Source of the DNA: Asterochloris sp. CNOR1
Taxonomy: Eukaryota > Chlorophyta > Trebouxiophyceae > Trebouxiales > Trebouxiaceae
Direction: 5' to 3'
Assembly: GCA_963969365.1 (NCBI GenBank)
Contig: OZ017759.1
Location: forward strand, 1,550,001-1,614,000
DNA: 64,000 bases
Shown: in pieces, positions 1-64,000 of the stretch
Numbering within the stretch: position 1 is the first letter of the stretch
How the letters are laid out: every line of letters begins with the position of its first letter
Translations under genes and position numbers: made by a program
Notes under the pieces: generated by a model
Database searches by the model: none
What the model was told of the DNA's origin: nothing
Seen by the model: only the letters and a program-made list of their open reading frames with translations

Positions 1-3000
1 AGCACACAGCGCATCGACAGGCGGATGGTCACGAGCGCGCGGCATGCAGGCTCTGACCGCAGCAAGCATGCTGATGTGCCTCAGACTGCCTGCGCCTTCA
101 CACCCCTGAGATCTCCTCTGGGGCAGGGCAGGCACAGGCAATTTAGTACTAGCCACAACCCACCTGAGAATGCTGAGAGCAGCGAGGGCGGCTGGATGAG
201 CCTCTCCAGAGCTGAGCCTCCACCCCTACTGTTGCTCGGAGGCTGCTGCAGACCAGGAGCCTCCAGCAGCTGCAATGCCTGAGCACTGACCCAATGCTGG
301 CAGCCAGACACGTCCGGTCTGGCATTAGGGTCTGCTGCTGGCTGCATCGCAGCTGCAGCGTCAAGCATCAACTGGAGCCGCCGTGCATGTCTCCTGCCCC
401 TGCGACTGGCTATGACATGCTTATGATTGTCAGGCTCCTCCTGTTGCTGCTGTGCCTGGTGCTCTCTGCCTGTGCCCTGCCCCTGCCTGTCAGGCTGCGC
501 TTGTCTCTCTCTGCCGGTGCCTGGCTCACTCTCCCTTACATACTCCCCTTGCTGCTGCTCCTGGCTGTACGAGCCCTGAGTCGCAGGTTCCAGCCGATCT
601 GGCCTGCATTTCTGAGCCTCCTGCCGTCCCTGCCTGCCAGCAGGCATGTCTTGTTGCTGCAGATGCCCGTCAAAGTCCGGGCCTGGCATGGCAGGCGCTG
701 CTACAGCAGGCTCGGCCGGCTGACTCAGGCTGACTAGGGGGGCCAGCTCTGGAGGAGCTGCTTGCTGCGCTGCCTCCATGCGCTGGCCCATGTCAGCCCC
801 TGATGGCTGTCTGATGTGATCCTCGTCAGGCCTACACAGCACAGGTGAGTAGCAAGGTTGCAAGTGAACTTTGGTTACAGCAAGTGCAGGGCAAGGGTCT
901 GGCAGCTGCAGGTGCCAAATGTTTGGACAGCGCTGACAGGAGACTAGGCTGGGTGCCAGGACCACACATGAGGTAACCACACATCTGCACTTCCTGCTGG
1001 TGCTGCAGGCTGACGTTTCCAGCTTTAGGGCAGCATATTGATCATGTGCAGGCTCAAGGTGCGCCTGTAGGGCACAGTGACCACACAGCAAGACAGGAGG
1101 CACAGGCTGCAGCTCAACGCCCAGACAGATTGGCTGCACACGTCACACCTGTGAGGCACAGCGCCCACATAGTAAGGACTAGGGTCCAGGACGTCAAGTT
1201 CATGTCCCCGCTGGGAAGGCTGCGCAGCCTCAAAGACAGGTGCCAGCAGCGGCGCCTGACCTGAATAATGGTGCCCCTGGAGCAGGAACGTGCGCATGCT
1301 CAGTGTCACGGGTGTCCAACCTGGACAGCACCTGGCTCATCATGTGCAAGGGCAGCTATTGGCCAGCATTCGGGCAGACCCTTTCCAGGCAAGACCCGGG
1401 GCTCAGCATGTGGCATGGCTGGCAGGTTGCAATAACATGGAAAATGGCACAGAGTCACGCTAAGGTTATCCTGGCCCTGAGGCCAAGGCGATGTGCACAG
1501 AGGCATGCAACTCATCAGCACCTTGACTGCGTCCGGCCCTGCAGGGCTGGTGCACAGAGCTGTGCATCCCATCAGCAGGACCGACAACAAGTAACTGCAG
1601 ACTGATGTACACATTGAGCACACAGCCAGGCCTGGAGTAAAAAGACAGAGCCAACCACCTGCTTGCACCTGGGGCTGCACTGTACACAAAGGTAGGCTGC
1701 TGCCAACCGCAAGTCCAGACAGCTGCCTGCATCTGGCGCTATAGGTTGATGGGATGCAGCGCTTGGCACCCTATCAGCAAAGCCCCGGCATTATGTGCCA
1801 CAGGCTGTCGTATGCACCAAGCACATTGCCAGGCGTCCCATCAGCACCTTGAAACCACCTGCCTGCACCTGACACTGTGGGCCCAGTTGAAAGCAGTTGT
1901 GCAAAAGCCCCAGGCATCGCATTAGCCCATGCCAAACACCTGCCTGCAGTTGTCGTTGCAAGCTAGCCACAAAGCTGTTGTGCAGGCCAGCGTGTTGCGA
2001 CTCCTGCTGCAGCAGCTGGCGAGCACGTCCCCCTTGGCTGCCCTTGTGCTGAGGTTGAGTAAAATCAAGTGCGGGCTTCCTGTAGGAGCATAGACACTTC
2101 AAGTCAGCCCAGAGAGCGAGACTGCAGCTGGAGTGCCTGGTCACCATGCTCATGTTTGCAGGACCAATCAATGACTAGCTTGCTGAAGCCACAGAGGATC
2201 TTGAGCCAGCCTAGAACTGGCTCACCCCTGAAAGCCAGCATGCTGGGTTGTCCCGTCTCACTTTCAAATGGGCTCCTTTTGCATGATGCAATGCTGGTGC
2301 ATATGCACAAGACCATCTCTGATGTAGTACATTGCACCGTTGAGGTGTGGCCATTGGTGGATGGTCAGCAGAACCAGTCTGCTGCCAGCTGATGGCATGC
2401 TGCATGCAAGCAAAACCATGCCAGCCACCACATCTTCACCTACTTCAGGTCCGGCTTCTGGTGAGTGCGCATCAAGACCACGCTCTTTCCAGCAGATAGA
2501 ATGCCTGGGACCAGGGCGCCCAGGAAGCTGGGGCATGCAGGAGAGCCATCGCGCTTGAGGCGCACTCTGTAGGCATCGTACCAGAACTGCGGGGACTCCA
2601 CTGAGATGGATTTGTCTGCATGACAGGAGGCCACACTGTGCTTGTACTACAGACGTCAGTCAGCTGTTGTTGGGGCTGAGCTAGCTGCATCATGATGCCG
2701 GCAGAACCTCTCAGACAGCCCCTCAGCGCCTCTGAAACACACAAATGATTGCCAGACGACAGCGCTGCAAGCAAGCAACATGGCGTGGCTGACACATGCA
2801 GCCTGCCTTTGGCGAGTGCAAAGCTTTGAGCCCCATGATGGCTGGAAGGGGTGGGCTCACCTTCAGCAATGAAGAAGTCGTCTGCGGGGTCGTCAATCAG
2901 GCCGCTGTACAGCCAGGCATGGAGCTGGTGCATGAAGGGCTTGCTGGCGCAGCACAGCAGCCTCAGCAGCAGCGCTGTTTCCTGGCTACCTGCAGCCATC

Positions 3001-6000
3001 TACCCAAAGGCATTGGCAGGGGTCCAATAGCTATATAGCGCAATCCAGCATGCTTGGAGGGGCTAAGAGCCACATCAAACCAACCTGCTCTATTTGGAGC
3101 AGAGCAGCACCCGATCAACCAGTAATACTGATGTGGCCAGGCCCACTCCTTCTGCATCTGTCTCCCGCCGCTAGTTCCCACCGACGGGCAGTACTGTGTC
3201 CTGGCAGCAAGCAACACAATTGCAGACACTCTCCTTGGCGGCCTCCCTGCGTGCTGCAGATGCGCTGCAGCTGGTCCACTGCATATTCAGGCCAGCAAGA
3301 GAACCGGCAACCATAAGCAACCCACCCTGGCAGCTTCCCTGCATGCTTTAGGTCTGCGTCAGCTCGTCCAAACTTGGTTAAGCAAGGCAAGCAGCACACT
3401 TCAAGGGAAACCCGTGGCGGCACCCCTGCATGCTGTTGGTGTGGGGCAACCTAGATCAGCCTTATCTTTTTGAGCATAGCAAAGAAGAACAGCATTCATT
3501 TCTCTGGCTTGTGCTGCTCCTCAATGTAATGTGCATTGCTTTCAGGGCACCTACCCTGGCGGCTGCCCTGCATGCTGTAGGTGTGCAGCAGCTGGTGCAG
3601 CGTGCTCAGGATGTGGGCGCACAGCTCCGCCGCACTGCAGGGCTGCTGCTGTGAAGGGTCCTGTGGCTGCGGCATCTTCATGCTGGTCACGATGTGGTTC
3701 ATCAGGACGATGCGCCTCATGGGCCCCTGCAAGCAGCCATGCAGGCCTTTCAAGGGCGCTTTGCTGGCAGTGCAGGGCTTTGAGTCAAACTCCTGTTTCA
3801 GCAGGACACTGCGCCTCAAAAGCCCCTACACACAGGTACAGCACGTCCTCAAGTGTCCTGGTGGCAGGGGCAGGGCTAGGCTTGCCAGTAGATCAGGACA
3901 ATGTGTCTCACACAGCTGTGCCAGCCGAGCCGCAAGATTCTGCTATGGGGCCTCCCTAGGTGACAATGTGTGCTTCATCCAGACGTCTTGCCTCATGGCC
4001 GCTGTCATGCAGGAGCGCAGGTCTCCTCAAGGCCTACCTCTAGTGCCATGTGAAGATGAGCCCAACAGGGTCTTTCAAAGCATGGACAGTGGTCAGCAGT
4101 GTAGTACCACAGTGCAGGCTGAACGCAGATTGCACAGCAGTCCTGGACTGGGTAGGATCAAAGCTTCACCTGAAGCTGCTGCTCCAGCTGCAGTAATGTG
4201 GCCGGCCCACTGCCTTCTTGCATAAGTCCACCTGCTCCTGCCACTTCCATCTCCAGCAGGACCAGCTGTAGGTAAGAGCAGTCTGGGTTAGGTACAGGCA
4301 TCTGAAACCTCAAGAGCTCTCAACAGCTCAAACAGCTGCGTGGTGCAACACGTCACCTTCAATACCAAACAGGCTACAAGCTTTTGACAAGTTGACGTCA
4401 GACAACGGCTCCAAATTTGGCTGGGCTGCCAGCCTCACAAGCTGTTAGGGCGCTGTGAGTAGGGCTCACCTGCTTGCACACAGCCTGCACATGCTGGTCC
4501 AGCCCAGCTGCCAGGGCTGCCAGTGTGGGCGTGGCCTCTGGGCGCTTGCTTGAGCCAGTTGTATGGCGCTGGGCAGTGGCCGAGGTGGCCAGCGTGCCTA
4601 GGATGCGCCGAATAAAGCGCTGCACCCTGCACATGCACATCAGTCACGGCCAAGACTGAGCAGCTGAGCACCTGTATAGATGGCTGAGGTGCCCATGCGC
4701 CTTGCAAAGGCCTGCACCCTGCACCGGCAGACTCTGCCCATGCCACACAGCAGGGCCCATGCAGTGGGGCAGATTGATCAGTCTGAGGTGACCAGTGTGC
4801 CCAGGCTGCACTGCACAAAGCTCTGCACCCTGCACGTGCAGGTGATGCAAGGCACCTAGTGTAGGGTGCAAGCAAAACTGCTGTCTACCATGCAGATGCC
4901 TGCTGTGTCAACAAATGTCAGAAGGCTGGCACCACAGGAGTGCTCACAGACGTGGGGCAGCAAGTTTGCCTGCTAAATGATGATTGCTGCCCCTGGACTG
5001 CACAGTGACAGTCAGCAGAGCACTCACTTCAAGCCAAGATGTGCAACTCTGTGTGGCAGGCAGCAAGGCGTCCCAGCAGGCATTGCAGAGTGCACAGGAG
5101 TGGACCATTCACAGGCAGTCCCAGGGCCTCACCTGTGCATGTCAGTGCCACACCGAGCAAAGCGCCCCAGAAGGCGGTGCAGGCTCCCCAGCGAGAGATG
5201 CTCCACGTGCACCTCACCAGCCACACGATAGCTGTTGGAGGCGCTGTGCAGTGCAAAGCCCTGCCCTGGCTGCGTGCAGCCTCGCAGCATGCGCAGCACC
5301 TGCAGCAAACTGGCCTCTCAGTCCTTCTGGGCATGTGCAGATGGGGACAATATGCCTTCATGCTGAGGGGTCAAGCCTGATTGTGCTGACGATCGTCACG
5401 CACCTGACCTGCAGCCAGTGAGATGCCCTCATGGCTGACATGTGCCCTGCCACTTCACATGATCTGAGCGCTGCCAGACCGCAACCACTGGCTGGCAGAG
5501 CAGAACTCTTGGCAGCTGCTGAATTGCTGCTTTCCCTCCAGCTCAGGAGCAGCGCAGCAGAACCTGCAATGCCGGCGTTGAGCACCAGCTCCAGTAGATA
5601 TATCTGAGCTGGGTTTGCGTGACGCATCAGCATCTTGCATTGCCTGTCAGCCCTCAAGAAGAGTACGGAGATAATGCACACTACTGGGCAGCTGTGGCCT
5701 TGCCTGCGTGACCAGCTCTGTCTCTGTACTGGGCAGCACATCCACCAGAGCTTTGTAGCGTGGGTCAGGCCTCAGACTGGGCTGTTGCAACAGCTGCTCT
5801 AAGACGCAGCCAGGATGGCGCTGCCTCTGCAGCACAGGCTGGAGAGCTGCCTGCAGCCTGTTGCGTGCCTCTGCTGCTGCCAGCTGCCTTGCTGCAGACC
5901 CTTGATCCTCAGCTGTAGGCTCTGCAGCAAGAGTTCCTTGAAACATCTGAATCAGTATAGGAAGCAGAGGTGGATGTTCTTGAGGCAGAGCTCTGTTGTA

Positions 6001-7488
6001 CGGATTTGCGGCTGCTGACGACGCTGCCTTCTTTAGGCAATGATATAATTTCAGACAGCTGCTTGGGGTTTGTCCACTGGCAGCCATTGCTGTGGCATGC
6101 ATGGGCAGTCCCTGCTGACCTTCATCCGCAACTGGTGCAGCCTGCTGCTCTGGAGCTGCTGTAATCTCTGCTGCTCCGGCAGCCTGCTCATCAGCATGAG
6201 AGTCAGTGTCCCAGTCTGACAGCCCTGACTCCTCCCCTGAGAGGCAGTCACCTTCGCTCCAGTCAGAGATGCTGCTGTCATCCTGAGCGCTTGAGGTGTC
6301 GAGCCCTGCAGGCCAGCAGTGCAATGTCTCCTAAAGGAGCTTGGAATTAGGGAAGACCATCTTGCTAGTGGACAGGGCTGCAGCCCAGTATTAACAGGCG
6401 GCATGCTGAGTGAAGTCTGTCAAGCAATTCAAAGCACAGATGGTCTCTGTGAGGGCAGAAGGCAGGTTGCTTTGCTGGCTTGAGAGGCATGCCCTTCAGC
6501 TGTTAGGGAGCAAAACTGCCCAGCTTACCTGCAGCTCCACTGTGAGCATGCAACGCAATCAGAGTCGCTTGCTTGCTTCCGTTGGCTGGCACATACCTGG
6601 CTCTGGCTGCAACCAGATCAGCCAAATGGCAAAGCTGCTTCAGATATGTATGCAGTCGCACTGCCTCAGGCAGCCTGATGTGCTGCCGTCTGCCACACAC
6701 CTGGTTCCCCCTGGGAGACAGCCAGGGCTGCTGCAGCAGCCCCTGAGCTCCACTTGGACTCCATGGGCTGGCGTGCCAGGTACCACAGCATGCACAGCAG
6801 GCGGTGCTGGAGCTCCAGCGTATCTGACCCAGTGCCCTGCGCCAGCAGGGTGTGAACCAGCTGCTGCAGAGCCTCCTGCTTCCTGAAGTGGGCATTGCTG
6901 CCAAAGCGGTCTGCCAGCCTGCAGTCATGGCAGCCAAGGGCTTGAGAGCAGTGTCAAAGTGGCATCATTGCTCACCACAGGGCTCCTCAATGCTGCCAAG
7001 CAGCAGGGGCGCCCTCAAACATACGCCGCATAACGCCACGATTTCAGGGCAGTGCACCATGCAGCTCAGGACGGCAGGGATTGCCAATAGTGTGTGGCAG
7101 GCACCTAAGATGTGCGCGAGGCCTTGAGGCGCTGTCATGCATGGACAATGTGGGGCATGCACTCCCAAAACAGGCTGCCCTAGAGTGCCCAACGGCTTCA
7201 GTGGCCTTGCCGCCTCACCCTTGATAGTTCTGCTCCACCTCTGACGGATTTGGGTCTCCGAATCGGTGATACTGCAAACTTTGCAGTGCTGAGTCCATCG
7301 CCAGCTCATACTTGTCACTGCCAGGCTGCAGTGCAGGCAGCAGCAGCTAATCAGCCATCTGTGAATAATGCCCATTGCCAAGCTCGATTTAGAGGTACCT
7401 GCACTTTCAACATGTTGCAGATCAGTTCCGACATCAGCTGCTCGCTCTTCAGCTTGGCTCCCAGCCCAAAGCTGGACAGGGTTGCCAT
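1..7488 (-). CDS. Gamma-tubulin complex component, GCP5/GCP6 type (C-terminal part beyond the left edge)
   Basis: Spc97/Spc98-family proteins join gamma-tubulin in the ring complex that nucleates microtubules. The start is chosen at 7488 (MATLSSFGLGAKLKSEQLM). The first three exons, 7488-7399, 7325-7219 and 6918-6701, join in phase. They contain the family-like N-terminal segment with YHRFGDPNP and then GLADRF...ALQQLVHTLLAQ. An acidic SDWSEGD...SDWDTD stretch is read at about 6300-5650. Further family blocks follow: LHAWLYSGLIDDPADDFFIA (exon 2989-2861), matching the W-x-x-x-G-x-DP-x-x-FFI signature, and SPQFWYDAYRVRL...ILSAGKSVVLMR (about 2610-2450), matching the AGKS motif. The low-complexity Gln/Arg-rich stretch at about 1100-100 fits the linker before the C-terminal gamma-tubulin-binding domain, which lies outside the window. 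GCP5 is favoured over GCP6 or GCP4 from the N-terminal block, but this is not certain. Exons between 6700 and 3000 are only partly resolved. Confidence 0.72.
4560..4865 (-). repeat. Tandem copies of a splice junction inside a GCP intron
   Basis: Three diverged copies of one segment lie at about 4590-4635, 4688-4735 and 4797-4850. Each ends in the shared core tgcaccctgcac(g/a)tgca preceded by a cgc(a)aag-like stretch. On the minus strand the lower-coordinate copy reads as the family-like exon fragment VQRFIRRILGTLATS. The other two are decayed relatives read as VQGAELCAVQPGH and VQGAGLCKAHGH. The spacing is about 100 bp. Confidence 0.5.
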
Positions 7489-8397
7489 GATGAATAGAGT
7501 TTGACTGTGTCAGCGCCACATGGGTTTCACAGCTACATGAACCGCAGCTGGCTCCACAGCTTCTTGCTTTCTTGCACATGCAGGGCAGATGGCCTCCAGG
7601 TATTCGGCTGATGGTGCCTGTCATACCCCAGTCAAAGCTTGCAGAGTCTCTTAGCAGAGGCAGGAGTGGCAGGCAGAATGCTGCAGCCCCTGCGCGAGCC
7701 CTCAGCTACTTCAGGGTTCCAGGCCCTGTCAGGCTCCAGATGCACTTCACTTGCAGACGGAAGGTGTCTTGGTAGATGCAATTGGTAGACCGTCCCCCGA
7801 GCCCAGGACAAGACCGGTGCCCAAGCTTCTGCCTCAGAAGGTACTTTGCGGACAATCCTGATCCTGAGCAGTGCAGGGTCAGAGCAGGGAGCCTCTGCGG
7901 CAGTTGTGTGGAGACATGCTTGGCACTCTCATATGTTGCAGCTGACTGCTCCTGGCAGCTGCACTGTCCAGTTGGCACTGCAGCACGCTCTGGCAGAGCT
8001 TGTGTTCTGATGTGAGTGACAGAGACAAGCTGACTGGCATTGCAACCTGTGCCTAAGCCAGCACCATGTTGATGCGGAGTGACATCAAAAGTTTGCCCCT
8101 TTTGCAGCCTGTTGGTCCACTGGATCAGGTAGTGGCCCTTCATCTCTGCACGAAACGTGATCGTTGACAACAGCCTGTGCACAAAAAATGGATTGCATAG
8201 GCACAGCTGTGTGCACAGCTGTGGATGTTGCATGGGCGTATGTACATGCTCGGTCTGATTTGTTGCTCGAGACTCCACCAGCACAGCTGGGAGATCGCAT
8301 GCACTTTGCTGCATTCAGATGCCTTGATGGCAATCCCTAATCAAAACAGCAAGTGGTGACCGGACAGAGCCATTCAGCAGCTGCATTGTTGACCGGC
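7489..8397. promoter_or_regulatory. Divergent intergenic region between the GCP and MCTP genes
   Basis: About 0.9 kb separates the GCP start codon (minus strand) from the proposed MCTP start codon (plus strand). I see no convincing coding segment. A 202-codon open frame on the minus strand shows no family similarity. It presumably holds both promoters and 5' untranslated regions. No TATA box could be assigned with confidence. A noncoding first exon of MCTP could lie here, since cag precedes an open frame at 8350. Confidence 0.4.
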
Positions 8398-11300
8398 ATG
8401 GCCAAGGATGCCGGATTCAATGCAATTGAGAATGCCAAGGAAGGTGCTGCAGCCAATGGCAGTGCAGGGGAGGAGCAACACACCACAAGAGAAAAGCTGA
8501 GCACCAAATTCAAGAAGCTCAAGAAAAAGCTTAGCCACAACACCAGCACCAGCAAGCATGTCCAGGCAGACAGTGCTGCAGAGGAGAAGGTAAGTGCCTC
8601 TGAGACTCTATTGACCAGCCTGTAGCAGCCTCGCTGTGCCGCAGTCAAGGTGCCAGCAGCTTATGTCACCAAGGATGTTCGGATCATGCAGGGCGTTGAG
8701 CACGGTAGCGGGCCTTCTCATACCTCCTCTGCTGCACTGCGGGAGCACAGCAAACAGCTGCAGCACCTGCGTGGCCAGGACCTCTTCATTCAGGTGGGGC
8801 CCCCTGACTTTCTGCACAGCAGTTGGAATTCAAGATTGCATCATCAGCAGCACAAGAGATAGGTTCCCTGCTTACACGCCTTTGCCATTAGCAATGCAAA
8901 CAGGCACAAGCTTGCACGCTCTGCACTGCAGATAGCTCTCTTGACAGGTTCAAGCTGAGCACTCACAGGTTGTTACCTGCTCAAACCACCCTCACTGCAG
9001 GTGGTCAGTGCCAGGGGCCTTCCTGCAGCTGACAGGAATGGGCTGAGCGACCCTTTCTGTAAGGTCAGATGCGGCACCATCAGGCACCAGACCAAGGTCA
9101 TACCCAAGACCCTGGCGCCCAAGTGAGTCACTGTGTGTGCAGCACGAGAGGCCTTCCAGTAAGTTTCAGAGGCCCCTGCAGAGACCGGCAGCCTTGGTGC
9201 CAACAAAGTCTGTTGATCTTCGGCTAAACTGAGGCAGTGTCGGCTTGTCGCTGATTGAGAGGCAACTACACTGGAGGGATGTCAACCTGCAAAGCCCTTC
9301 ACCCTAAGATGTAATTCAGGCAGCCGGCTTGCACTGAGTCAGCTCAGTGTTTGCAAATGGAGCGTCTGTAACAGTTTGCACCAGCAGTTCAATGCTTGCA
9401 GGTGAAGGGAGGTAGTTGGTGTTTGAGCATGGCGCCTTGCTCTGAGGCGGCACCATGCCTGCAAAGTAAGGGATCATAGATATCAAAGAGGAGTCTCATG
9501 CATGCAGTTGGAAGAGGGTATTTGTTGCTGCAGCTGATGCCTTGCTCTGAGGCAGCACCATGCGTGCAGGTGAAGGGAGACATTCTTCTTGAACCTGGGC
9601 CAGCTTGCACTCAGGCAGCTATGTGCCTGCAGTTCGTGCTGCCCCTTGCACTGAGACAGCAATGTGCCTGAGACCCTAGGCCTGCGACCTGGGGTCATGC
9701 TACCGTTGTTAACTGCGCTACCACCATGTTGCAGGTGGAGAGGGATCTTCTGTTCTGCATCCTCAGCCAGTCGTGCAGCCAGCTTGCACACAGGCAGTTA
9801 CAGGCTTTCTGGGCATGCTGGCTCTTACACTGAGTGTGTCTGCAGATTGATCTGTCTCATTCCCGGGGCAGCTGTGCTGGCGGCTTGCATCAAGGCAGCT
9901 AAGGCCAGGTTATGCTGCGTTTTGCACTGTGCCAGTAGGGTGCCTGCAGGTAAAGGAGGACTTGCTTTCAACCTGGACACTCTGCTGCCATTGATTTGTG
10001 CTGTTGCTCTGCTTGCAGGTGGAGTGAGACCTTCTGCCTGGACATGGAGGATGAGGATCTTACTGCTCTTAGCGCAGATCCCAAACTGTACTTTGAGGTG
10101 CGTATGCAGTGGGCTGCAGCAGGGTCGGCTGCTTGATAGCAGCTGTCTGGTGCCTGCTGGCAGCTCATAGCTGGCCCATCCCACAACGCCAAATGCTGCA
10201 TTTCCTCCTTTTTGAGGTTGAGCAGGCCCCTGCGGGCAAGAGCTGAAGTCCTGCTGGGCTTGCCTGCATGCCAGCTGCCTGCCAGCATGTTTGTCCCCCT
10301 GCCTGCTCTGCAAGCCACTGCTGTCCCCACTGTCAGCCTCATTGACCGGCAGTCACAAGGGGTCTTTGCTGAGCATGGCACCTCGTGCTTGCCAGCCCAC
10401 TGCAGGTGTGGAGTGCCATGCCTGACACCAACACTGAAGATGCAGAGGGCTGCCTGCAGGTCTGGGACCATGACCACATCCTCAGAAACGACTTCCTGGG
10501 ACAGGTGAGCCATGAGCTGCCTGCAGGCCTCGTTCACTTACAAGCGCACGGTGCCCATCAGCATTGACTGGCCCTTTCCTACCGCTACATACATACATCC
10601 AGGCGCGCATGTCTGCGCCCACTGCTCAGTGCACAGCGCCTGCCAGTCACAGTCTGTGAAGGCATGTGTGCCGGCTGCATGGCAGCGCTGCACCTGTGGA
10701 CCTGCTGCCAGCCCACTTTGCCACACAGCAGCTGCCAACCCATTCAGGTTTGTCCCACACTGGACCTCGTCAGCCTGGTGCTGGAAGCACCTTACAGCCG
10801 TATTCAGGCCATTCAGTGACAGGCTGCGCTCGAAAGCTGCCCTGCTGTCAGCCTGGGCAACACACCTCACAGCAGCTTCAGGGCCATTTGGCGCTGCCCA
10901 CTGCTGCCAGTTGTCTGCAGTGTCAGGCATCTCACAGCAGCCGCCAGGCCATCTAGCATTGCTCAACACTGGCAGCTTGTCCTGCAGGCAGAGGTGGACC
11001 TCACAAAGCAGCAGCTGGAGGGGCCACCCATATGGCTGCAGCTGGCCGGCAATGCAGGCAAGGGGGATGACGGTGACGACTGGGGAGAGCTGGAGGTGGC
11101 GCTGTGGCTGGGACCAAAAGGCCATGTGCTGGGGCGGATCTCCGAGGATCAGTCTAGTGAGCCTGATGGGTTGCCAGTGCTAATGGAGAATGCACTGGCA
11201 AGCAATCCAGTTCGAGCTTGTGGAGCCCTGTGGTGTCTCATGTCGGGGAACTTCAGATCTCGGGCGTTGCAGCTGAGCCCAAAAGAACCCATACTGGGTG

Positions 11301-14300
11301 AGATTGGCATGGGGCTGTCAGGTGTGCAGGGTCTTCTCTGTCCCATGTCGGAGCTGAGCTGAGAGTTACACTAAGCCTGGGTCTTGCCAGCAATGTGTTG
11401 GGGCATCTTGTCACAAACCTGACAGGTATCAATGCTTTAGCCGGTCAGCAGGATGCTGACTGCAAAGGCTTGTCGCCTGGTGCTTGTGTGACAAGGAGGT
11501 GGCATAGTGGCTGAGCCGCCTGAGCCATGTGCTGGGCAGCATCTCTATGGACACGGAGCTTGCTGGGCTGCTGTGGTGATTGTGCAAGCAAGAAAAAGAT
11601 GATGTGCAGAAAACCTTTGAGCCGTCAGTTGCAGCCTCCTCAGATGTTGGCAGCTTCATGCAGTGTGCCGCCAGGAACTTGTGCCGTGGCTGAGACTTGA
11701 GGGCCCTATGCATAGGCGCATTGTTGAGTCAGTAATTCTGGATGGCTCAGGCAGCGGCTGCTCCATAGCCATTGCCAAAAAGCAGAAAGCAGCAGGCCAG
11801 CTCATCTGTCTGCCACCTCTGCAGGGCGCCGACTCACTGTCTTTTGTGTCTGCAGGGCTCAGCATGGACTCTCAGCACCGGGCAAAGGCGCAGCTGAGCA
11901 GTCTAGTGAACCCTCCAGGCCTGAACAAGAGCCTGCCCCTGGTGGTGCACACTGGGAGCTACACCTTGTATGAGGAGCCCTGCATTGCCTACCTCAACCT
12001 CCATGTTGCCAAGGTCAGCTGGTGGTCAAGTCCTGCCATATTCTTTGGGCAGGTCCTCCTGGTGCTTCATTTCATGGCAGACTGACAAGTGCCTGGCAGG
12101 CTGCAAGTCTGCCGCAACACCAAGACAGGGTCTTAGCAAGGCTGGAATGCATCTCAACAGCTGCACCTGGCAGGCAATTTGATTGAGCGATTGGCAGGTT
12201 CAGGGCGACCAAAGCTTACTGCATGAAAGCGAGCATGGTACTGGCGCAGCACAGGCTTGTGCCTGTGCAGGCTGGACTTGCATGGCCCGTGAGAGGTGTC
12301 TTCATCTGCATCAATCTGCAGTATGCCTGCCCAGGCAGGCATGCTGCCCTGCCTGCCATTGACACTCCGCATATGACAGTTGCCTCAAACCAGCATCAAT
12401 ACTGGGTCACTCTGCAGCTGCTAAGCAAGTCCATGCGGGTCCCCTTTCCTCTGAGATTGACACTGACCTGCACGTCAGTGTTTAGGCCAAGGGCATCCGT
12501 GGCGGCGCCGGCGCCAGCAAAACCGTGTCCCAAGAGCAGCATGAGGTGCAGGGCAGCGAAGGCAGCACGAGCAGCACAGGCAGCAGCCGCCGCAAGGGGC
12601 CCAAAGCCAGCGAGTCCAGAAACCCCAAAAAGGCGCGGAAGATGCGCCGCAGCGAGACCAGCATGCCGAGGGATACCGAGGTTCACGAAACCCTCAGCGC
12701 TGACAGCTACGACAGGTTCCAGGCACAGGAGGGCGGGGACAGCCACAGGTGGGCTGGAGAGTAAATCAAAGCATCAGGAACGAGGTTTGGGCTGGAGGGA
12801 GAGAGGCATTTATCCAAGGCAAAGCTGGCGTGGGATGAGAGAGCCAGGGCCTCCTGCTCTGAAAGTCTACTCACAGGCTGTTCAGCCTGTCAGGGTCCCC
12901 ATGGGAGGAGTTAACTGTGGTGGCTGACCCCTTTGGTGTGCTGGCTGCTGTCTGACAGAGGGCTGAAGGCTGCCACAGCGACGCTGGCTGCCGTCTTGGC
13001 TGCTTTCAAGCAGGCTGGGACAGCCCAGAAAGCCGACTTCAGAGCCTTTGAGCGTGCTCAGGCGCCCCATCCCCTGCTCTGCAGTCCCAAGAAGGACCTA
13101 ACAGACAGGGTGCGTCATCACATTTTGAGAAAAGCGTGGCAGCTCTGGGCATCCATGCCTTCTTGCTCTTTGCCAGTGGTGACAAGCACAGCATGTACCC
13201 TGCTTAGCACTCCCAAGGAAGAGTCTGCGATGTGACTCTCAATAGTTGGCTTCTGCAGTCCCAAGAAGGGAGACTCTGAGGGGGGTTCCATTGAGGACTG
13301 GGCAGACGACGATGATGCCCACGGTGCGAGTGCTGAGGACACCAGCATGCCTCCCCAGCAGGGGAAGGATGATGAAGAGAACTGGAGCGACGAGGAGGGA
13401 GAGACCCTCGCTTCGGCAGGCATCTCCAATGTCTGGGTCTGGCTGAAGGTGGGGGGTCAGCAGCTTGCTGCTCTTCTGAAGTTTGTGGTACCATGTCACT
13501 GTCATCAGCAAAGGCTGGGGCAGGGCAGGAGGGGGGTTTTAATCGATGCTCCTGTGGCAAGGGTAGGGGAAGCCACACCTCGGCAGGCCCCATTCAATTC
13601 TGGGTCTGGCGGATGGTGGGCGATCAGCTGCTGAGCTGTATGCTGTGAGGAGCAAGGGGCATGTCTTCAGGGCAAGTGCATACCGCCATGCCCTTGCAGT
13701 ACCATACTACTTGGGTGCTTGGCGCACAGGTACCTACATGTTGTGTATATCAGGCAACCTGCAGGATGGGCCCTGCAGATTGATTGGGCCGGAGGTCCCA
13801 TGTCTTGCATCCATTGGGCAACCCCCTCATCTCTGAGCACTTCCCCCGGTCTTGCGAGGTTTCTAGTCCTACCTGCCTGCTTGCTGAGTCTATTTTGCAG
13901 GCCCCATAGGTCTGCCTGAGCTCTCAGTCCCCTTCTTCATGGTTGCTAGAATTCAGTCCGTTGCTTCAACAAACCCAGTCCTTGGCGCCTGCAGGTCTTC
14001 ACAGACCATCAAGTTTATGTGTGGCCTGTCATAGTGGCCGCCAGAGCACCAGAGAGCCACCTGGAAACAGAGCCTGGCCTTTGCAGTGGCCGCTAGCCGC
14101 CATAAAGGCCACCTTCATCCAGTCTTTAGTTCGCTGCTGCAGGTTTTCTCGCTGCCTGCCTTCAGAAAAGTTTGAACAGCGATAGACCCACCATTTCACA
14201 GTACGCTCATGCAGGCCCCTGCAAGTCTTTCCGTGGCTGCCCAGCCTCATCTTTTGACTGCAGGCTGCACTGAGCACTGTACAGCCACCTGAACCAGGGC

Positions 14301-17300
14301 TTGGCATTTGCAATGGCCAGATGACATCTAAGCAAGCTACGCCTGTCTCAGACCCCTCTCACAGGGTTTCTTCCCCTGCTTGCCCTTATAGGTCTCCCAT
14401 AGCTCAGCTGCTGTGCACGACCCCACCACACCATCCACACCATGATTGTGTGCGCCTGCAGGTGTCCATGGGCTCTCAGTCCCATGTTTCGCGGCTGCGG
14501 CGGGCCACGGAGCACCGCACAGCCACCTGGAACCAGAACTTTGCCTTTGCCATGGCAGTCCCACTGCGCAACCGGGTGATCAAGCTGGAGATCTGGGGGA
14601 CGTACGATCGCAAGCGCCAGGGGAAGATCCTGGCTCATGCCTACATCCCCTTGTTTAGTGCAATGAACTCTGGGCAGGACCCGCAAGGTCAGTCGACTGG
14701 ATGCCAGCCCCCAGTGCTGGGGACGTTGGCTGCCATGTTGTCATGACCTCAGGCAAGCGCCTGTCAGGGCGCAGCTGGGGCCTTTGAGCGTCATTGACCC
14801 AGGCAAGGGGTCGTGTGGGGGCACATCAGTCAAGCACCAAAGGAGAAACTCTCACGGCGCATGCACACATCCCTCCTTGTGCGCTACTGCCTAAGCTGCG
14901 TTGTCACTTACAAGGCAAATCTGAGCAGTGTGTACCTTGCGGCCTGCAGCTGATGTGTCTGTGTTTGGCCTCCAGAGGTCAACAAGCAGTCCCCCTGGCG
15001 CCAATGGTCTGTTGTCAAGCTCTCCAGCATGTTCTGCAGACGGTACGGTGGAGTCCCGGCACCCCGAGGACAGCAAATGGTTTCGCCTGCACGTGGAGAA
15101 CAAGCTGGCTGCCGATGCTGGGGTGATCAAGCTGGCTGTGGCTGCCATTGATGCCGATACCAGGCGGGCTGTATACAAGCAGCCGCTGGCCTCGCTGGAT
15201 TCTGGTCAAGGTGGGGCTCTGCTGGGTCACAGTGTGAGCACCTGCTCCCAAGCAGCACATCATGACAAGCAGCTTGTAAAACAGACCAATAGCATCCTCT
15301 TCTGATCTGGCGCTGCCTGTCAGCTGCGCTTGGCAGCAGAAGCCCCCAGGTCTGCAGCTTCCTACCTGGGTGGCTGCTTGCCAGGTTGATCACAGGACTG
15401 TGGAGCCATCTTCTTTCAGCAATGACGCATGGTGCTCTTTCTTTGGGTGGGCTGCTAGTCATTCCATGCCCACCCCGCTGCTTACTCGCAGCTAGGTTCG
15501 TGCATGCAGAAGTACACTGCAGGTACACCTGATGCTTCCCAGCTCAGATGCTGTGTGGAGCATGGCCCCCTGCTGCTAGCAGCCATGGCGTCTTTAAGCA
15601 TCACGTTCGGCACAGTGAGACAGCTGCCCCTCGCAGATGCGCTCATTCCCCAGCAGCAGGCATAGGCCAACGCCCTGCAAGCAGCTCTGACGCCAGTGCG
15701 CTGCCTGCCTGCAGATGCTAGTCTCTATGAGCTCATGCCCCCTATGTCACCAGCCATGTTGCCTCCAGCACCCTGCCAGCTGCATCTACACAAGCAAGCC
15801 ACCTGCCTGTCGCCCGCAGGTGCGGTCCACTGCAGGCATACACCCTCTCTGCCACCAGCAGCTGTCACAGCATCCCCACCAGCCTGCCCACCAGTGCATC
15901 CCTCCAACACCAGGCACTCCTGGGTGCTGTCTGCAGATGGTGCGCCCTATGAGCGGATGCCCTCTGCCACCAGCAGCGGCCGCGGCGGGTCCAAGAGCCA
16001 GAGTGGGGACCTGCTGCGTCTGCCCAGCGGCAACAGCCAGAGCGGCCCTCCCGGGCTGGACCTGTCTCACTCAGGATCCCTGGCCCAGGAGCTGCCTGTG
16101 CAGCGATCACCCAGCAACACGGTCGATGAGGGAGACATCGTCAGGCAGGCTCTGGAGGGCACCCCTGTACACAAGTAAGTGGGTACCCCCAGTCTGTGGG
16201 GTGCTCAGAGGCAACCTGCGTCCAGTCCACATCTGGGTGCCACATTGCTGCAGCTGACTGTCAAGAACCCCCAGTGCTCATGTACAAATGCACTTTGCCA
16301 GGCTGCTCAGCGCCTAAGGCAGGGCACAGTGCGGCACATGCCTTGCTGATCAGTTGTTGGTCCCATTGGGGTGCCCGAGACAGCTCCAGATTCTCCATTT
16401 TGTCATTTGCAGGACAGCATGCTGCGCTCAGCAGAACTGCATGGCACACTTGTTGCTGTTGGCAACTGTTCCCTGCAAGACAGCTGGCAACAGCATGCTT
16501 GTATGCCGTAGGTACAGACTACGCCTCTGGAGGGGCCCTTATGCAGTGTGGCCCTGTTTGGGCTGATGGTCCTGCTGCTGAGGATGGTTGAGCTTGCCCT
16601 CAGAGAGCTCCAAACTGCGTTCACGCTGCTGTTGGCCAAGGGCTCGCAAGCCAGTGCAATCGGTCACGCAGAGTAAACTGTCCTGTGCAGCCAGATCCCC
16701 CTGTCAAGTGCTCTTCTCCAGAGGCATCCATCTACTCACGCCTGGCGGTACTGCCGTGCAGGGCAACTAGCCTGCGCAATCTCACTGCCCTGGTCAAATT
16801 CACCAGCAAGGAGCTGCCCACCCCGGGATCGATGTGGGCACGCCTGCAGCACCGCCTCAACAGATTCCAGCTGCTGGGGGCGTCAGAGAAGGCCACCAAG
16901 GTGGCCAGCAAGGTTCCTCAGCGGCCCATCGGCATCCTCAAGCTCATCCTGCATGGCCTGGAGCTTGAGGAGTCAGACAACCCGTTTGTCATCATCAAGT
17001 GAGAGCTGCTGGGACCCTTCTGCACAGTTGCATGCTGATGACACATGGCGCAGTGATCATGTTGAAGCCCAAAAGCTTGCACAAGAGCCATCAATGGGCT
17101 TTCATGCAGCAGGCTGGTGTGGCTGCTTGATCATCACCAGTCCTGGCTCATTCCCCGGTATGCAGCCCTGCTGTTGCTTGCATTCATTCCCTTGCCCCCG
17201 CCTTTGCATTGCAGGTGTGGGCCTCATTGGGGCAAAACTGACATCAAGTTCAGCTCAAAGTCCGCAGTGTATGAGTGGGAGGTGAGTAACCTTGGTGTGC

Positions 17301-20300
17301 TGCGTCAGCTCAGTGTCACAGCCTTCAACGTCTCAAGTGCAGTGTGCTCGCTCTGGACGCCCAATTTGGGCAGCTCTGCATGTTTATAGATGGTTCCATG
17401 ACCTTCCTGCCTTTGTGCTGCAAGCATGACTTCCTTGTGAGATTCTATGGGGGCACTGATAGCGAAGCAAAATCCCCTCTGCTGCTACATGCAGGTCCAC
17501 ATCCCCCTTTATGACCCTGCCACACTGCTGCTGCTGGCTGTGTTCAGCACGCCAGACAAGGTGGGCTGGCCAGCACTTGTGCTTGTGCTGTGGCTGCTGA
17601 GTTGCCACGCTGCCAATGCTGGCAGTCCCTATTGCGCTGGGCAAGGCGTTTCCGCAATCACCAGTGGCCAGTGTGGCTCGCACTGCTGCTGCCTTTCAGC
17701 AGTGCGCAAGGTAGCAGCCGCAAGGTCTAGAGCCTGCATCTGCATTCCCATGATGGTGCCACCACAGATGGCAGGCTGCCCGACTGCCTCAGCACACAGG
17801 CATGTGGCCAGAGTTGTTGGCCAGCCATCTGTTCAGGCATACAGGTTGCAGCTGCGCCTGCCGGTGTGCTGCACACCTGCCGTCCAGCAGGCAGTGCACA
17901 CAGCAGCAGCAGTCAGGACGCCGTCCAGGTGATATCGCATCGACATCAGCACCCACTTCTTGTGCATGACGAGAAGATGTTACTGTCTTGCAGGTGTACA
18001 GCTGCTGGCGCAGCCCCCCACCACACGCTTCTGCAGGGCTTGCTGCCCACAGCTGGCAGTGTGTCACCCTGCACTGCAGGTGCACAAGGCGCGCATCATC
18101 ACCCGCGCAGTGCGCTCCATGTGGGTCCACGACGCGACCTTTCTGGGGAAGCTGCGCGTACGGCTGTCCACCCTGCAGCCCTGGGTGAGAAGGGCTGCGG
18201 CAGTGCTGCAGGACAGGCTGCTTTGCTTGCGGGGCGCTGGATGGGAAGCATGTGCTGCTGGCCACCCTGCAGCCCCTGGGTAAGGATCTTGCTAAGGCTG
18301 CTGGGATTGTGATTGTATGCAGCAACCCGCCTCTCAGCCCCCGGGTGACCACCTGTGGGTCAGGCTGGCAATTTTCACAAGGCATTTTTAAGAATGGCAG
18401 TTATTGACCAAGTCTCTAGCAAGACATTCTGAGGTCAGGCTGCTTTGCTGGTGGCTATCTGATTGAGCTGTGCTGCTGAGCAAGCTGCCTGTGCAGCTGT
18501 CCCAATGCGGCCCTCAGCAGGTATTTTGAACACTGCTGCTGGACGGAGTGAGGGGATGCACACTGTGGACAAAACTGCTCTGCGGGGGCTGCTCCATGAA
18601 CCATGTTCACAGCAGCATTTGCTAATCCTGATTCAAGTGTGCAGGCTACTTTCATCGCGAATGAATGCACTGAGCTTGTCCCTGCTCTGCTGCAGGAGGA
18701 CCATGAATGCCATCTCCCCATGCTAGCTGACAGCAGCAAGAATGGCAAGAAGGTGGCCACGGCCCATCTCACAATGAAGGCAAGCAGACATGCCATTGCA
18801 TGTGTGCGGTGCATGCCTGCTGGATCAGTGCTTTCCCGGACGGGGTCCTGATCACTGGCCTGCTGCATCATATCAGATGAGCCTGAAGGACCTTGCCTCT
18901 GGCCCTGCTGAGCTTGCAGTGATGAGCAGGCGCTGCGTGCTTTGTCGTGAAGTCTGCTTTCAAGTCAGCAGCACAAGCCCACAGAACAAGCCCTTCAGAA
19001 AACCGGTACCAGACTGTGTTGTGTCATGCTACAGGTGGTGTACTGGGACCAGAAGGCGCTTCTTCTGTCCTACCTGAAGCCTGACTTGCCAGAAGGGCTG
19101 TACAGGTAGGCTGCAGTGGTGCAGCCTGGCTGCAGCAGGCTGCAGGGACTGGCCTGCACGATCTGACCCAGCTGCACCTGTCTGCCACATGTATGCATGC
19201 ACCTGTGCGAGGTGTGGCTTTGGCATGTTACTGTGGGCTGCATGTGCGGCTGGAAGCTCTGCGCCTTTGGGCCGGCTGCATGCACAGGCTCCTCTGCCTG
19301 AGTGCAGGTTTGGCATGGTGGAGGCAGACACTGCCAAGCTCTTGAGGCGGGAGCACAACAAAATCATTCTCCGCTGGCTGGGCAGTGCCAACCCGCCGCT
19401 GAATGCTATGCTGGTCAAGTCCACCCTGGACAACGAGAGGTGCGCCTGCAGCGTATGTTCGTGTGCTGCCCGCGAGGAGTGGTCAATGCTGGTCTCTCTG
19501 CAGGCAGTGTGGTGCTGCCAAAACCATGGGCTCGCAAGGGGGCATATGTACCCTGGGCCATGAGAGAGGGCCCGCAGTGCGTGGCAGTGTGTCCTGGCCA
19601 GTGCTGGACACCCTGCCTGCAGTGTGGTGTTGTCAGCATTGGCTTGCGGGGTTCACGTGCCTCCTATAATTGGAGGTGTGGGCCTGCAGTGTGCGGCCAT
19701 GTCCAGGCAACTGCTAGCCCTGCCTCAAGCAGTGTGGTGCTGTGACAATGGGCTTGCAGGGGTCATGTCACGGCACCCTGAGTGGGCCTGTCTTCAAAAT
19801 GTTTGGGCAGCATTCCCGAAGTGAAGGGCTGGTGCTGGTCAAGTCCACCCTGGACAACCAGAGGGGGCCCTGTTGACGCTTACGACAGCCTGCCTTGGGC
19901 AACTTTGCAGGGGCTGGAAGGCCAGGTGACTGCATGTTGAGGTGTCAAACCCTCTTGCGGTTGCGTAGATAGATGGTCGGCAGGACTTTCCCCATAGTTC
20001 ATGCTGTGCCCCTGCTTGCTTTGCGGGCTGTGGGGTGAACGGTGTGCTTGCTTCTTGTCCACTGAAGCCAACATCAGCTTGGACTGGAGCCTCATGGGAT
20101 GTCGGAAGCTCACCACACAGAAGCTTGTGACAGCCAGCCTCTCTTGCAGTGTGCAACGTTTGCACTGATACCTGGCACCTCTGACTGCAGGCACAAGTAC
20201 ACCATGGCTGTAACCATCTGAGTGGCAAGAGTGGCACCATGCTAACACCCTGACATCTCTCGACTGCAGGCACGAGTTCACTATGGCCCGCTCAAAGGCC

Positions 20301-22160
20301 AACTGGCGCCGCCTGAAGGAGATCGGCAGCCATTTCACGCAATTCAAGGACTACTGGGTCCACCTGCAGTGCTGGGAGGCGCCTTGGGAAAGCGCAGGCG
20401 CTGTGGCTGGCATGGCGGCGCTTGCCTTCTATCCTCACCTTGTGCTGGCGGGCTGTCTGGTAAGGCGATAGGTGGATGCAGCTCCCATAGGGCTGGGAAG
20501 CCTCCTTCAAGACCTCAGAGGCCCTGTTAGCATGCTTGTGCTTGCCTTGTGTTTCCTGTCTGGTGGGCATCTTGTAAGAGGCACTCTTGAGAATCAGCAG
20601 CGTCTGATGTTGCTGAGGGGGCCATGGCTGGTCTGGCAGCACTTGCTTTCCGTCCTCACATCGTGCTGGCATGCTGCCTGGTGGGATTTAAGGCAGTCTG
20701 ACCCTGAAACACCCTCTTGGTGTGGCTCAAGGCGTCGGCGCCTTCCATCCTCCTGGTGTCAGACTGGCCGCTTCTCAAGCATCTGAGCTGCCCTAAGTCT
20801 GGGTAACCTCATCTACATGATGAGCAGTCGAGCGGCAGCAGTCAAGCTGCTCTGGTGCTGATAAGGTTGCTGCCATGTCGTGCTCACTGAACCTTGTGGC
20901 CAAAGCATTAGCAAGCAAATATATACCCTGTGGCTGCTCATGCTGCTGACATAAGATGCTGTCCGCTGCTGTGGCATGCAGCTCTGGGTTGCCCTGCACA
21001 GTCTCGTAAATTACCGGAGCAACTATCTGGGCAAGCCAGCTCCCATGGAGGAGCCCATGGAGGAGCAGGAGGAGGAGAGTGATGAGGTAAGGCACAGCGC
21101 TGAATGATGAAACTCAGGATTGTGGCTGGCACTTGGATGTGACTCAACAACTACTACATGCAGCATGCTGGCACAATGAGCCTCTGGGCAAACTCATTAG
21201 TTAGTCCTGTTTGCCACACTTCATTCTCCGGCATGTGGCATATGTTGAGCAGATGCCCTTGCCTATCTGCAGGTTGCTTCGCAGAATACAGGACCGTACC
21301 AGAACCTGAAGCGCAAATATGACAGCATGGTGAGACATTGGGCATGCAGCTGTTGCCCCAACAGCAAGCCAGTTCAATTGAGCAGAATCTGGTCAGGTGT
21401 TGCTTTTGCAGCAATGTTCAGCAGCTTGCTTTGCTGCCCTCATCCTGGATGGCAGAAACTTGACCAGCGTCACTGCTGAGCACCCTGAAAGCCCCTTATA
21501 CAGCTGCCCTACCATACACTCAGCAATGCACCCAATTCTTGCTTCCTGTGACAGGTGATGGTGGCTCTGAGTCTTCAGAACCTGCTTGACGATGCCGCAA
21601 GCTTCCTTGAGCGGATGCGAGCTTGCATTACCTGGCAGGTACGCTTTGTACATAGCGCTCTGTTGCCATATACTGCCCTCGATGCTGCTCTAAATTTGGC
21701 CGAGTGAAATGGTGAGGAGTGCTGCAAGCTGACCTATGTATTTGCCTCTGCAGGACCCCTCTGCCACACTCCTGTTTCTGGCGTTTTGCATCGCTGGTGC
21801 CATGCTGCTGCCGGTGATTGGTCTGCCGACAGTGTTTGCTGTTGTCAGTTGTTATCAGGTGAGGCTACGCGCATACTCTCATCTAAAGAAACGCTGACAT
21901 TTTAGCTAGTGCTGACACTGTCACTGTTGTGATCCCAATCACTTTGATGGCAAGCTCTGCGCCTGCGTTGCAGCTGAGGCCCCCCTTCATGCGAGATCCT
22001 ATGCCACCGCCCCCTGTAGCATTCTTCAGTCGGTGAGCTTGCATGGCTTATGTTGCATGCTTTGTGTGTCTGCATGGCAGAAGCATGACGCCCCCCAATA
22101 CAAGTGCAAAAGTACCAACTCTGGTGCAGGCTGCCATCACGAGCCGACCAGATATTGTAA
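8398..22160 (+). CDS. MCTP: MCTP: multiple C2 domain and transmembrane region protein
   Basis: MCTPs are endoplasmic-reticulum anchored Ca2+/phospholipid-binding proteins; in plants they tether ER to plasma membrane at plasmodesmata. Exon 1 is 8398-8589 (MAKDAGF..., lysine-rich). The first C2 domain reads VVSARGLPAADRNGLSDPF (about 9001), then KWSETFCLDMED (10019-10097), then LQVWDHDHILRNDFLGQ (10406-10504), then AEVDLTKQQLEG (10989 on). Basic and acidic Ser-rich linkers follow (about 12490-12750 and 13256-13448). A second C2 domain is at 14462 on (RTATWNQNFAFAMAVP). A third runs from about 16920 (GILKLILHGLELEESDNPF) to about 18185. The C-terminal PRT_C region (20270-22160) carries two hydrophobic hairpins, AGAVAGMAALAFYPHLVLAG and ATLLFLAFCIAGAMLLPVIG. 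It ends in the diagnostic FFSRLPSRADQIL followed by TAA at 22158-22160 (last exon 22130-22160). The start choice rests on a good ATGG context; an upstream exon is possible. It is convergent with the PARP gene. Confidence 0.85.
9394..10018 (+). repeat. Array of decayed 3' splice-site copies in the MCTP intron before exon 10019-10097
   Basis: The true acceptor is gcttgcag followed by GTGGAGTGAGACCTTCTGCC at 10019. Upstream in the same intron lie related segments at 9394-9410 (gcttgcaggtgaaggga), about 9451-9475, about 9511-9530, 9557-9589 (tgcaggtgaagggagacatt), 9729-9757 (gttgcaggtggagaggga) and about 9943-9970. A flanking motif, ttgctctgaggcagcacca, recurs about every 105 bp (9436, 9540, 9645). 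The repeat unit therefore carries intron end plus exon start. Confidence 0.75.
10720..10990 (+). repeat. Tandem units before the 10989 acceptor of MCTP
   Basis: Segments at 10864-10927 and 10930-10989 share the order ctcacagcag...ccaggccat...ctgcag over about 66 bp. The second ends in the functional acceptor. Two weaker relatives lie at about 10720 and 10790. Confidence 0.5.
13075..13280 (+). repeat. Three copies of an acceptor plus SPKK exon start in MCTP
   Basis: The real acceptor and exon start, ctgcagtcccaagaaggga, lie at 13253-13271. A near-identical copy, ctgcagtcccaagaaggac, lies at 13080-13098, and a weaker one (agcactcccaaggaaga) at 13206-13222. The 13080 copy keeps the AG acceptor and could be used as an alternative splice site. 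Confidence 0.6.
14045..14568 (+). repeat. Intronic copies of the TWNQNFAFAMA exon block of MCTP
   Basis: The functional C2-domain exon (14462 on) contains acagccacctggaaccagaa at 14519. Decayed copies of this coding block lie upstream at 14045-14092 (agagccacctggaaacagag...) and 14278-14322 (acagccacctgaaccagggc...). Both are followed by a (t/g)gca(g/t)ttgca(a/g)tggcc-like continuation of the exon. The copies contain frame-breaking changes and look non-functional. Confidence 0.7.
18165..18350 (+). repeat. Three copies of the STLQPW 5' splice site in MCTP
   Basis: The exon end ccaccctgcagccctg|ggtgag lies at about 18168-18190. Downstream in the intron are ccaccctgcagcccctgggtaagg at 18263-18286 and a weaker cgcctctcagcccccgggtgac at 18329-18350. 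Both retain GT. Confidence 0.65.
19408..19864 (+). repeat. Duplicated exon end (MLVKSTLDNE) and ~113-bp repeats in an MCTP intron
   Basis: The exon end at 19408-19440 encodes MLVKSTLDNER. A 33-bp near-identical copy lies at 19831-19863, where the aggt junction has become aggg. Between them a unit beginning gcagtgtggtg(c/t)tg occurs at about 19504, 19619 and 19732, a spacing of about 113-115 bp. Confidence 0.75.
20180..20300 (+). repeat. Duplicated acceptor and exon start (HEFTMARSK) in MCTP
   Basis: The functional junction cgactgcag|gcacgagttcactatggccc (exon from 20270) has an upstream copy, tgactgcaggcacaagtacaccatggctg, at about 20182-20210. The copy keeps AG and encodes HKYTMA before its frame closes. 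Confidence 0.7.
20409..20690 (+). repeat. Duplicated exon end (ALAFYPHLVLAGCL) in MCTP
   Basis: The exon end at about 20411-20459 encodes the first membrane hairpin and is followed by gtaagg. A decayed copy lies at 20622-20690 (catggctggtctggcagcac...tgctgcctg|gtggga) and retains a GT. An intermediate, weaker copy is at about 20530-20578. Confidence 0.65.
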
Positions 22161-22468
22161 AACAACAGCTCATTCCCAACAGAGGACGTTGCCTTCACAA
22201 ACGCATGCTCTTAGCCTCTGAGAGAGCCATAGTATGTGTGACGTTTCTGAAAGAATGACCTTCACTGCTTTCACATTTGTTGCCCACCCTTCTTTGCTTT
22301 ACTTCTACTGCTGCTCACATTTCAGCGTGCAATAAAGACCCTGACAGATCCAAAATAGCGCAGCATCTTGGCGCAGATTGCGCTGGACAAGAAGGGGCAT
22401 CACCAGCAGCTCAGCACAAAGATGAACAAGTCATGAAATTCATATTTAACGGTGTCAGTCAGCCAGTG
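22161..22468. other. Convergent 3' intergenic region, MCTP/PARP
   Basis: About 308 bp lie between the two stop codons. The region should hold both 3' untranslated regions. A TGTAA pentamer, the usual green-algal polyadenylation signal, overlaps the MCTP stop codon at 22156-22160. No other signal was assigned. Confidence 0.4.
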
Positions 22469-25400
22469 CTACAGCATGGGCAGCTCAACGTTGACCAATC
22501 GTGCCTTAAGGTCATGTAGTCCTGGGTCCCTCTCTGTTGAGGCTGTGTTGCCAAAGAGAAAGAAATATCTGTGATTGTCAACAGAGGAACGGTCATGCAT
22601 GCCAAGCCTCAATACATAATGCAAGCACCAGAAAGCCCTGCCTACCTCGTTGCCACTTCATCTTCACAAGCAGAGACCTGGATGCCATGACCAGAGCTCT
22701 TGGACAGGTTATTGGCGACCTCGCACAGCGCCAGGCAGCTGGGGGTGTCGCCAAAGATTGAGTTGAAATAACCTCCGTTTTTGCACCCGATGCGCATGCC
22801 AGAGTAGCTGAGGCTGGTGGAGGCCTGTACATCAGCAGCCACTGGCACCTCCACAGACAGGTCAGTTAGCAGATCTCTGTTTTGTTACAGGCCAGGGTGC
22901 TTCCAGTCATCCAGCATTAGTAGGTTTTGGCTGAAAGTGCTGCACTTGCACTACAAGCATGCTTGCAGGTGGCATTGCATGAAGGGTCTTCCTGCTATCA
23001 TGCAGAGCAGCAATAAAGATCTCTTACTTGTACAGCTGTATAGATGCCCTTCCCAAACGAAGCGCCATGCAGCTGTCCAGTGGTGCCTGACATGTTTTTG
23101 AGTGAGCCTCTCAAAATGTTGTGCCAATTGCAGAATGGGCTGCCATGCCATGCCAGATGACTGCCGTGCTTCTTCTTCAATTCCTGGAATGCTCTTTCAC
23201 GCTGCAGCGGAGCAGAGACGCACTGAGATGTGAAGAAGCAGGATGAGTGACCAGCACCATGTGCAGATCGGCCCAGCAAGGTTCACAGTGCATAGCCAGT
23301 CAGGGCAGCAGCCACAGGCCTGCCTCTTGCGTGCAACCCATCTATGCATGCAGCCAGCAGGGACCAAGCCCTGCTTGCGCAGGTGTCAAGTGCAGGCAGG
23401 GGAGCCATGCAGGTCTGTTCTCATGCATGCAGCCCGCAGTGGGGCCCAGGCTGTTTGCCTGATCCTGCTACATGCAGCAGGCACACAGCAGCGACTGGAG
23501 TTTGCCTGCGATGTGTTCATGTGCAGCTTGAACTGGCGACCGCCAATGCCTGCAATCCTCTGCGTGCACTCCACCAGGTGCCCCCTGCAGCTGGACAGCA
23601 CCCACCGGACCTGCATCAGGCAGCAAGGGTGGAGTACATGGTTGCTGGCTGTCTCCAGGGCCTTGCTGCATTGCTGGCCTGCTGCTGCTTTGGCTCTGTG
23701 TGCATCAAGCGAGTGGCAGCCATGGCTGTACCCGCCACGCGGCATGCAGCTGCTCAGAAGGCCTGCCCTGCTGATGCTGCTGGTGTTCCTGCCCTGTGCT
23801 CGTCAGGCTGTAGGCGTGAGGGTGGCTGCCCCAGGGTCTCTCGACCACATTACACCCTGTTGCTCAGAGGCCTGCGTACCAGGGCAGAGCTGCACAGTCA
23901 TCCTCACACTGTTTTAACGTGCTCACCAGGCTGTAGGCGTGAGGGTGGCAGCCATTGAGTAGGGCGCGCAGGTCAGGGGTTGCTACCATAGTTGCCACAG
24001 CAGGAAGAGACTGGAAGGCCTGAAGTGGACACAGACTTCTGCAGCTCAGGGTGCAGCTCAGCAGGAAGACTGCCTGTCTCCAGGCGACGCTGTCGAATAT
24101 GAGAGGGCTGCACTGCTTGGACAGGTAGCAGTGCCAACACCTGTCACTGCTGGACCACATACAAGCTGCATTGCAGGCAGCAGGCAACAACAGCACATGG
24201 CAGTGATCACCTTGCCAAGTTCATCGAAGTTGATGTGGGGTTGTGCTGGCCCACCGACAGGGCTGGGCCTCATGTCAATGAAGTCTGCAGCAGGAGCCGC
24301 CTTTTACAGGCCAAGCAACCACAAATGGCAAGCCCCGGTGCTGCACCCGCAGTGTCAGCTCATGGCAGCCACGCACTTATGTTTACGCAGCTGCAGGTCT
24401 CCTACACAGTGCACCTGATGGCACTGAGGGCAGAGAGAGTCAACAGCCGTGGTGCATGTCAGGTGTGTGTCTCCTACCTTGTCCAGGCCATGGACAAGGA
24501 CACCTTTGGCAAGCTACTCTGCAAGCTAAGCCCAAGCCTTGCTGAGGTGCAAATGAGCTCACCTGTTGGCGCTGTAGGAAAGGTGTGGGCCCTGCGGTTG
24601 CTGCCAGCTGTGGCGGCCATGCCAGCCATGCACAGCAGCACGTCCACCACTAGAGGGGCTGTGTAGATCTCTGTCAGGGCACCACCAAAGCCCAGCTGCA
24701 GTGGAGTCAGTGCTGTCACTAATCAGCCTGAAATGACCGCCTGGGACGGGACTTGGCTCTGATGGCAGGCACCCATGGCCAGCAGCTTACACAGAGGCTG
24801 ATCTTTGCCGCGACAGAGTATTGAGCAGCCATAGGTCAGGCGTGGGAGCAATGCCTTGGCACAGATCTGAAGTGTGCCTCACCTCATCATACTGGTGGCT
24901 GCACATGTGTTTGAGGCAGGCAACTGGCTTGAGCCCTGCATCAGTCCAGACAGCAATGGAGCACTGCTTGGCACTGCTTGGCCTGCACATGTTCTCAAGG
25001 CAGGTGCTGCACGCCTCCTTCTCGGGCGGGCAGGCTGGGAGATGCAAGGGTTTGCCAAGTCCAGTGGCTGCAGGGACTCAGACAGAGGGCCACATCAGAA
25101 TTGACCACATGTGCAGTCAGCGCCAGACACACCACATGGAGCACTCGTCAGGAACTTAGCTCACCTGGCAGCGCTTGAATGTCATCACATATCAGGCAGT
25201 GGTCCCCCAAGCTGCAGGCAAGCGGGAACAGCCTTTGGTGGGTGTGCTGCTTCAGGTCTATAGAAGGGGTGATCTGCAGGATGTTGCATGCTCATGCACA
25301 ACAGGGCAGGGCACAGTACGCCGGATAGGCTCGAGGTAAAGCAGGCAGACTGCACCTCATCAGGCGAGTGCACAGCCAGCGGTGTACTGCTGGCAACCAT

Positions 25401-27643
25401 GCTCGGGCAACCCTGTAGGTTGCAGTGCGCAGGGCTGGCCACTCCTGTGACAGCTTCGCTGCGAGAATGCTGGTCAGCTTGTATGACACCTGCAGGTGTG
25501 CAGACAAGGTCAGGGAGCTGCAGGCTTGACGCTGTGCTGTTGGGAAGTTGAGGCCGCTGCAGTAATCAGCACAGCAGCAAGTCATGCAGAGCTGAGGCTG
25601 GACTGATGAGCTTGACCTGCACCCTGTAGAAGTACCTTGTGCAAGACAGAACTCAGCAGCAGGGGAGACGCACAGCTACATGAGGCCTGCCAACAGGCGC
25701 ACAGAAGATGAGAAAAGGCTTGCCTTTGTTTGGCTGCCAAGGCACAAGCGCTTCTGTGCCCTAGCATCATTGCCTGCACACTCACTTAGAAGCTCTGCAG
25801 CAATGGCATCAGCCAGTGAGACGGCTGGCAGTCCAAGGCAATATTGCCTGCATTGCTGCCAGTGGCCCAGATGACTGCAGCAAGCCATGACATCGCTGGC
25901 TGTGTAGCAGACCATGCAGCAGGTGCATCACTGCTGCAGATGGGCAGCTTAGCTTGCCAGGCAGCAGCAGTCAGCAGACATACCTAGGGCCTGCACATCT
26001 TCATTAAGTGCTGTTGGCACTTCAGCGCCTGGAGCATGACTGGCGGCCACTGCGTGATCAGGCATCCCTGATTCAGGTTGTGACACCAGCAGCTCCTGCG
26101 CTTGCAGAGCATAGGACACCTGCAAAGCACACAACAATAGCGCTCCTCCTTTCATGATGGCACATACAGCGCAGGGAGCCGGCTGCCCTCAGCAGCTTGG
26201 GGCAGCTCCTGCGCTTGCAAAGTATAGGGGGTGGCTGCTGGAATGAGCAAGAGGCATGCGAAAAGGCTGCAGGCATGCATGGCCTGCAGCTCAACAGTGC
26301 AATAATGCGCTCTGCCATGCCCACTTTTGAGCAGTCATCTCTCAGGCCGCTCAGCTCTCAGAAACACTGAACAATACCTTGCCAGACAGAGCAGCAAGCC
26401 TCTATGACACACAGTGCCTCAGCGCTGCATGCAGGAGCAGCCACTGCCCATGAACACCTATGCACAGCAGTTGCCTGCATGCTGCTCCAAGCCTTGTATG
26501 CTTGGCCACTTGCCAGGCAGCCTGCCACCTGCCTGCACGGCCGCTGCCCCGTTTGCTTCTGAGTCTCAGGTGCTTGACCACCTGAGGGCAATCGTCCTGG
26601 TCAGGAGCTCCCAACCTGTCTGAACAGCTTTGCGTGGCAGGAATGCATCTAGCTAGCCAGCACACTACCTGCACTGCTGGCGGAGGCCCCTGTCCCAGCA
26701 TCTTCTTGCTGAAGCCCAGCGTGACATGGATCACGTCGGCCCCCTGCAGCCCAAGAGCTTCTTGCAGCGTAAGGGGAAGGGGCTCCACTGGCAGCAGCAG
26801 CTCCACCGCCTGCAAGTCGGTGATTGCCCCTTGTGCTGCTGGGCTGCAGGCTGTTGCTCTTCATGTGAGACATCCTCTCATGCTGCTGTCAGGCAGCGCA
26901 GAGTCAGTCAGGACAGCCTCCCTGTCTGGTACTAACCTGTTGGTTGATCCCTCGATGGGCCCCGATGCGCAGCATCTCTCCCAGCTGAGCAACATACTCC
27001 TGCGGCAAGCAGCAGGTATCACTCTCCGCAACTGCACCTCTGGCGGACTGAGCAAGGCTGTGAGCCTGATGCAAAGACATTAAGTAGTGTACTCCTCAAG
27101 CTCACAAAGAGCGCACCCTCTCGGCACTCCGGTTACATCAGCTAGCACCATGTCTGGCTGAAAATGTGGTCCTAAGCGAGCACAATCAGCACCTCGCTCC
27201 AGGTGCAGTGCCTTCAGACGCTAGGGCTTCCCAGGAAGGCCCCTTGATTGCTGTGCTGTCTGTGACAATCAATGCAATGCCCGGAATATCCTGTGTGCTG
27301 AAATTCTCCACAGCCACACCACCCACACCTGAATCATCACTTCAACGCAAAACCCTGAGGACTCCTCATCCTCCTCTGAAGTGTCTGCAGGGAGGCAGGC
27401 ACATTGAGGCCTTGGCCGATGATCTGGGAGGAGGGAAGAGATCATGTGTCCACTGCACAGAATCTGAAGCTGTTTCGCTGGTGTTTCGACTTGCCCAGCA
27501 GCGCTGGGCACCTTCAAGTGCATGGACTAATCTGCATCATCACCTCCAAGATGGACCCCTTCGTCCTGCTCTGCACTCGCCTCGCTGCCCAAGTTATCTG
27601 AGCACAGGTCTTCCTTCCCGTCATCAGAGTCAGATTCAGACAT
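22469..27643 (-). CDS. PARP6/PARP8-type mono-ADP-ribosyltransferase
   Basis: Enzymes of this group transfer single ADP-ribose units from NAD+. Exon 1 is 27643-27544 (MSESDSDDGKEDLCSDNLGS..., acidic). It continues in phase with 27384-27329, 26999-26937 and 26809-26669 (AVELLLPVEPLPLTLQEA...). Mid-protein blocks include GLKPVACLKHMCSHQYDE (about 24950) and a following ALTEIYTAPLVVDVLLCMAG block (about 24690), the conserved region before the catalytic domain in PARP6. Then come SLPAVATMVATPDLRALLNG (about 23990), RWVLSSCRGHLVE (about 23600) and the catalytic domain: HLAWHGSPFCNWHNIL and GKGIYTAVQ (exon 23201-23028), then ASTSLSYSGMRIGC...CLALCEVAN (22824-22646). The last exon, 22568-22469, reads YFFLFGNTASTERDPG and ends in TAG. 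The NAD-binding His and Tyr of the H-Y-x triad are present; the third position is not Glu, as usual for mono-ADP-ribosyl transferases. The exons between 26660 and 25000 are not fully resolved. Confidence 0.82.
23798..23955 (-). repeat. Duplicated 5' splice site (HPHAYSL) in the PARP gene
   Basis: On the minus strand the exon end encoding GCHPHAYSL is followed by gtgagc (about 23950-23920). A copy of about 33 bp, spanning the same codons and the junction, lies 121 bp further into the intron (23830-23798). Its first intron bases have changed from gtgagc to acgagc, so the donor is dead. Confidence 0.7.
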
Positions 27644-28151
27644 CTCACTGCCCCCTTACAAGTGCATGCCATTCTGTCAAGTCCACGCAGCTGTTATGAC
27701 TTGCTGCAGATCTAAATTACCAAGGAAGGCATCATGCTCAGACCTGACGACGAGGGGAGGGAAACGAGGTCGTTAATCAGGCACAAGGCTCAGCTCACTG
27801 CACGGGCCTAGGCTGCAGTGCAAAGCAAAGCCGGCGCTCAGGACCTCTGCAGCGCTGCTGGTATGCTCCTCCTTTCTAAGATGTCGAAACTGATCCAGAC
27901 TCGTTCTGCATGCTGATCAGCTGTCAGCTGGCCTTGCTGCTTCACAGCAGGCAGTGCTCTGAAGAGCCAGCCTCACAATGACTGTCAGGCAGCGACCAGC
28001 ACGGCGATGATGTTGTCTCCTTTCCTTCCAGCTCATGCTGCCTGAGAACAGCAAGAGATTGCTGCAAGCGAACAGTCCACAGCGCCAGGACCTTCCTTGC
28101 AGTGACAACATGCTGGATTGAGTTGAAGGCCATCGCCAGCACAGGCAGCAC
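27644..28151. promoter_or_regulatory. Divergent promoter region between PARP and cyclin T genes
   Basis: 508 bp separate the two start codons on opposite strands. No coding frame continues across it with family similarity. It presumably holds two promoters and 5' untranslated regions. No core element was recognised. Confidence 0.4.
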
Positions 28152-31100
28152 ATGGACGATGCCTGTGCTGGTCAGCTTGATGAGAATCTCCAGGGTGTGA
28201 CACAGCCTCATCAGGATCAGGAGCTGCCAGCTGGCAGCTCCAATGGCGCCGCTCAGCAGGTCACTGTGAAGGCTGCAGAGCCAGCACCCACTGTTCCCCA
28301 GGCGGGTGGAGTGCCCGCTGTAGATCAGCAGCATGGCCTCCAGACCGCAGTGTCAGCAACTGACGAGATTGCCACTGCAGCAGCAGAGGCTGTCACCATT
28401 GAGAAGCCTAGCAATGAGGCAAACCCAGATGCAGGAATGATCGCTGCTCAAGATGCTGTGAATGGTGCTGGCCCCAATGCTGCCCAGTCTGAGGCCTCCA
28501 AGCCTGCAGCAGATGGCCCTGCCGCAGAAAGTAAGATCGCGCAGGCTGCCGGGGAGACAAATGCCTCAGGCGCAGCTGATCAGGCCAACACAGGCTCCAG
28601 GGAGCTGGCAGTAGAGGAGGCAGCAGGTGCCATGTCTGTCACTTCTGATTCTGAGACTGCTCAAGGAGCTCAAGACGGCTACCTGTCCTGATGCTGCCCT
28701 GCACTGTTCTCGACTGACGGCTTGTGTCAAGACTGGCTGACAGGCTCTGCTGAGCACATGTTGCCCCTCATGCCAGACAGCTCAGCTACATATGTTGCTG
28801 CACAGGAGATGCAGTGGAGCCTCCGGTTGGTGCTGCTGAGCAGTCAGCTGAGGAGGCAGCGGGTGAGAGCATTGGAAGCAACATCGTCATGCCTGTCGCT
28901 TGATATCTCATCTAGTACTTGCTGGCGCGTGAGCTGCATTTCATACGCCCATGCATGCATAAGAACTGAATTGCAGCAGCAACGTTAGGTGGCATCTGGT
29001 GCAACCTCACGAATCCAACTGAACTCAGCTGAAGCTGTGTTGCGCAGGAGGCACAGTGGCCCCTGCAGCTGCTTCCGCCCAACAACAGCCTGCTGTGCGT
29101 GACACGCCTGATGCATTTGTATACCTGCCTCGGACCGACATCGAAAGCTTGCTCAAAAGGCTGAACAAGCAGGAGCACATAAAGTATTCAGAGGTGGGGC
29201 CACTGGCTCATGCCTCTAGCAAGCAAGGTGTTCATTTGCCGTGGCAATGAGCTTTGGCTTGTCAAATGTGTGACGGCACTCCTCTGCCCAGTGCTGAACA
29301 TGATGACTACTTTGTTGCGTGTTAAGTATATGTTTGCTTTGCTTCATGAAGCGTTACCCGTGCCACTTTCGCACACATGTGGCATAGAATTTGCAGGTGA
29401 AGAAGGAGCGCAAAAAGCACCTGAACAACATCTTCCAGGCCTGCAATGCAAACAAGCTCGATTTGGATGTGGAGGCAAGCTCTAAGGCTGGAGGGAGCTG
29501 TGGTGACTGCAGAAGCGGCTGTGCTGCAAGCTTGGATGATTCTACTCACCTCAATGCCAGCCAGACTGCACAAGATCATGCTGGCAGAGGCAGCCAGTAG
29601 ACCTGGCGTTCTGCTCCTTAAGGGGTGCACTGGGGAGGACACTAGGGGCGGTCAGCTTATGGCAGTCCCTGCAATGACAGGGCACAAAAAACCAGAGGGA
29701 GCCCGCTGCTGTGAAACAGCTGGTGGTCGGGTGCAGGCTATTTGCAGCTGGCTATCGGAACTTCACAGCAGCAGCTCTTTTGCGTCTGCAGGTGCTGTCG
29801 CTGGCCATGACCTACTACCACAGATACTTCCTGACTCACAAATTGGCGAAGAGCGACCCGTTCATCATGGCCGTGGCATGCCTGCACCTGGCAGCCAAGT
29901 GCTGTGACCGCCCGCGGCGCATCTCAGATGTTGTAGAGCACCTGTACAGGTGGGCGGGAACCGAACTTGCTGTCTGGTGCGGGCCAGGCAAGGTCTGCAG
30001 ACATGGAAATCCCTGGTCTGGGGGCATCAAGGAAGTGCCTGGGGCAGCACTTGTGTGTGTCAGCATTTTCGCTGCTGGAATGCCCCTTGCAAGTAACTGC
30101 CGCGTATGCATTGCCTAGCTTGGCTGAGCTGCACACCATGGCAAGGGCCCATCTATGGAGCTCAGTTTCAGCATCAGACCTGGCGCCTAGGCGGGCAGGT
30201 CTGGAAATGGTACTGACACCTGGCTGCTGTCAACAGGCTAGAGTACGGAACCAACGAGTATAGCCTGCGCAAGTTTCGGGACCCCCTCATCAATGCTGAG
30301 ATCATGGTGAGTCTGCCACGCATGCTGCCCGTGTCCTGGCCTCCCCTTGAGGCGGTGTGGCGCGCAATTGCTGGCCAGCTTGCATGACTCCAGCCAAGAT
30401 CACATTCCTTGGGCAGGATTGCTCATTGCCATTTGGGACAGCCTGAGGCTTTGCTCCCAATCCAAGCCTGAGACTCCAGGACCAGCTGCCGTTGCGGTCT
30501 TGCATTGTGACCCCCATGGTGCTGGCGCTCATTGCTGCTGCTAGGCGTCCAGCATCCCGGGCCTTAAGGTTGCTTCACAGCTGTGATGTCACCCAGTGTG
30601 CAGCTGTCAGCGCAGAGGTCATGTTGCACATGTGACAGCTGTGCTAGCCTGCCTGCAGGAGCGTGCATTCACGGCTGAGCGGGCCCTGCTGTACGCCATC
30701 GGCTTTGAGTTCTCAATCAAAAGCCCCCACAGCTGCTTGCTGGCATGTGCACACAAGTAAGCGTGCATCTGCTCACCCGAGCTCATGTCAGGGCACTTGC
30801 AGTTGCTGTCTGCTCAGCCAGCCTAAATGGCACCAAGCTTGGTATCTGGCTGGCAGATACCTGTGAGATCTATGAGATGGCTGCTTCGATCCGCAAAAGG
30901 TCACCCAGCTGTTTGTTCTTGCCCGCTTTATGTTTGCAGATCCGCCACCCCACCTCAGAGCTGTCATTGTGCTGCAGGTATGAGGTGAACCAGGCATGGA
31001 AGGCGTCTGTTTCCGATGACCCTGACCACATTCGTGAGCTGACCCAGCAGGCGTTCAATCTGTTGAGCTTTGAATGGCTGCAGGTAGATCCACCCTTCCA

Positions 31101-34100
31101 TTCATGCTGGCTGATGTGCATGGAAGGAGGTGTGTGGGTACTTTGCCTGCAAGCCACAGTGGCTCTGCAGCAGCATGCTGGCCATATGTAACCCCCTCGC
31201 CTGCTCACCCTGCTGGCAGATGCAGCATCCCTGGCACGATGGCAGTGCTGCAGAGGCCTGCATGAGCCCAATGATACCATCTTCTGTGTGACCTGCAGAC
31301 CACTCTGTGCCTTCAGTACCCCCCCAAGTTCTTGGCAGCTATGATGGTGTGGCTGTGCACGCACTGGCATAAGCCTGTGGTGAGCTGCTTGCTTTATGGC
31401 ATGACCTGCGGGTTCACTGCTCATGGACAAGGAAGTCCCTGGCCCTTGTCTGCCCGCGTGGGGTTCATGCTGTGCAACCAGCGCCCAGGGTTCCATGCAA
31501 CTGCGTCCAGGGTAGCTCAGAGCAGGGGGCTCGCCCATTTTGCAGCGTCTCCGCGCCTGCAGTGCAGTTTTCCATCGAAGCCTGTGCCAAGACAGGACTC
31601 AGAGGAAGCAGAGGCGACCCCCACCCCTCTGGCATGTTCCATGCATGGGCTGCTTCTCCTGTCTGATGCACTACACACAGCCGATCATACTGCTGGGTTG
31701 AGTCGTCTCCATGGCAGCTTTCTCAACATGTTGAGTGTGCTGCAGGGGAACATTGCAGAGCCTCTGACAGCAGTTGTGCATCATGTCCACACCTACGTGT
31801 CGGCCATACAGCAGCTGGAACTGCCTGCAGGATGGGGAACACAATTTGCGGCGTGCACAGTGCACGAGAGTGTCTGGCGCTGCACGAGGCTGTCCAGACA
31901 CCCTTCTATTCTCGTCGTGTATCGTCATCATATAATGTATCACTGTCTACTGCAGATGGCCAGAGACAGGCGTTTCCACCTGAGAGTCCGAATTGCTGCA
32001 CGGGCTGCCCTCAAGAGCCTGTGATGCAGTTGTGCATCTAGCCTCGCAGCATGTTGATCGCGCTGCAGGGCGGCATCACGGTGCAGGGGCAGCCCCTGGA
32101 GATGCCGCTGCGCCCTTCCGGCAGGGAGTGGTGGGAGGAATGGTGCCCTAAGGTCACCCTCAACATGTTCTTTGACATCTGGCACCAGCTGCAGGCTCAG
32201 GTGAGAAATCCTGCAAGGCAGCAGTCTTGTGAGCCCTGCCTGTGTCTGCCTCGTTGATCAGGTGTCTGGCCTGGTGAGGGCCAGCCTGCAATGGTGCATT
32301 TGAGGGCCACTCCACATTGTGGAGAACAGCTGCCCTGCGTTCAATGTTGGGTGGTGTTTGAGCTGCTAGTAGTATGACAGCAGCCAGGTTCAGATGAGGC
32401 AGCCAGGTCAGATGAGGTGCCTGTCACGGTATGCAGGGCCTTGCGCCCCAGCATCATGTCGATGCTCTTGGCATTGGCCATGTAGGGACAGTGATGAGTG
32501 CTGTAACGAAGTGAGGTTGTCCTGGAGATTGCTTGCTGTTGCTTACAAGTGAAGGATCTTAGCAGGCTCACTGTCATGGACACGCTTGCGGGGCTGTGCT
32601 GGCAGGTGGCAGAAGCCTGCTACACAGAGGAGCAGCACATCACAGCTGCACAGCAACATGCAAACACCTGCTTAAGACCATGTCAGGCCTTCAGCTGACC
32701 GTGTCGGCATGGTCCTGCAGGTTTTCAAAGCGGGCTCAGCTGAAGGGCAGGCAGCCCGATATGGCGGGCGTGTGCCTGGCCAGGACTGTATGTGTCGTGT
32801 CTGCAAACGCTTCTACAATCAGGGTAAGGGCTGCTGTGAACCAGTAGGGTAGAACTGCAGCATCTGGATGTGTCACTAGACCCAATGGCAGCTTCTGCTA
32901 TGTCAGAGGGACATTTGAGGTCTTGCTCAGCAGTCGCTGCCATCTGTGCCCTCTAGACAGCTGAACATGGAGCAATGACTGCAAGTTGCACTGTGGTCAT
33001 TGCCGAGCTGCTGGGTACTCTCAAGTGACCCTGCATAGCACTCTTTGTACGACGTTCTGATGTGGCTCCTGGCTGTACAGAACACATCCTCGTCGCTAAA
33101 ACCCCCGCTGAGGTGACGGCTGCCACTGGCAAAGCTGCAGCAGAAGACATGCGGGCAGCACAGCTGAGTGGAGACCTCAGACTAGAAGCTGCATACCTCA
33201 ACTCCCCTCACCGCTTGGACTCGCCTCTCGTGCCCCGCACACCGCACGCAGCTCACAGCAATGCCTCTCAGGGAGCCATTGCTGCAGCTGGGGCTGCTGC
33301 AGCTGTGAGTGCTGCGCCTGAGCAGGCTGCCAACCAGGCCGACAGCGCGGCTGCTGCTGCACAAGGTGATTCAACAGCGGAGCTGGTCTTCAATTTGAGC
33401 CTGCTGGGAGCCTCTGGTGGGTCCCTGGTGCTTTCAGTCATGCAGGCTTGCCAACTTCGGGCAGTCAAAGCCTGAATTAAACTGCCCGAGACGGCTGAAG
33501 AACCATTGAATCTTGACATGTGTCAGCTCTGATGAGGGCCTCCTTCTCCCACTGGACCAATGCCATCCATACTTAGCAGCATCTTGGGCTGGAGCTTACA
33601 CTAAATTGCCGCCCTCTGAACACCTCATCCAGCTTGTTGCTGCCTGGGGTACTTCGAAAATCTTCTTGGCCACGTCCCTGATCCAGTTGGCATTAGCAGG
33701 CCACCCTTGACAGGTGAATGAACTAGCAGTTTGCGACTCTGCAGAGACCGGCGTCGTGCCTGGAGGGATGGAGCAGGCAGCAGCTGCTGCCGCGGTGCCC
33801 AGCACCTCCAATCCAAGGGCCGAGCAGCAGCATAGGCAGGGCGGGGCCTCAGCCCAGCAGCACAGGCAAGAGGGGGGCTCGGTCCAACAGGAGGTGCATG
33901 GCAGGCAGTCTGGGCAGGAGAGGGGGCTGCCCCAGCACCAGCAGCAGGGACGGCCGCCGGGTCCAGGCCCCGCTCTGCCCAGCCAGCAGCAGCAGTACCA
34001 GCAGCAGCACGGGGCCCACCAGCAGCCGCGGGGCCCAGCGCAGCACCGTCCGCGTGCCAGGCTGCCCCCTGCGGCAGGGAGGGGTCCCCGCCCGCCGCCC

Positions 34101-34984
34101 TCAGCTGGCGGCAGCAGCAGGGGAGGGATGGCGCCAAGCAGGTATGCAGTCTGGCTTCTGCAGTCCTGTCAGCGGGCCAGGCTGCCTGTGGCTGCAGGGG
34201 AGCGGCCCAGCTGCCTCTGTCAGCTGGCCGCAGCGGCAGGGGAGGAGGGCGCCAAGGAGGTCTGCCTGTTCAGGTGTGCGGAATAGTAACAAACTGGGTT
34301 TTGTGGCAAGCTCAGCTTGCGGCAGTGGCAGGAGAGGGAGAACGCCAAGACGGTGGTGTCAGGTGGCTTTCGTTTGTCTTCTGCATGTCAATGAGCGGCG
34401 GCGCTTGGCCGCTTGCTGCAGGGGCACAGGGATGCTGGGCAGGTGAGAAACGTTTTATGCTGCTTGCACCATGAGAGCGATGCATGTGGTTGAAAATACT
34501 GCAGAAAGGCATGGCTGGTGCCCCTCCAGCTGGGAACTTTGGCCCTGCGTGCAGCAGCTGCCAACCTGCTTAATTTGTGAATGCCAAGTCTGCATGGCCC
34601 AAGCCTGCTGCACATGATCCCTCTGCACCAGCTTCATGGCGATTGCTGGCCTCCAGCAGCTCTGCCTGCCATGCCTGCAGGCCGCGCCTGCCGCCAGGGG
34701 CCCAGATGGGGTCTCAGATGGGGTACATGGCCCCTCGTCCACAGCACATGGCAGCCTATCAGCCTCAGATGCAGCAGATGGGTATGGGCCCTTACCCAGC
34801 GCCACCACAGCCAGCTCAGGCGGGGTACAATGGCCAGCAGCAGCATGGCCAGCAGCAGCAGCAGCAGGGCAGCGTGCCCAAGAAGCGCCCTGCCTCGCAC
34901 TATGCTGCTGGCCCTGTCATGGCTGCAAAGCCAGGTGGTAGTGTCTCGGAAGGCGAGCAGGATGCAAAGCGTGCCAGGCAATAA
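28152..34984 (+). CDS. CYCT: Cyclin T-like protein with Gln/Pro-rich tail
   Basis: Cyclin T activates CDK9/CDKC to form P-TEFb, which phosphorylates RNA polymerase II for elongation. Exon 1, 28152-28626, encodes a disordered Ala/Glu-rich leader. Exons 28806-28862, 29048-29193, 29397-29468, 29792-29949 and 30237-30306 follow in phase. They give VYLPRTDIESLLKRL, then KKERKKHLNNIFQACNANKL, then VLSLAMTYYHRYFLTHKLAK and FIMAVACLHLAAKCCDRPRR of cyclin box 1. The second box reads ERALLYAIGFEFSIKSPHS (about 30675-30760), then QQAFNLLSFEWLQ, then TTLCLQYPPKFLAAMMVWLC (31298-31380), then GREWWEEWCPKVTLNMFFDI (about 32070-32200), matching the plant CycT box end. The tail (about 33714-34141, then 34681-34984) is Gln/Pro-rich and ends in KKRPASHYAA...DAKRARQ with TAA. 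Introns in the 32.6-33.7 kb part are tentative. Cyclin K/L are less likely. Confidence 0.82.
34098..34370 (+). repeat. Three copies of the cyclin T SAGGSSRGGMAPSR exon end
   Basis: The true exon end (to 34141) reads ctggcggcagcagcagggga...gcgccaagcag followed by gtatgc. Copies downstream in the intron lie at about 34225-34265 (ctggccgcagcggcagggga...gcgccaagg aggtctgcc) and 34312-34362 (ttgcggcagtggcaggagag...acgccaagacggtggtg). The spacings are about 125 and 85 bp. The junction is progressively degraded. Confidence 0.75.
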
Positions 34985-35783
34985 AGTCTCCTCGTATGCG
35001 TGAACCCATGTCAATCCTGAGCATTGCATCCTGGCTTCCGAAGAGAGCTGTCACAGTCAGGTCTGCTGCCTGGAGCCTGCAATCTTCAGAACACTGACCC
35101 AGCATGTCCATGAAACTCCTTGTCAGAAATAATAAGTACATGTCTGGGTTCTAAGATAGACATGCTTGGCCTAAGCCAAGCCTCCAACATGACAATGGGT
35201 TCATGACACTGGTCACCAGGCGGGCAGCGGCAGCGAGACACACTAGGCCCTGTTAGCATACATTCAGATATATAGAGAGCCTGCATACGCCTGGGATGAG
35301 CTACAAGAGGGAAGGCAGCACAGTGACGGCTGCTGCAAGGGCCCGCTGGGGAGCCAGAATTGGCTGCATACAACACTGGGGATAGAATGTGGCCGTCCTG
35401 TCACTAGGGGTAGAGTGCAGCTCTTGTGTCGATGTCAAATGGCAGGGGTCTGGTGTTTCTGTCAGGTGCCCGACTGTGTACAAGCTGATGGCAACGAAAT
35501 GACTGGCAGCACCTTTGCGTGCTGCTTGCGCTCTGACTGTCTCACTTCTGATGGGTTGTGGGGTGGGAGTAACAGCTGCGCCCAGGGAAGATTGAATTCG
35601 TACAGAATAGCATGGCGTGTCACTCATCTGAAAATTTCGGGTGCCAGGCAGGCCCTCGCTGCCCAGCAGCATTGGCTCCGTCCATGCTTGGAGTTGGGTG
35701 CTGACCGTGGGTGCTGGGGGTTGGCTGGCATCCTGCCAGCGTGCCTGTGTCACAGGGCGGCTGGCAGCTCCCAATGATAACAG
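34985..35783. other. Convergent 3' intergenic region, cyclin T / 203-residue gene
   Basis: About 0.8 kb lies between two converging stop codons. A 157-codon minus-strand open frame (35774-35301) has no recognisable similarity and is probably chance. I see no repeats or RNA genes. Confidence 0.4.
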
Positions 35784-37786
35784 CTAGTTGTGGGTGGTGG
35801 GGCGGCTGCTCTCTGCTTCCCCTTTGTCAGAGTCGAAAGGGCCAAAGAACAACTCATCAGACTCAGACTGGTCCTCGCTGCCCGGCTCAGGGGACGGCGC
35901 CAGCAGGAGGCAGTCGCCGGTGCTGAAGCTGCGCAGGAATGAGGCTCCCCCAGCATCCAGCTCGCGCAGCCTCTGCATGGCACTCGCAGACCAAGCTGGA
36001 GCATTCAAGACTGAAGGCGTGCAGAGATGAGGCTCCTGAGTATACAACCTGCACAGCCTCTGCATGGCACCAACAGGGGTTGGGTTCAGTATTCACAGCT
36101 GGAGGTCCACTGGAGAAGGTGGTCAGCAGGCAGTCTCTGATAGCACAGGATCCTAATGATGAGCATCATGTGGAACACAGCAGCGCACAGGGCTGCTTGT
36201 CCTGCATCAGCCTCTGCAGGCATCAAGAGATTTCATGGGTATGGTGTGCACAGCAACAATTAGGGTTGCTCGGCAGCCAACTTGAGATCCAAGCAGCATG
36301 GCAGGAGGCCTGGCCTGGCTCCAGGCACACCAGCCAGGGCATGAGTGACCTCAGCAGCACTGCAGGCCCTGAGCGGCAACCAGGCATGTAGAGAACATCA
36401 GTCGCTATGTGTGTTCAGAGGCGCCTGAGTGCAACCTCTCGTTCTGCAAACTGGTTGCTGTGGGTCTCTGTTGCAGCCACCAGCGCTCCTTCAGAGCAGC
36501 TCTGAGTCCCAGCACACCTGGAGATTGTTGTTGGAGGCCTTGTGGGCGTTGGAGCGCCAGTTGCGGTCTTGGGCCATGGGGTTGGCAGCGCCTGAGGCCC
36601 TCACAGGGGGGGACACCCCCAGGAATGTGTGCTTGGGGGTGCTGCTCTCCCGGCACTGCACAGACAGGTGAAGGAGAGTTGCAGCAGTCACAGGAATCTG
36701 TGCTTGGGAGTGCAGCTCTTCCATGACTGCACAAGCGGGCAGGGAGCTGGATGAGATGGCTGGACGCAGCAGTTGTGCAGTGCAGTGCAGTGCAAGGGAG
36801 TGAGCTCACTGCAAAGGCAGGCAGGGAGAAACTGCAGATGCAGCAATCACATGCATTGAGCATGCTGGAAGTTCATTGCTCAGCTGGGGCATCACAGGCA
36901 GGTTGGTGCATCGTTGCGGGTCCAGCAGCTACATACACTGCAGGCTTGTAGGCATGGGGTTGTTGCATCACTCTGCACAGGCCCCCCCCTGGAGCAGTGT
37001 GGGTGGGCATGACAGTGGCAGGCTGTCCATGTGCATACTTGATACGCAGATGCATGCCAGGCAAAGCAGACAGCGTCACTGGTGCAGTGCTGCTGCTTGC
37101 GCATGTGCGGGCTGACAGCTGATGACAACATGACAAATCTGTCAAATTCTGTGCCTCGGGTGCTGACCTGCATGATCCTGTGAAGCTCGGCGATGCTGGA
37201 GTCCAAGCCACCAGACTCCCTGCAGGGCAGGTCAGGTGCTGTCTTGGTGGCCACAGGCACGATGATGCAGGCTGTTGCACACACGACCAGCAGACGCGCT
37301 GTGACCCAGTGCATGCACTGCGCAATGACCTGTCGGCCTGCGTGCTGGCGGCCAAAGCGCAAGCTAGACGCCAGCAGCTGCTGGCTGACTGTGGATGAGC
37401 GAACGAAGTGAGGGCTTGCCTGGTGGGCTGCGTGGACTCCTGGGTCTCGGGCACCAACGCAAGGTCCGGTTTGGAGCGGGAGGTGCGCATGGGGCGCTGA
37501 CAGCGCAGACCCAGACTGATAGGCTGCAGCATGAGTGTGCTGGGCTCACAACCCTGGCTTGCATGTGGGGCATCTTGATAGAGGGTGGGACATTCCCGGC
37601 AGCAGTGCGCTGTGTCCTCTTTCAATAGGGTGGGGACAGCACCACTGGCAGAAGCCGCAGGATCTCATGGCAGGCCAAGCCCCATCTGCCACCAGCAGCA
37701 GGAGGCTCAAGTCACTATCGTAAATGCGGACATGGCTAGCAGCTCACCTCAGTGAAGACAGCGGGAGCGTCCAGCATGCGAGCCAT
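35784..37786 (-). CDS. Unrecognised 203-residue protein, five exons
   Basis: I do not recognise the family. Five exons, 37786-37748, 37523-37330, 37219-37168, 36655-36518 and 35972-35784, join in continuous phase from ATG (MARMLDAPAVFTE) to TAG. The internal sequence includes RPMRTSRSKPDLALVPETQ, RESGGLDSSIAELHRIMQ, STPKHTFLGVSPPV and GAANPMAQDRNWRSNAHK. The C-terminus is acidic and Ser-rich (GSEDQSESDELFFGPFDSD). There is no signal peptide or membrane segment, and it is mostly predicted-disordered looking. The full phase agreement of five independent junctions is the best support for it being real. A Ser/Asp tail of this kind suits casein-kinase-2-type phosphorylation, but no function is claimed. 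The gene is divergent from the PPIL3 cyclophilin (about 200 bp between starts). Confidence 0.6.
35960..36215 (-). repeat. Copies of the last acceptor of the 203-residue gene
   Basis: On the minus strand the functional acceptor gccatgcag|aggctg is at about 35981-35967. An upstream copy, gtgccatgcagaggctgtgc, lies at about 36070-36051, and a weaker gcctgcagaggctgatgc at about 36218-36201. The copies continue into decayed exon sequence. Confidence 0.6.
36655..36715 (-). repeat. Copy of the STPKHTFLG exon start
   Basis: The exon start at 36655-36618 encodes CRESSTPKHTFLG. A decayed copy, gcactcccaagcacagattc, lies just upstream in the intron (about 36713-36694). The spacing is about 65 bp. Confidence 0.5.
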
Positions 37787-37988
37787 TCCAAAAGAAAGTA
37801 GCAACCGTACTGGCACAAGAGAGTGAGTGACAGGGAGCCTGACACCTTTCACTAGCGCTGAGAGTCAGGGTCACGAGGGCAGAGGAACTCCAGTCTAATA
37901 ATTTCAACTTATAATAAATTCAGCTGACCCACTTTCCTGCAATACAGCTTTCTGGGAGGGAAGCAAGCCTGAACTTACACTCAGTTGC
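37787..37988. promoter_or_regulatory. Short divergent promoter, 203-residue gene / PPIL3
   Basis: About 200 bp separate the opposite-strand start codons. An AT-rich patch, acttataataaattca, at about 37908-37923 stands out from the GC-rich surroundings and could be a core promoter element. This is inference only. Confidence 0.35.
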
Positions 37989-39815
37989 ATGGTGTGTCCT
38001 TGCTTGGTGGTCAACTTGTCTTCAGGCAATAGCCTTCTTCATGTCACGGGTGCACAGCAGCAGCACTCTCATCTGTTTGCAGGCAGTGACCCTTCACACA
38101 AGTCTTGGAGACCTGAAGCTGGAGGTCTTCTGCGACCAGGTGTGCCACTCTATGCTGTATCATCACGAATCGTCAGTAGCTGCCTCGCTCCTCCTGATGA
38201 CATCCACATTCCTGCAGGCCCCCAGGGCGGCAGAGAACTTCCTGGCGCTGTGTGCAAGCGGCTTCTACAATGACACTCTTTTTCACCGGAATATCAAGGT
38301 GCAGCGTGGTAGCTGTCTCACTGCCACTGGACACTGTCCTGCACAGCATCACGGAAAGCATCTGTCGCACAAGCTGCCAGGCATAACACGACTCAAGACT
38401 GTACAGAGTTGTGCCCTGTACATAGACTGTGCGCCAAGCTGCCGCGCTGTGCAGCATGGCCTCAGTCCCTGACTGACTGCGCGGCCCTTGTTACTGGTAT
38501 GACATTGCTGGCTGACTGTTTCCACATCCATGCTGCAGGGCTTCATGATACAGGTGAATGCAGCCGGCGGCCCCAGTGCTGAGATGACACTTCACTGCTG
38601 AACTCTGCCATCGCTGCTCTTACTCGTCTGGGCCAGCACACGCAGCAGCAGTCAGGTTGCAAGCGCCCGCCCCAGCCCAGCCCCGATATGCCGCCACATC
38701 GACTGGTTGAGAAGGGCAGTTTGGCACTCCTTGGGATCACAGCAGTTTACACTGCACCAGGCCCTCACCATGTGCCTGCTGGCAATGCACCATGCCAGGC
38801 TGCATGGCTGCAGGGTGGCGATCCCACAGGGACAGGAAAGGGAGGCAAGTCAATATACAACACCCCCAATGGCAAATTCCCCGATGAAATCACCGATGCC
38901 CTCAAGCACAACAAGCGAGGCATTGTCAGCATGGCCAACAGCGGCCCCAACACCAACGGTGGGTGCCCTTCTGCTGACACTGTCCATGCCTGCTCAGGAG
39001 TTAGGATGGGTGTCTTTCAGTCAGAAGAGGTTTGCTGACTGCTCCTCGCGGGTGCAGTGAATGAATGCTTGGATGGGCACCTGATTGCTATTACGTTGAA
39101 AGCGCCTGTGGTTGCTGCTGGTGTGGCGTTGCCTCAGCATTGCAGCTGGGCATCCACTTCAGCTGGGCATCCGTGCTTCTGCTGGATCAGCTGACCCACA
39201 GCACTGCTTTGCTGCTGATGTCATTGACCCCCTCCCGTGCTGCTGTTCTGCAGGCAGCCAGTTCTTCATCACATACAACAAGCACCCCCATCTCAACGGT
39301 GAGCCACACAGCACAGTCCTCCATGGCTGTGCTGGTGCTTTGCAGAGGGTCTGGCTCTGACACTTTCTGAGCTGACACTTACTTGGACTGCAGGCAAGTA
39401 CACGATCTTTGCCCATGTGATTGACGGCATGGACATCTTAGACAACATGGAGAAGGTGCAAGTTGGTGAGACATGCAGCTGAGCAGCCCTACCTGCACTT
39501 CCTGCCTGCTCAGTTATTGATGGGGGTGTCATGCTGGCAGCTGCAAAAGCACCCCTGCACAGCCACCCCTTACCCTGAGCAGAGCAGTCCCTGTTGCCCT
39601 GGCATGCTGCACTGCAGATCACACAGTCAGAGATCAAACTTGAACCTTGTGCATGATCCAGCTGTACAATTACTGCCCATTGCTGGCTGCTTCGTGGCCC
39701 CTGGATTCTGTGTAGGTCACCTCGGCGTGTCTGCTGCACAGGTGCTGCTGACCGGCCCAAGGTTGACATCAAGCTGAAGAGCATCACAATACATGCGAAT
39801 CCCCTGGCCGGATGA
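37989..39815 (+). CDS. PPIL3: Cyclophilin-type peptidyl-prolyl isomerase, PPIL3 orthologue
   Basis: PPIL3 is a small cyclophilin associated with spliceosomes; it catalyses cis-trans isomerisation of peptidyl-prolyl bonds. Eight exons join in phase: 37989-37991, 38083-38139, 38218-38298, 38539-38553, 38814-38958, 39254-39298, 39394-39465 and 39742-39815. They give 163 residues, close to the roughly 160 of the family. The protein reads [70 protein letters not shown], and ends [16 protein letters not shown], the family's characteristic C-terminus. Catalytic residues R and F of FHRNIKGFMIQ and QFF are present. Exon 1 consists of the ATG alone and is inferred because the next exon begins exactly at residue 2 and an ATG|gtgtgt lies 91 bp upstream. 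Exon 4 is a 15-nt microexon. Confidence 0.88.
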
Positions 39816-40002
39816 CACAACTAGGCAACATGACAAGGTTCAGCCTGAAGGACCGCCAATAGAGCAGGCCCTTCAGGCTGGTCCAGGCGATACCCCAGCT
39901 TTTTAAGAGCACAGCACTGAAACCTTCAAGGGCACAGCATACATCATGGAGTGAGCCCACACAGTGGCTCTGCATAGCAGAAGACATGATTGCAGCAGCA
40001 AA

Positions 40003-40008
40003 AATAAA
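40003..40008 (+). promoter_or_regulatory. Possible AATAAA polyadenylation signal
   Basis: AATAAA occurs 188 bp past the PPIL3 stop in the 262-bp convergent gap before the PPOX stop codon. Green algae usually use TGTAA, so this is weak. Confidence 0.2.
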
Positions 40009-40077
40009 GCTCAAAGCAACGTTCAAAATTATTTTGGGAAGCACTTCTGAGAGCTAGGTCACTGCCACTGGCATCAG

Positions 40078-43000
40078 TCACTTCAGTGCTCCAGTGCCAG
40101 CCACAGCAACCTCTCCCTGGTAGAAGGCCTCATCCTGCTTGCCCTCAGGCTTGACTACCTTGCCAGCCTTGCCATCTGACCTCAGATAGTCAGCCACCTC
40201 ACCAGCAAAGGTCTGCCCATACTCAACACACTTGCCAAGAGCCACACCTGCAGCATTGATTGACAAATGACTCCACAAGTGCAGTCAACCTGAAGGCCTT
40301 TCCCCCAGCTGTCAGCATGGTGCCCACCTGAGACGTAGTTGCCGCCAAGGAACACGCCGCCCCAGCCATGCTGCAGCATGTCTGACTTTGCAGCCTGCAG
40401 TAGAGAGCCCAGCTCGATACAGCAGTGCACGAAGCTGGGTCAGCTGCAAGTCAAACTCTCAGATGCATGTTCTGCAGCCACACATAATCCTTGCCGGTGC
40501 CAACCCTCAGCTCCAGCGGCAGCAGAAGCTGCAGAGCTTGGGCAATGAGCACGTCACCTGGCTGCCTATGAGGACTGGGATGGCATGCAACACCTCACAA
40601 CAGGAAGGCGGTGTGCTATCATGTTTTGTCAATCCCCACCTCCAGCTGGTCCAAGTGGCCAACGTTGAACTGTGGGATGGCTCTGGGCCAGCAGCGCACG
40701 CCAACGACCTTGGGCTGTGGGGCATTCTGGGTCAGCAGCATTTCCCTGAGGTCCTTGTCCACCTGCAGCAAGGCACTGTGCATTGAGCCTGCACAAGGCA
40801 AGTCAAATCTGACAGTGCTTCCTGCCAACCTTAAGCAAAGCATGCATGCATGATAATTCTGTGCCAAGACACGTTATCACTTTCATGCCTGTGCTGATGC
40901 CTCAGCCACAGGTGCACACAGTACATAAACGAGAAGCTCCTGTGTTCACGCATCTAGGCACGACCACCTGGTCAAGCGGCCAGCACACCTGGGCCACCAG
41001 TTGCTCCTGCGACTGGTCCTTGATTGCGCGGTTGGTGGCGCCGCCGATGTAGTTCAACAGCAGCTGCATGCCCTCAGGGGCGCGGCCGGGGAACAGGGAG
41101 CTGCTGTAGATGGTGCCCAGCGTCTGCACGCCCTGGCTGCGGGGGTGCAGCTGCCCAAAGCCTGCAGAGGGACGAGCAAAGCGGCATGTCAGGCCATGCT
41201 TGCAGGACAGGACAGAGCAGGCCGCCTGGCTACAGGAGTGCAGCTGCCTGAAGCCTGCTGTGCAGCAGGAGGCGACAGCATGTCTGCCCTCAGCTCTTAA
41301 GCGCCAGAGAGACGGCTGCCTGGCCACAGAGGCACAGGCTGCCCTGATCCTGATGGGTAGTGGGAATGGACAGCTCATTGGTGTATGCACGCCCTGGCTG
41401 CAGGGGTGCAGCTGCCGAAGCTTGCAGGTGGCCAGGGGAAAGCAGTGCAGCACTATGCAGTGCAGCCAGATGCTGATTGTCTGAGCTGTGTGGCTGCAGG
41501 GCTCTCAACTGCCCCCACACGATGATTGGGTAGACGTGTGAGTATGGCCACTTTGCTGTGCAAAGCCTGCAGTCCTGCAGGACCAGTCAGCGCATAAGTC
41601 CTCAGGACTTGGGCACGGCAAAGCAATCCTGCCGTAAGCCTTGGCATCACCTTGCTGACGAAGAGGCGCGCGTGAGACCAAGCGGTGTGGAAGCAGGAGC
41701 CAAACATGGTGCAGGCCAACAACATGGTGCTGGGCAGAGCCCTGAACCATGTCCAATGCACTCACGCCCAGAGCAGCCATGTTGAGCCTCAGGGGAGGTG
41801 CAGCCCAAGTGGGGCTGTCACGCCTACAGCAGCCATGCCCTAGGCACTCCTGGGCATGTCAGGCATGCAGCAGATGTGGCAAGCACCACTGCCTGTCCTT
41901 CCTATATGCAACCCCTGCCTGCTCTACTCATTCAGCACCAGCCACCGCAGGGGATCGGGAGTCAACGCAGCTTGCAGGTGTCCATGTTGTCCTTCATGTC
42001 TGCCAAGGCCAAGTGCAACTGAAGACCACCAAGTGTCAATCACTGCGCCACCACATATGCATCCTAGAGACCATCACCGTCACGTCACCTGGGAGGCACC
42101 CCTCCTTGTCCTTCCGGTCTGGCCTGATCGCCTCCAGCGGGTATGCCAGAGTGACAGCCGCCACCGGGGGGTAGTCGAAGGCATTCAGGGCCTCAGCTGC
42201 AGCGCTGCACTCCTGGGGCAGCATGGTCGCTGCTGTGTAGGCAGGGACTGTCAGGGCCACGCTGCGCGTTTGGATCCTCTGCTTCCCCTCTGGGGTGTCG
42301 TAGGTCAGCTGGAAGGTGCCGTCGTGCTGCTTGGCGATGCCCTGCAGCTTCCAGCCACACCTGCAGGCAGGTGTGGGCTCACATAGACACAGCGCGGCAC
42401 CCGGAGAGTGTGCGGCTTGCGACTCAGGCTGCGCCACAGCTGCAGATTGTCTGGGTGTGCTTCAATGTTTGCAACTGTGCTGAAATCTCCGCTAAAAGCT
42501 CTAGAGTGCAGCCATGCCTTTTGCCGGATCTGCGGGGCATTGCCATAAGCAGCAGCCCTCATGCCCGCATCAACAGTGGTGCTTGCCTGATGTTGTCCTG
42601 CAGCTGGGCAGCAATGGCGCGCGGCAGCTGCTGCAGGCCCTCACGGAAGGAGCCCACTGTCTGTCCTTTGGGCTTGGGGGGCAGCTTGGGGTCCCTGGGC
42701 GGAGGGGGGTTTTTCTTCTTGCCCTGCAGTGCGCACCATCGAGGCTGGTGCACAAAGCACTATGTGCAGGCTTGACTGGACATTGCTGCAGTGTCAGGCT
42801 CTGGGCTGACACAAAAGGCACGACAAAGCTGCAGTGCCATGCCCTGGCACTGCTCACCATCTGGGTACTGATGACGCAGACAAGACTGACATATGCTGCG
42901 ATTTTTGGCGCATGCAGCAGCATTTGAGGCTCACATGCCGGGTTGAGTCCCCCTGCATACTCAAAATCGACCTCAAGAGGATCACTCACTCCCTCACCTG

Positions 43001-45528
43001 CAGAAGCTTCAAAGTCCCGCCAATGATGGAGCCGCCAGCCTTCTCCAGGTCATAGATCTGCAGCAGGGCTGATATAGGTGACACACATGCTGCCAGAAGA
43101 AAGGGCATGAGGGTGGCTGCCTTACTGCAGCTTCAGGGCTTGCGTGGGTGACAGGGGTGCTGCCGGCAGGTGTGGCATCAGGTTTGCTGCCTTTCCTGCA
43201 GATATCAGAAGAGCGGCTTGCATGTCCTGGTCCACATGCAGGGACACCAAAATTGTGCTTCAGACCACCACACACGGCAGGCATCCAGCAGTGTGTGCAG
43301 GCTACCTGCCTCACCTCAGACCATGTTGCCGGCAGAGGAACAAAATGCACTGCATGTAGCAGGGTGCTCCTCTGCCTTCACAGTGATCCAGGAACTGCCC
43401 ATGCAGAAAGCTCTCAATGACAACATGTTCATGACGGCAGCAAGGCTAGCCACATGTGTGTACGCTGTCACAGGCTGCCCGTATGGACAGCCTGGGAGCA
43501 AGTTCGACAACCACATTCTGACAAGGAGTTTGGCTGCAAGCACAGCGGCGCCACCAGTCCAGCCTTGGGCATCTGCAAGGACATGGATGCGCCGCCCTGG
43601 CAGACTCTGCACTCGCGGCCAGCACAGCGACGCAGGCCACCTTTGGACTTCAGAGCCCGAGCCCAGGTCTGTTCCAGGACGTGCATGCAAAGAAGCTCCC
43701 CCCCAAAGGAATGGATGCTTTCTGGATGGCACTGAGAGCCCACCTTTCCAAAGGCTGCCTTCATGGACAGTTTGGCTGGGTCGCCTGAGTAGACACCAGA
43801 GCAGAAGGGCTCGATCAGGCGTTCAAACACCTCTGCGCCCAGATTCCTGCGGATGTACTGCTCCACAGACTCCTCATAGTCTGCAGGCAGGCAGCAGCAA
43901 CCATCTGATGCATGGTAGCCTGCCGCCACTCTGCCTGCAGGCCCGGTGCCTCAGCAGCTTGTTGACGAGACCTGTGTCCTCGCCAGGTGGACTCCATGGC
44001 CGCATGGATCCCAGCAGGTGCCAAGCTGAGGATTTCAGCTGGTAGCACTGCCATCTTGCAAGCATGGCAGCCAAACGGGAGCTATAAAATAAGGGCCCGG
44101 CCCTAAGCAACTTGTGAACACGCTCAGGCATCTGAAGCCTTCAAATTGCAATTGTTCCTGCACCTGGCATCTTGGCCTTAAAGCCTGCAGCCCCCAGGCC
44201 CGCCCTGATCTTGCCCCAGGGGCTCAGCAGGTCAAAAGTGACAACGTCTGGCCCAGAGGGTGTAGCCCGCAACTTCTTGTTCCAGAACACGAAGCGGGGT
44301 GCTGTGGGGTCGCCTAGCACTAGGCTGTCAACGATGCCAGCCTCCACCTACAGGGCAAAGCCAGGAGCTTTGTGAGATGGCTGCTTTTGGGCGCAGTGTT
44401 CACGATGGCTGCATTGTCTCTACCTGTCAAGCAGGCTGCATAGGCCGTGACATGAGCCTCTGTTCCAGAGCATTTGTCACGCGCAGCACTTACATGGCCC
44501 ACTCACTGGGGAGGGTGGGAATGCTTGTCACAAAAGGCACCCTGGTTGCCGAAACATGGATGCCAGTCTTGAGGATGGCCTGCATCGTGCGTCAACACTC
44601 ACCGCCGCCTTGAGCATGGCATCATTGGGCTGGAAGCTGTTGGGGCCCTCCTCCCAGAGATACCCTTCCTCGCTGCTCTTGGTCGTGATGTTGCCTCCCA
44701 CGCGGTCCCGTGCCTCTGTGATGAGGAAATTGGCCACTGCATCGCTATGGTCAGCTGCAAAGGCCTGTGCCGTTGTCAGGCCTGAGATGCCACCTCCCAC
44801 CACAACACAGTCTAGGGGTCCGGCGCCTGCGGCAGGGCAAAGCAGGCTGTCAAGCCTGAACAGCTACTGACTTGGTTCAAGGCACTGGGGCCTACAGCAG
44901 GGACAAGCATGCCGTGAGGCATGACGTGTGCTGCTCACCACCACAACACAGGCCAAAGGGGGAAGTAGCCCCTGTGAAGAGGCTGCTACAGCGCCACCTA
45001 CTGCACCTCGGCCAAGCACTGCATGCTGGGCAAGCAGCCGCCATGGCCATGCAACAGCTCAGGTCGTGACATGCTGACAATGAACAGGGCTCCTAGCAGA
45101 TGGCATCTGTCCCTGCTGGCTATGCAGCTGGACTTTGACGTCAGAGACAGAGAGCAGCCTTGTGCTCCGGAGACGACGGCAAGGATGCACCGCAAGGCAG
45201 TCACCAGCCAAAGGATGACAGGATTGCTGATGTGGGCATAGTGTGATCTTAGGCATGCCTTCTCAAGAGCTCAGGAGGTGCGTAGATTGCTCACCATCTA
45301 GTATGAGTACGCAGGTGGCTCACCGTTTGTGGCAGCAGCTAGAGCAGCAGGGGTTGCTGAGGCAGTTACGCAAATGGGGTTCTTGGTTCGCCGACGCCCC
45401 TTGCTGTGAAGTGCCCAGGTGCTGGCGGCCGGCAGCAGGAAAGAGTGGCCTGGCCTGGGAGACTGCATGGCCCTCTTGGAACTGCAGCTGCAACTTGGCG
45501 CCTGCGATGGCGCTGTCAGACCTAGCAT
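40078..45528 (-). CDS. PPOX: Protoporphyrinogen oxidase, plastid-targeted
   Basis: PPOX is an FAD enzyme oxidising protoporphyrinogen IX to protoporphyrin IX, the last step shared by haem and chlorophyll synthesis. Exon 1 (45528-45324, [20 protein letters not shown]...) is a Ser/Arg-rich, acid-poor transit peptide. Exon 2 (44826-44603) holds the dinucleotide-binding [16 protein letters not shown], then [11 protein letters not shown] and [12 protein letters not shown]. The exon from 44347 gives [20 protein letters not shown]. Further blocks are EEYVEQ-like [20 protein letters not shown] and [20 protein letters not shown] (about 43890-43745), [12 protein letters not shown] (about 43040), [20 protein letters not shown] (about 42680), [12 protein letters not shown] (about 42140), [16 protein letters not shown] (about 41120-41075), [17 protein letters not shown] (about 40690-40640) and [13 protein letters not shown] (about 40360-40330). 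The protein ends ...GTGALK with TGA at 40078. The plastid destination is inferred from the leader. Confidence 0.92.
41121..41432 (-). repeat. Three copies of the [14 protein letters not shown] exon start in PPOX
   Basis: The functional minus-strand acceptor and exon start, encoding [16 protein letters not shown], lie at about 41168-41121. Decayed copies lie upstream in the intron at about 41262-41222 (encoding a [11 protein letters not shown]-like stretch) and 41430-41380 (a [14 protein letters not shown]-like stretch). The spacings are about 95 and 165 bp. Confidence 0.7.
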
Positions 45529-45743
45529 CAAACTCTCTGCACCGTTGAGAAAGCAGCACTGTCCAAATGGACAATGCGTGAGTAGATATGATCTACAGTG
45601 TCCTTTAGTAACCACTGACCTAATTCCACTGACCTATATGTGATGCTCGTATGTCGGAGTGGTTCAGAAGACCCGATGGGTGATTGCATTTGAAAGTACT
45701 GCCCCAGCCTCACATTTCAGATTGCTATTCTGTTGAGGCCACC
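45529..45743. promoter_or_regulatory. Divergent promoter, PPOX / EF-hand gene
   Basis: 215 bp lie between the PPOX start (minus strand) and the EF-hand start (plus strand, GCCACCATGC, an ideal start context). The region contains direct echoes gac(c)taattccactgaccta at about 45618-45634. No core element was recognised. Confidence 0.4.
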
Positions 45744-48700
45744 ATGCACAGCCAATTTGCCACAGTCTCCCCCTCACAGTCCCCGCGAGTGCCAAGAATT
45801 ATCTTGCCAATGCCTGCGCAAGGTGAGCTGTGCGTTTTTCGCACATAGAGGCTGGCCTTTCATGGCACTGACAAGTTTGCCTGACCCTGCAGAGGCTGGA
45901 GCGAGCATGGCTGTAGCAAGCATGCTTCACTTTGGGACTGTGGCCGCGTGGCTGCGCAAGAGAGGTACTGGCCCTGCTATGTGTGCAGCTCCTGCACTTC
46001 AGACTGTGTGCGTCTGGTGTCTGAAGGCGATCTTCCAAGCCTGTACATTATGGCAATGCAGGCAAGGCAGTCAGACCATACCTGAACCGCAGAGAGCGCC
46101 AGCACCTAAAGGAGTGCTTTGACATGATAGATACAGATGGAAGCGGCGCTGTGGACGCCTTAGAGCTGAGGGCGGTCTTCACGGTCGGGACCGCTGTCTC
46201 TGTGAACCGTCTGGGACTGCACCTTTCCTCTCAGCCCCTCCGCTGCTGATTAATGACATTGCTGACACCAGCCAGCCATTGTCTGCCTTCTGGCGGTTTT
46301 GTGCTGGCCCAAGAGCTGTACGCAGTCTCCACACACTCCCCCTGGCACCAAGGTGCTAGTGACAGGCATGCCTATGGAAGGCAGGCATCTCTTGGAGGCT
46401 GCACAAGTGCCAGCTTGGCTATTGTGCATGCTGGTGCTGCCCGTAGTGTACTGGGACGGCACTAGCTTGCTGCCAACCTGCTGACCTGTGTGAAGGAGAG
46501 TTGCACCAGTCTGGAGAGGGCTATGGAGTACACGTGGCGCCCTGCTGCAGGCTTTGGGCGATAGGGTGACGTTAGAGGACGTTCAGAGCATGTTGGCAGA
46601 GGTGGATCGAGACAGCTCAGGTGTGCGGGCATGCTGCACCTGCTTGATTGCACCACCCGGGGCCATAGCCTGCAGAGCTTGCCAGCAGAGTGAAGTTTCG
46701 TGACAGCTAAGGTGCACAGACTTGCTGAGCCTGCATGTTTGCATCACTAGACACATCATGTTCCGAGCATGTTGGCAGGGGTGGTTCGCAGCAGCTCAAA
46801 GTGTGTACACTTGCTGCACCTCTCCAGCTGTATCATCGATAGGAGTTAGGTGCAGAGCATGGTGGCAGAGGTGGACCGCAACGGCATGCATGCTGGATGC
46901 TGCACCAGCATTGATGTCACTACCAGTTGCATTGCCAGGGCAACATGAGAGTCAGATGCATGGGGCCAGTGATCTGGCCACATGTTAAAAGCGCTGCATG
47001 ACGTAGCTTCAGCATGACATATGCCTCCTCAGGGCTCAACAACCAGTTGCAGCGCTGTATGCAGCACCTACATGCATGTCATTGGCTTCAGATCCTGTGT
47101 CTCTGCCTAAGAAGTCTCCTGCAGGCAGCATGACCCCTTCAGCATGTTGAACTTGATCTGGCACTGCCCTGTAGGCAGCATCTCCTTTGCAGAGTTTGTG
47201 GAGATCATGACCCTGGGCAGGGCTGATGAACAGGAGACAGCTGATGATCACAGCCGCATCAAGACAGGGCGGGCCCCTGGCAGGGCCCCCAATGCCTTCA
47301 ACATCAGCCTGATGGCGTCAGCTTACAGGTGGGGCACGGTGGTACATGGCACGATGGGCGGGCCCCTGGCAGAGGCCCCTATGCCTTCAGCATCAGCTTG
47401 ATGGCGTCTGCTCTCACACGAGACCATGATTGAAAGCTGTCCCTGCTGCCACCAGCTGCCAGGGAAGTGTTGTGGTCTGGTCAGCTTGGTGGCGTCAGCA
47501 CGAAACCATAGATGCATGCTTGCTGCTAGGCAAGGCCAAGAGAGGTGGGGCATGGCACACGTGGAGGAGTGGTGATAGCATGTGCAGTGCCTGTGGCCAG
47601 CCAAACAGGTGCCTCAGCACTGGCTGCCTCACCGTTGTGAAAGCCGGTGTGCACCAGGGAGGTGCTGGTGTGTATGCGCACCTGTGAGCAGCACTTGCAG
47701 TGGGATGTGACTCCGTCAACAGGATGTCTGGAATGCTACCAGGCACTTCCAGAGCAACAGCAGTGATGGCTCGATTGCCTGCAGGCGCAAGAAGATCATG
47801 GAGGGAGTGTTCAAGGACTCAGGCAACTGGCGCGCCCGTTTTGTGCGCATGCACGAGGAGGAACAGCAGCAGAGGGCGGTGGAGAGCAAGCTGGCTCGCA
47901 TGAGGTGGAGCGTGTTGATTTGATTACATGCGTTCTTTGCGGCGGCTCCTTGGCTTGCTAGTTGAGCCCAAATGGTTCTGCCCGTGCTCAACAAATTCTG
48001 GCACCGGCAGCTTTCCCAGGTTGAGCACTTCCACCTGCGAGGGAGGCGGTCATGTCAAAATTGAGGCAGCCGCAGTGCTCAGCAAAAGCTTGTGTTTTGG
48101 CCTCTCTATGGAATTTCAGCCTGCTGCTGCCTGTGTGCTGCAGGCAGGCTGCGCTGGACTCTCAGAAGTCTCTGGCCACAAGCCTGTCCGTGCCCAGTGC
48201 TGGACCCAGCGCAGCTGGTGGCTTGCTGCTACAGGTGAGCAGCTGTACTGCCGCAAGCTCACTACCTGAGCAGCTAGTGCAAGCAAATGCTTCTTTGATG
48301 GCGGTCAGATGGGTGTATCACTAAGCAGCACAGCCGATGGTCTGCCCCTGCAGCGTAGTCTCTGTTGCATGTATCACCTGCGGGCAAGCTGTTCCAACGA
48401 AGCATGGCAAGACAGTTTGCATGCACCTGCTATGCAGACGATTGCCATTGCCCGCGCAGCCTCTGGCGTGCCGGCCCTCACAAATCCTGCCGGCGCAGAC
48501 CAGACAGCAACTGCCCTGCCACTGGACAGCAGGTCAGTGCGCTTGGCTTTGCATCCCTTTTGTCTGTGTTCAGAGACATGAGCTGTGCGCCTGACGTGGC
48601 AGGGTTGCGGAGGCAAGTGCTGCCGCAGCAGCGTCTGGGAGCTATTCAAGCAGGCCTGATGCTGCAGCTGCATGCCCATAGCCTCAGATAGCAAGCACAC

Positions 48701-51700
48701 AGTGTCGTGCAATGCTGCAGCGGCATCCTGCTGCTGGTGGTGGCATTGATGTTGGGGATCTGAAGCATAGTTTGCTTTGACGTCCTGCTTTACAACAGGC
48801 CCTCTAGCTTGCTTTGACTTCCTGGCATGCAAACAGGCCCTCAACTGGACATCGCAGCAGCAAGAGGAGCGTCAGCCCCCAGCGTGCAGCCACGCCCCAG
48901 CAGGCCAACACAGGGCGCAAGGCATCGGTGCACATCACCCTGCCTCCGGCCCAGCCCGGCAGCCCCAGGATTGGGGCAGGCAGCAGGCAGGGGCCGCCTG
49001 CTGGGATGCCACTGCCTGAAGGGGCAGGGAGGGTGCAACCTGCTGGCTCTGCCGGCCCCCAAGTGGCCAGGGCGCCCAGTGAGGGGCAGGTGAGGGACAA
49101 GCAGATGGGTCTGTCCCCAAGGGCCCGGCGGAGGTGAGTCAGATCAGTTCCAGGGGAAAAGTTGTGGTGTTAGCCCCCAGATTATGCAGACAGGCCGCAG
49201 ACGGCCAGATTGCTCGTGGGACAAGCCGGAGGGGCTCCTCCCCAGGGCCAGGCAGAGGTGAGACGGTGTAGTCACACGCCAGTCTGCTGTCAAGGAGGCT
49301 GCTGGGGACCAGGAAGGTACTCAAGGACCCAGCAGAGGCGAGATGTGAAATTTGTGTACATCATCTCCCTGCGTCAGAACACTGTTGGCGATGGGCCAGG
49401 CCCTGGACAACCAGTGACGACTGCATCTGAGGGCCAGGTGGGAACTGGGCTTCATTGTGTGTTTGCTGTGGATATGCAACTCTTTGCAATGCCGGATCGC
49501 ATGTGCGGCTGACTATACGGTGTTCATGATGCTTTTGGTAGCGGCCATGACGGCATTAGGCTCTTTGCCTGCAGACAGGGGCGACCTCTGACCCTGCGGC
49601 AGCAATTGTTCCTGTTGCAGTCTGTGCTGGGAGCAGTGGTACACTGTGAGCCTGGTGCCTGTCTGCAGACTTCACAATCTGAAATTGGATGCTGCCGAGC
49701 TCATGCGATCAGACTTCTGGCCAGGCGACCATGAGGCTCAGGTGATTGCAGCTTTGATGAGGCACACAGGGCTCAGGCTCAGCAGCCAGAGCTCACCAAG
49801 CTGCCTTGTCAGTCCTCCTGCATGCTGCCAGGTGCATGCAGGGCATCACTTGTGGTCACACTGTCAGCCAAACAGCAGAAGCAGCCCCTTACCATATGCT
49901 GCTTGCTGCAGGCTGCTGGGCGCAGCCAAGTATTGGAGCTGGGTCAGACCACAGGAGGCAGCCAGCAGCCTGCAGGGTCCACGGAGCAGGCACCTGCCCC
50001 ACAGCAGGGTGCTGACCTGTCCCCAGACCTGTCATGTGGCATGCTGGCACCAGATGATCAGGCAAGCTGAGTGGTGCCTGTAAATTGCTGTGTACGGCCA
50101 TGAAGCAAGCCATTTTCCTTCTGCAGGCAGGCGCACCATCCGCTGCCGTTCACCTTGCACTGATGAACACCAGTCCATCTGCAGGCAGGTGCAAAGTCAG
50201 ATGCTGGGCCACCAGGCTCTGCAGATTCTGCTGAGGCTAGTATTGCAGAGGAATCTGGAGTAGACCCAGAGGCCTCACAGCCACCCAGGCTTGGCATGGC
50301 TAGCGACTGTGGCGCAGCCAGACCTGCCATGTCTGTTCCAAAGGGAGGCAGCCGTACAGCAGACTCTCATGCAGCGCCTCAGGACCTGGAGCATGACAGC
50401 TCTGCTGCCGAGACGCCAGGACCTGCCCAGCGTGATGGGGAACCTCAAGTGGCATCTTCAGAGGCAGGCCTGCAGCAGGGGGTGATGGCGACTGCGCCTG
50501 CAGCCGCCGCCGAGCCTGCTGCAGCTGATGCTGGGGGAGCAGGTGGCCAGCAGGGCAGCTACAGCCTTGCCCAGCCGCGCGACATGCTGCATGCGCGGGA
50601 CCTGATGCTGCACAGCCTGCAGAGCCCACGCAGCCTGAGCAGGTCAGCGGTGACTGCTAAGTGCAATCACCTGTCACTTGGAGCATGGATGCAGAGGCAC
50701 TGCTTTGACCGATGGCATCAGACAATGCAGTCAGAAGCAGCAGCTTGCCCCAGCCTGAGTCTGTCAGGCGCAAAGTTGCAGCTGGTACCAGCTGCGTGCA
50801 GACATGTGCTCAGCTGATGATGCGCCGCCCCTTCTGGTCTGCTGCAGGTGGCACTGTTGTAGGAGCGCGCCAGTGGCTGGCACGGTGCATGTGCTCCGCA
50901 GGCAGGCATAGCTGGTGGGAGTCCTCAGGGTTGACAGTGCAGGTGCAAGCAAGGAGGCCCAAGGTCTGCACTTGACATGCAGGCAGGCTAGGATGGTCGG
51001 GCTGTCCAGGCCTGGCAGCGCAGCTACTGAGGGCAGCAAGGGGCGCTGGAATGTATCCCCCAAGCCGCCTCCTGCATCCCTGCATCTGGACTTGTCCAAG
51101 CTCAGGCGGGCAGGAGGTCCCAGGGCGAGCACTCGTCCCCACAGTGCACGGACGGGGTGAGCACAAGGCGTGTCTCAAAAGCTCCAATTTGTGCTAACAG
51201 CTGCTGAACTGTTGCCTGCACCAGGTGATGTCAGTGCATGCCCCAGACAAGAGATCTGCCACTTGTGACTGCAACTGCTGGGCATGCTGCCGAACTCTGC
51301 AATCGAGCATGCGATATGCTTCAAATGCCCCCGTGGCCTTGATGCTGTGAGGCTGCAGCTTGCCACTGCTGATGACCTTGCAGAGCTCAAGTGAAGGTCC
51401 AGCATGCAGGCCTCTAGTTCAGGTGGGTCCTCAGCAGCTGCCTGCTTGGCGGTCATGTCTGTGGCGACCAGCCACACCCAGTACTGGGCCATCAGTGTTA
51501 GGACCATGTCCGCAAAAGGCGACACAGAAGCTTCAGCTGTGCAGGTGCTCATGGGCCAAGTGGGGCTCTGCCCAGGCTTAAGCAACCCTGCTCAAGGATG
51601 CGGGCTGCTACCTGCAGGCTCACAACGGGACGGCCATCCATTCCCTGCAAGCCCACCCAATCTTGATTGGCCAGGTGCCAACCCTCCGCCCGTGCTCATG

Positions 51701-54700
51701 AAGTCTGAAATGAGTTGCTGCCTGCAGGGTGCAAAGGGTTGTTTGACCATTTCCAGCAAGCCCACCTGACTGCCGCCAGCCAGGTGCCCTCGTGTGTTGC
51801 TTCAGATGTGCTGCCGCTGCAGGGCTCACCATGGAATGTCCAACCAGTCGCCGCGAGCACACAAGGCGGCCACCAGCCCCGTGCCCACCCTGAGCCTAGA
51901 GGAAGCTGAGGGGACGTCCAGGGGGCTGGACGGGGCTGCCCGACTGCACTGGCACCACACAGCCAGAGGCAGCGCCTTTGGGAAGGTGCAGCGCCCCGCC
52001 CACCTCGCACCGTCCAGCCTCCTGCAGCCCAGGATGCACTTCAGGCATACCTCAGGCGCCATGTCGTCGAGACCTGCCAGCCAGGTGGGTGCAGTGGCTG
52101 CTCACAGCTGCCCCCTGTGGGTGTCTTTCAGGCTTGCTACTGACCCCATGTTGATCATGGTCTGCCAACAAAGTGAGTCAAGCACCAGGAAACGATCGTG
52201 CAGAAGTGTGATGCGGTGCAGCAAGCCTGTGGTGACAGGATGTTGCCAGAGCAAGTGGTGAGGCAGGTGCAGCAGCGAGCCAGACATGGCTCTGGCGCCA
52301 TGTCTTCAAGGCCTTCAGCGAGGTGGACGCAGTGCCAAGGAACTAATGGTACATGTAAGATGCTGTGCAGCATGTCTGTCATGACAGGCGTCAAGGCAGA
52401 TGCAACAGGCAGCATGTCAATTGGGGTGATGCTGATAGGAGAGGCCTTTGGCACCAGGTCAGTACGGAGTGGCTGCACCAGAAATTCAGCTTTGCAGCTA
52501 CCTCAGATGGTGATGTGCAACAAAGCCTCCAGCCCGCTAGCGCATTTTCACCAGCCAGGTGGGCAAAGCACCAGGGGTACAGTACGTCGATGTCAGACTG
52601 CAGCACCTCCCAGCTGCACAGCCATGCAGCTGCTGCTGTGTGAACTGCCTGCCTGAAGCCAGGCAGTGGCGTCCTGAGCTTTGTGGAGGCTTCACAGGTC
52701 ACACCGTGATCCTGAATCATCCCAGGTCATTCCCTGAGTGAAGTCAGCTCACCTGTGATGGCAGCACCCATGGCAGGCAACCCAAGGCAAGCTGCACTGC
52801 TTCGGCAGCTCGCAGCCCATCCAGACCTGGAAGGCACACAAGAGCCTGATGCTGTTGCATGGGCACTGCAGGATGACTTCCAAGGGGACATGAGTGAAGC
52901 TTGGATCAGCCAGACACGGCCTCTGGGGCAGTCCATGCTGCAGCAGCTGCGCCAGGACTCCCTGGCCGCCACTGAGCTGTTCAATGCCAAGGTGGGTGAT
53001 CCTGAATGCAGCTCAGCGGCAGGATTCCCCACCATGAAACCAGGGGTAGGTGGGCGCTCCTCCGTGCAGGCTGGCTGTGTATGGGCAGCAGGATGTCTCA
53101 CTGCAGCTGCTGTGGGATTCTGTGGCTGCCACCATGCTGTTCAATGGCAAGGTGGGCACCATGGGCTGGCACTGGGCGATGGCCACACTGTGCAGCCTGG
53201 CCGGTGGATGCTCCCCTGTGCAGCATGGTGGTACATCGGTCTTAGCTGGGGCCTTACAGTGGGGACCATGGGTGTCACCTGCTGAGACTCCCTGGGTGCC
53301 AGCATGCTGTCCAAGGGCCGCATGAGTGCTGTCGGCTGTTGCTAGCTGAAGGACCACACTGTGCCACCTGGCTATAGCACAGCAGTTGGGTGCTCCGCTG
53401 TGGAGCCTGGCTCGTCACGGGCAGCAGGGTGCAGCCCCCTCCACTGTGCCGCCCGCCAGGACTCCATGGCTGGCCAGCCTGCTGTGCAATGGCAAGGTGG
53501 GTGCTCCACAATGCTGCCTGGCCATTGCAGGGCAGCAGGGTGCGCCCAAGCTGCCACCATGCTGTGCAAGGGTTGGATGGGTGGCTCATGTTTTGTTGCT
53601 GGGCAACCTGCCAGGGCCGGTCATTGTCATCATGCTGTTCAGTGACAAGACCTGGCTGTGTGAAGGCTGGGAGGGTGCTCCACTCACATCATGATGTTGA
53701 AGGCTAGGCTGATGCACGGTCGTTGGTGCTGTGCTGCAGGTTCAGGCATTTGAGCTTACTGCACCCATGGGTTGCCCTGCAGGCTGACCCTGCCGCTGTG
53801 ACTACCAGCATGCAGCAGGCTACTGGCAGCACAACCGCTCAGCTGGTTGCCAGCGGCACGACCAGGCAGCATACCTCTGGGGCAAGGCAGTCCCCATCTG
53901 CCACCGGCGCTGCAGATCGGTCGCAGGTTGTCACACCTCGGACAACTGCCCGCAGCCGACGCAAAGCTCATGTGGAGGAGCTGAGCCAAAGGGTGCATGC
54001 CAAGCCAGTTGCCCTGCGGCAACAGATCAGGCTGCAGGCCCAGCAGCAGGTGAGCAGATCTCTGCGATGTCCGACTGCATGCCGCATGCCAACAGGCACA
54101 GCAGCAGGTGAGCCCAAGCTGTTGCATTCAGGCCATGCTGAATGCTATGGCTGCCTGTTGTCTTTGTTGAGTTTGAGGTTCTTTGCACTGTGCAGGTAAG
54201 AGCTAGCGAAGCCTGGATGGCTAGCCTAGCAACGAATGCACTGGTCTGAAAAATCGATGAGGACAAAGTCTGAGGTTGACCCACAAACTTTACAATTCAA
54301 CATCTCAGCACCTGTTAGTTAGTCGATGTTGACACAACACTGGTGTTGACAACTGGTGGACTTGACAAAGCATTTTGCACTGAAGTCCCTGAACACAGAT
54401 GATGGGCATCGCAGCATGAAATCAATGAAAGGCAGGCCAATCTTTGCAATACTAGATGGATGAGGTTGAACCATGAATGGGGGGCCTTGTACATCCGCCT
54501 CAGCTAATCTTTGCCTGGACAGACCATCTCCCATGGGCAACATCCCACAAAAATTTGCCTGCAGCAACACCTGGGGACTGGGTTCATGAACAAGTCACAC
54601 AGGTTCAGCAAAGGGAGCCTGCAGCAGCACAGGAGGCAACCAAAGGGGCCAGCACAGGTAGCACACCTGTGAACATGTCAAGAGCTGTTCGCCATGCAGG

Positions 54701-55050
54701 CTGGGAGCTCCCCTGCTGATGCCTGGAATGATGAAGCTGTTGCTGGTGCTCCTGCTTGTTGCCATCTGAGTCCTGGTTCTGCAGGAGGCCAGGGTCTGGC
54801 TATCAGCCATGGTGGTTCTTACACCATATTGCCATGTGTATGCATGACAGGCACAGTCACCTTTAAAGAGTTCCTGCTGAAGAAGCCGCTGTTCCAGCCC
54901 ACCAGCATGAGGGCTACAGCAGCTGAGACTGCTGCCAGCAGAATCCTGCATGGGCACGCCATGGCGCTTGCAACCAACAGCCAGGACCTTTCCTGGCTGC
55001 CGATAGCAACCTGGATAGTCTGGAGTGTGAGGAGCGCGTGTTGGGGGTGA
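45744..55050 (+). CDS. Long EF-hand protein with disordered tail
   Basis: No named orthologue is recognised. Nine exons join in phase: 45744-45822, 45893-45964, 46062-46183, 46551-46620, 47175-47328, 47785-47904, 48144-48234, 48438-48532 and 48858-49133. An EF-hand pair follows the N-terminus: ERQHLKECFDMIDTDGSGAV (loop DTDGSGAVDALE) and DVQSMLAEVDRDSSG joined to SISFAEFVEIMTLG (loop DRDSSGSISFAE). Both loops keep the D-x-D-x-S/G Ca2+ ligands and the -Z glutamate. A charged helix follows (RKKIMEGVFKDSG...MHEEEQQQRAVESKLARMR), then Pro/Ser/Ala-rich sequence. Later exons are LHNLKLDAAELMRSDFWPG (about 49670), an acidic stretch (about 50205-50643), about 50990-51156, 51823-52084 (phase match), to 52991 (LRQDSLAATELFNAK) and 53783-54049. 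A last exon, VTFKEFLLKKPLFQPTSM..., stops at 55050. Membership beyond 52084 is inference and two genes are possible. Confidence 0.55.
46578..46912 (+). repeat. Three copies of the second EF-hand half and its 5' splice site
   Basis: The exon end at 46581-46620 (gttcagagcatgttggcaga...gacagctcag|gtgtgc) has two decayed copies in the same intron: 46760-46805 (gttccgagcatgttggcagg...cagctcaaa gtgtgt) and 46858-46905 (gtgcagagcatggtggcaga...cgcaacggcatg). The downstream tail (g)c(a)tgctgcacct recurs in all three. The encoded DRDSSG loop has become VRSSS and DRNGM, so calcium ligands are lost in the copies. Confidence 0.75.
47268..47418 (+). repeat. Duplicated exon end (RAPNAFNISLMASA) in the EF-hand gene
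   Basis: The exon end at 47268-47328 and a copy at 47355-47415 share gggcgggcccctggcag and tgccttca(a/g)catcag and tgatggcgtc. The spacing is 87 bp. The ttacag|gtgggg junction is lost in the copy (ctctcacacg). Confidence 0.75.
49085..49345 (+). repeat. Repeated exon end/donor of the EF-hand gene
   Basis: The exon end at 49093-49133 (gacaagcagatgggtctgtc...ggcggag|gtgagt) is followed by similar segments at about 49217-49262 (gacaagccggaggggctcct...gcagaggtgaga) and about 49300-49342 (ggaccaggaaggtactcaag...gcagaggcgaga). The middle copy keeps a GTGAGA donor. Confidence 0.55.
52941..53660 (+). repeat. Six-copy array of the DSLAATELFNAK exon end
   Basis: The exon end gccaggactccctggccgcc...tgttcaatgccaag|gtgggt (52951-52991) is repeated at 53107-53151 (ttctgtggctgccaccatgc...aatggcaag|gtgggc), 53284-53322, 53456-53496 (gactccatggctggccagcc...ggcaag|gtgggt), about 53548-53572 and about 53626-53650. 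Intervening blocks such as gggcagcagg(g/a)tg and ggtgctcc recur with them. The unit is about 160-175 bp in the left part and about 80-95 bp on the right. Two copies keep the GT donor. Confidence 0.8.
53107..53151 (+). other. In-frame pseudo-exon candidate within the array
   Basis: This 45-nt copy is preceded by cactgcag and followed by gtgggc. It would add LLWDSVAATMLFNGK after FNAK without shifting phase. It could be spliced in as an alternative exon; nothing in the sequence proves use. Confidence 0.35.
54036..54116 (+). repeat. Duplicated donor (QAQQQ) of the EF-hand gene
   Basis: The exon end ggcccagcagcag|gtgagc at 54037-54055 is repeated as ggcacagcagcaggtgagc at 54096-54114, 59 bp downstream. 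Both have intact donors, so an alternative 5' splice site is plausible. Confidence 0.6.
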
Positions 55051-55350
55051 CGAAGTCCTTGTGACCTGTATTGAACGATGTCACAGTGCTACGCTTGGAT
55101 GCCTGCTTCCGGGCAGAAGTCAAGGTGCTCATACCCACCGGAAGACTTCTTGATGAAACTTTCGAAGATTCACATGTAAAGTCAATGAGCTTAGGACTAC
55201 TTGAGATTGAAAAGCACCGTTGAATGCAGTGACATCTGGCTGTCCCCGCACTTCAAGTAGGTGTGCACCGCAGCAGCGAAGACATGTTGCTGCTGGCTGA
55301 GGCCACCAGTTCAGGAAACCTGGATTGACCAGATGGCTTCGTTGCCTGCA

Positions 55351-58300
55351 GATGGCAGGTACTCCAGGCGCTGCGGCTGAGGTTGCCATGGAGCTGGACA
55401 AGGTCAGTCAGGACATTGAGGAAATGAGGGAGATGGCTGAAGAGCTGTGAGGGCGCCCAGGAGCGGCGCGAGCTGCTCAAGCTCATGACCGCGCTGCGGG
55501 AGGAGAGGACAGCGCTGCTGGAGAAGGAGGCCCGCCTGGCAGGGACAGCAGCAGGTGAGCTGGGTGGGTCCATTAGGGCTGCAGGGGTTGACGTGGCAGA
55601 GCCAATCTCCTCAATACTTGACCACACAAGTACAACAAGCTGGCGGAAGAAGAAGTTGACAAGGGTGCAGACTGCAATGAGAAGCAGTTGGCGCGTTATC
55701 AGAAGCAAGTGGAGACTCTGGCCGTGGAGATTGACAGGCAGGCATCGGGGGTGAGGTTCAGTGACACCAAGAACTGTGCTGTGCTGTCAATTGTTGCACA
55801 GGCTGAGTGAGGAATTTTCATCAGCACACTCATGAGATTGTTAGCAGAGCCTTTTGGAAGTCTCAGGCCATAGGTGAGATCTGAAGATACTGCGGTTCGC
55901 CTGCCCAGTCTGGTTGTTTGTAGTGGTCCATGAGTGCAAACACTTGCAGTTGCAGTTGCTGGGCTGGGAGTTGTGGTGCTGATGGTTGATATGAACGAGG
56001 GCAAGCGAGGAGTAGCTGGGCAAGATTCTGAATGTAGCAGGTCGCTGGAGGTGAGGATCCCAACTGGCGCCGCCAGGTTTGACCTGCATGGCGTGGGGCA
56101 GCAGTTGGTGCGCACTGCGCGCGGCACCGTCCAGGGCCCTGCCACCAAGGTTGGAGGAGGACCCAAAGGGCATGCAAGGGCACTTGCTCTCCCCACTCCA
56201 CCAGGGCTGCACAAGTGAGCTGCGCTGTATGGTGTTGCCATCGTGGAGGTCCTACCACGCCAGAAAGTGCCGCCATGCATTGAGTAGGCATCAGCAGGCA
56301 ACGTGTTCTGAATGGAGGCTGTCTGGGTTGGCCATGTGGTTGACATGAGGGCTGGCCCAGTGAGGACTGCGCTTCACCTGATGGGCTTGCCTGCGCCGGC
56401 AGGGCTTGCAGCAAACAAGGCCTGCTGTCTTGCGGTCAACACAAAATGCCAGTGACAGGTCATAGCTGGGCCTGCCCACGTTCAGTTTGTGTTAAGTCTT
56501 GGCAAGTGGAGCTGCAGCTTGTGTGCTGGCTTACCTGGTGCCAGGGACATGGCCCCATCTCCTGCACCCTCCGCATGCACAGTCCCCCGCTCTGAAAGCT
56601 GTACCTCTTGGCCTGCAGTGAAGCTGGGCTGGCGGGGGTCTTCACCATCATGCATACCTCACAGACTCAGATGCTGCAAGAAAGGGCTGTGTTGCGCTGA
56701 CCTGCTGTCAGCCTTGTTTGATGCAGGCCAGCCTGCTGAAGGCTACGTGGAGAGGCTGCGCCTTCTCCCGACGCCAAGTCTGTATGGGCAGATATGGCCA
56801 AAATACCAGAATCCACCTGACAAGCCGTTTCTGGCCTACATTCCGGTTGCTGCGAAGGTGCAGTTCTGCCAGCTGATGGCAGCTTGAGTGGACCTTGTGA
56901 CTTCTTGGTACTATACAACAGCAAGGTGGCTGCAAACATTATTTCACAGTTACAGAGATTGCTGTTAATGCTTGCTGCTTCGGTGTTGGGCTTGCATTTT
57001 GTCTGCTTCTTGCTGCAGCCCCAGCCTGCTACCCTTGCGCATCCCGTTTTTGGGGGTTCCTGAACACATTCTTGAAGGGCGAGACAGACGGAGACGCAAG
57101 CGCGCTGGCCGGCAAGATGGTGGCCGCTATGGCCTGTTACTATGGGAATTTGCCAAAGGTCAAACAGTCCCCCAAGCAGATCAGCAATGATCTCAAGTTG
57201 GGCATCACAGGTGATACTGACCTGACAGCCACGCAAACAACGCTGTGAATACTGCTGATCGACTTGCCCTGGATATCTGTGGACAGTTCTCCCTGCTGCT
57301 GTCAGATGCACAAGGCTGACGTGCATCAAATTTCTGAGAGAGCTGCGGCTTTTACATGGCATGGTCCAGCTCACAGTTGGTGACGTGATGGAGCAGCCCA
57401 CAATGTTGCCGCCACATGTGCAGGCAGCTCAGAAAGTGCCGTAGGGGTGTCTGCGGACTTCATTGGTGCTGGTGGGGAGAAGGGGCGCATGTCTGAGTTT
57501 CGAACCCTGCTTCACAAGTATGTGACAACCCTGACCAAGGACATCTCTAACTCCCTGGATCCCAGCCAGGCCGCCTCGGTGGGTTGGCTGTCCAACTGGA
57601 CATGCTGGTGTGCTCAGAACCCCATCGAGCTGTGCACCTGTCTCAGGACAGTGGTGAGCGCTTTGTGCAAGCAGGGTGCTGCACAGGGCCACGCAGCTGC
57701 ACATGCGGCCTGACACTTGCTCTAGACAAGCAGGCAAGTTGGGGGTTTTGGACATTGCATCTGCCATCACCATTGATGCTGGCCCTTGGCGTTGCCGTGT
57801 CTGGCACCTGTTTGTCACACCTTCCAGCAGCTGTGGGGGATGGGGGGTCCGTCAATGTAGCAGCTGAGATCAGGTCTCCACTGCAGGTCACGGGCTGGGA
57901 GCCAGGTGGGGCTGTTGCCATCAGGGACCCTAAGACTAATCGAGTTGTGGCCATGGCTTTGGTGATTGAGGGTGAGTCCTGCGGTCAAGGAGATACCGGC
58001 ACGATGCCCATGAAGCAGGGCCAGAACAGGTGTCAAGGTACAGGTTGGCCCTTTCCGGCAGATGCTCGTGATTGTGCTGCAGACCTTCAATGACATGCAG
58101 CCAGAAGGGCAAGCTGGCTGCCAAAACGTCAAGATGTGTGAGACAGCTCACGGACCTTTTCTGTCACTACGTGCAGGCAAGGAGACCTGGGGAGGGGTGT
58201 CCGACAGCTACTTTCAGAACCTCCGGAACTACTCCATGCTGCTTCAGAGTCCAGCTGCCAAGGACACCAGCAACATGGCTGCCCTTGGTGTAGAGGTACA

Positions 58301-60110
58301 GGGCGCCAGCATTAGGTCAGCGAAGACAGTGCTCATCGTCGTGCTTACATGGCAGTGCGCAGTCAGTTCTCCAGGCTATGTTGTGTCTTTGAGGTCTCTC
58401 TGATTAGCAGGCTGACAAGCAATTTGATATCTGTCAATGTTGGCTTCCAACCATGCTTGCCCCACAGCCTCGTCAAAGATCAGTGCTGCTGCACGCATGA
58501 GCGCAGCTGGTCTTGTTGCAGGGTGTCTGCCCTGTGGCAGGCAGGTCAGGTGTGCTGTGAGCCACTGACGCCACTGGTGCCGCTGCTGGACCTGGCTCAT
58601 GCCCAGCCTGACACTGCAGAAAGCCTGGTGCGGCTGCTGAAGGCAACAGCGGGAGGCATCTTGCTGCTGCGACAGGAGGATCTTCAGCGTCTTGCGGGCA
58701 AAGGGCTCACCCCACAAGCGCAGAGCTACAGGACGGTATCCCGCAGGCGCTGTGGGGCATGAGGTGTGATGCTGCACCAAGCCATCTGCTGTCAGTGCCA
58801 AGACCCGCTTGCACATTAGGTTGAGGAAGCCTACACAGCCTTTCCCTGTAGGGTGGGGCTGCATGACTGCCTCTTGCAGATGAGCTTGGCTCTGGTGGCC
58901 CCTTCTGCTAAAAATGAGACTGTGCTGCCTTTCAGCTGTCGCTAGCATCAGTGCCAGGCCAAATTGGCAACTGATGCTGTGCCTTACAGTGCTGAGCGCC
59001 TCAAGAGCCACCATGAGGCATCTCGCGTCACCCTGGGCGGCAAGTGCTGCATGGCCAAGTTTGCACGGCACCCTTATCCCCTCAAAGTGCATAAATGCTG
59101 GGCTGCGCGCGGGTTGATGCCAGAGCTCAGGACAGCGCCCAAAGAGAAAGAAGTCACCTATGTATCTGGCGGGTGGAGCCTCGTCTACATGGACTACCTC
59201 AGCCCCAGCGATGGCTGTAAACCACTGCAGGAGGTGTGAGTTGATCAGCTCGCTGTTGCAAAGCAATTGTAGTGCCAGAGGTGTTGCACTCCTGTTCTTG
59301 AAGTTGTAGACACGCCTTATCACTTCAAGCGCTCTCAGGTGTCTCTTGCTTGTGGCAAACGCTTGCACGCCTCTGTGCGCTGCACAAAGCTTATTGAGCA
59401 GTTGCATTGACTGCAGGTCACCAAAAGTGATCTCGACAAGATCAAGCCTCTGGCTGAGACGATGCTGGCCAAGCTGCATGAGCCATGCCCTCTGGACGCT
59501 GGTGAGTCAGTGTGTGTGCATGGGGACCTCCGCGCTCCCAACATCATGGTCAGGTACAGAGCTTGGGCTTGGCCTCTAAGCCTGTGCCGCCAATCTCGTC
59601 TGGCATGTTCTTGCCCTTGGCATGCAAGCGTGAGTGCTCCAGAACATGTGTGGTGCCTGCGCGCAGTCCCTGCATCTGCTGTTGTCTGGGTCTTTGGTGT
59701 GTTGCCGCAACCTGCAGACCCAGGTTGATGCACTTGGAGCCTCTCTGCTGTAGCAGCTGTTGTGTAATCTGTGGGAGGCCTCATGCACTGATGCATGCAG
59801 GCAAATTTCGGACACTGACGCCTGGGAGCTTTGCATTCTGGATTTAGATTGCGCTGGAGTGGAAGGCAACGTGAAATGCCCAACTTTCCTGAATCGCACC
59901 ACCATCGAGTGGCCTGACGGCGCCGCTCCACGTGCACTGATCCTCAGGAAGCATGACCAGACCATGATGAGGCGTCAATTCAGTGCACAGGCTTCACTGT
60001 CTGTGTCTCCCCGCCTGAGCCTATGGAGGCAGCAGCAGATCTTCTGCAAGCAGCCGACTTCGGTGAGGACCACTTCTGCATCCTGGCTGTGTTTTGCTAA
60101 CTACATGTGA
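55351..60110 (+). CDS. Kinase-like protein with coiled-coil N-terminus
   Basis: The C-terminal part has the fold signature of an atypical kinase/phosphotransferase family common in fungi and algae. Exon 59417-59553 gives VTKSDLDKIKPLAETMLAKL and the catalytic loop VCVHGDLRAPNIMVR. Exon 59801-60110 joins in phase and gives WELCILDLDCAGVEGNVKCP, where the DLD replaces DFG/DFD, then TTIEWPDGAAPRALILRKHD, ending in TGA at 60108-60110. Upstream exons include PLVPLLDLAHAQPDTAESLV (about 58560-58725) and KSHHEASRVTLGGKCCMAKF...VSGGWSLVYMDYL (about 58990-59230), a likely beta-strand hinge. More N-terminal pieces are FLKGETDGDASALAGKMVAA (about 57060-57210) and RMSEFRTLLHKYVTTLTKDI (about 57450-57570). 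The proposed start is ATG 55351, followed by coiled-coil segments RRELLKLMTALREERTALLE (about 55470-55550) and KQLARYQKQVETLAVEIDRQ (about 55680-55745). The link between the coiled coil and the kinase part is inferred. Near 55450 the open frame shifts by one base, so a junction or break lies there. Substrate unknown. Confidence 0.55.
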
Positions 60111-61431
60111 CATGGTGCCCTGAAGAAATAGCTTGAGTTCATTGAGTGACATTGCTGCACAAGACAAAACAGGACCCTTGGCCGCAGGTCATCCCTGCTG
60201 TCCTTCATGTCCGTCAGTCAGGTGTCAACCTTCAGCAGACATCTGGATTGTGTGCTACTGACCTTGCAAATCCCCAGCTGGTGCTTTATCATCTGCTGTG
60301 TGGCAGCTGCCGCATGTAGTGACCGAGCTGGAGTTCAGGAAGTGACGATCATGCGACTCTTGCAACAAGGGGGCCTTATAGGCTTGATGATCAATAAGCA
60401 GCTGCAAGAATCTGCAGACCAGCCCCCTGATGAGGCCTTCAATCTGGTGCAACAAGTGATGCTAAAGCAATTCCTGGCCATGGGTGTGTTACAGTACACT
60501 GGCTCTTGTGAGGGTCATGTCTGCACACCTTCAGGTTGCATCAAGCGCGAACATCGTGTGTGTTCATAGCAAAGCCAAGACATGGATGCACCTCTGGGTA
60601 TTGTAACATGCACTGTGCAAGCACAGGTGGTGACATGTGTTGTGGGATGTGATGGATAAAGACCTGTTGCAGGGTGTCACATACCTGTGATAACATGATG
60701 AAACATGGCAGGTAGCCTCCCACAAGGTGCAGCATGTAGTCAAGCAATGACAACATACACTCGAGGAAGGCACCACACGCAGTCATTGACAGCGTTCTGC
60801 CCATGTCTTTGCAGGCCCTAGGAGAATCAGGGATTCCCAGATATTACTGAGCCAGTCAAGCGGAACTATTTGCAGCACGCAGCACTCTGGCAGGGCAGGG
60901 TCTGGCACAGTCTCACAGGCGGGAAGCAGCATGCATCGTGGGGTCAGTTTCCAACACTGGGACTCTCAATGGAACAGCTGAGAGCAAGTCGCAGCGACTG
61001 TCAACTTCGTGCTCACTTTGCGCCCCCGGCAAGCTCTATTTGTTAGAGTTCCATTTCTTGGCATCCCTCTGCTTGATTGCTTCTGCAGCATCAGCACCTG
61101 CAGCAGAACAGGTCTGTGATATGAGATCCGCCGGGCCATCAGTTGCAGCACAAAGCATCTTGTGAGGCCGGGTCTGCCACAGACAGCAAGCTGCGGGCGG
61201 CCATGCTGTGCTAGCTACTCAAGTGCGCACACCTGGCTTAAGCAGCACACTTGAGGCAGAGATCACCACTCCAGCAGTGAGCGCGGCCACGGGGAGCACC
61301 CTGCAGTTCAGCGGTGGTACAGGGCTGCTTGGTGGTGCCAGGTGTCGTCTGAGCACAGCATGCCGCTGCTGGTGCCAGGCTGGCATGCCTGCTGTCTGCA
61401 TGTGGCTCACAAGTGCATAGCACGCAGGGTT
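60111..61431. other. Stretch without an assignable gene
   Basis: This 1.3 kb lies between two genes. A plus-strand open frame at about 60340-60482 (MRLLQQGGLIGLMINKQLQE...) looks protein-like. It ends at a gtgtgt donor (ATGG|gtgtgt) that is phase-compatible with a frame after tttgcag at 60817. These could be further exons of the kinase-like gene or of a separate small gene, but no family is recognised. Nothing else stands out. Confidence 0.25.
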
Positions 61432-61644
61432 TTACCAGCCAGGAGCATTTACTGAGCCAACTGCCGCGTCTGCTTTCTCAGCAGCCTTCTTGGCCACGTC
61501 TGCTGCCAGGCTGAACAGCTCATTGTGGGAAGCTTGCACCCTGCAAGGTCGCCTGGCCAGGATAGGGCGGAGGACCTGGGGCCTAGACAGAGCAGAGTGC
61601 CTGCCAGCGTGTGTCGAGACAGACTGCCGCATTGAAAGTGCCAT
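61432..61644 (-). CDS. Small plastid-targeted protein, 70 residues
   Basis: This is a single uninterrupted frame (MALSMRQSVSTHAGRHSALS...) ending NAPGW then TAA. The first 38 or so residues are rich in Ser, Arg and Ala with no acidic residue and end at RRPCRVQA, a typical plastid processing site. The mature part would be only about 32 residues, SHNELFSLAADVAKKAAEKA then DAAVGSVNAPGW, an amphipathic Ala/Lys helix with no membrane segment. I do not recognise the family. It could be a small soluble stromal or thylakoid-lumen accessory protein. The gene is divergent from ornithine aminotransferase, only 118 bp between starts, so a shared promoter is likely. Confidence 0.6.
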   Translation of the reverse strand: MALSMRQSVSTHAGRHSALSRPQVLRPILARRPCRVQASHNELFSLAADVAKKAAEKADAAVGSVNAPGW

Positions 61645-61762
61645 GCTGCTGGCTTTTCAAGGAGATCTCCAGAATATCTGGGTCTTGAACAGCTTTTTGC
61701 TTTCTTCCTGAGCATCGCTGGTGATTGGACTGACAATAGGAGTAGCAGCTGTCATTAGAAGC
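61645..61762. promoter_or_regulatory. 118-bp divergent promoter, small plastid protein / OAT
   Basis: The two start codons face away from each other with 118 bp between them. The sequence includes caccagcg and an acaataggagtagc stretch near the OAT start. No defined element is recognised. Confidence 0.35.
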
Positions 61763-64000
61763 ATGAGTCGCGGCAAGGCATCTTACGCATTGCTTGCCAG
61801 GTTGCTGCAGCGTCCATGGGCCAATGTGAGCAGCAAAGGAGCGGCCACACTGGCCAAGGCCTCCACTCCTCTGCAGCAGCAGGTGGGATCGGCAGATGGT
61901 TGTCAGCTGGCAGCAGCAATCTTGTACAGAGCAGCCTGTCATGACAGCAGCAGTCCTGCATATACTTGCATTACTGCCTGCTGCTCTTTTGGAAGCCTGT
62001 GCGCATGTGAGACCCATGTGCAAAGGGCACATACCAGCACTTTGCTGGTGATGACGTGGCAGCTCATATCTGGACTGCTGCCTTCCCTACTGGCCTTCCC
62101 CATCTGCAGTACATTGATCGAGAGGACAAATTTGGCGCCCACAATTATGCCCCCATCCCGGTGGTGATCAAGCGCGCAGAGGGCGTCCATGTGTGGGATG
62201 TGGACAACCGCAGATACTTTGACTTCCTCAGCGCCTACTCAGCTGTCAACCAGGGGCACAACCACCCTCGGGTGAGCACAAGCCAGGCACCCAGGCTGAG
62301 CTTGGCCAGAGCAGCGGTAGCGGGTGTGACAGGCAGCATCAGCCTCTCTGTTGTCTACCTGGCTTTGTAGTCCCTGAGCTGTTGTGCGGCCCTCCCCAGC
62401 TGACACCTCCGCTGGTCAGAGGCACAACCACCCTCTGATGAGAAGGTTGCTGGACAGGGCACTGCGCTGTTGCATTGTCATAGCGGCGAGGTGCATCTGG
62501 CGGCAGTCCTATGAGCTCTGGCATGCAGAGGCACCATGCTAAGGTTCCATTTACTGGCCTGCGATCTTCTCGCTGCCATGTTTGGACGTGACTGCTTGCT
62601 GCCTCCGCAAGTGGCCAGAGCTCAGGTGAACGAGGCGCACATCCTGTCTGTGGCCATCCTGTCAGCTGGTGCCTGCAGCCCGTTCACCTGCCGTTCCCCG
62701 CCTCTGAGCTCTTGGAGGCAAGTGCTGCACATCTGGCCTTCACATGGCAAGTGCTGCTCATCTGGCCTTTACATGGCCCCTTTGAGACCGTGGGCCTGAC
62801 AAGCGAGCACCGCTGCATAGTGTGGCAGGGGTTGTCCAAGTGCAGCCCAATCTCTGTAAAGTTCCCTCCAGGTCTCTGCCAAGGCTGCCAGCATGCACAG
62901 TAAACCTAATCCATTTCCTGCAGATCACCAAAGCGCTGGTGGATCAGGTGCAGACCCTCGCCCTGACCAGCCGCGCCTTCTTCAACGACGTGCTGGGAGA
63001 GTACGAGGAGTACATCACCCGGCTGTTTGGCTATGACAAGGTGCTGCCCATGAACACAGGGGTGGAGGCTGGCGAGACCGCCTGCAAGCTGGCCAGGTGA
63101 GCTGGCACCTGTGCCGAGGGCCCCTGTCACACACGTGCACCTCTGCCAGCCCTGCAGGTGGGCTCCTGGGCTTGAGACACTGCCTGGAAGGCGGCAGAGG
63201 CTGCTTGGCTGTGAATAGATGCTGCCCATGAACACCAAGGTCAAGGCCGTGGGAGACCACCTGCAAGCCGGCCAGTTGAGCTGGCGTCCATTGTAGGGGG
63301 ACCCTGTCGTGTGCCCGCATCTCGGCCGGCCCTGTAAAAGGAGGCAGGCCCAGACAGTCCTGCCAAAAACAAGGTACTCCCAAGGGTAGCCTCAGCATGA
63401 CCTAGGGTCTGCCCTGCCCACTCCCCTGCTGTGCACCCTGCATCACCAGCATGTAGCTTCAGGGATTCTGGCTCTGTGTTTAGTCCATCTTAAGGTGGCC
63501 CCTGCCTGCAGGCGGTGGGGCTATGACGTCAAGGGTGTGCCCAAGAACGAGGCGGTCATTCTGTTTGCAGAGAACAACTTTTGGGGCAGGACCCTGGCAG
63601 CCATCTCTTCTTCCACAGGTGGGCTGCTGCTGGCTGCTGAATGGTACCTGGCCTGAAGTTGCATGCTTGCCCAGGCAGGACCCCTCTTGAGGGTTGGAAA
63701 GCCTCACGCTACTGGCTGCTCGGCTGGTGCATGAGAAGGCAGCTCTGATGTTGCAGCCTCCAGCCGGGGAGTCTGCCTCATGCTGCGTCTGTGAGGAGCA
63801 GCACGATGTGCACACCCTGCCTGGGTAGGGTGCACATCAGCACCCTGTGATGTGATGTGCAGCCCGGACACCTGTGACCGGTGCTGCAGCTTCAGCGAGC
63901 GGCTGTCGGGCTTCTGGCTCCCCCATGCGTGTACTTGAACTCAGACGCTGGACGCCTGGCAGCAGTGTTCACTGCCCTGCTACAGATCCAGAGAGTTTCG
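61763..64000 (+). CDS. OAT: Ornithine delta-aminotransferase (3' part beyond the right edge)
   Basis: OAT is a pyridoxal-phosphate enzyme that converts ornithine and 2-oxoglutarate to glutamate-5-semialdehyde and glutamate, linking arginine breakdown to proline. Exons 61763-61882, 62110-62271, 62924-63096, 63512-63618 and 63986-64000 (partial) join in phase. Exon 1 is a Ser/Arg/Leu-rich leader ([20 protein letters not shown]) fitting mitochondrial targeting. Family blocks follow: [79 protein letters not shown] (the phosphate-binding GVEAGETA region), and [20 protein letters not shown], where the last four residues come from the exon at the window edge. The catalytic lysine lies outside the window. 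The intron structure shows two junction duplications (see repeats). Confidence 0.95.
62250..62445 (+). repeat. Duplicated HNHPR 5' splice site in OAT
   Basis: The exon end ggggcacaaccaccctcgg|gtgagc (62254-62277) has a copy, gaggcacaaccaccctctgatgaga, at about 62419-62443. In the copy the donor GT has become AT. The spacing is about 166 bp. Confidence 0.65.
62720..62777 (+). repeat. Perfectly tandem 29-bp repeat in an OAT intron
   Basis: aagtgctgcacatctggcct (62720 on) is directly repeated as aagtgctgctcatctggcct (62749 on). The 29-bp units differ at two or three bases, so this is a recent duplication. Confidence 0.8.
63027..63305 (+). repeat. Duplicated [19 protein letters not shown] exon end in OAT
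   Basis: The exon end and intron start (63031-63120) have a decayed copy about 178 bp downstream, at 63208-63300. It includes gctgcccatgaacacc, gagacc(a/g)cctgcaag and ggccag. The donor gccag|gtgagctgg has become gccag|ttgagctgg, so the copy cannot act as a 5' splice site. Similarity extends about 25 bp into the intron. Confidence 0.8.

Follow-up and report, generated by a model that had tools for sequence, protein, structure and literature searches.

Why do the introns of this DNA hold decayed copies of the exon edges that flank them, and do such copies tell how the introns became long? To our knowledge, intron lengthening without transposons is poorly explained, and an earlier note on this DNA had proposed that introns here are enlarged recurrently by duplication of their own splice junctions. 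Self-comparison of the window, i.e., the whole 64-kb stretch analyzed, with a raw score of at least 40 as the cutoff for repeat pairs, gave 33 local pairs, all of which are direct, 71-504 bp apart, and 72-93% identical. At that score no direct pair more than 800 bp apart was found in the 64 kb; the same comparison gave a single inverted pair of 35 bp (17876-17910 with 52629-52663), and three Markov-shuffled windows contained no direct pair at a score of at least 45. When the 33 pairs were grouped into 22 clusters, a grouping that is our own, 18 fell on an exon-intron junction (11 donors and 7 acceptors), three were intron-interior, and one (49094/49218) was unassigned. Relative to the real site, donor copies lie downstream and acceptor copies upstream, at 58-505 bp from the real to the copied junction for the 29 copies scoring at least 36, and the periods are nearly constant in the EF-hand gene (91, 89, and 87) and at the MCTP exon starting at 14462 (228 and 238). 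The presence of junction copies in the introns of the window is, as a real observation, confirmed.

Twelve of the 18 junctions lie within recognized genes other than the cyclin gene. Pfam matches identify the gamma-tubulin complex protein (GCP), PARP, and EF-hand genes, and ornithine aminotransferase (OAT) is matched, also by a PDB entry, through the exon end. C2 domains were matched in the MCTP-like gene, where the C-terminal PRT_C match is weak (E 0.082), and PPOX is a putative assignment made by eye. The copied exon itself is under a database match at two of the 12 junctions (OAT 63096 and MCTP 14462), the remaining 10 being visual readings based on frame and family resemblance. The features at these junctions are as follows.

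63021-63154, plus strand: donor edge (76 nt) of the OAT exon 62924-63096 with 58 nt of intron, source copy (PDB match, alignment)
63199-63334, plus strand: decayed copy of the OAT donor junction in the 415-nt intron, donor GT changed to TT (136 columns, 75% identity, spacing 178)
46581-46657, plus strand: end of the EF-hand exon 46551-46620 with its donor, first unit of a four-unit array with junction spacing 91, 89, and 87 (Pfam EF-hand match on the preceding exon)
46673-46924, plus strand: three intronic copies of that donor junction, 46673-46747, 46760-46821, and 46850-46924 (self-comparison)
47267-47323, plus strand: donor-side edge of the EF-hand exon 47175-47328 (self-comparison, exon reading)
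47356-47412, plus strand: intronic copy of that edge, 89% identity, spacing 89; the alignment ends 5 nt short of the donor
3549-3599, minus strand: donor edge of the GCP exon 3555-3726 (Pfam match on the next exon)
3233-3443, minus strand: three intronic copies of that edge, 3412-3443, 3320-3370, and 3233-3278
4582-4637, minus strand: acceptor edge of the GCP exon 4470-4626 (exon by eye and scorer)
4785-4840, minus strand: copy of that acceptor upstream in the intron, with a weaker second copy at about 4718
13413-13632, plus strand: donor edge of the MCTP exon 13259-13448 (13413-13465) and intronic copy (13580-13632)
14044-14556, plus strand: acceptor-side edge of the MCTP C2 exon 14462-14687 (14506-14556) and upstream copies 14268-14317 and 14044-14090, spacing 228 and 238
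19409-19872, plus strand: donor edge of the MCTP exon 19308-19439 (19409-19448) and copy (19833-19872)
20171-20287, plus strand: acceptor edge of the MCTP exon 20270-20459 (20249-20287) and upstream copy (20171-20208)
20404-20682, plus strand: donor edge of the same exon (20404-20461) and downstream copy (20625-20682)
23796-23953, minus strand: donor edge of the PARP exon 23927-24019 (23919-23953) and intronic copy (23796-23830), donor GT changed to AC (Pfam PARP match on the next exon)
41122-41427, minus strand: acceptor edge of the putative PPOX exon 40989-41161 (41122-41167) and upstream copies 41225-41258 and 41383-41427

The other six junctions (26119, 34141, 35972, 36655, 52084, and 52991) are based on predicted exons. 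Exon calls were mostly made with an in-house scorer, for which 22 exons of the same window served as the training set and which conflicts with manual reading in three places: 34198-34273 and 53070-53151 were called exons by the scorer and read as copies by eye, and one exon start was placed at 36726 by the scorer and at 36655 by eye. The cyclin match (E 1e-4) is just below the curated cutoff, and the subtype "T" is a label of the earlier note.

26089-26228, minus strand: probable edge on the acceptor side (26089-26115), with a copy upstream of it at 26202-26228; exon read by eye only
34040-34349, plus strand: Q-rich 3' region of the cyclin gene, predicted donor edge 34040-34147 (donor after 34141) and copies 34160-34265 and 34311-34349; exon by ORF and donor only, scorer calling 34198-34273 exon
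35923-36070, minus strand: unrecognized gene, predicted acceptor edge (35923-35983) and upstream copy (36011-36070); exon by ORF only
36620-36733, minus strand: same gene, second predicted acceptor edge 36620-36662 (exon from 36655) and upstream copy 36691-36733; exon start by eye, scorer choosing the acceptor of the copy (36726)
52042-52334, plus strand: unrecognized gene, predicted donor edge 52042-52096 (donor after 52084) and copy 52281-52334
52938-53517, plus strand: unrecognized gene, predicted donor edge 52938-53012 (donor after 52991) and copies 53101-53156 and 53454-53517, GT intact in both; scorer also calling 53070-53151 exon

All seven genes that had been named as carriers (GCP, MCTP, PARP, cyclin T, PPOX, EF-hand, and OAT) do hold junction copies, with the cyclin exon predicted only, while the figure of up to six copies per junction was too high: the maximum found is three intronic copies at a score of at least 30 (22 junctions). 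The three intron-interior clusters (9392/9498, 9599/9778, and 19568/19680) belong to the MCTP-like gene.

9392-9834, plus strand: intron-interior direct repeats, 9392-9463/9498-9568 and 9599-9655/9778-9834
19568-19768, plus strand: intron-interior direct repeat, without a junction, in the intron after exon 19308-19439

A comparison set in advance, that of junction similarity with similarity at random non-exon segments, was run within the window. Each junction window, made of 60 nt of exon and 30 nt of intron, was compared with the adjoining intron, a score of at least 36 being taken as a match. Matches were found for 19 of 128 junction windows (13/64 donors and 6/64 acceptors; 14/88 within the spans of recognized genes), compared with 22 in 986 one-sided tests on non-exon windows chosen at random, some of which may contain uncalled exons. 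The Fisher p values were 1.1e-8, 1.2e-8, and 8.3e-9 at scores of at least 36, 40, and 50, members of one cluster not being independent of each other, and the enrichment ratios were 6.7, 12, and 28. The result stands when the exon-call conflicts are resolved by manual reading (18/124 versus 26/996, p = 1.7e-7; ratios 5.6, 10, and 19). Introns with a copy are longer (median 631 nt, n = 13) than those without (352 nt, n = 25; one-sided p = 0.0008), and none of the 12 introns shorter than 300 nt holds a copy, an effect confounded by the fact that longer introns offer more room for copies.

The exon side of the similarity is 11-95 nt long without a fixed offset, and the aligned parts have medians of 40 nt of exon and 9 nt of intron. 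Intron-side identity exceeded that of mismatched introns in the first 30 nt (0.655 versus 0.614, p = 2.6e-4) and from +30 to +60 (0.601 versus 0.574, p = 0.013), whereas from +10 to +40 there was no excess over background (0.594 versus 0.582, p = 0.20), and in many families, therefore, the unit may stop close to the junction. The intron side is clearly copied in OAT (58 nt) and in three copies of the first EF-hand array (21-30 nt). In the exon-derived part, exon-copy identity (0.771, n = 33) is higher than copy-copy identity (0.701, n = 13), the former being inflated because copies were selected by their likeness to the exon. GT is retained in 12 of 19 donor copies and AG in six or seven of 10 acceptor copies scoring at least 36, which is about the level of neutral decay; in 10 or 11 of these 29 copies, two positions being extrapolated, the dinucleotide is absent at the aligned place.

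Taken together, these features are probably best explained by a general process of short tandem duplication. Stretches of ~60-240 bp would be duplicated side by side in direct orientation throughout non-exon DNA. Where a unit spans a splice junction, the outer site, i.e., the upstream donor or the downstream acceptor, would stay in use, so that mRNA and protein are unchanged, the new unit joins the intron, and the copied splice site is released to decay; repeated rounds would then give longer introns. Wholly exonic duplications would be purged, and wholly intronic ones would also arise but be lost from view sooner, because both of their copies gain mutations and indels, while junction copies stay recognizable because the exon copy is held by selection. 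Use of the outer site is supported by the homology of OAT and by the compatible phase of 38 of 44 exon pairs. What we infer from these comparisons is an origin by duplication and not by some other form of copying, the unit size, the splicing of the outer site, and the role of preservation rather than targeting in most of the junction excess.

The strongest competing idea, which we nevertheless regard as unlikely, is that exon edges are genuinely favored by duplication or by its retention, for example through a hotspot of breakage or replication at transcribed exons, where events inside exons are purged and units spanning an edge alone survive, or through selection for decoy splice sites in introns. 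It would account directly for the enrichment of junction windows over random ones and for a recognizable similarity that is mainly exonic. In addition, simulated uniform placement at steady state, with all ages present, predicts a junction/interior ratio of 0.98-1.12, i.e., no junction excess, and the preservation account therefore needs mostly old duplications. On the other hand, local direct 9-mers are also in excess in interior DNA, defined as lying over 100 nt away from every one of the 64 called exons (125, 89, and 51 per 100-bp bin over 20-299 bp, against a background of 39), local inverted 9-mers being fewer (68, 57, and 42) yet above background. Simulated old duplications placed at random, moreover, appear junction-centered, preservation being confined to the exon copy. 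An old cohort (t = 0.25-0.30, 0.3 indels per substitution, settings chosen from a grid) gave ratios of 4-16, 5-21, and 11-96, which include those observed, while younger ages (t = 0.1-0.2, 0.12-0.3 indels per substitution) gave 0.7-1.8 at scores of at least 36. The fitting settings overshoot the exon part of the alignment (median 56-66 nt versus 40 observed), and with an exon rate of 0.25 the share of hits reaching a score of 50 was 0.36-0.59, versus 14/21 observed. The lack of special retention of splice dinucleotides (18/29) and of a fixed exon-side offset also speaks against a bias. The prominence of junctions could, in terms of these simulations, stem from preservation by exon selection, provided that most duplications are old. 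The caveat raised beforehand, that interior repeats are harder to see, anticipated this ascertainment problem. What holds of the original proposal is that introns carry duplicates of their own junctions that are of tandem type and lie on the expected side; the junction as a favored target does not fare as well, given the interior excess, and it is doubtful that exon edges are preferred for duplication, or their copies preferentially kept, with introns growing mainly by serial junction copying.

Double-strand-break repair that captured nearby DNA and pasted exon edges into introns is improbable. Repair-mediated duplications in human are described as local, up to several hundred base pairs, and inclusive of intron splice sites (PMC2671141), and some pairs here are well apart with short similarity (e.g., 19409/19833), but captured DNA can be in the opposite orientation, as in one case of that report, whereas all local pairs are direct, none of the 128 reverse-complemented junction windows matched the adjoining intron, and several periods are regularly tandem. 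Functional use of the copies as alternative exons or splice sites is less probable still. Several copies retain GT or AG with a local consensus, the exon scorer read the copy side as exonic in three places, and PPOX 41254, MCTP 15715, and GCP 3825, with AG intact, would each add an in-frame, stop-free segment. These, however, are only three of the 29 copies whose frame could be tested among 33 scoring at least 30, and 21 of the 29 would bring an in-frame stop if used. The stops, the missing dinucleotides, and the short length of exon copied (11-95 nt) argue against such use, and the stops and that length led us to reject tandem or mutually exclusive exon duplication as well. It is very improbable that the copies are remains of founding duplications that created introns from AGGT exon segments, although this belongs to the same mutation class and is known in print (PMC3443670): the 3' end of the intron should then copy the upstream exon end and its 5' end the downstream exon start, but the 38 phase-compatible introns score 9 to 20 with no outlier, and the copies lie mid-intron with a copied donor or acceptor, away from the opposite splice site. 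Introner elements were rejected, as similar introns across genes are absent from the 64 kb at a score of at least 40, the cutoff at which the only distant pair is the inverted one of 35 bp. The copies, in short, do not resemble introners, alternative exons, or introns of recent creation. Similarity arising by chance through splice consensus, low-complexity sequence, or codon bias, for which recurrent CTGCAG acceptors, GC-rich codons, and the Q-rich cyclin case might be cited, is already refuted by the mismatched introns (about 1/3607 at scores of at least 36), the reverse-complemented windows, and the shuffled sequences.

If short tandem duplication is indeed the general process, the pairing of a conserved exon edge with its decaying copy in the intron constitutes a datable fossil at many junctions, so that the rate, size, and age of intron-lengthening duplications become measurable in any genome for which gene models are good. 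In the simulations, the old cohort was detected at 0.14-0.21 per overlapping duplication, and 19 positive junctions in 128 would correspond to roughly one duplication of 60-240 bp for every 200-300 bp of intron. About a third of intron DNA might then derive from such duplications, a share that would rise with older events included. Junctions may also be over-represented in searches for intron origins simply because exons preserve the evidence.

Junction-crossing duplications have been described elsewhere. In the potato RdRp gene, a tandem duplication across an intron-exon (acceptor) boundary inherited the splicing signals (Ma, Lan and Niu 2016, PMC4974935); the outcome in that gene, however, was one more spliced intron together with an inserted stretch of exon, whereas in the window, where cases are many and involve both donors and acceptors, the units appear to be absorbed into the existing intron, with decay of the copied site. 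Tandem duplication of AGGT exon segments as a route to intron gain (Rogers 1989; Hellsten 2011; reviewed in PMC3443670) likewise lets duplicated coding sequence be tolerated through its removal by splicing, but it makes new introns from the exon interior, and its signature is absent in all 38 introns compared here. Repair-mediated duplications in vertebrates (Pace et al. 2009, PMC2671141), among which Table 2 gives four partial exon/intron donors in 824, and the short local duplications or doublets cited there (Thomas 2004) are similarly short, local, and intrachromosomal, and include intron splice sites. The cases of Pace et al. are insertions into transposable elements, with one case in opposite orientation and with pairs less than 50 bp apart removed to keep out tandem duplications, whereas the pairs of the window are all direct and form tandem-like serial arrays. 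Novel intron positions in Drosophila, attributed to tandem exon duplication around proto-splice sites, resemble the window in their premature stops (18/18 intron sequences; Lehmann et al. 2010, PMC2891723), but were inferred via those sites, with no surviving sequence similarity reported there, unlike the copies found here. Chlamydomonas and its relatives, green algae like the source of the window, have intron medians of 198-343 bp and no short-intron peak, and the account of them, in which we found no duplication mechanism described, calls the advantage of this length unknown (Craig et al. 2021, PMC8226300). As far as these reports go, junction-crossing duplication is already in print as single or few cases, and what the window adds is the density of such events and their apparent part in the growth of existing introns.

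When the window was compared with itself, 33 direct repeat pairs were found at a raw score of at least 40, with spacings of 71-504 bp and identities of 72-93%. No direct pair at that score lay more than 800 bp apart, none of the 33 exceeded 93% identity, and three Markov-shuffled controls gave no direct pair scoring at least 45. We grouped the pairs into 22 clusters, 3 of which are intron-interior and 18 of which lie on a splice junction (11 donors and 7 acceptors) in gene models drawn from homology, reading frame and inspection by eye. Twelve of the 18 junctions are within recognised genes, with cyclin excluded, and predicted exons underlie 6; the copied exon itself is covered by a database match in two cases, ornithine aminotransferase (OAT) and the MCTP acceptor at 14462. 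The genes of the window, which has a G+C content of 54-61%, are intron-rich, and the following were recognised:

Minus strand, gamma-tubulin complex protein gene (Pfam)
About 9-22 kb, plus strand, MCTP-like gene with C2 domains (Pfam; C-terminal match weak)
Minus strand, PARP gene (Pfam)
Cyclin gene (match just below the Pfam cut-off)
35-40 kb, cyclophilin gene (Pfam)
Minus strand, PPOX gene (recognised by eye)
EF-hand gene (Pfam)
OAT gene (database matches including solved structures)

The Pfam search covered the window outside 40.0-45.5 kb, 55.5-59.0 kb and the minus strand of 8-15 kb, and in the first 15 kb the third plus frame was searched within 8-14 kb only. Among the six frames of 35-40 kb, cyclophilin was the sole Pfam match, and none was obtained for an unrecognised minus-strand gene at 35700-37300, which bears two acceptor-side copies. 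At 59402-59554 (plus strand), a weak match resembling APH phosphotransferase (E 0.026) fell under the curated cut-off. A PDB search with one frame of 9.0-24.0 kb and an Rfam search of the window gave no match, and one MCTP exon found no related algal DNA in viral and prokaryote collections. Acceptors in the window genes are mostly TGCAG, and donors are of the GTGAGC, GTGGGC or GTAAGG type. Together with the genes present, these signals point to eukaryotic DNA, probably from a green alga. The PPOX intron between 42587-42723 and 42089-42360 (minus strand) has an apparent GC-AG donor, with ATCAG before and GCAAGC after the splice point, and the exon that precedes it is phase-compatible with the next.

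Exons were called with a scorer trained on 22 exons, which combines codon usage with donor and acceptor matrices and was run with a Markov control; it replaced an earlier gene finder that had no exon penalty and over-predicted on both strands. At a score of at least 16, it gave 42 plus-strand and 21 minus-strand candidates, compared with 2-3 in shuffled DNA. Removal of overlaps and one antisense candidate, and the addition of four exons entered by hand, produced a set of 64 exons. Support for the gene models comes from phase: among 44 pairs of adjacent exons no more than 1 kb apart, 38 are compatible, where chance would give one third. The scorer and our own reading conflict in three places: 34198-34273 and 53070-53151 are exons by the scorer and copies by our reading, and the exon that we start at 36655 was started by the scorer at 36726, the acceptor of the copy. 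The 36655 acceptor was also placed at 36662, 7 nt off, in the copy scoring, in the exon-copy and copy-copy identities, and in the dinucleotide and intron-side identity counts.

The earlier note had proposed that introns here carry decayed copies of the adjoining exon edge and splice site. For each of 128 junctions, a 90-nt segment (60 nt of exon and 30 nt of intron) was compared by alignment with up to 700 nt of the adjoining intron, and 19 junctions matched at a score of at least 36 (13 of 64 donors and 6 of 64 acceptors). The proposal holds against randomly placed segments, as 493 random non-exon windows gave 22 matches in 986 comparisons, of which 9 were on the downstream and 13 on the upstream side, and 2 matches in the 986 reversed comparisons. 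The contrast persisted at scores of at least 40 (14/128 versus 9/986) and at least 50 (11/128 versus 3/986), with Fisher p near 1e-8 at every threshold, although neighbouring tests are non-independent. Three of the 19 matching junctions (34198, 34273 and 53151) belong to called exons that we read as copies; when the conflicts were resolved our way, the figures became 18/124 versus 26/996, 14/124 versus 11/996 and 12/124 versus 5/996 at the three thresholds. Within the spans of recognised genes alone, 14 of 88 junctions matched. Reverse-complement controls matched at 0 of 128 junctions and mismatched introns about once in 3607 at a score of at least 36; chance, splice consensus and codon bias are ruled out by the mismatched, reversed and shuffled controls.

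The clearest of the junction cases is OAT, where the exon end is matched through its last residues by solved ornithine aminotransferases, and a stretch made up of 76 nt from the exon edge and 58 nt from the intron recurs 178 bp downstream. This intronic copy is 75% identical, and TT stands in place of the donor GT. Three copies of an EF-hand exon end with its donor lie within the following intron, at spacings of 91, 89 and 87 bp, and the MCTP acceptor region at 14462 has two upstream copies with spacings of 228 and 238 bp. A stretch of about 1.3 kb (9123-10405, plus strand), probably an MCTP intron, holds interior related units resembling TGCAGGTGAAGGGA; its flanking exons are predicted and phase-incompatible as called, and its donor is outside the junction test. 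The cyclin coding stretch at 33714-34286 (plus strand), rich in Q and G, continues into the duplicated region of its own donor, so that intron repeat and coding repeat merge and exon calling becomes ambiguous. At 49094-49262 (plus strand), just past a predicted donor at 49089, both copies of a direct repeat end in GAGGTGAG.

OAT and the first EF-hand array have units that plainly span the junction. Averaged over the 30 intron nucleotides next to the junction, identity was 0.655 in matched pairs and 0.614 in mismatched ones (p = 2.6e-4); the difference was non-significant from +10 to +40 (0.594 versus 0.582) and weak from +30 to +60 (0.601 versus 0.574, p = 0.013). In several families, such as that at the EF-hand donor 47328, the unit may end near the junction.

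A junction copy scoring at least 36 is present in 13 of 38 introns, one of which, after 53151, starts at a disputed exon. These introns have a median length of 631 nt, compared with 352 nt for the 25 lacking a copy (one-sided p = 0.0008), which is weak evidence for growth because longer introns give more room for copies. Copies were absent from all 12 introns shorter than 300 nt, from the three cyclophilin introns tested and from seven of the eight tested in PPOX.

The prominence of junctions can be explained, short of proof, by preservation, in which the exon copy is held by selection and stays recognisable. Interior DNA also has local direct repeats, as in the 3 of 22 clusters, and 9-mers more than 100 nt from called exons recurred directly 125, 89 and 51 times per bin over 20-299 bp against a background of 39; inverted 9-mers numbered 68, 57 and 42 in the same bins, and part of the direct excess is therefore local composition. 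Tandem duplications were simulated with uniform placement, exon constraint and intron decay. With all ages present, the junction-to-interior ratio was 0.98-1.12, far under the observed 6.7, and ascertainment through constraint under steady-state duplication is thus insufficient alone. When most duplications shared an older age (t about 0.25-0.30, with 0.3 indels per substitution), the ratios were 4-16, 5-21 and 11-96 for the three score cut-offs; both the observed values (6.7, 12 and 28) and the corrected ones (5.6, 10 and 19) fall within these ranges. Under these settings, identities came to about 0.85 and alignments on the intron side were short, close to the mean identity of 0.857 and the median intron-side length of 9 nt measured across 21 families, but the exon part was too long (56-66 nt versus 40 observed), and at an exon rate of 0.25 the share reaching a score of 50 was 0.36-0.59 versus 14 of 21. 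In exon-derived sequence, exon-copy identity (0.771, n = 33) exceeded copy-copy identity (0.701, n = 13), which is in line with the exon as preserved reference, although the copies were chosen for exon likeness. The best explanation is probably general short tandem duplication, with junction-spanning units absorbed into introns and made prominent mostly by preservation; a real bias, in which junctions are truly favoured for duplication, seems rather doubtful.

That the copies serve as alternative exons is very improbable. Three of 29 testable copies (PPOX 41254, MCTP 15715 and GCP 3825) have an intact site and would insert a segment that is in frame and free of stops, but use is mostly barred by in-frame stops, which would follow in 21 of these 29 (from 33 copies scoring at least 30) if the copied site were used. 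In a separate set of 29 copies scoring at least 36, 12 of the 19 donor copies retain GT and 6 of the 10 acceptor copies retain AG (7 of 10 once the misplaced acceptor is corrected), about the expectation under neutral decay. Whole duplicated exons are ruled out by the partial nature of the copies. The lack of inverted local pairs argues against break repair with capture of nearby DNA as the principal route; the sole inverted pair in the window scoring at least 40 joins 17876-17910 with 52629-52663 (35 bp, 86% identity). As for introners, no direct repeat joins different genes of this window at a score of at least 40, and the signature of AGGT-type intron creation was absent in 38 introns (scores 9-20). 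Assembly artefact is rejected, since identities of 72-93% are too divergent for misassembly. Collapse during assembly could nevertheless hide young, near-identical tandem copies. Tandem Repeats Finder gave 8 rows, the near-identical ones (93-100%) having short units of 12-29 bp; an array in an OAT intron (62717-62777, plus strand; 29-bp unit, 2.1 copies, 93% matches) is possibly a young local duplication.

These results come from the sequence of one 64-kb window, with exon calls partly of our own making. Zhuo et al. reportedly described in 2007 introns derived from tandem arrays. Published work reviews intron gain by tandem duplication (PMC3443670), discusses Drosophila intron gains via exon duplication (PMC2891723) and reports human repair-mediated local duplications that include intron splice sites, 4 of 824 being partial exon/intron donors (PMC2671141). 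In the portions available of PMC3443670, PMC4974935, PMC10809524, PMC8226300, PMC2891723, PMC3488318 and PMC2671141, and in the open-access literature as far as accessible, no account was found of existing introns growing widely through junction-crossing duplication. The class of mutation is already known; how densely it occurs here and what it does to existing introns appear to be undescribed in that literature. In potato, a tandem duplication across an intron-exon boundary made an additional intron (PMC4974935), whereas in the present window it is existing introns that are affected.
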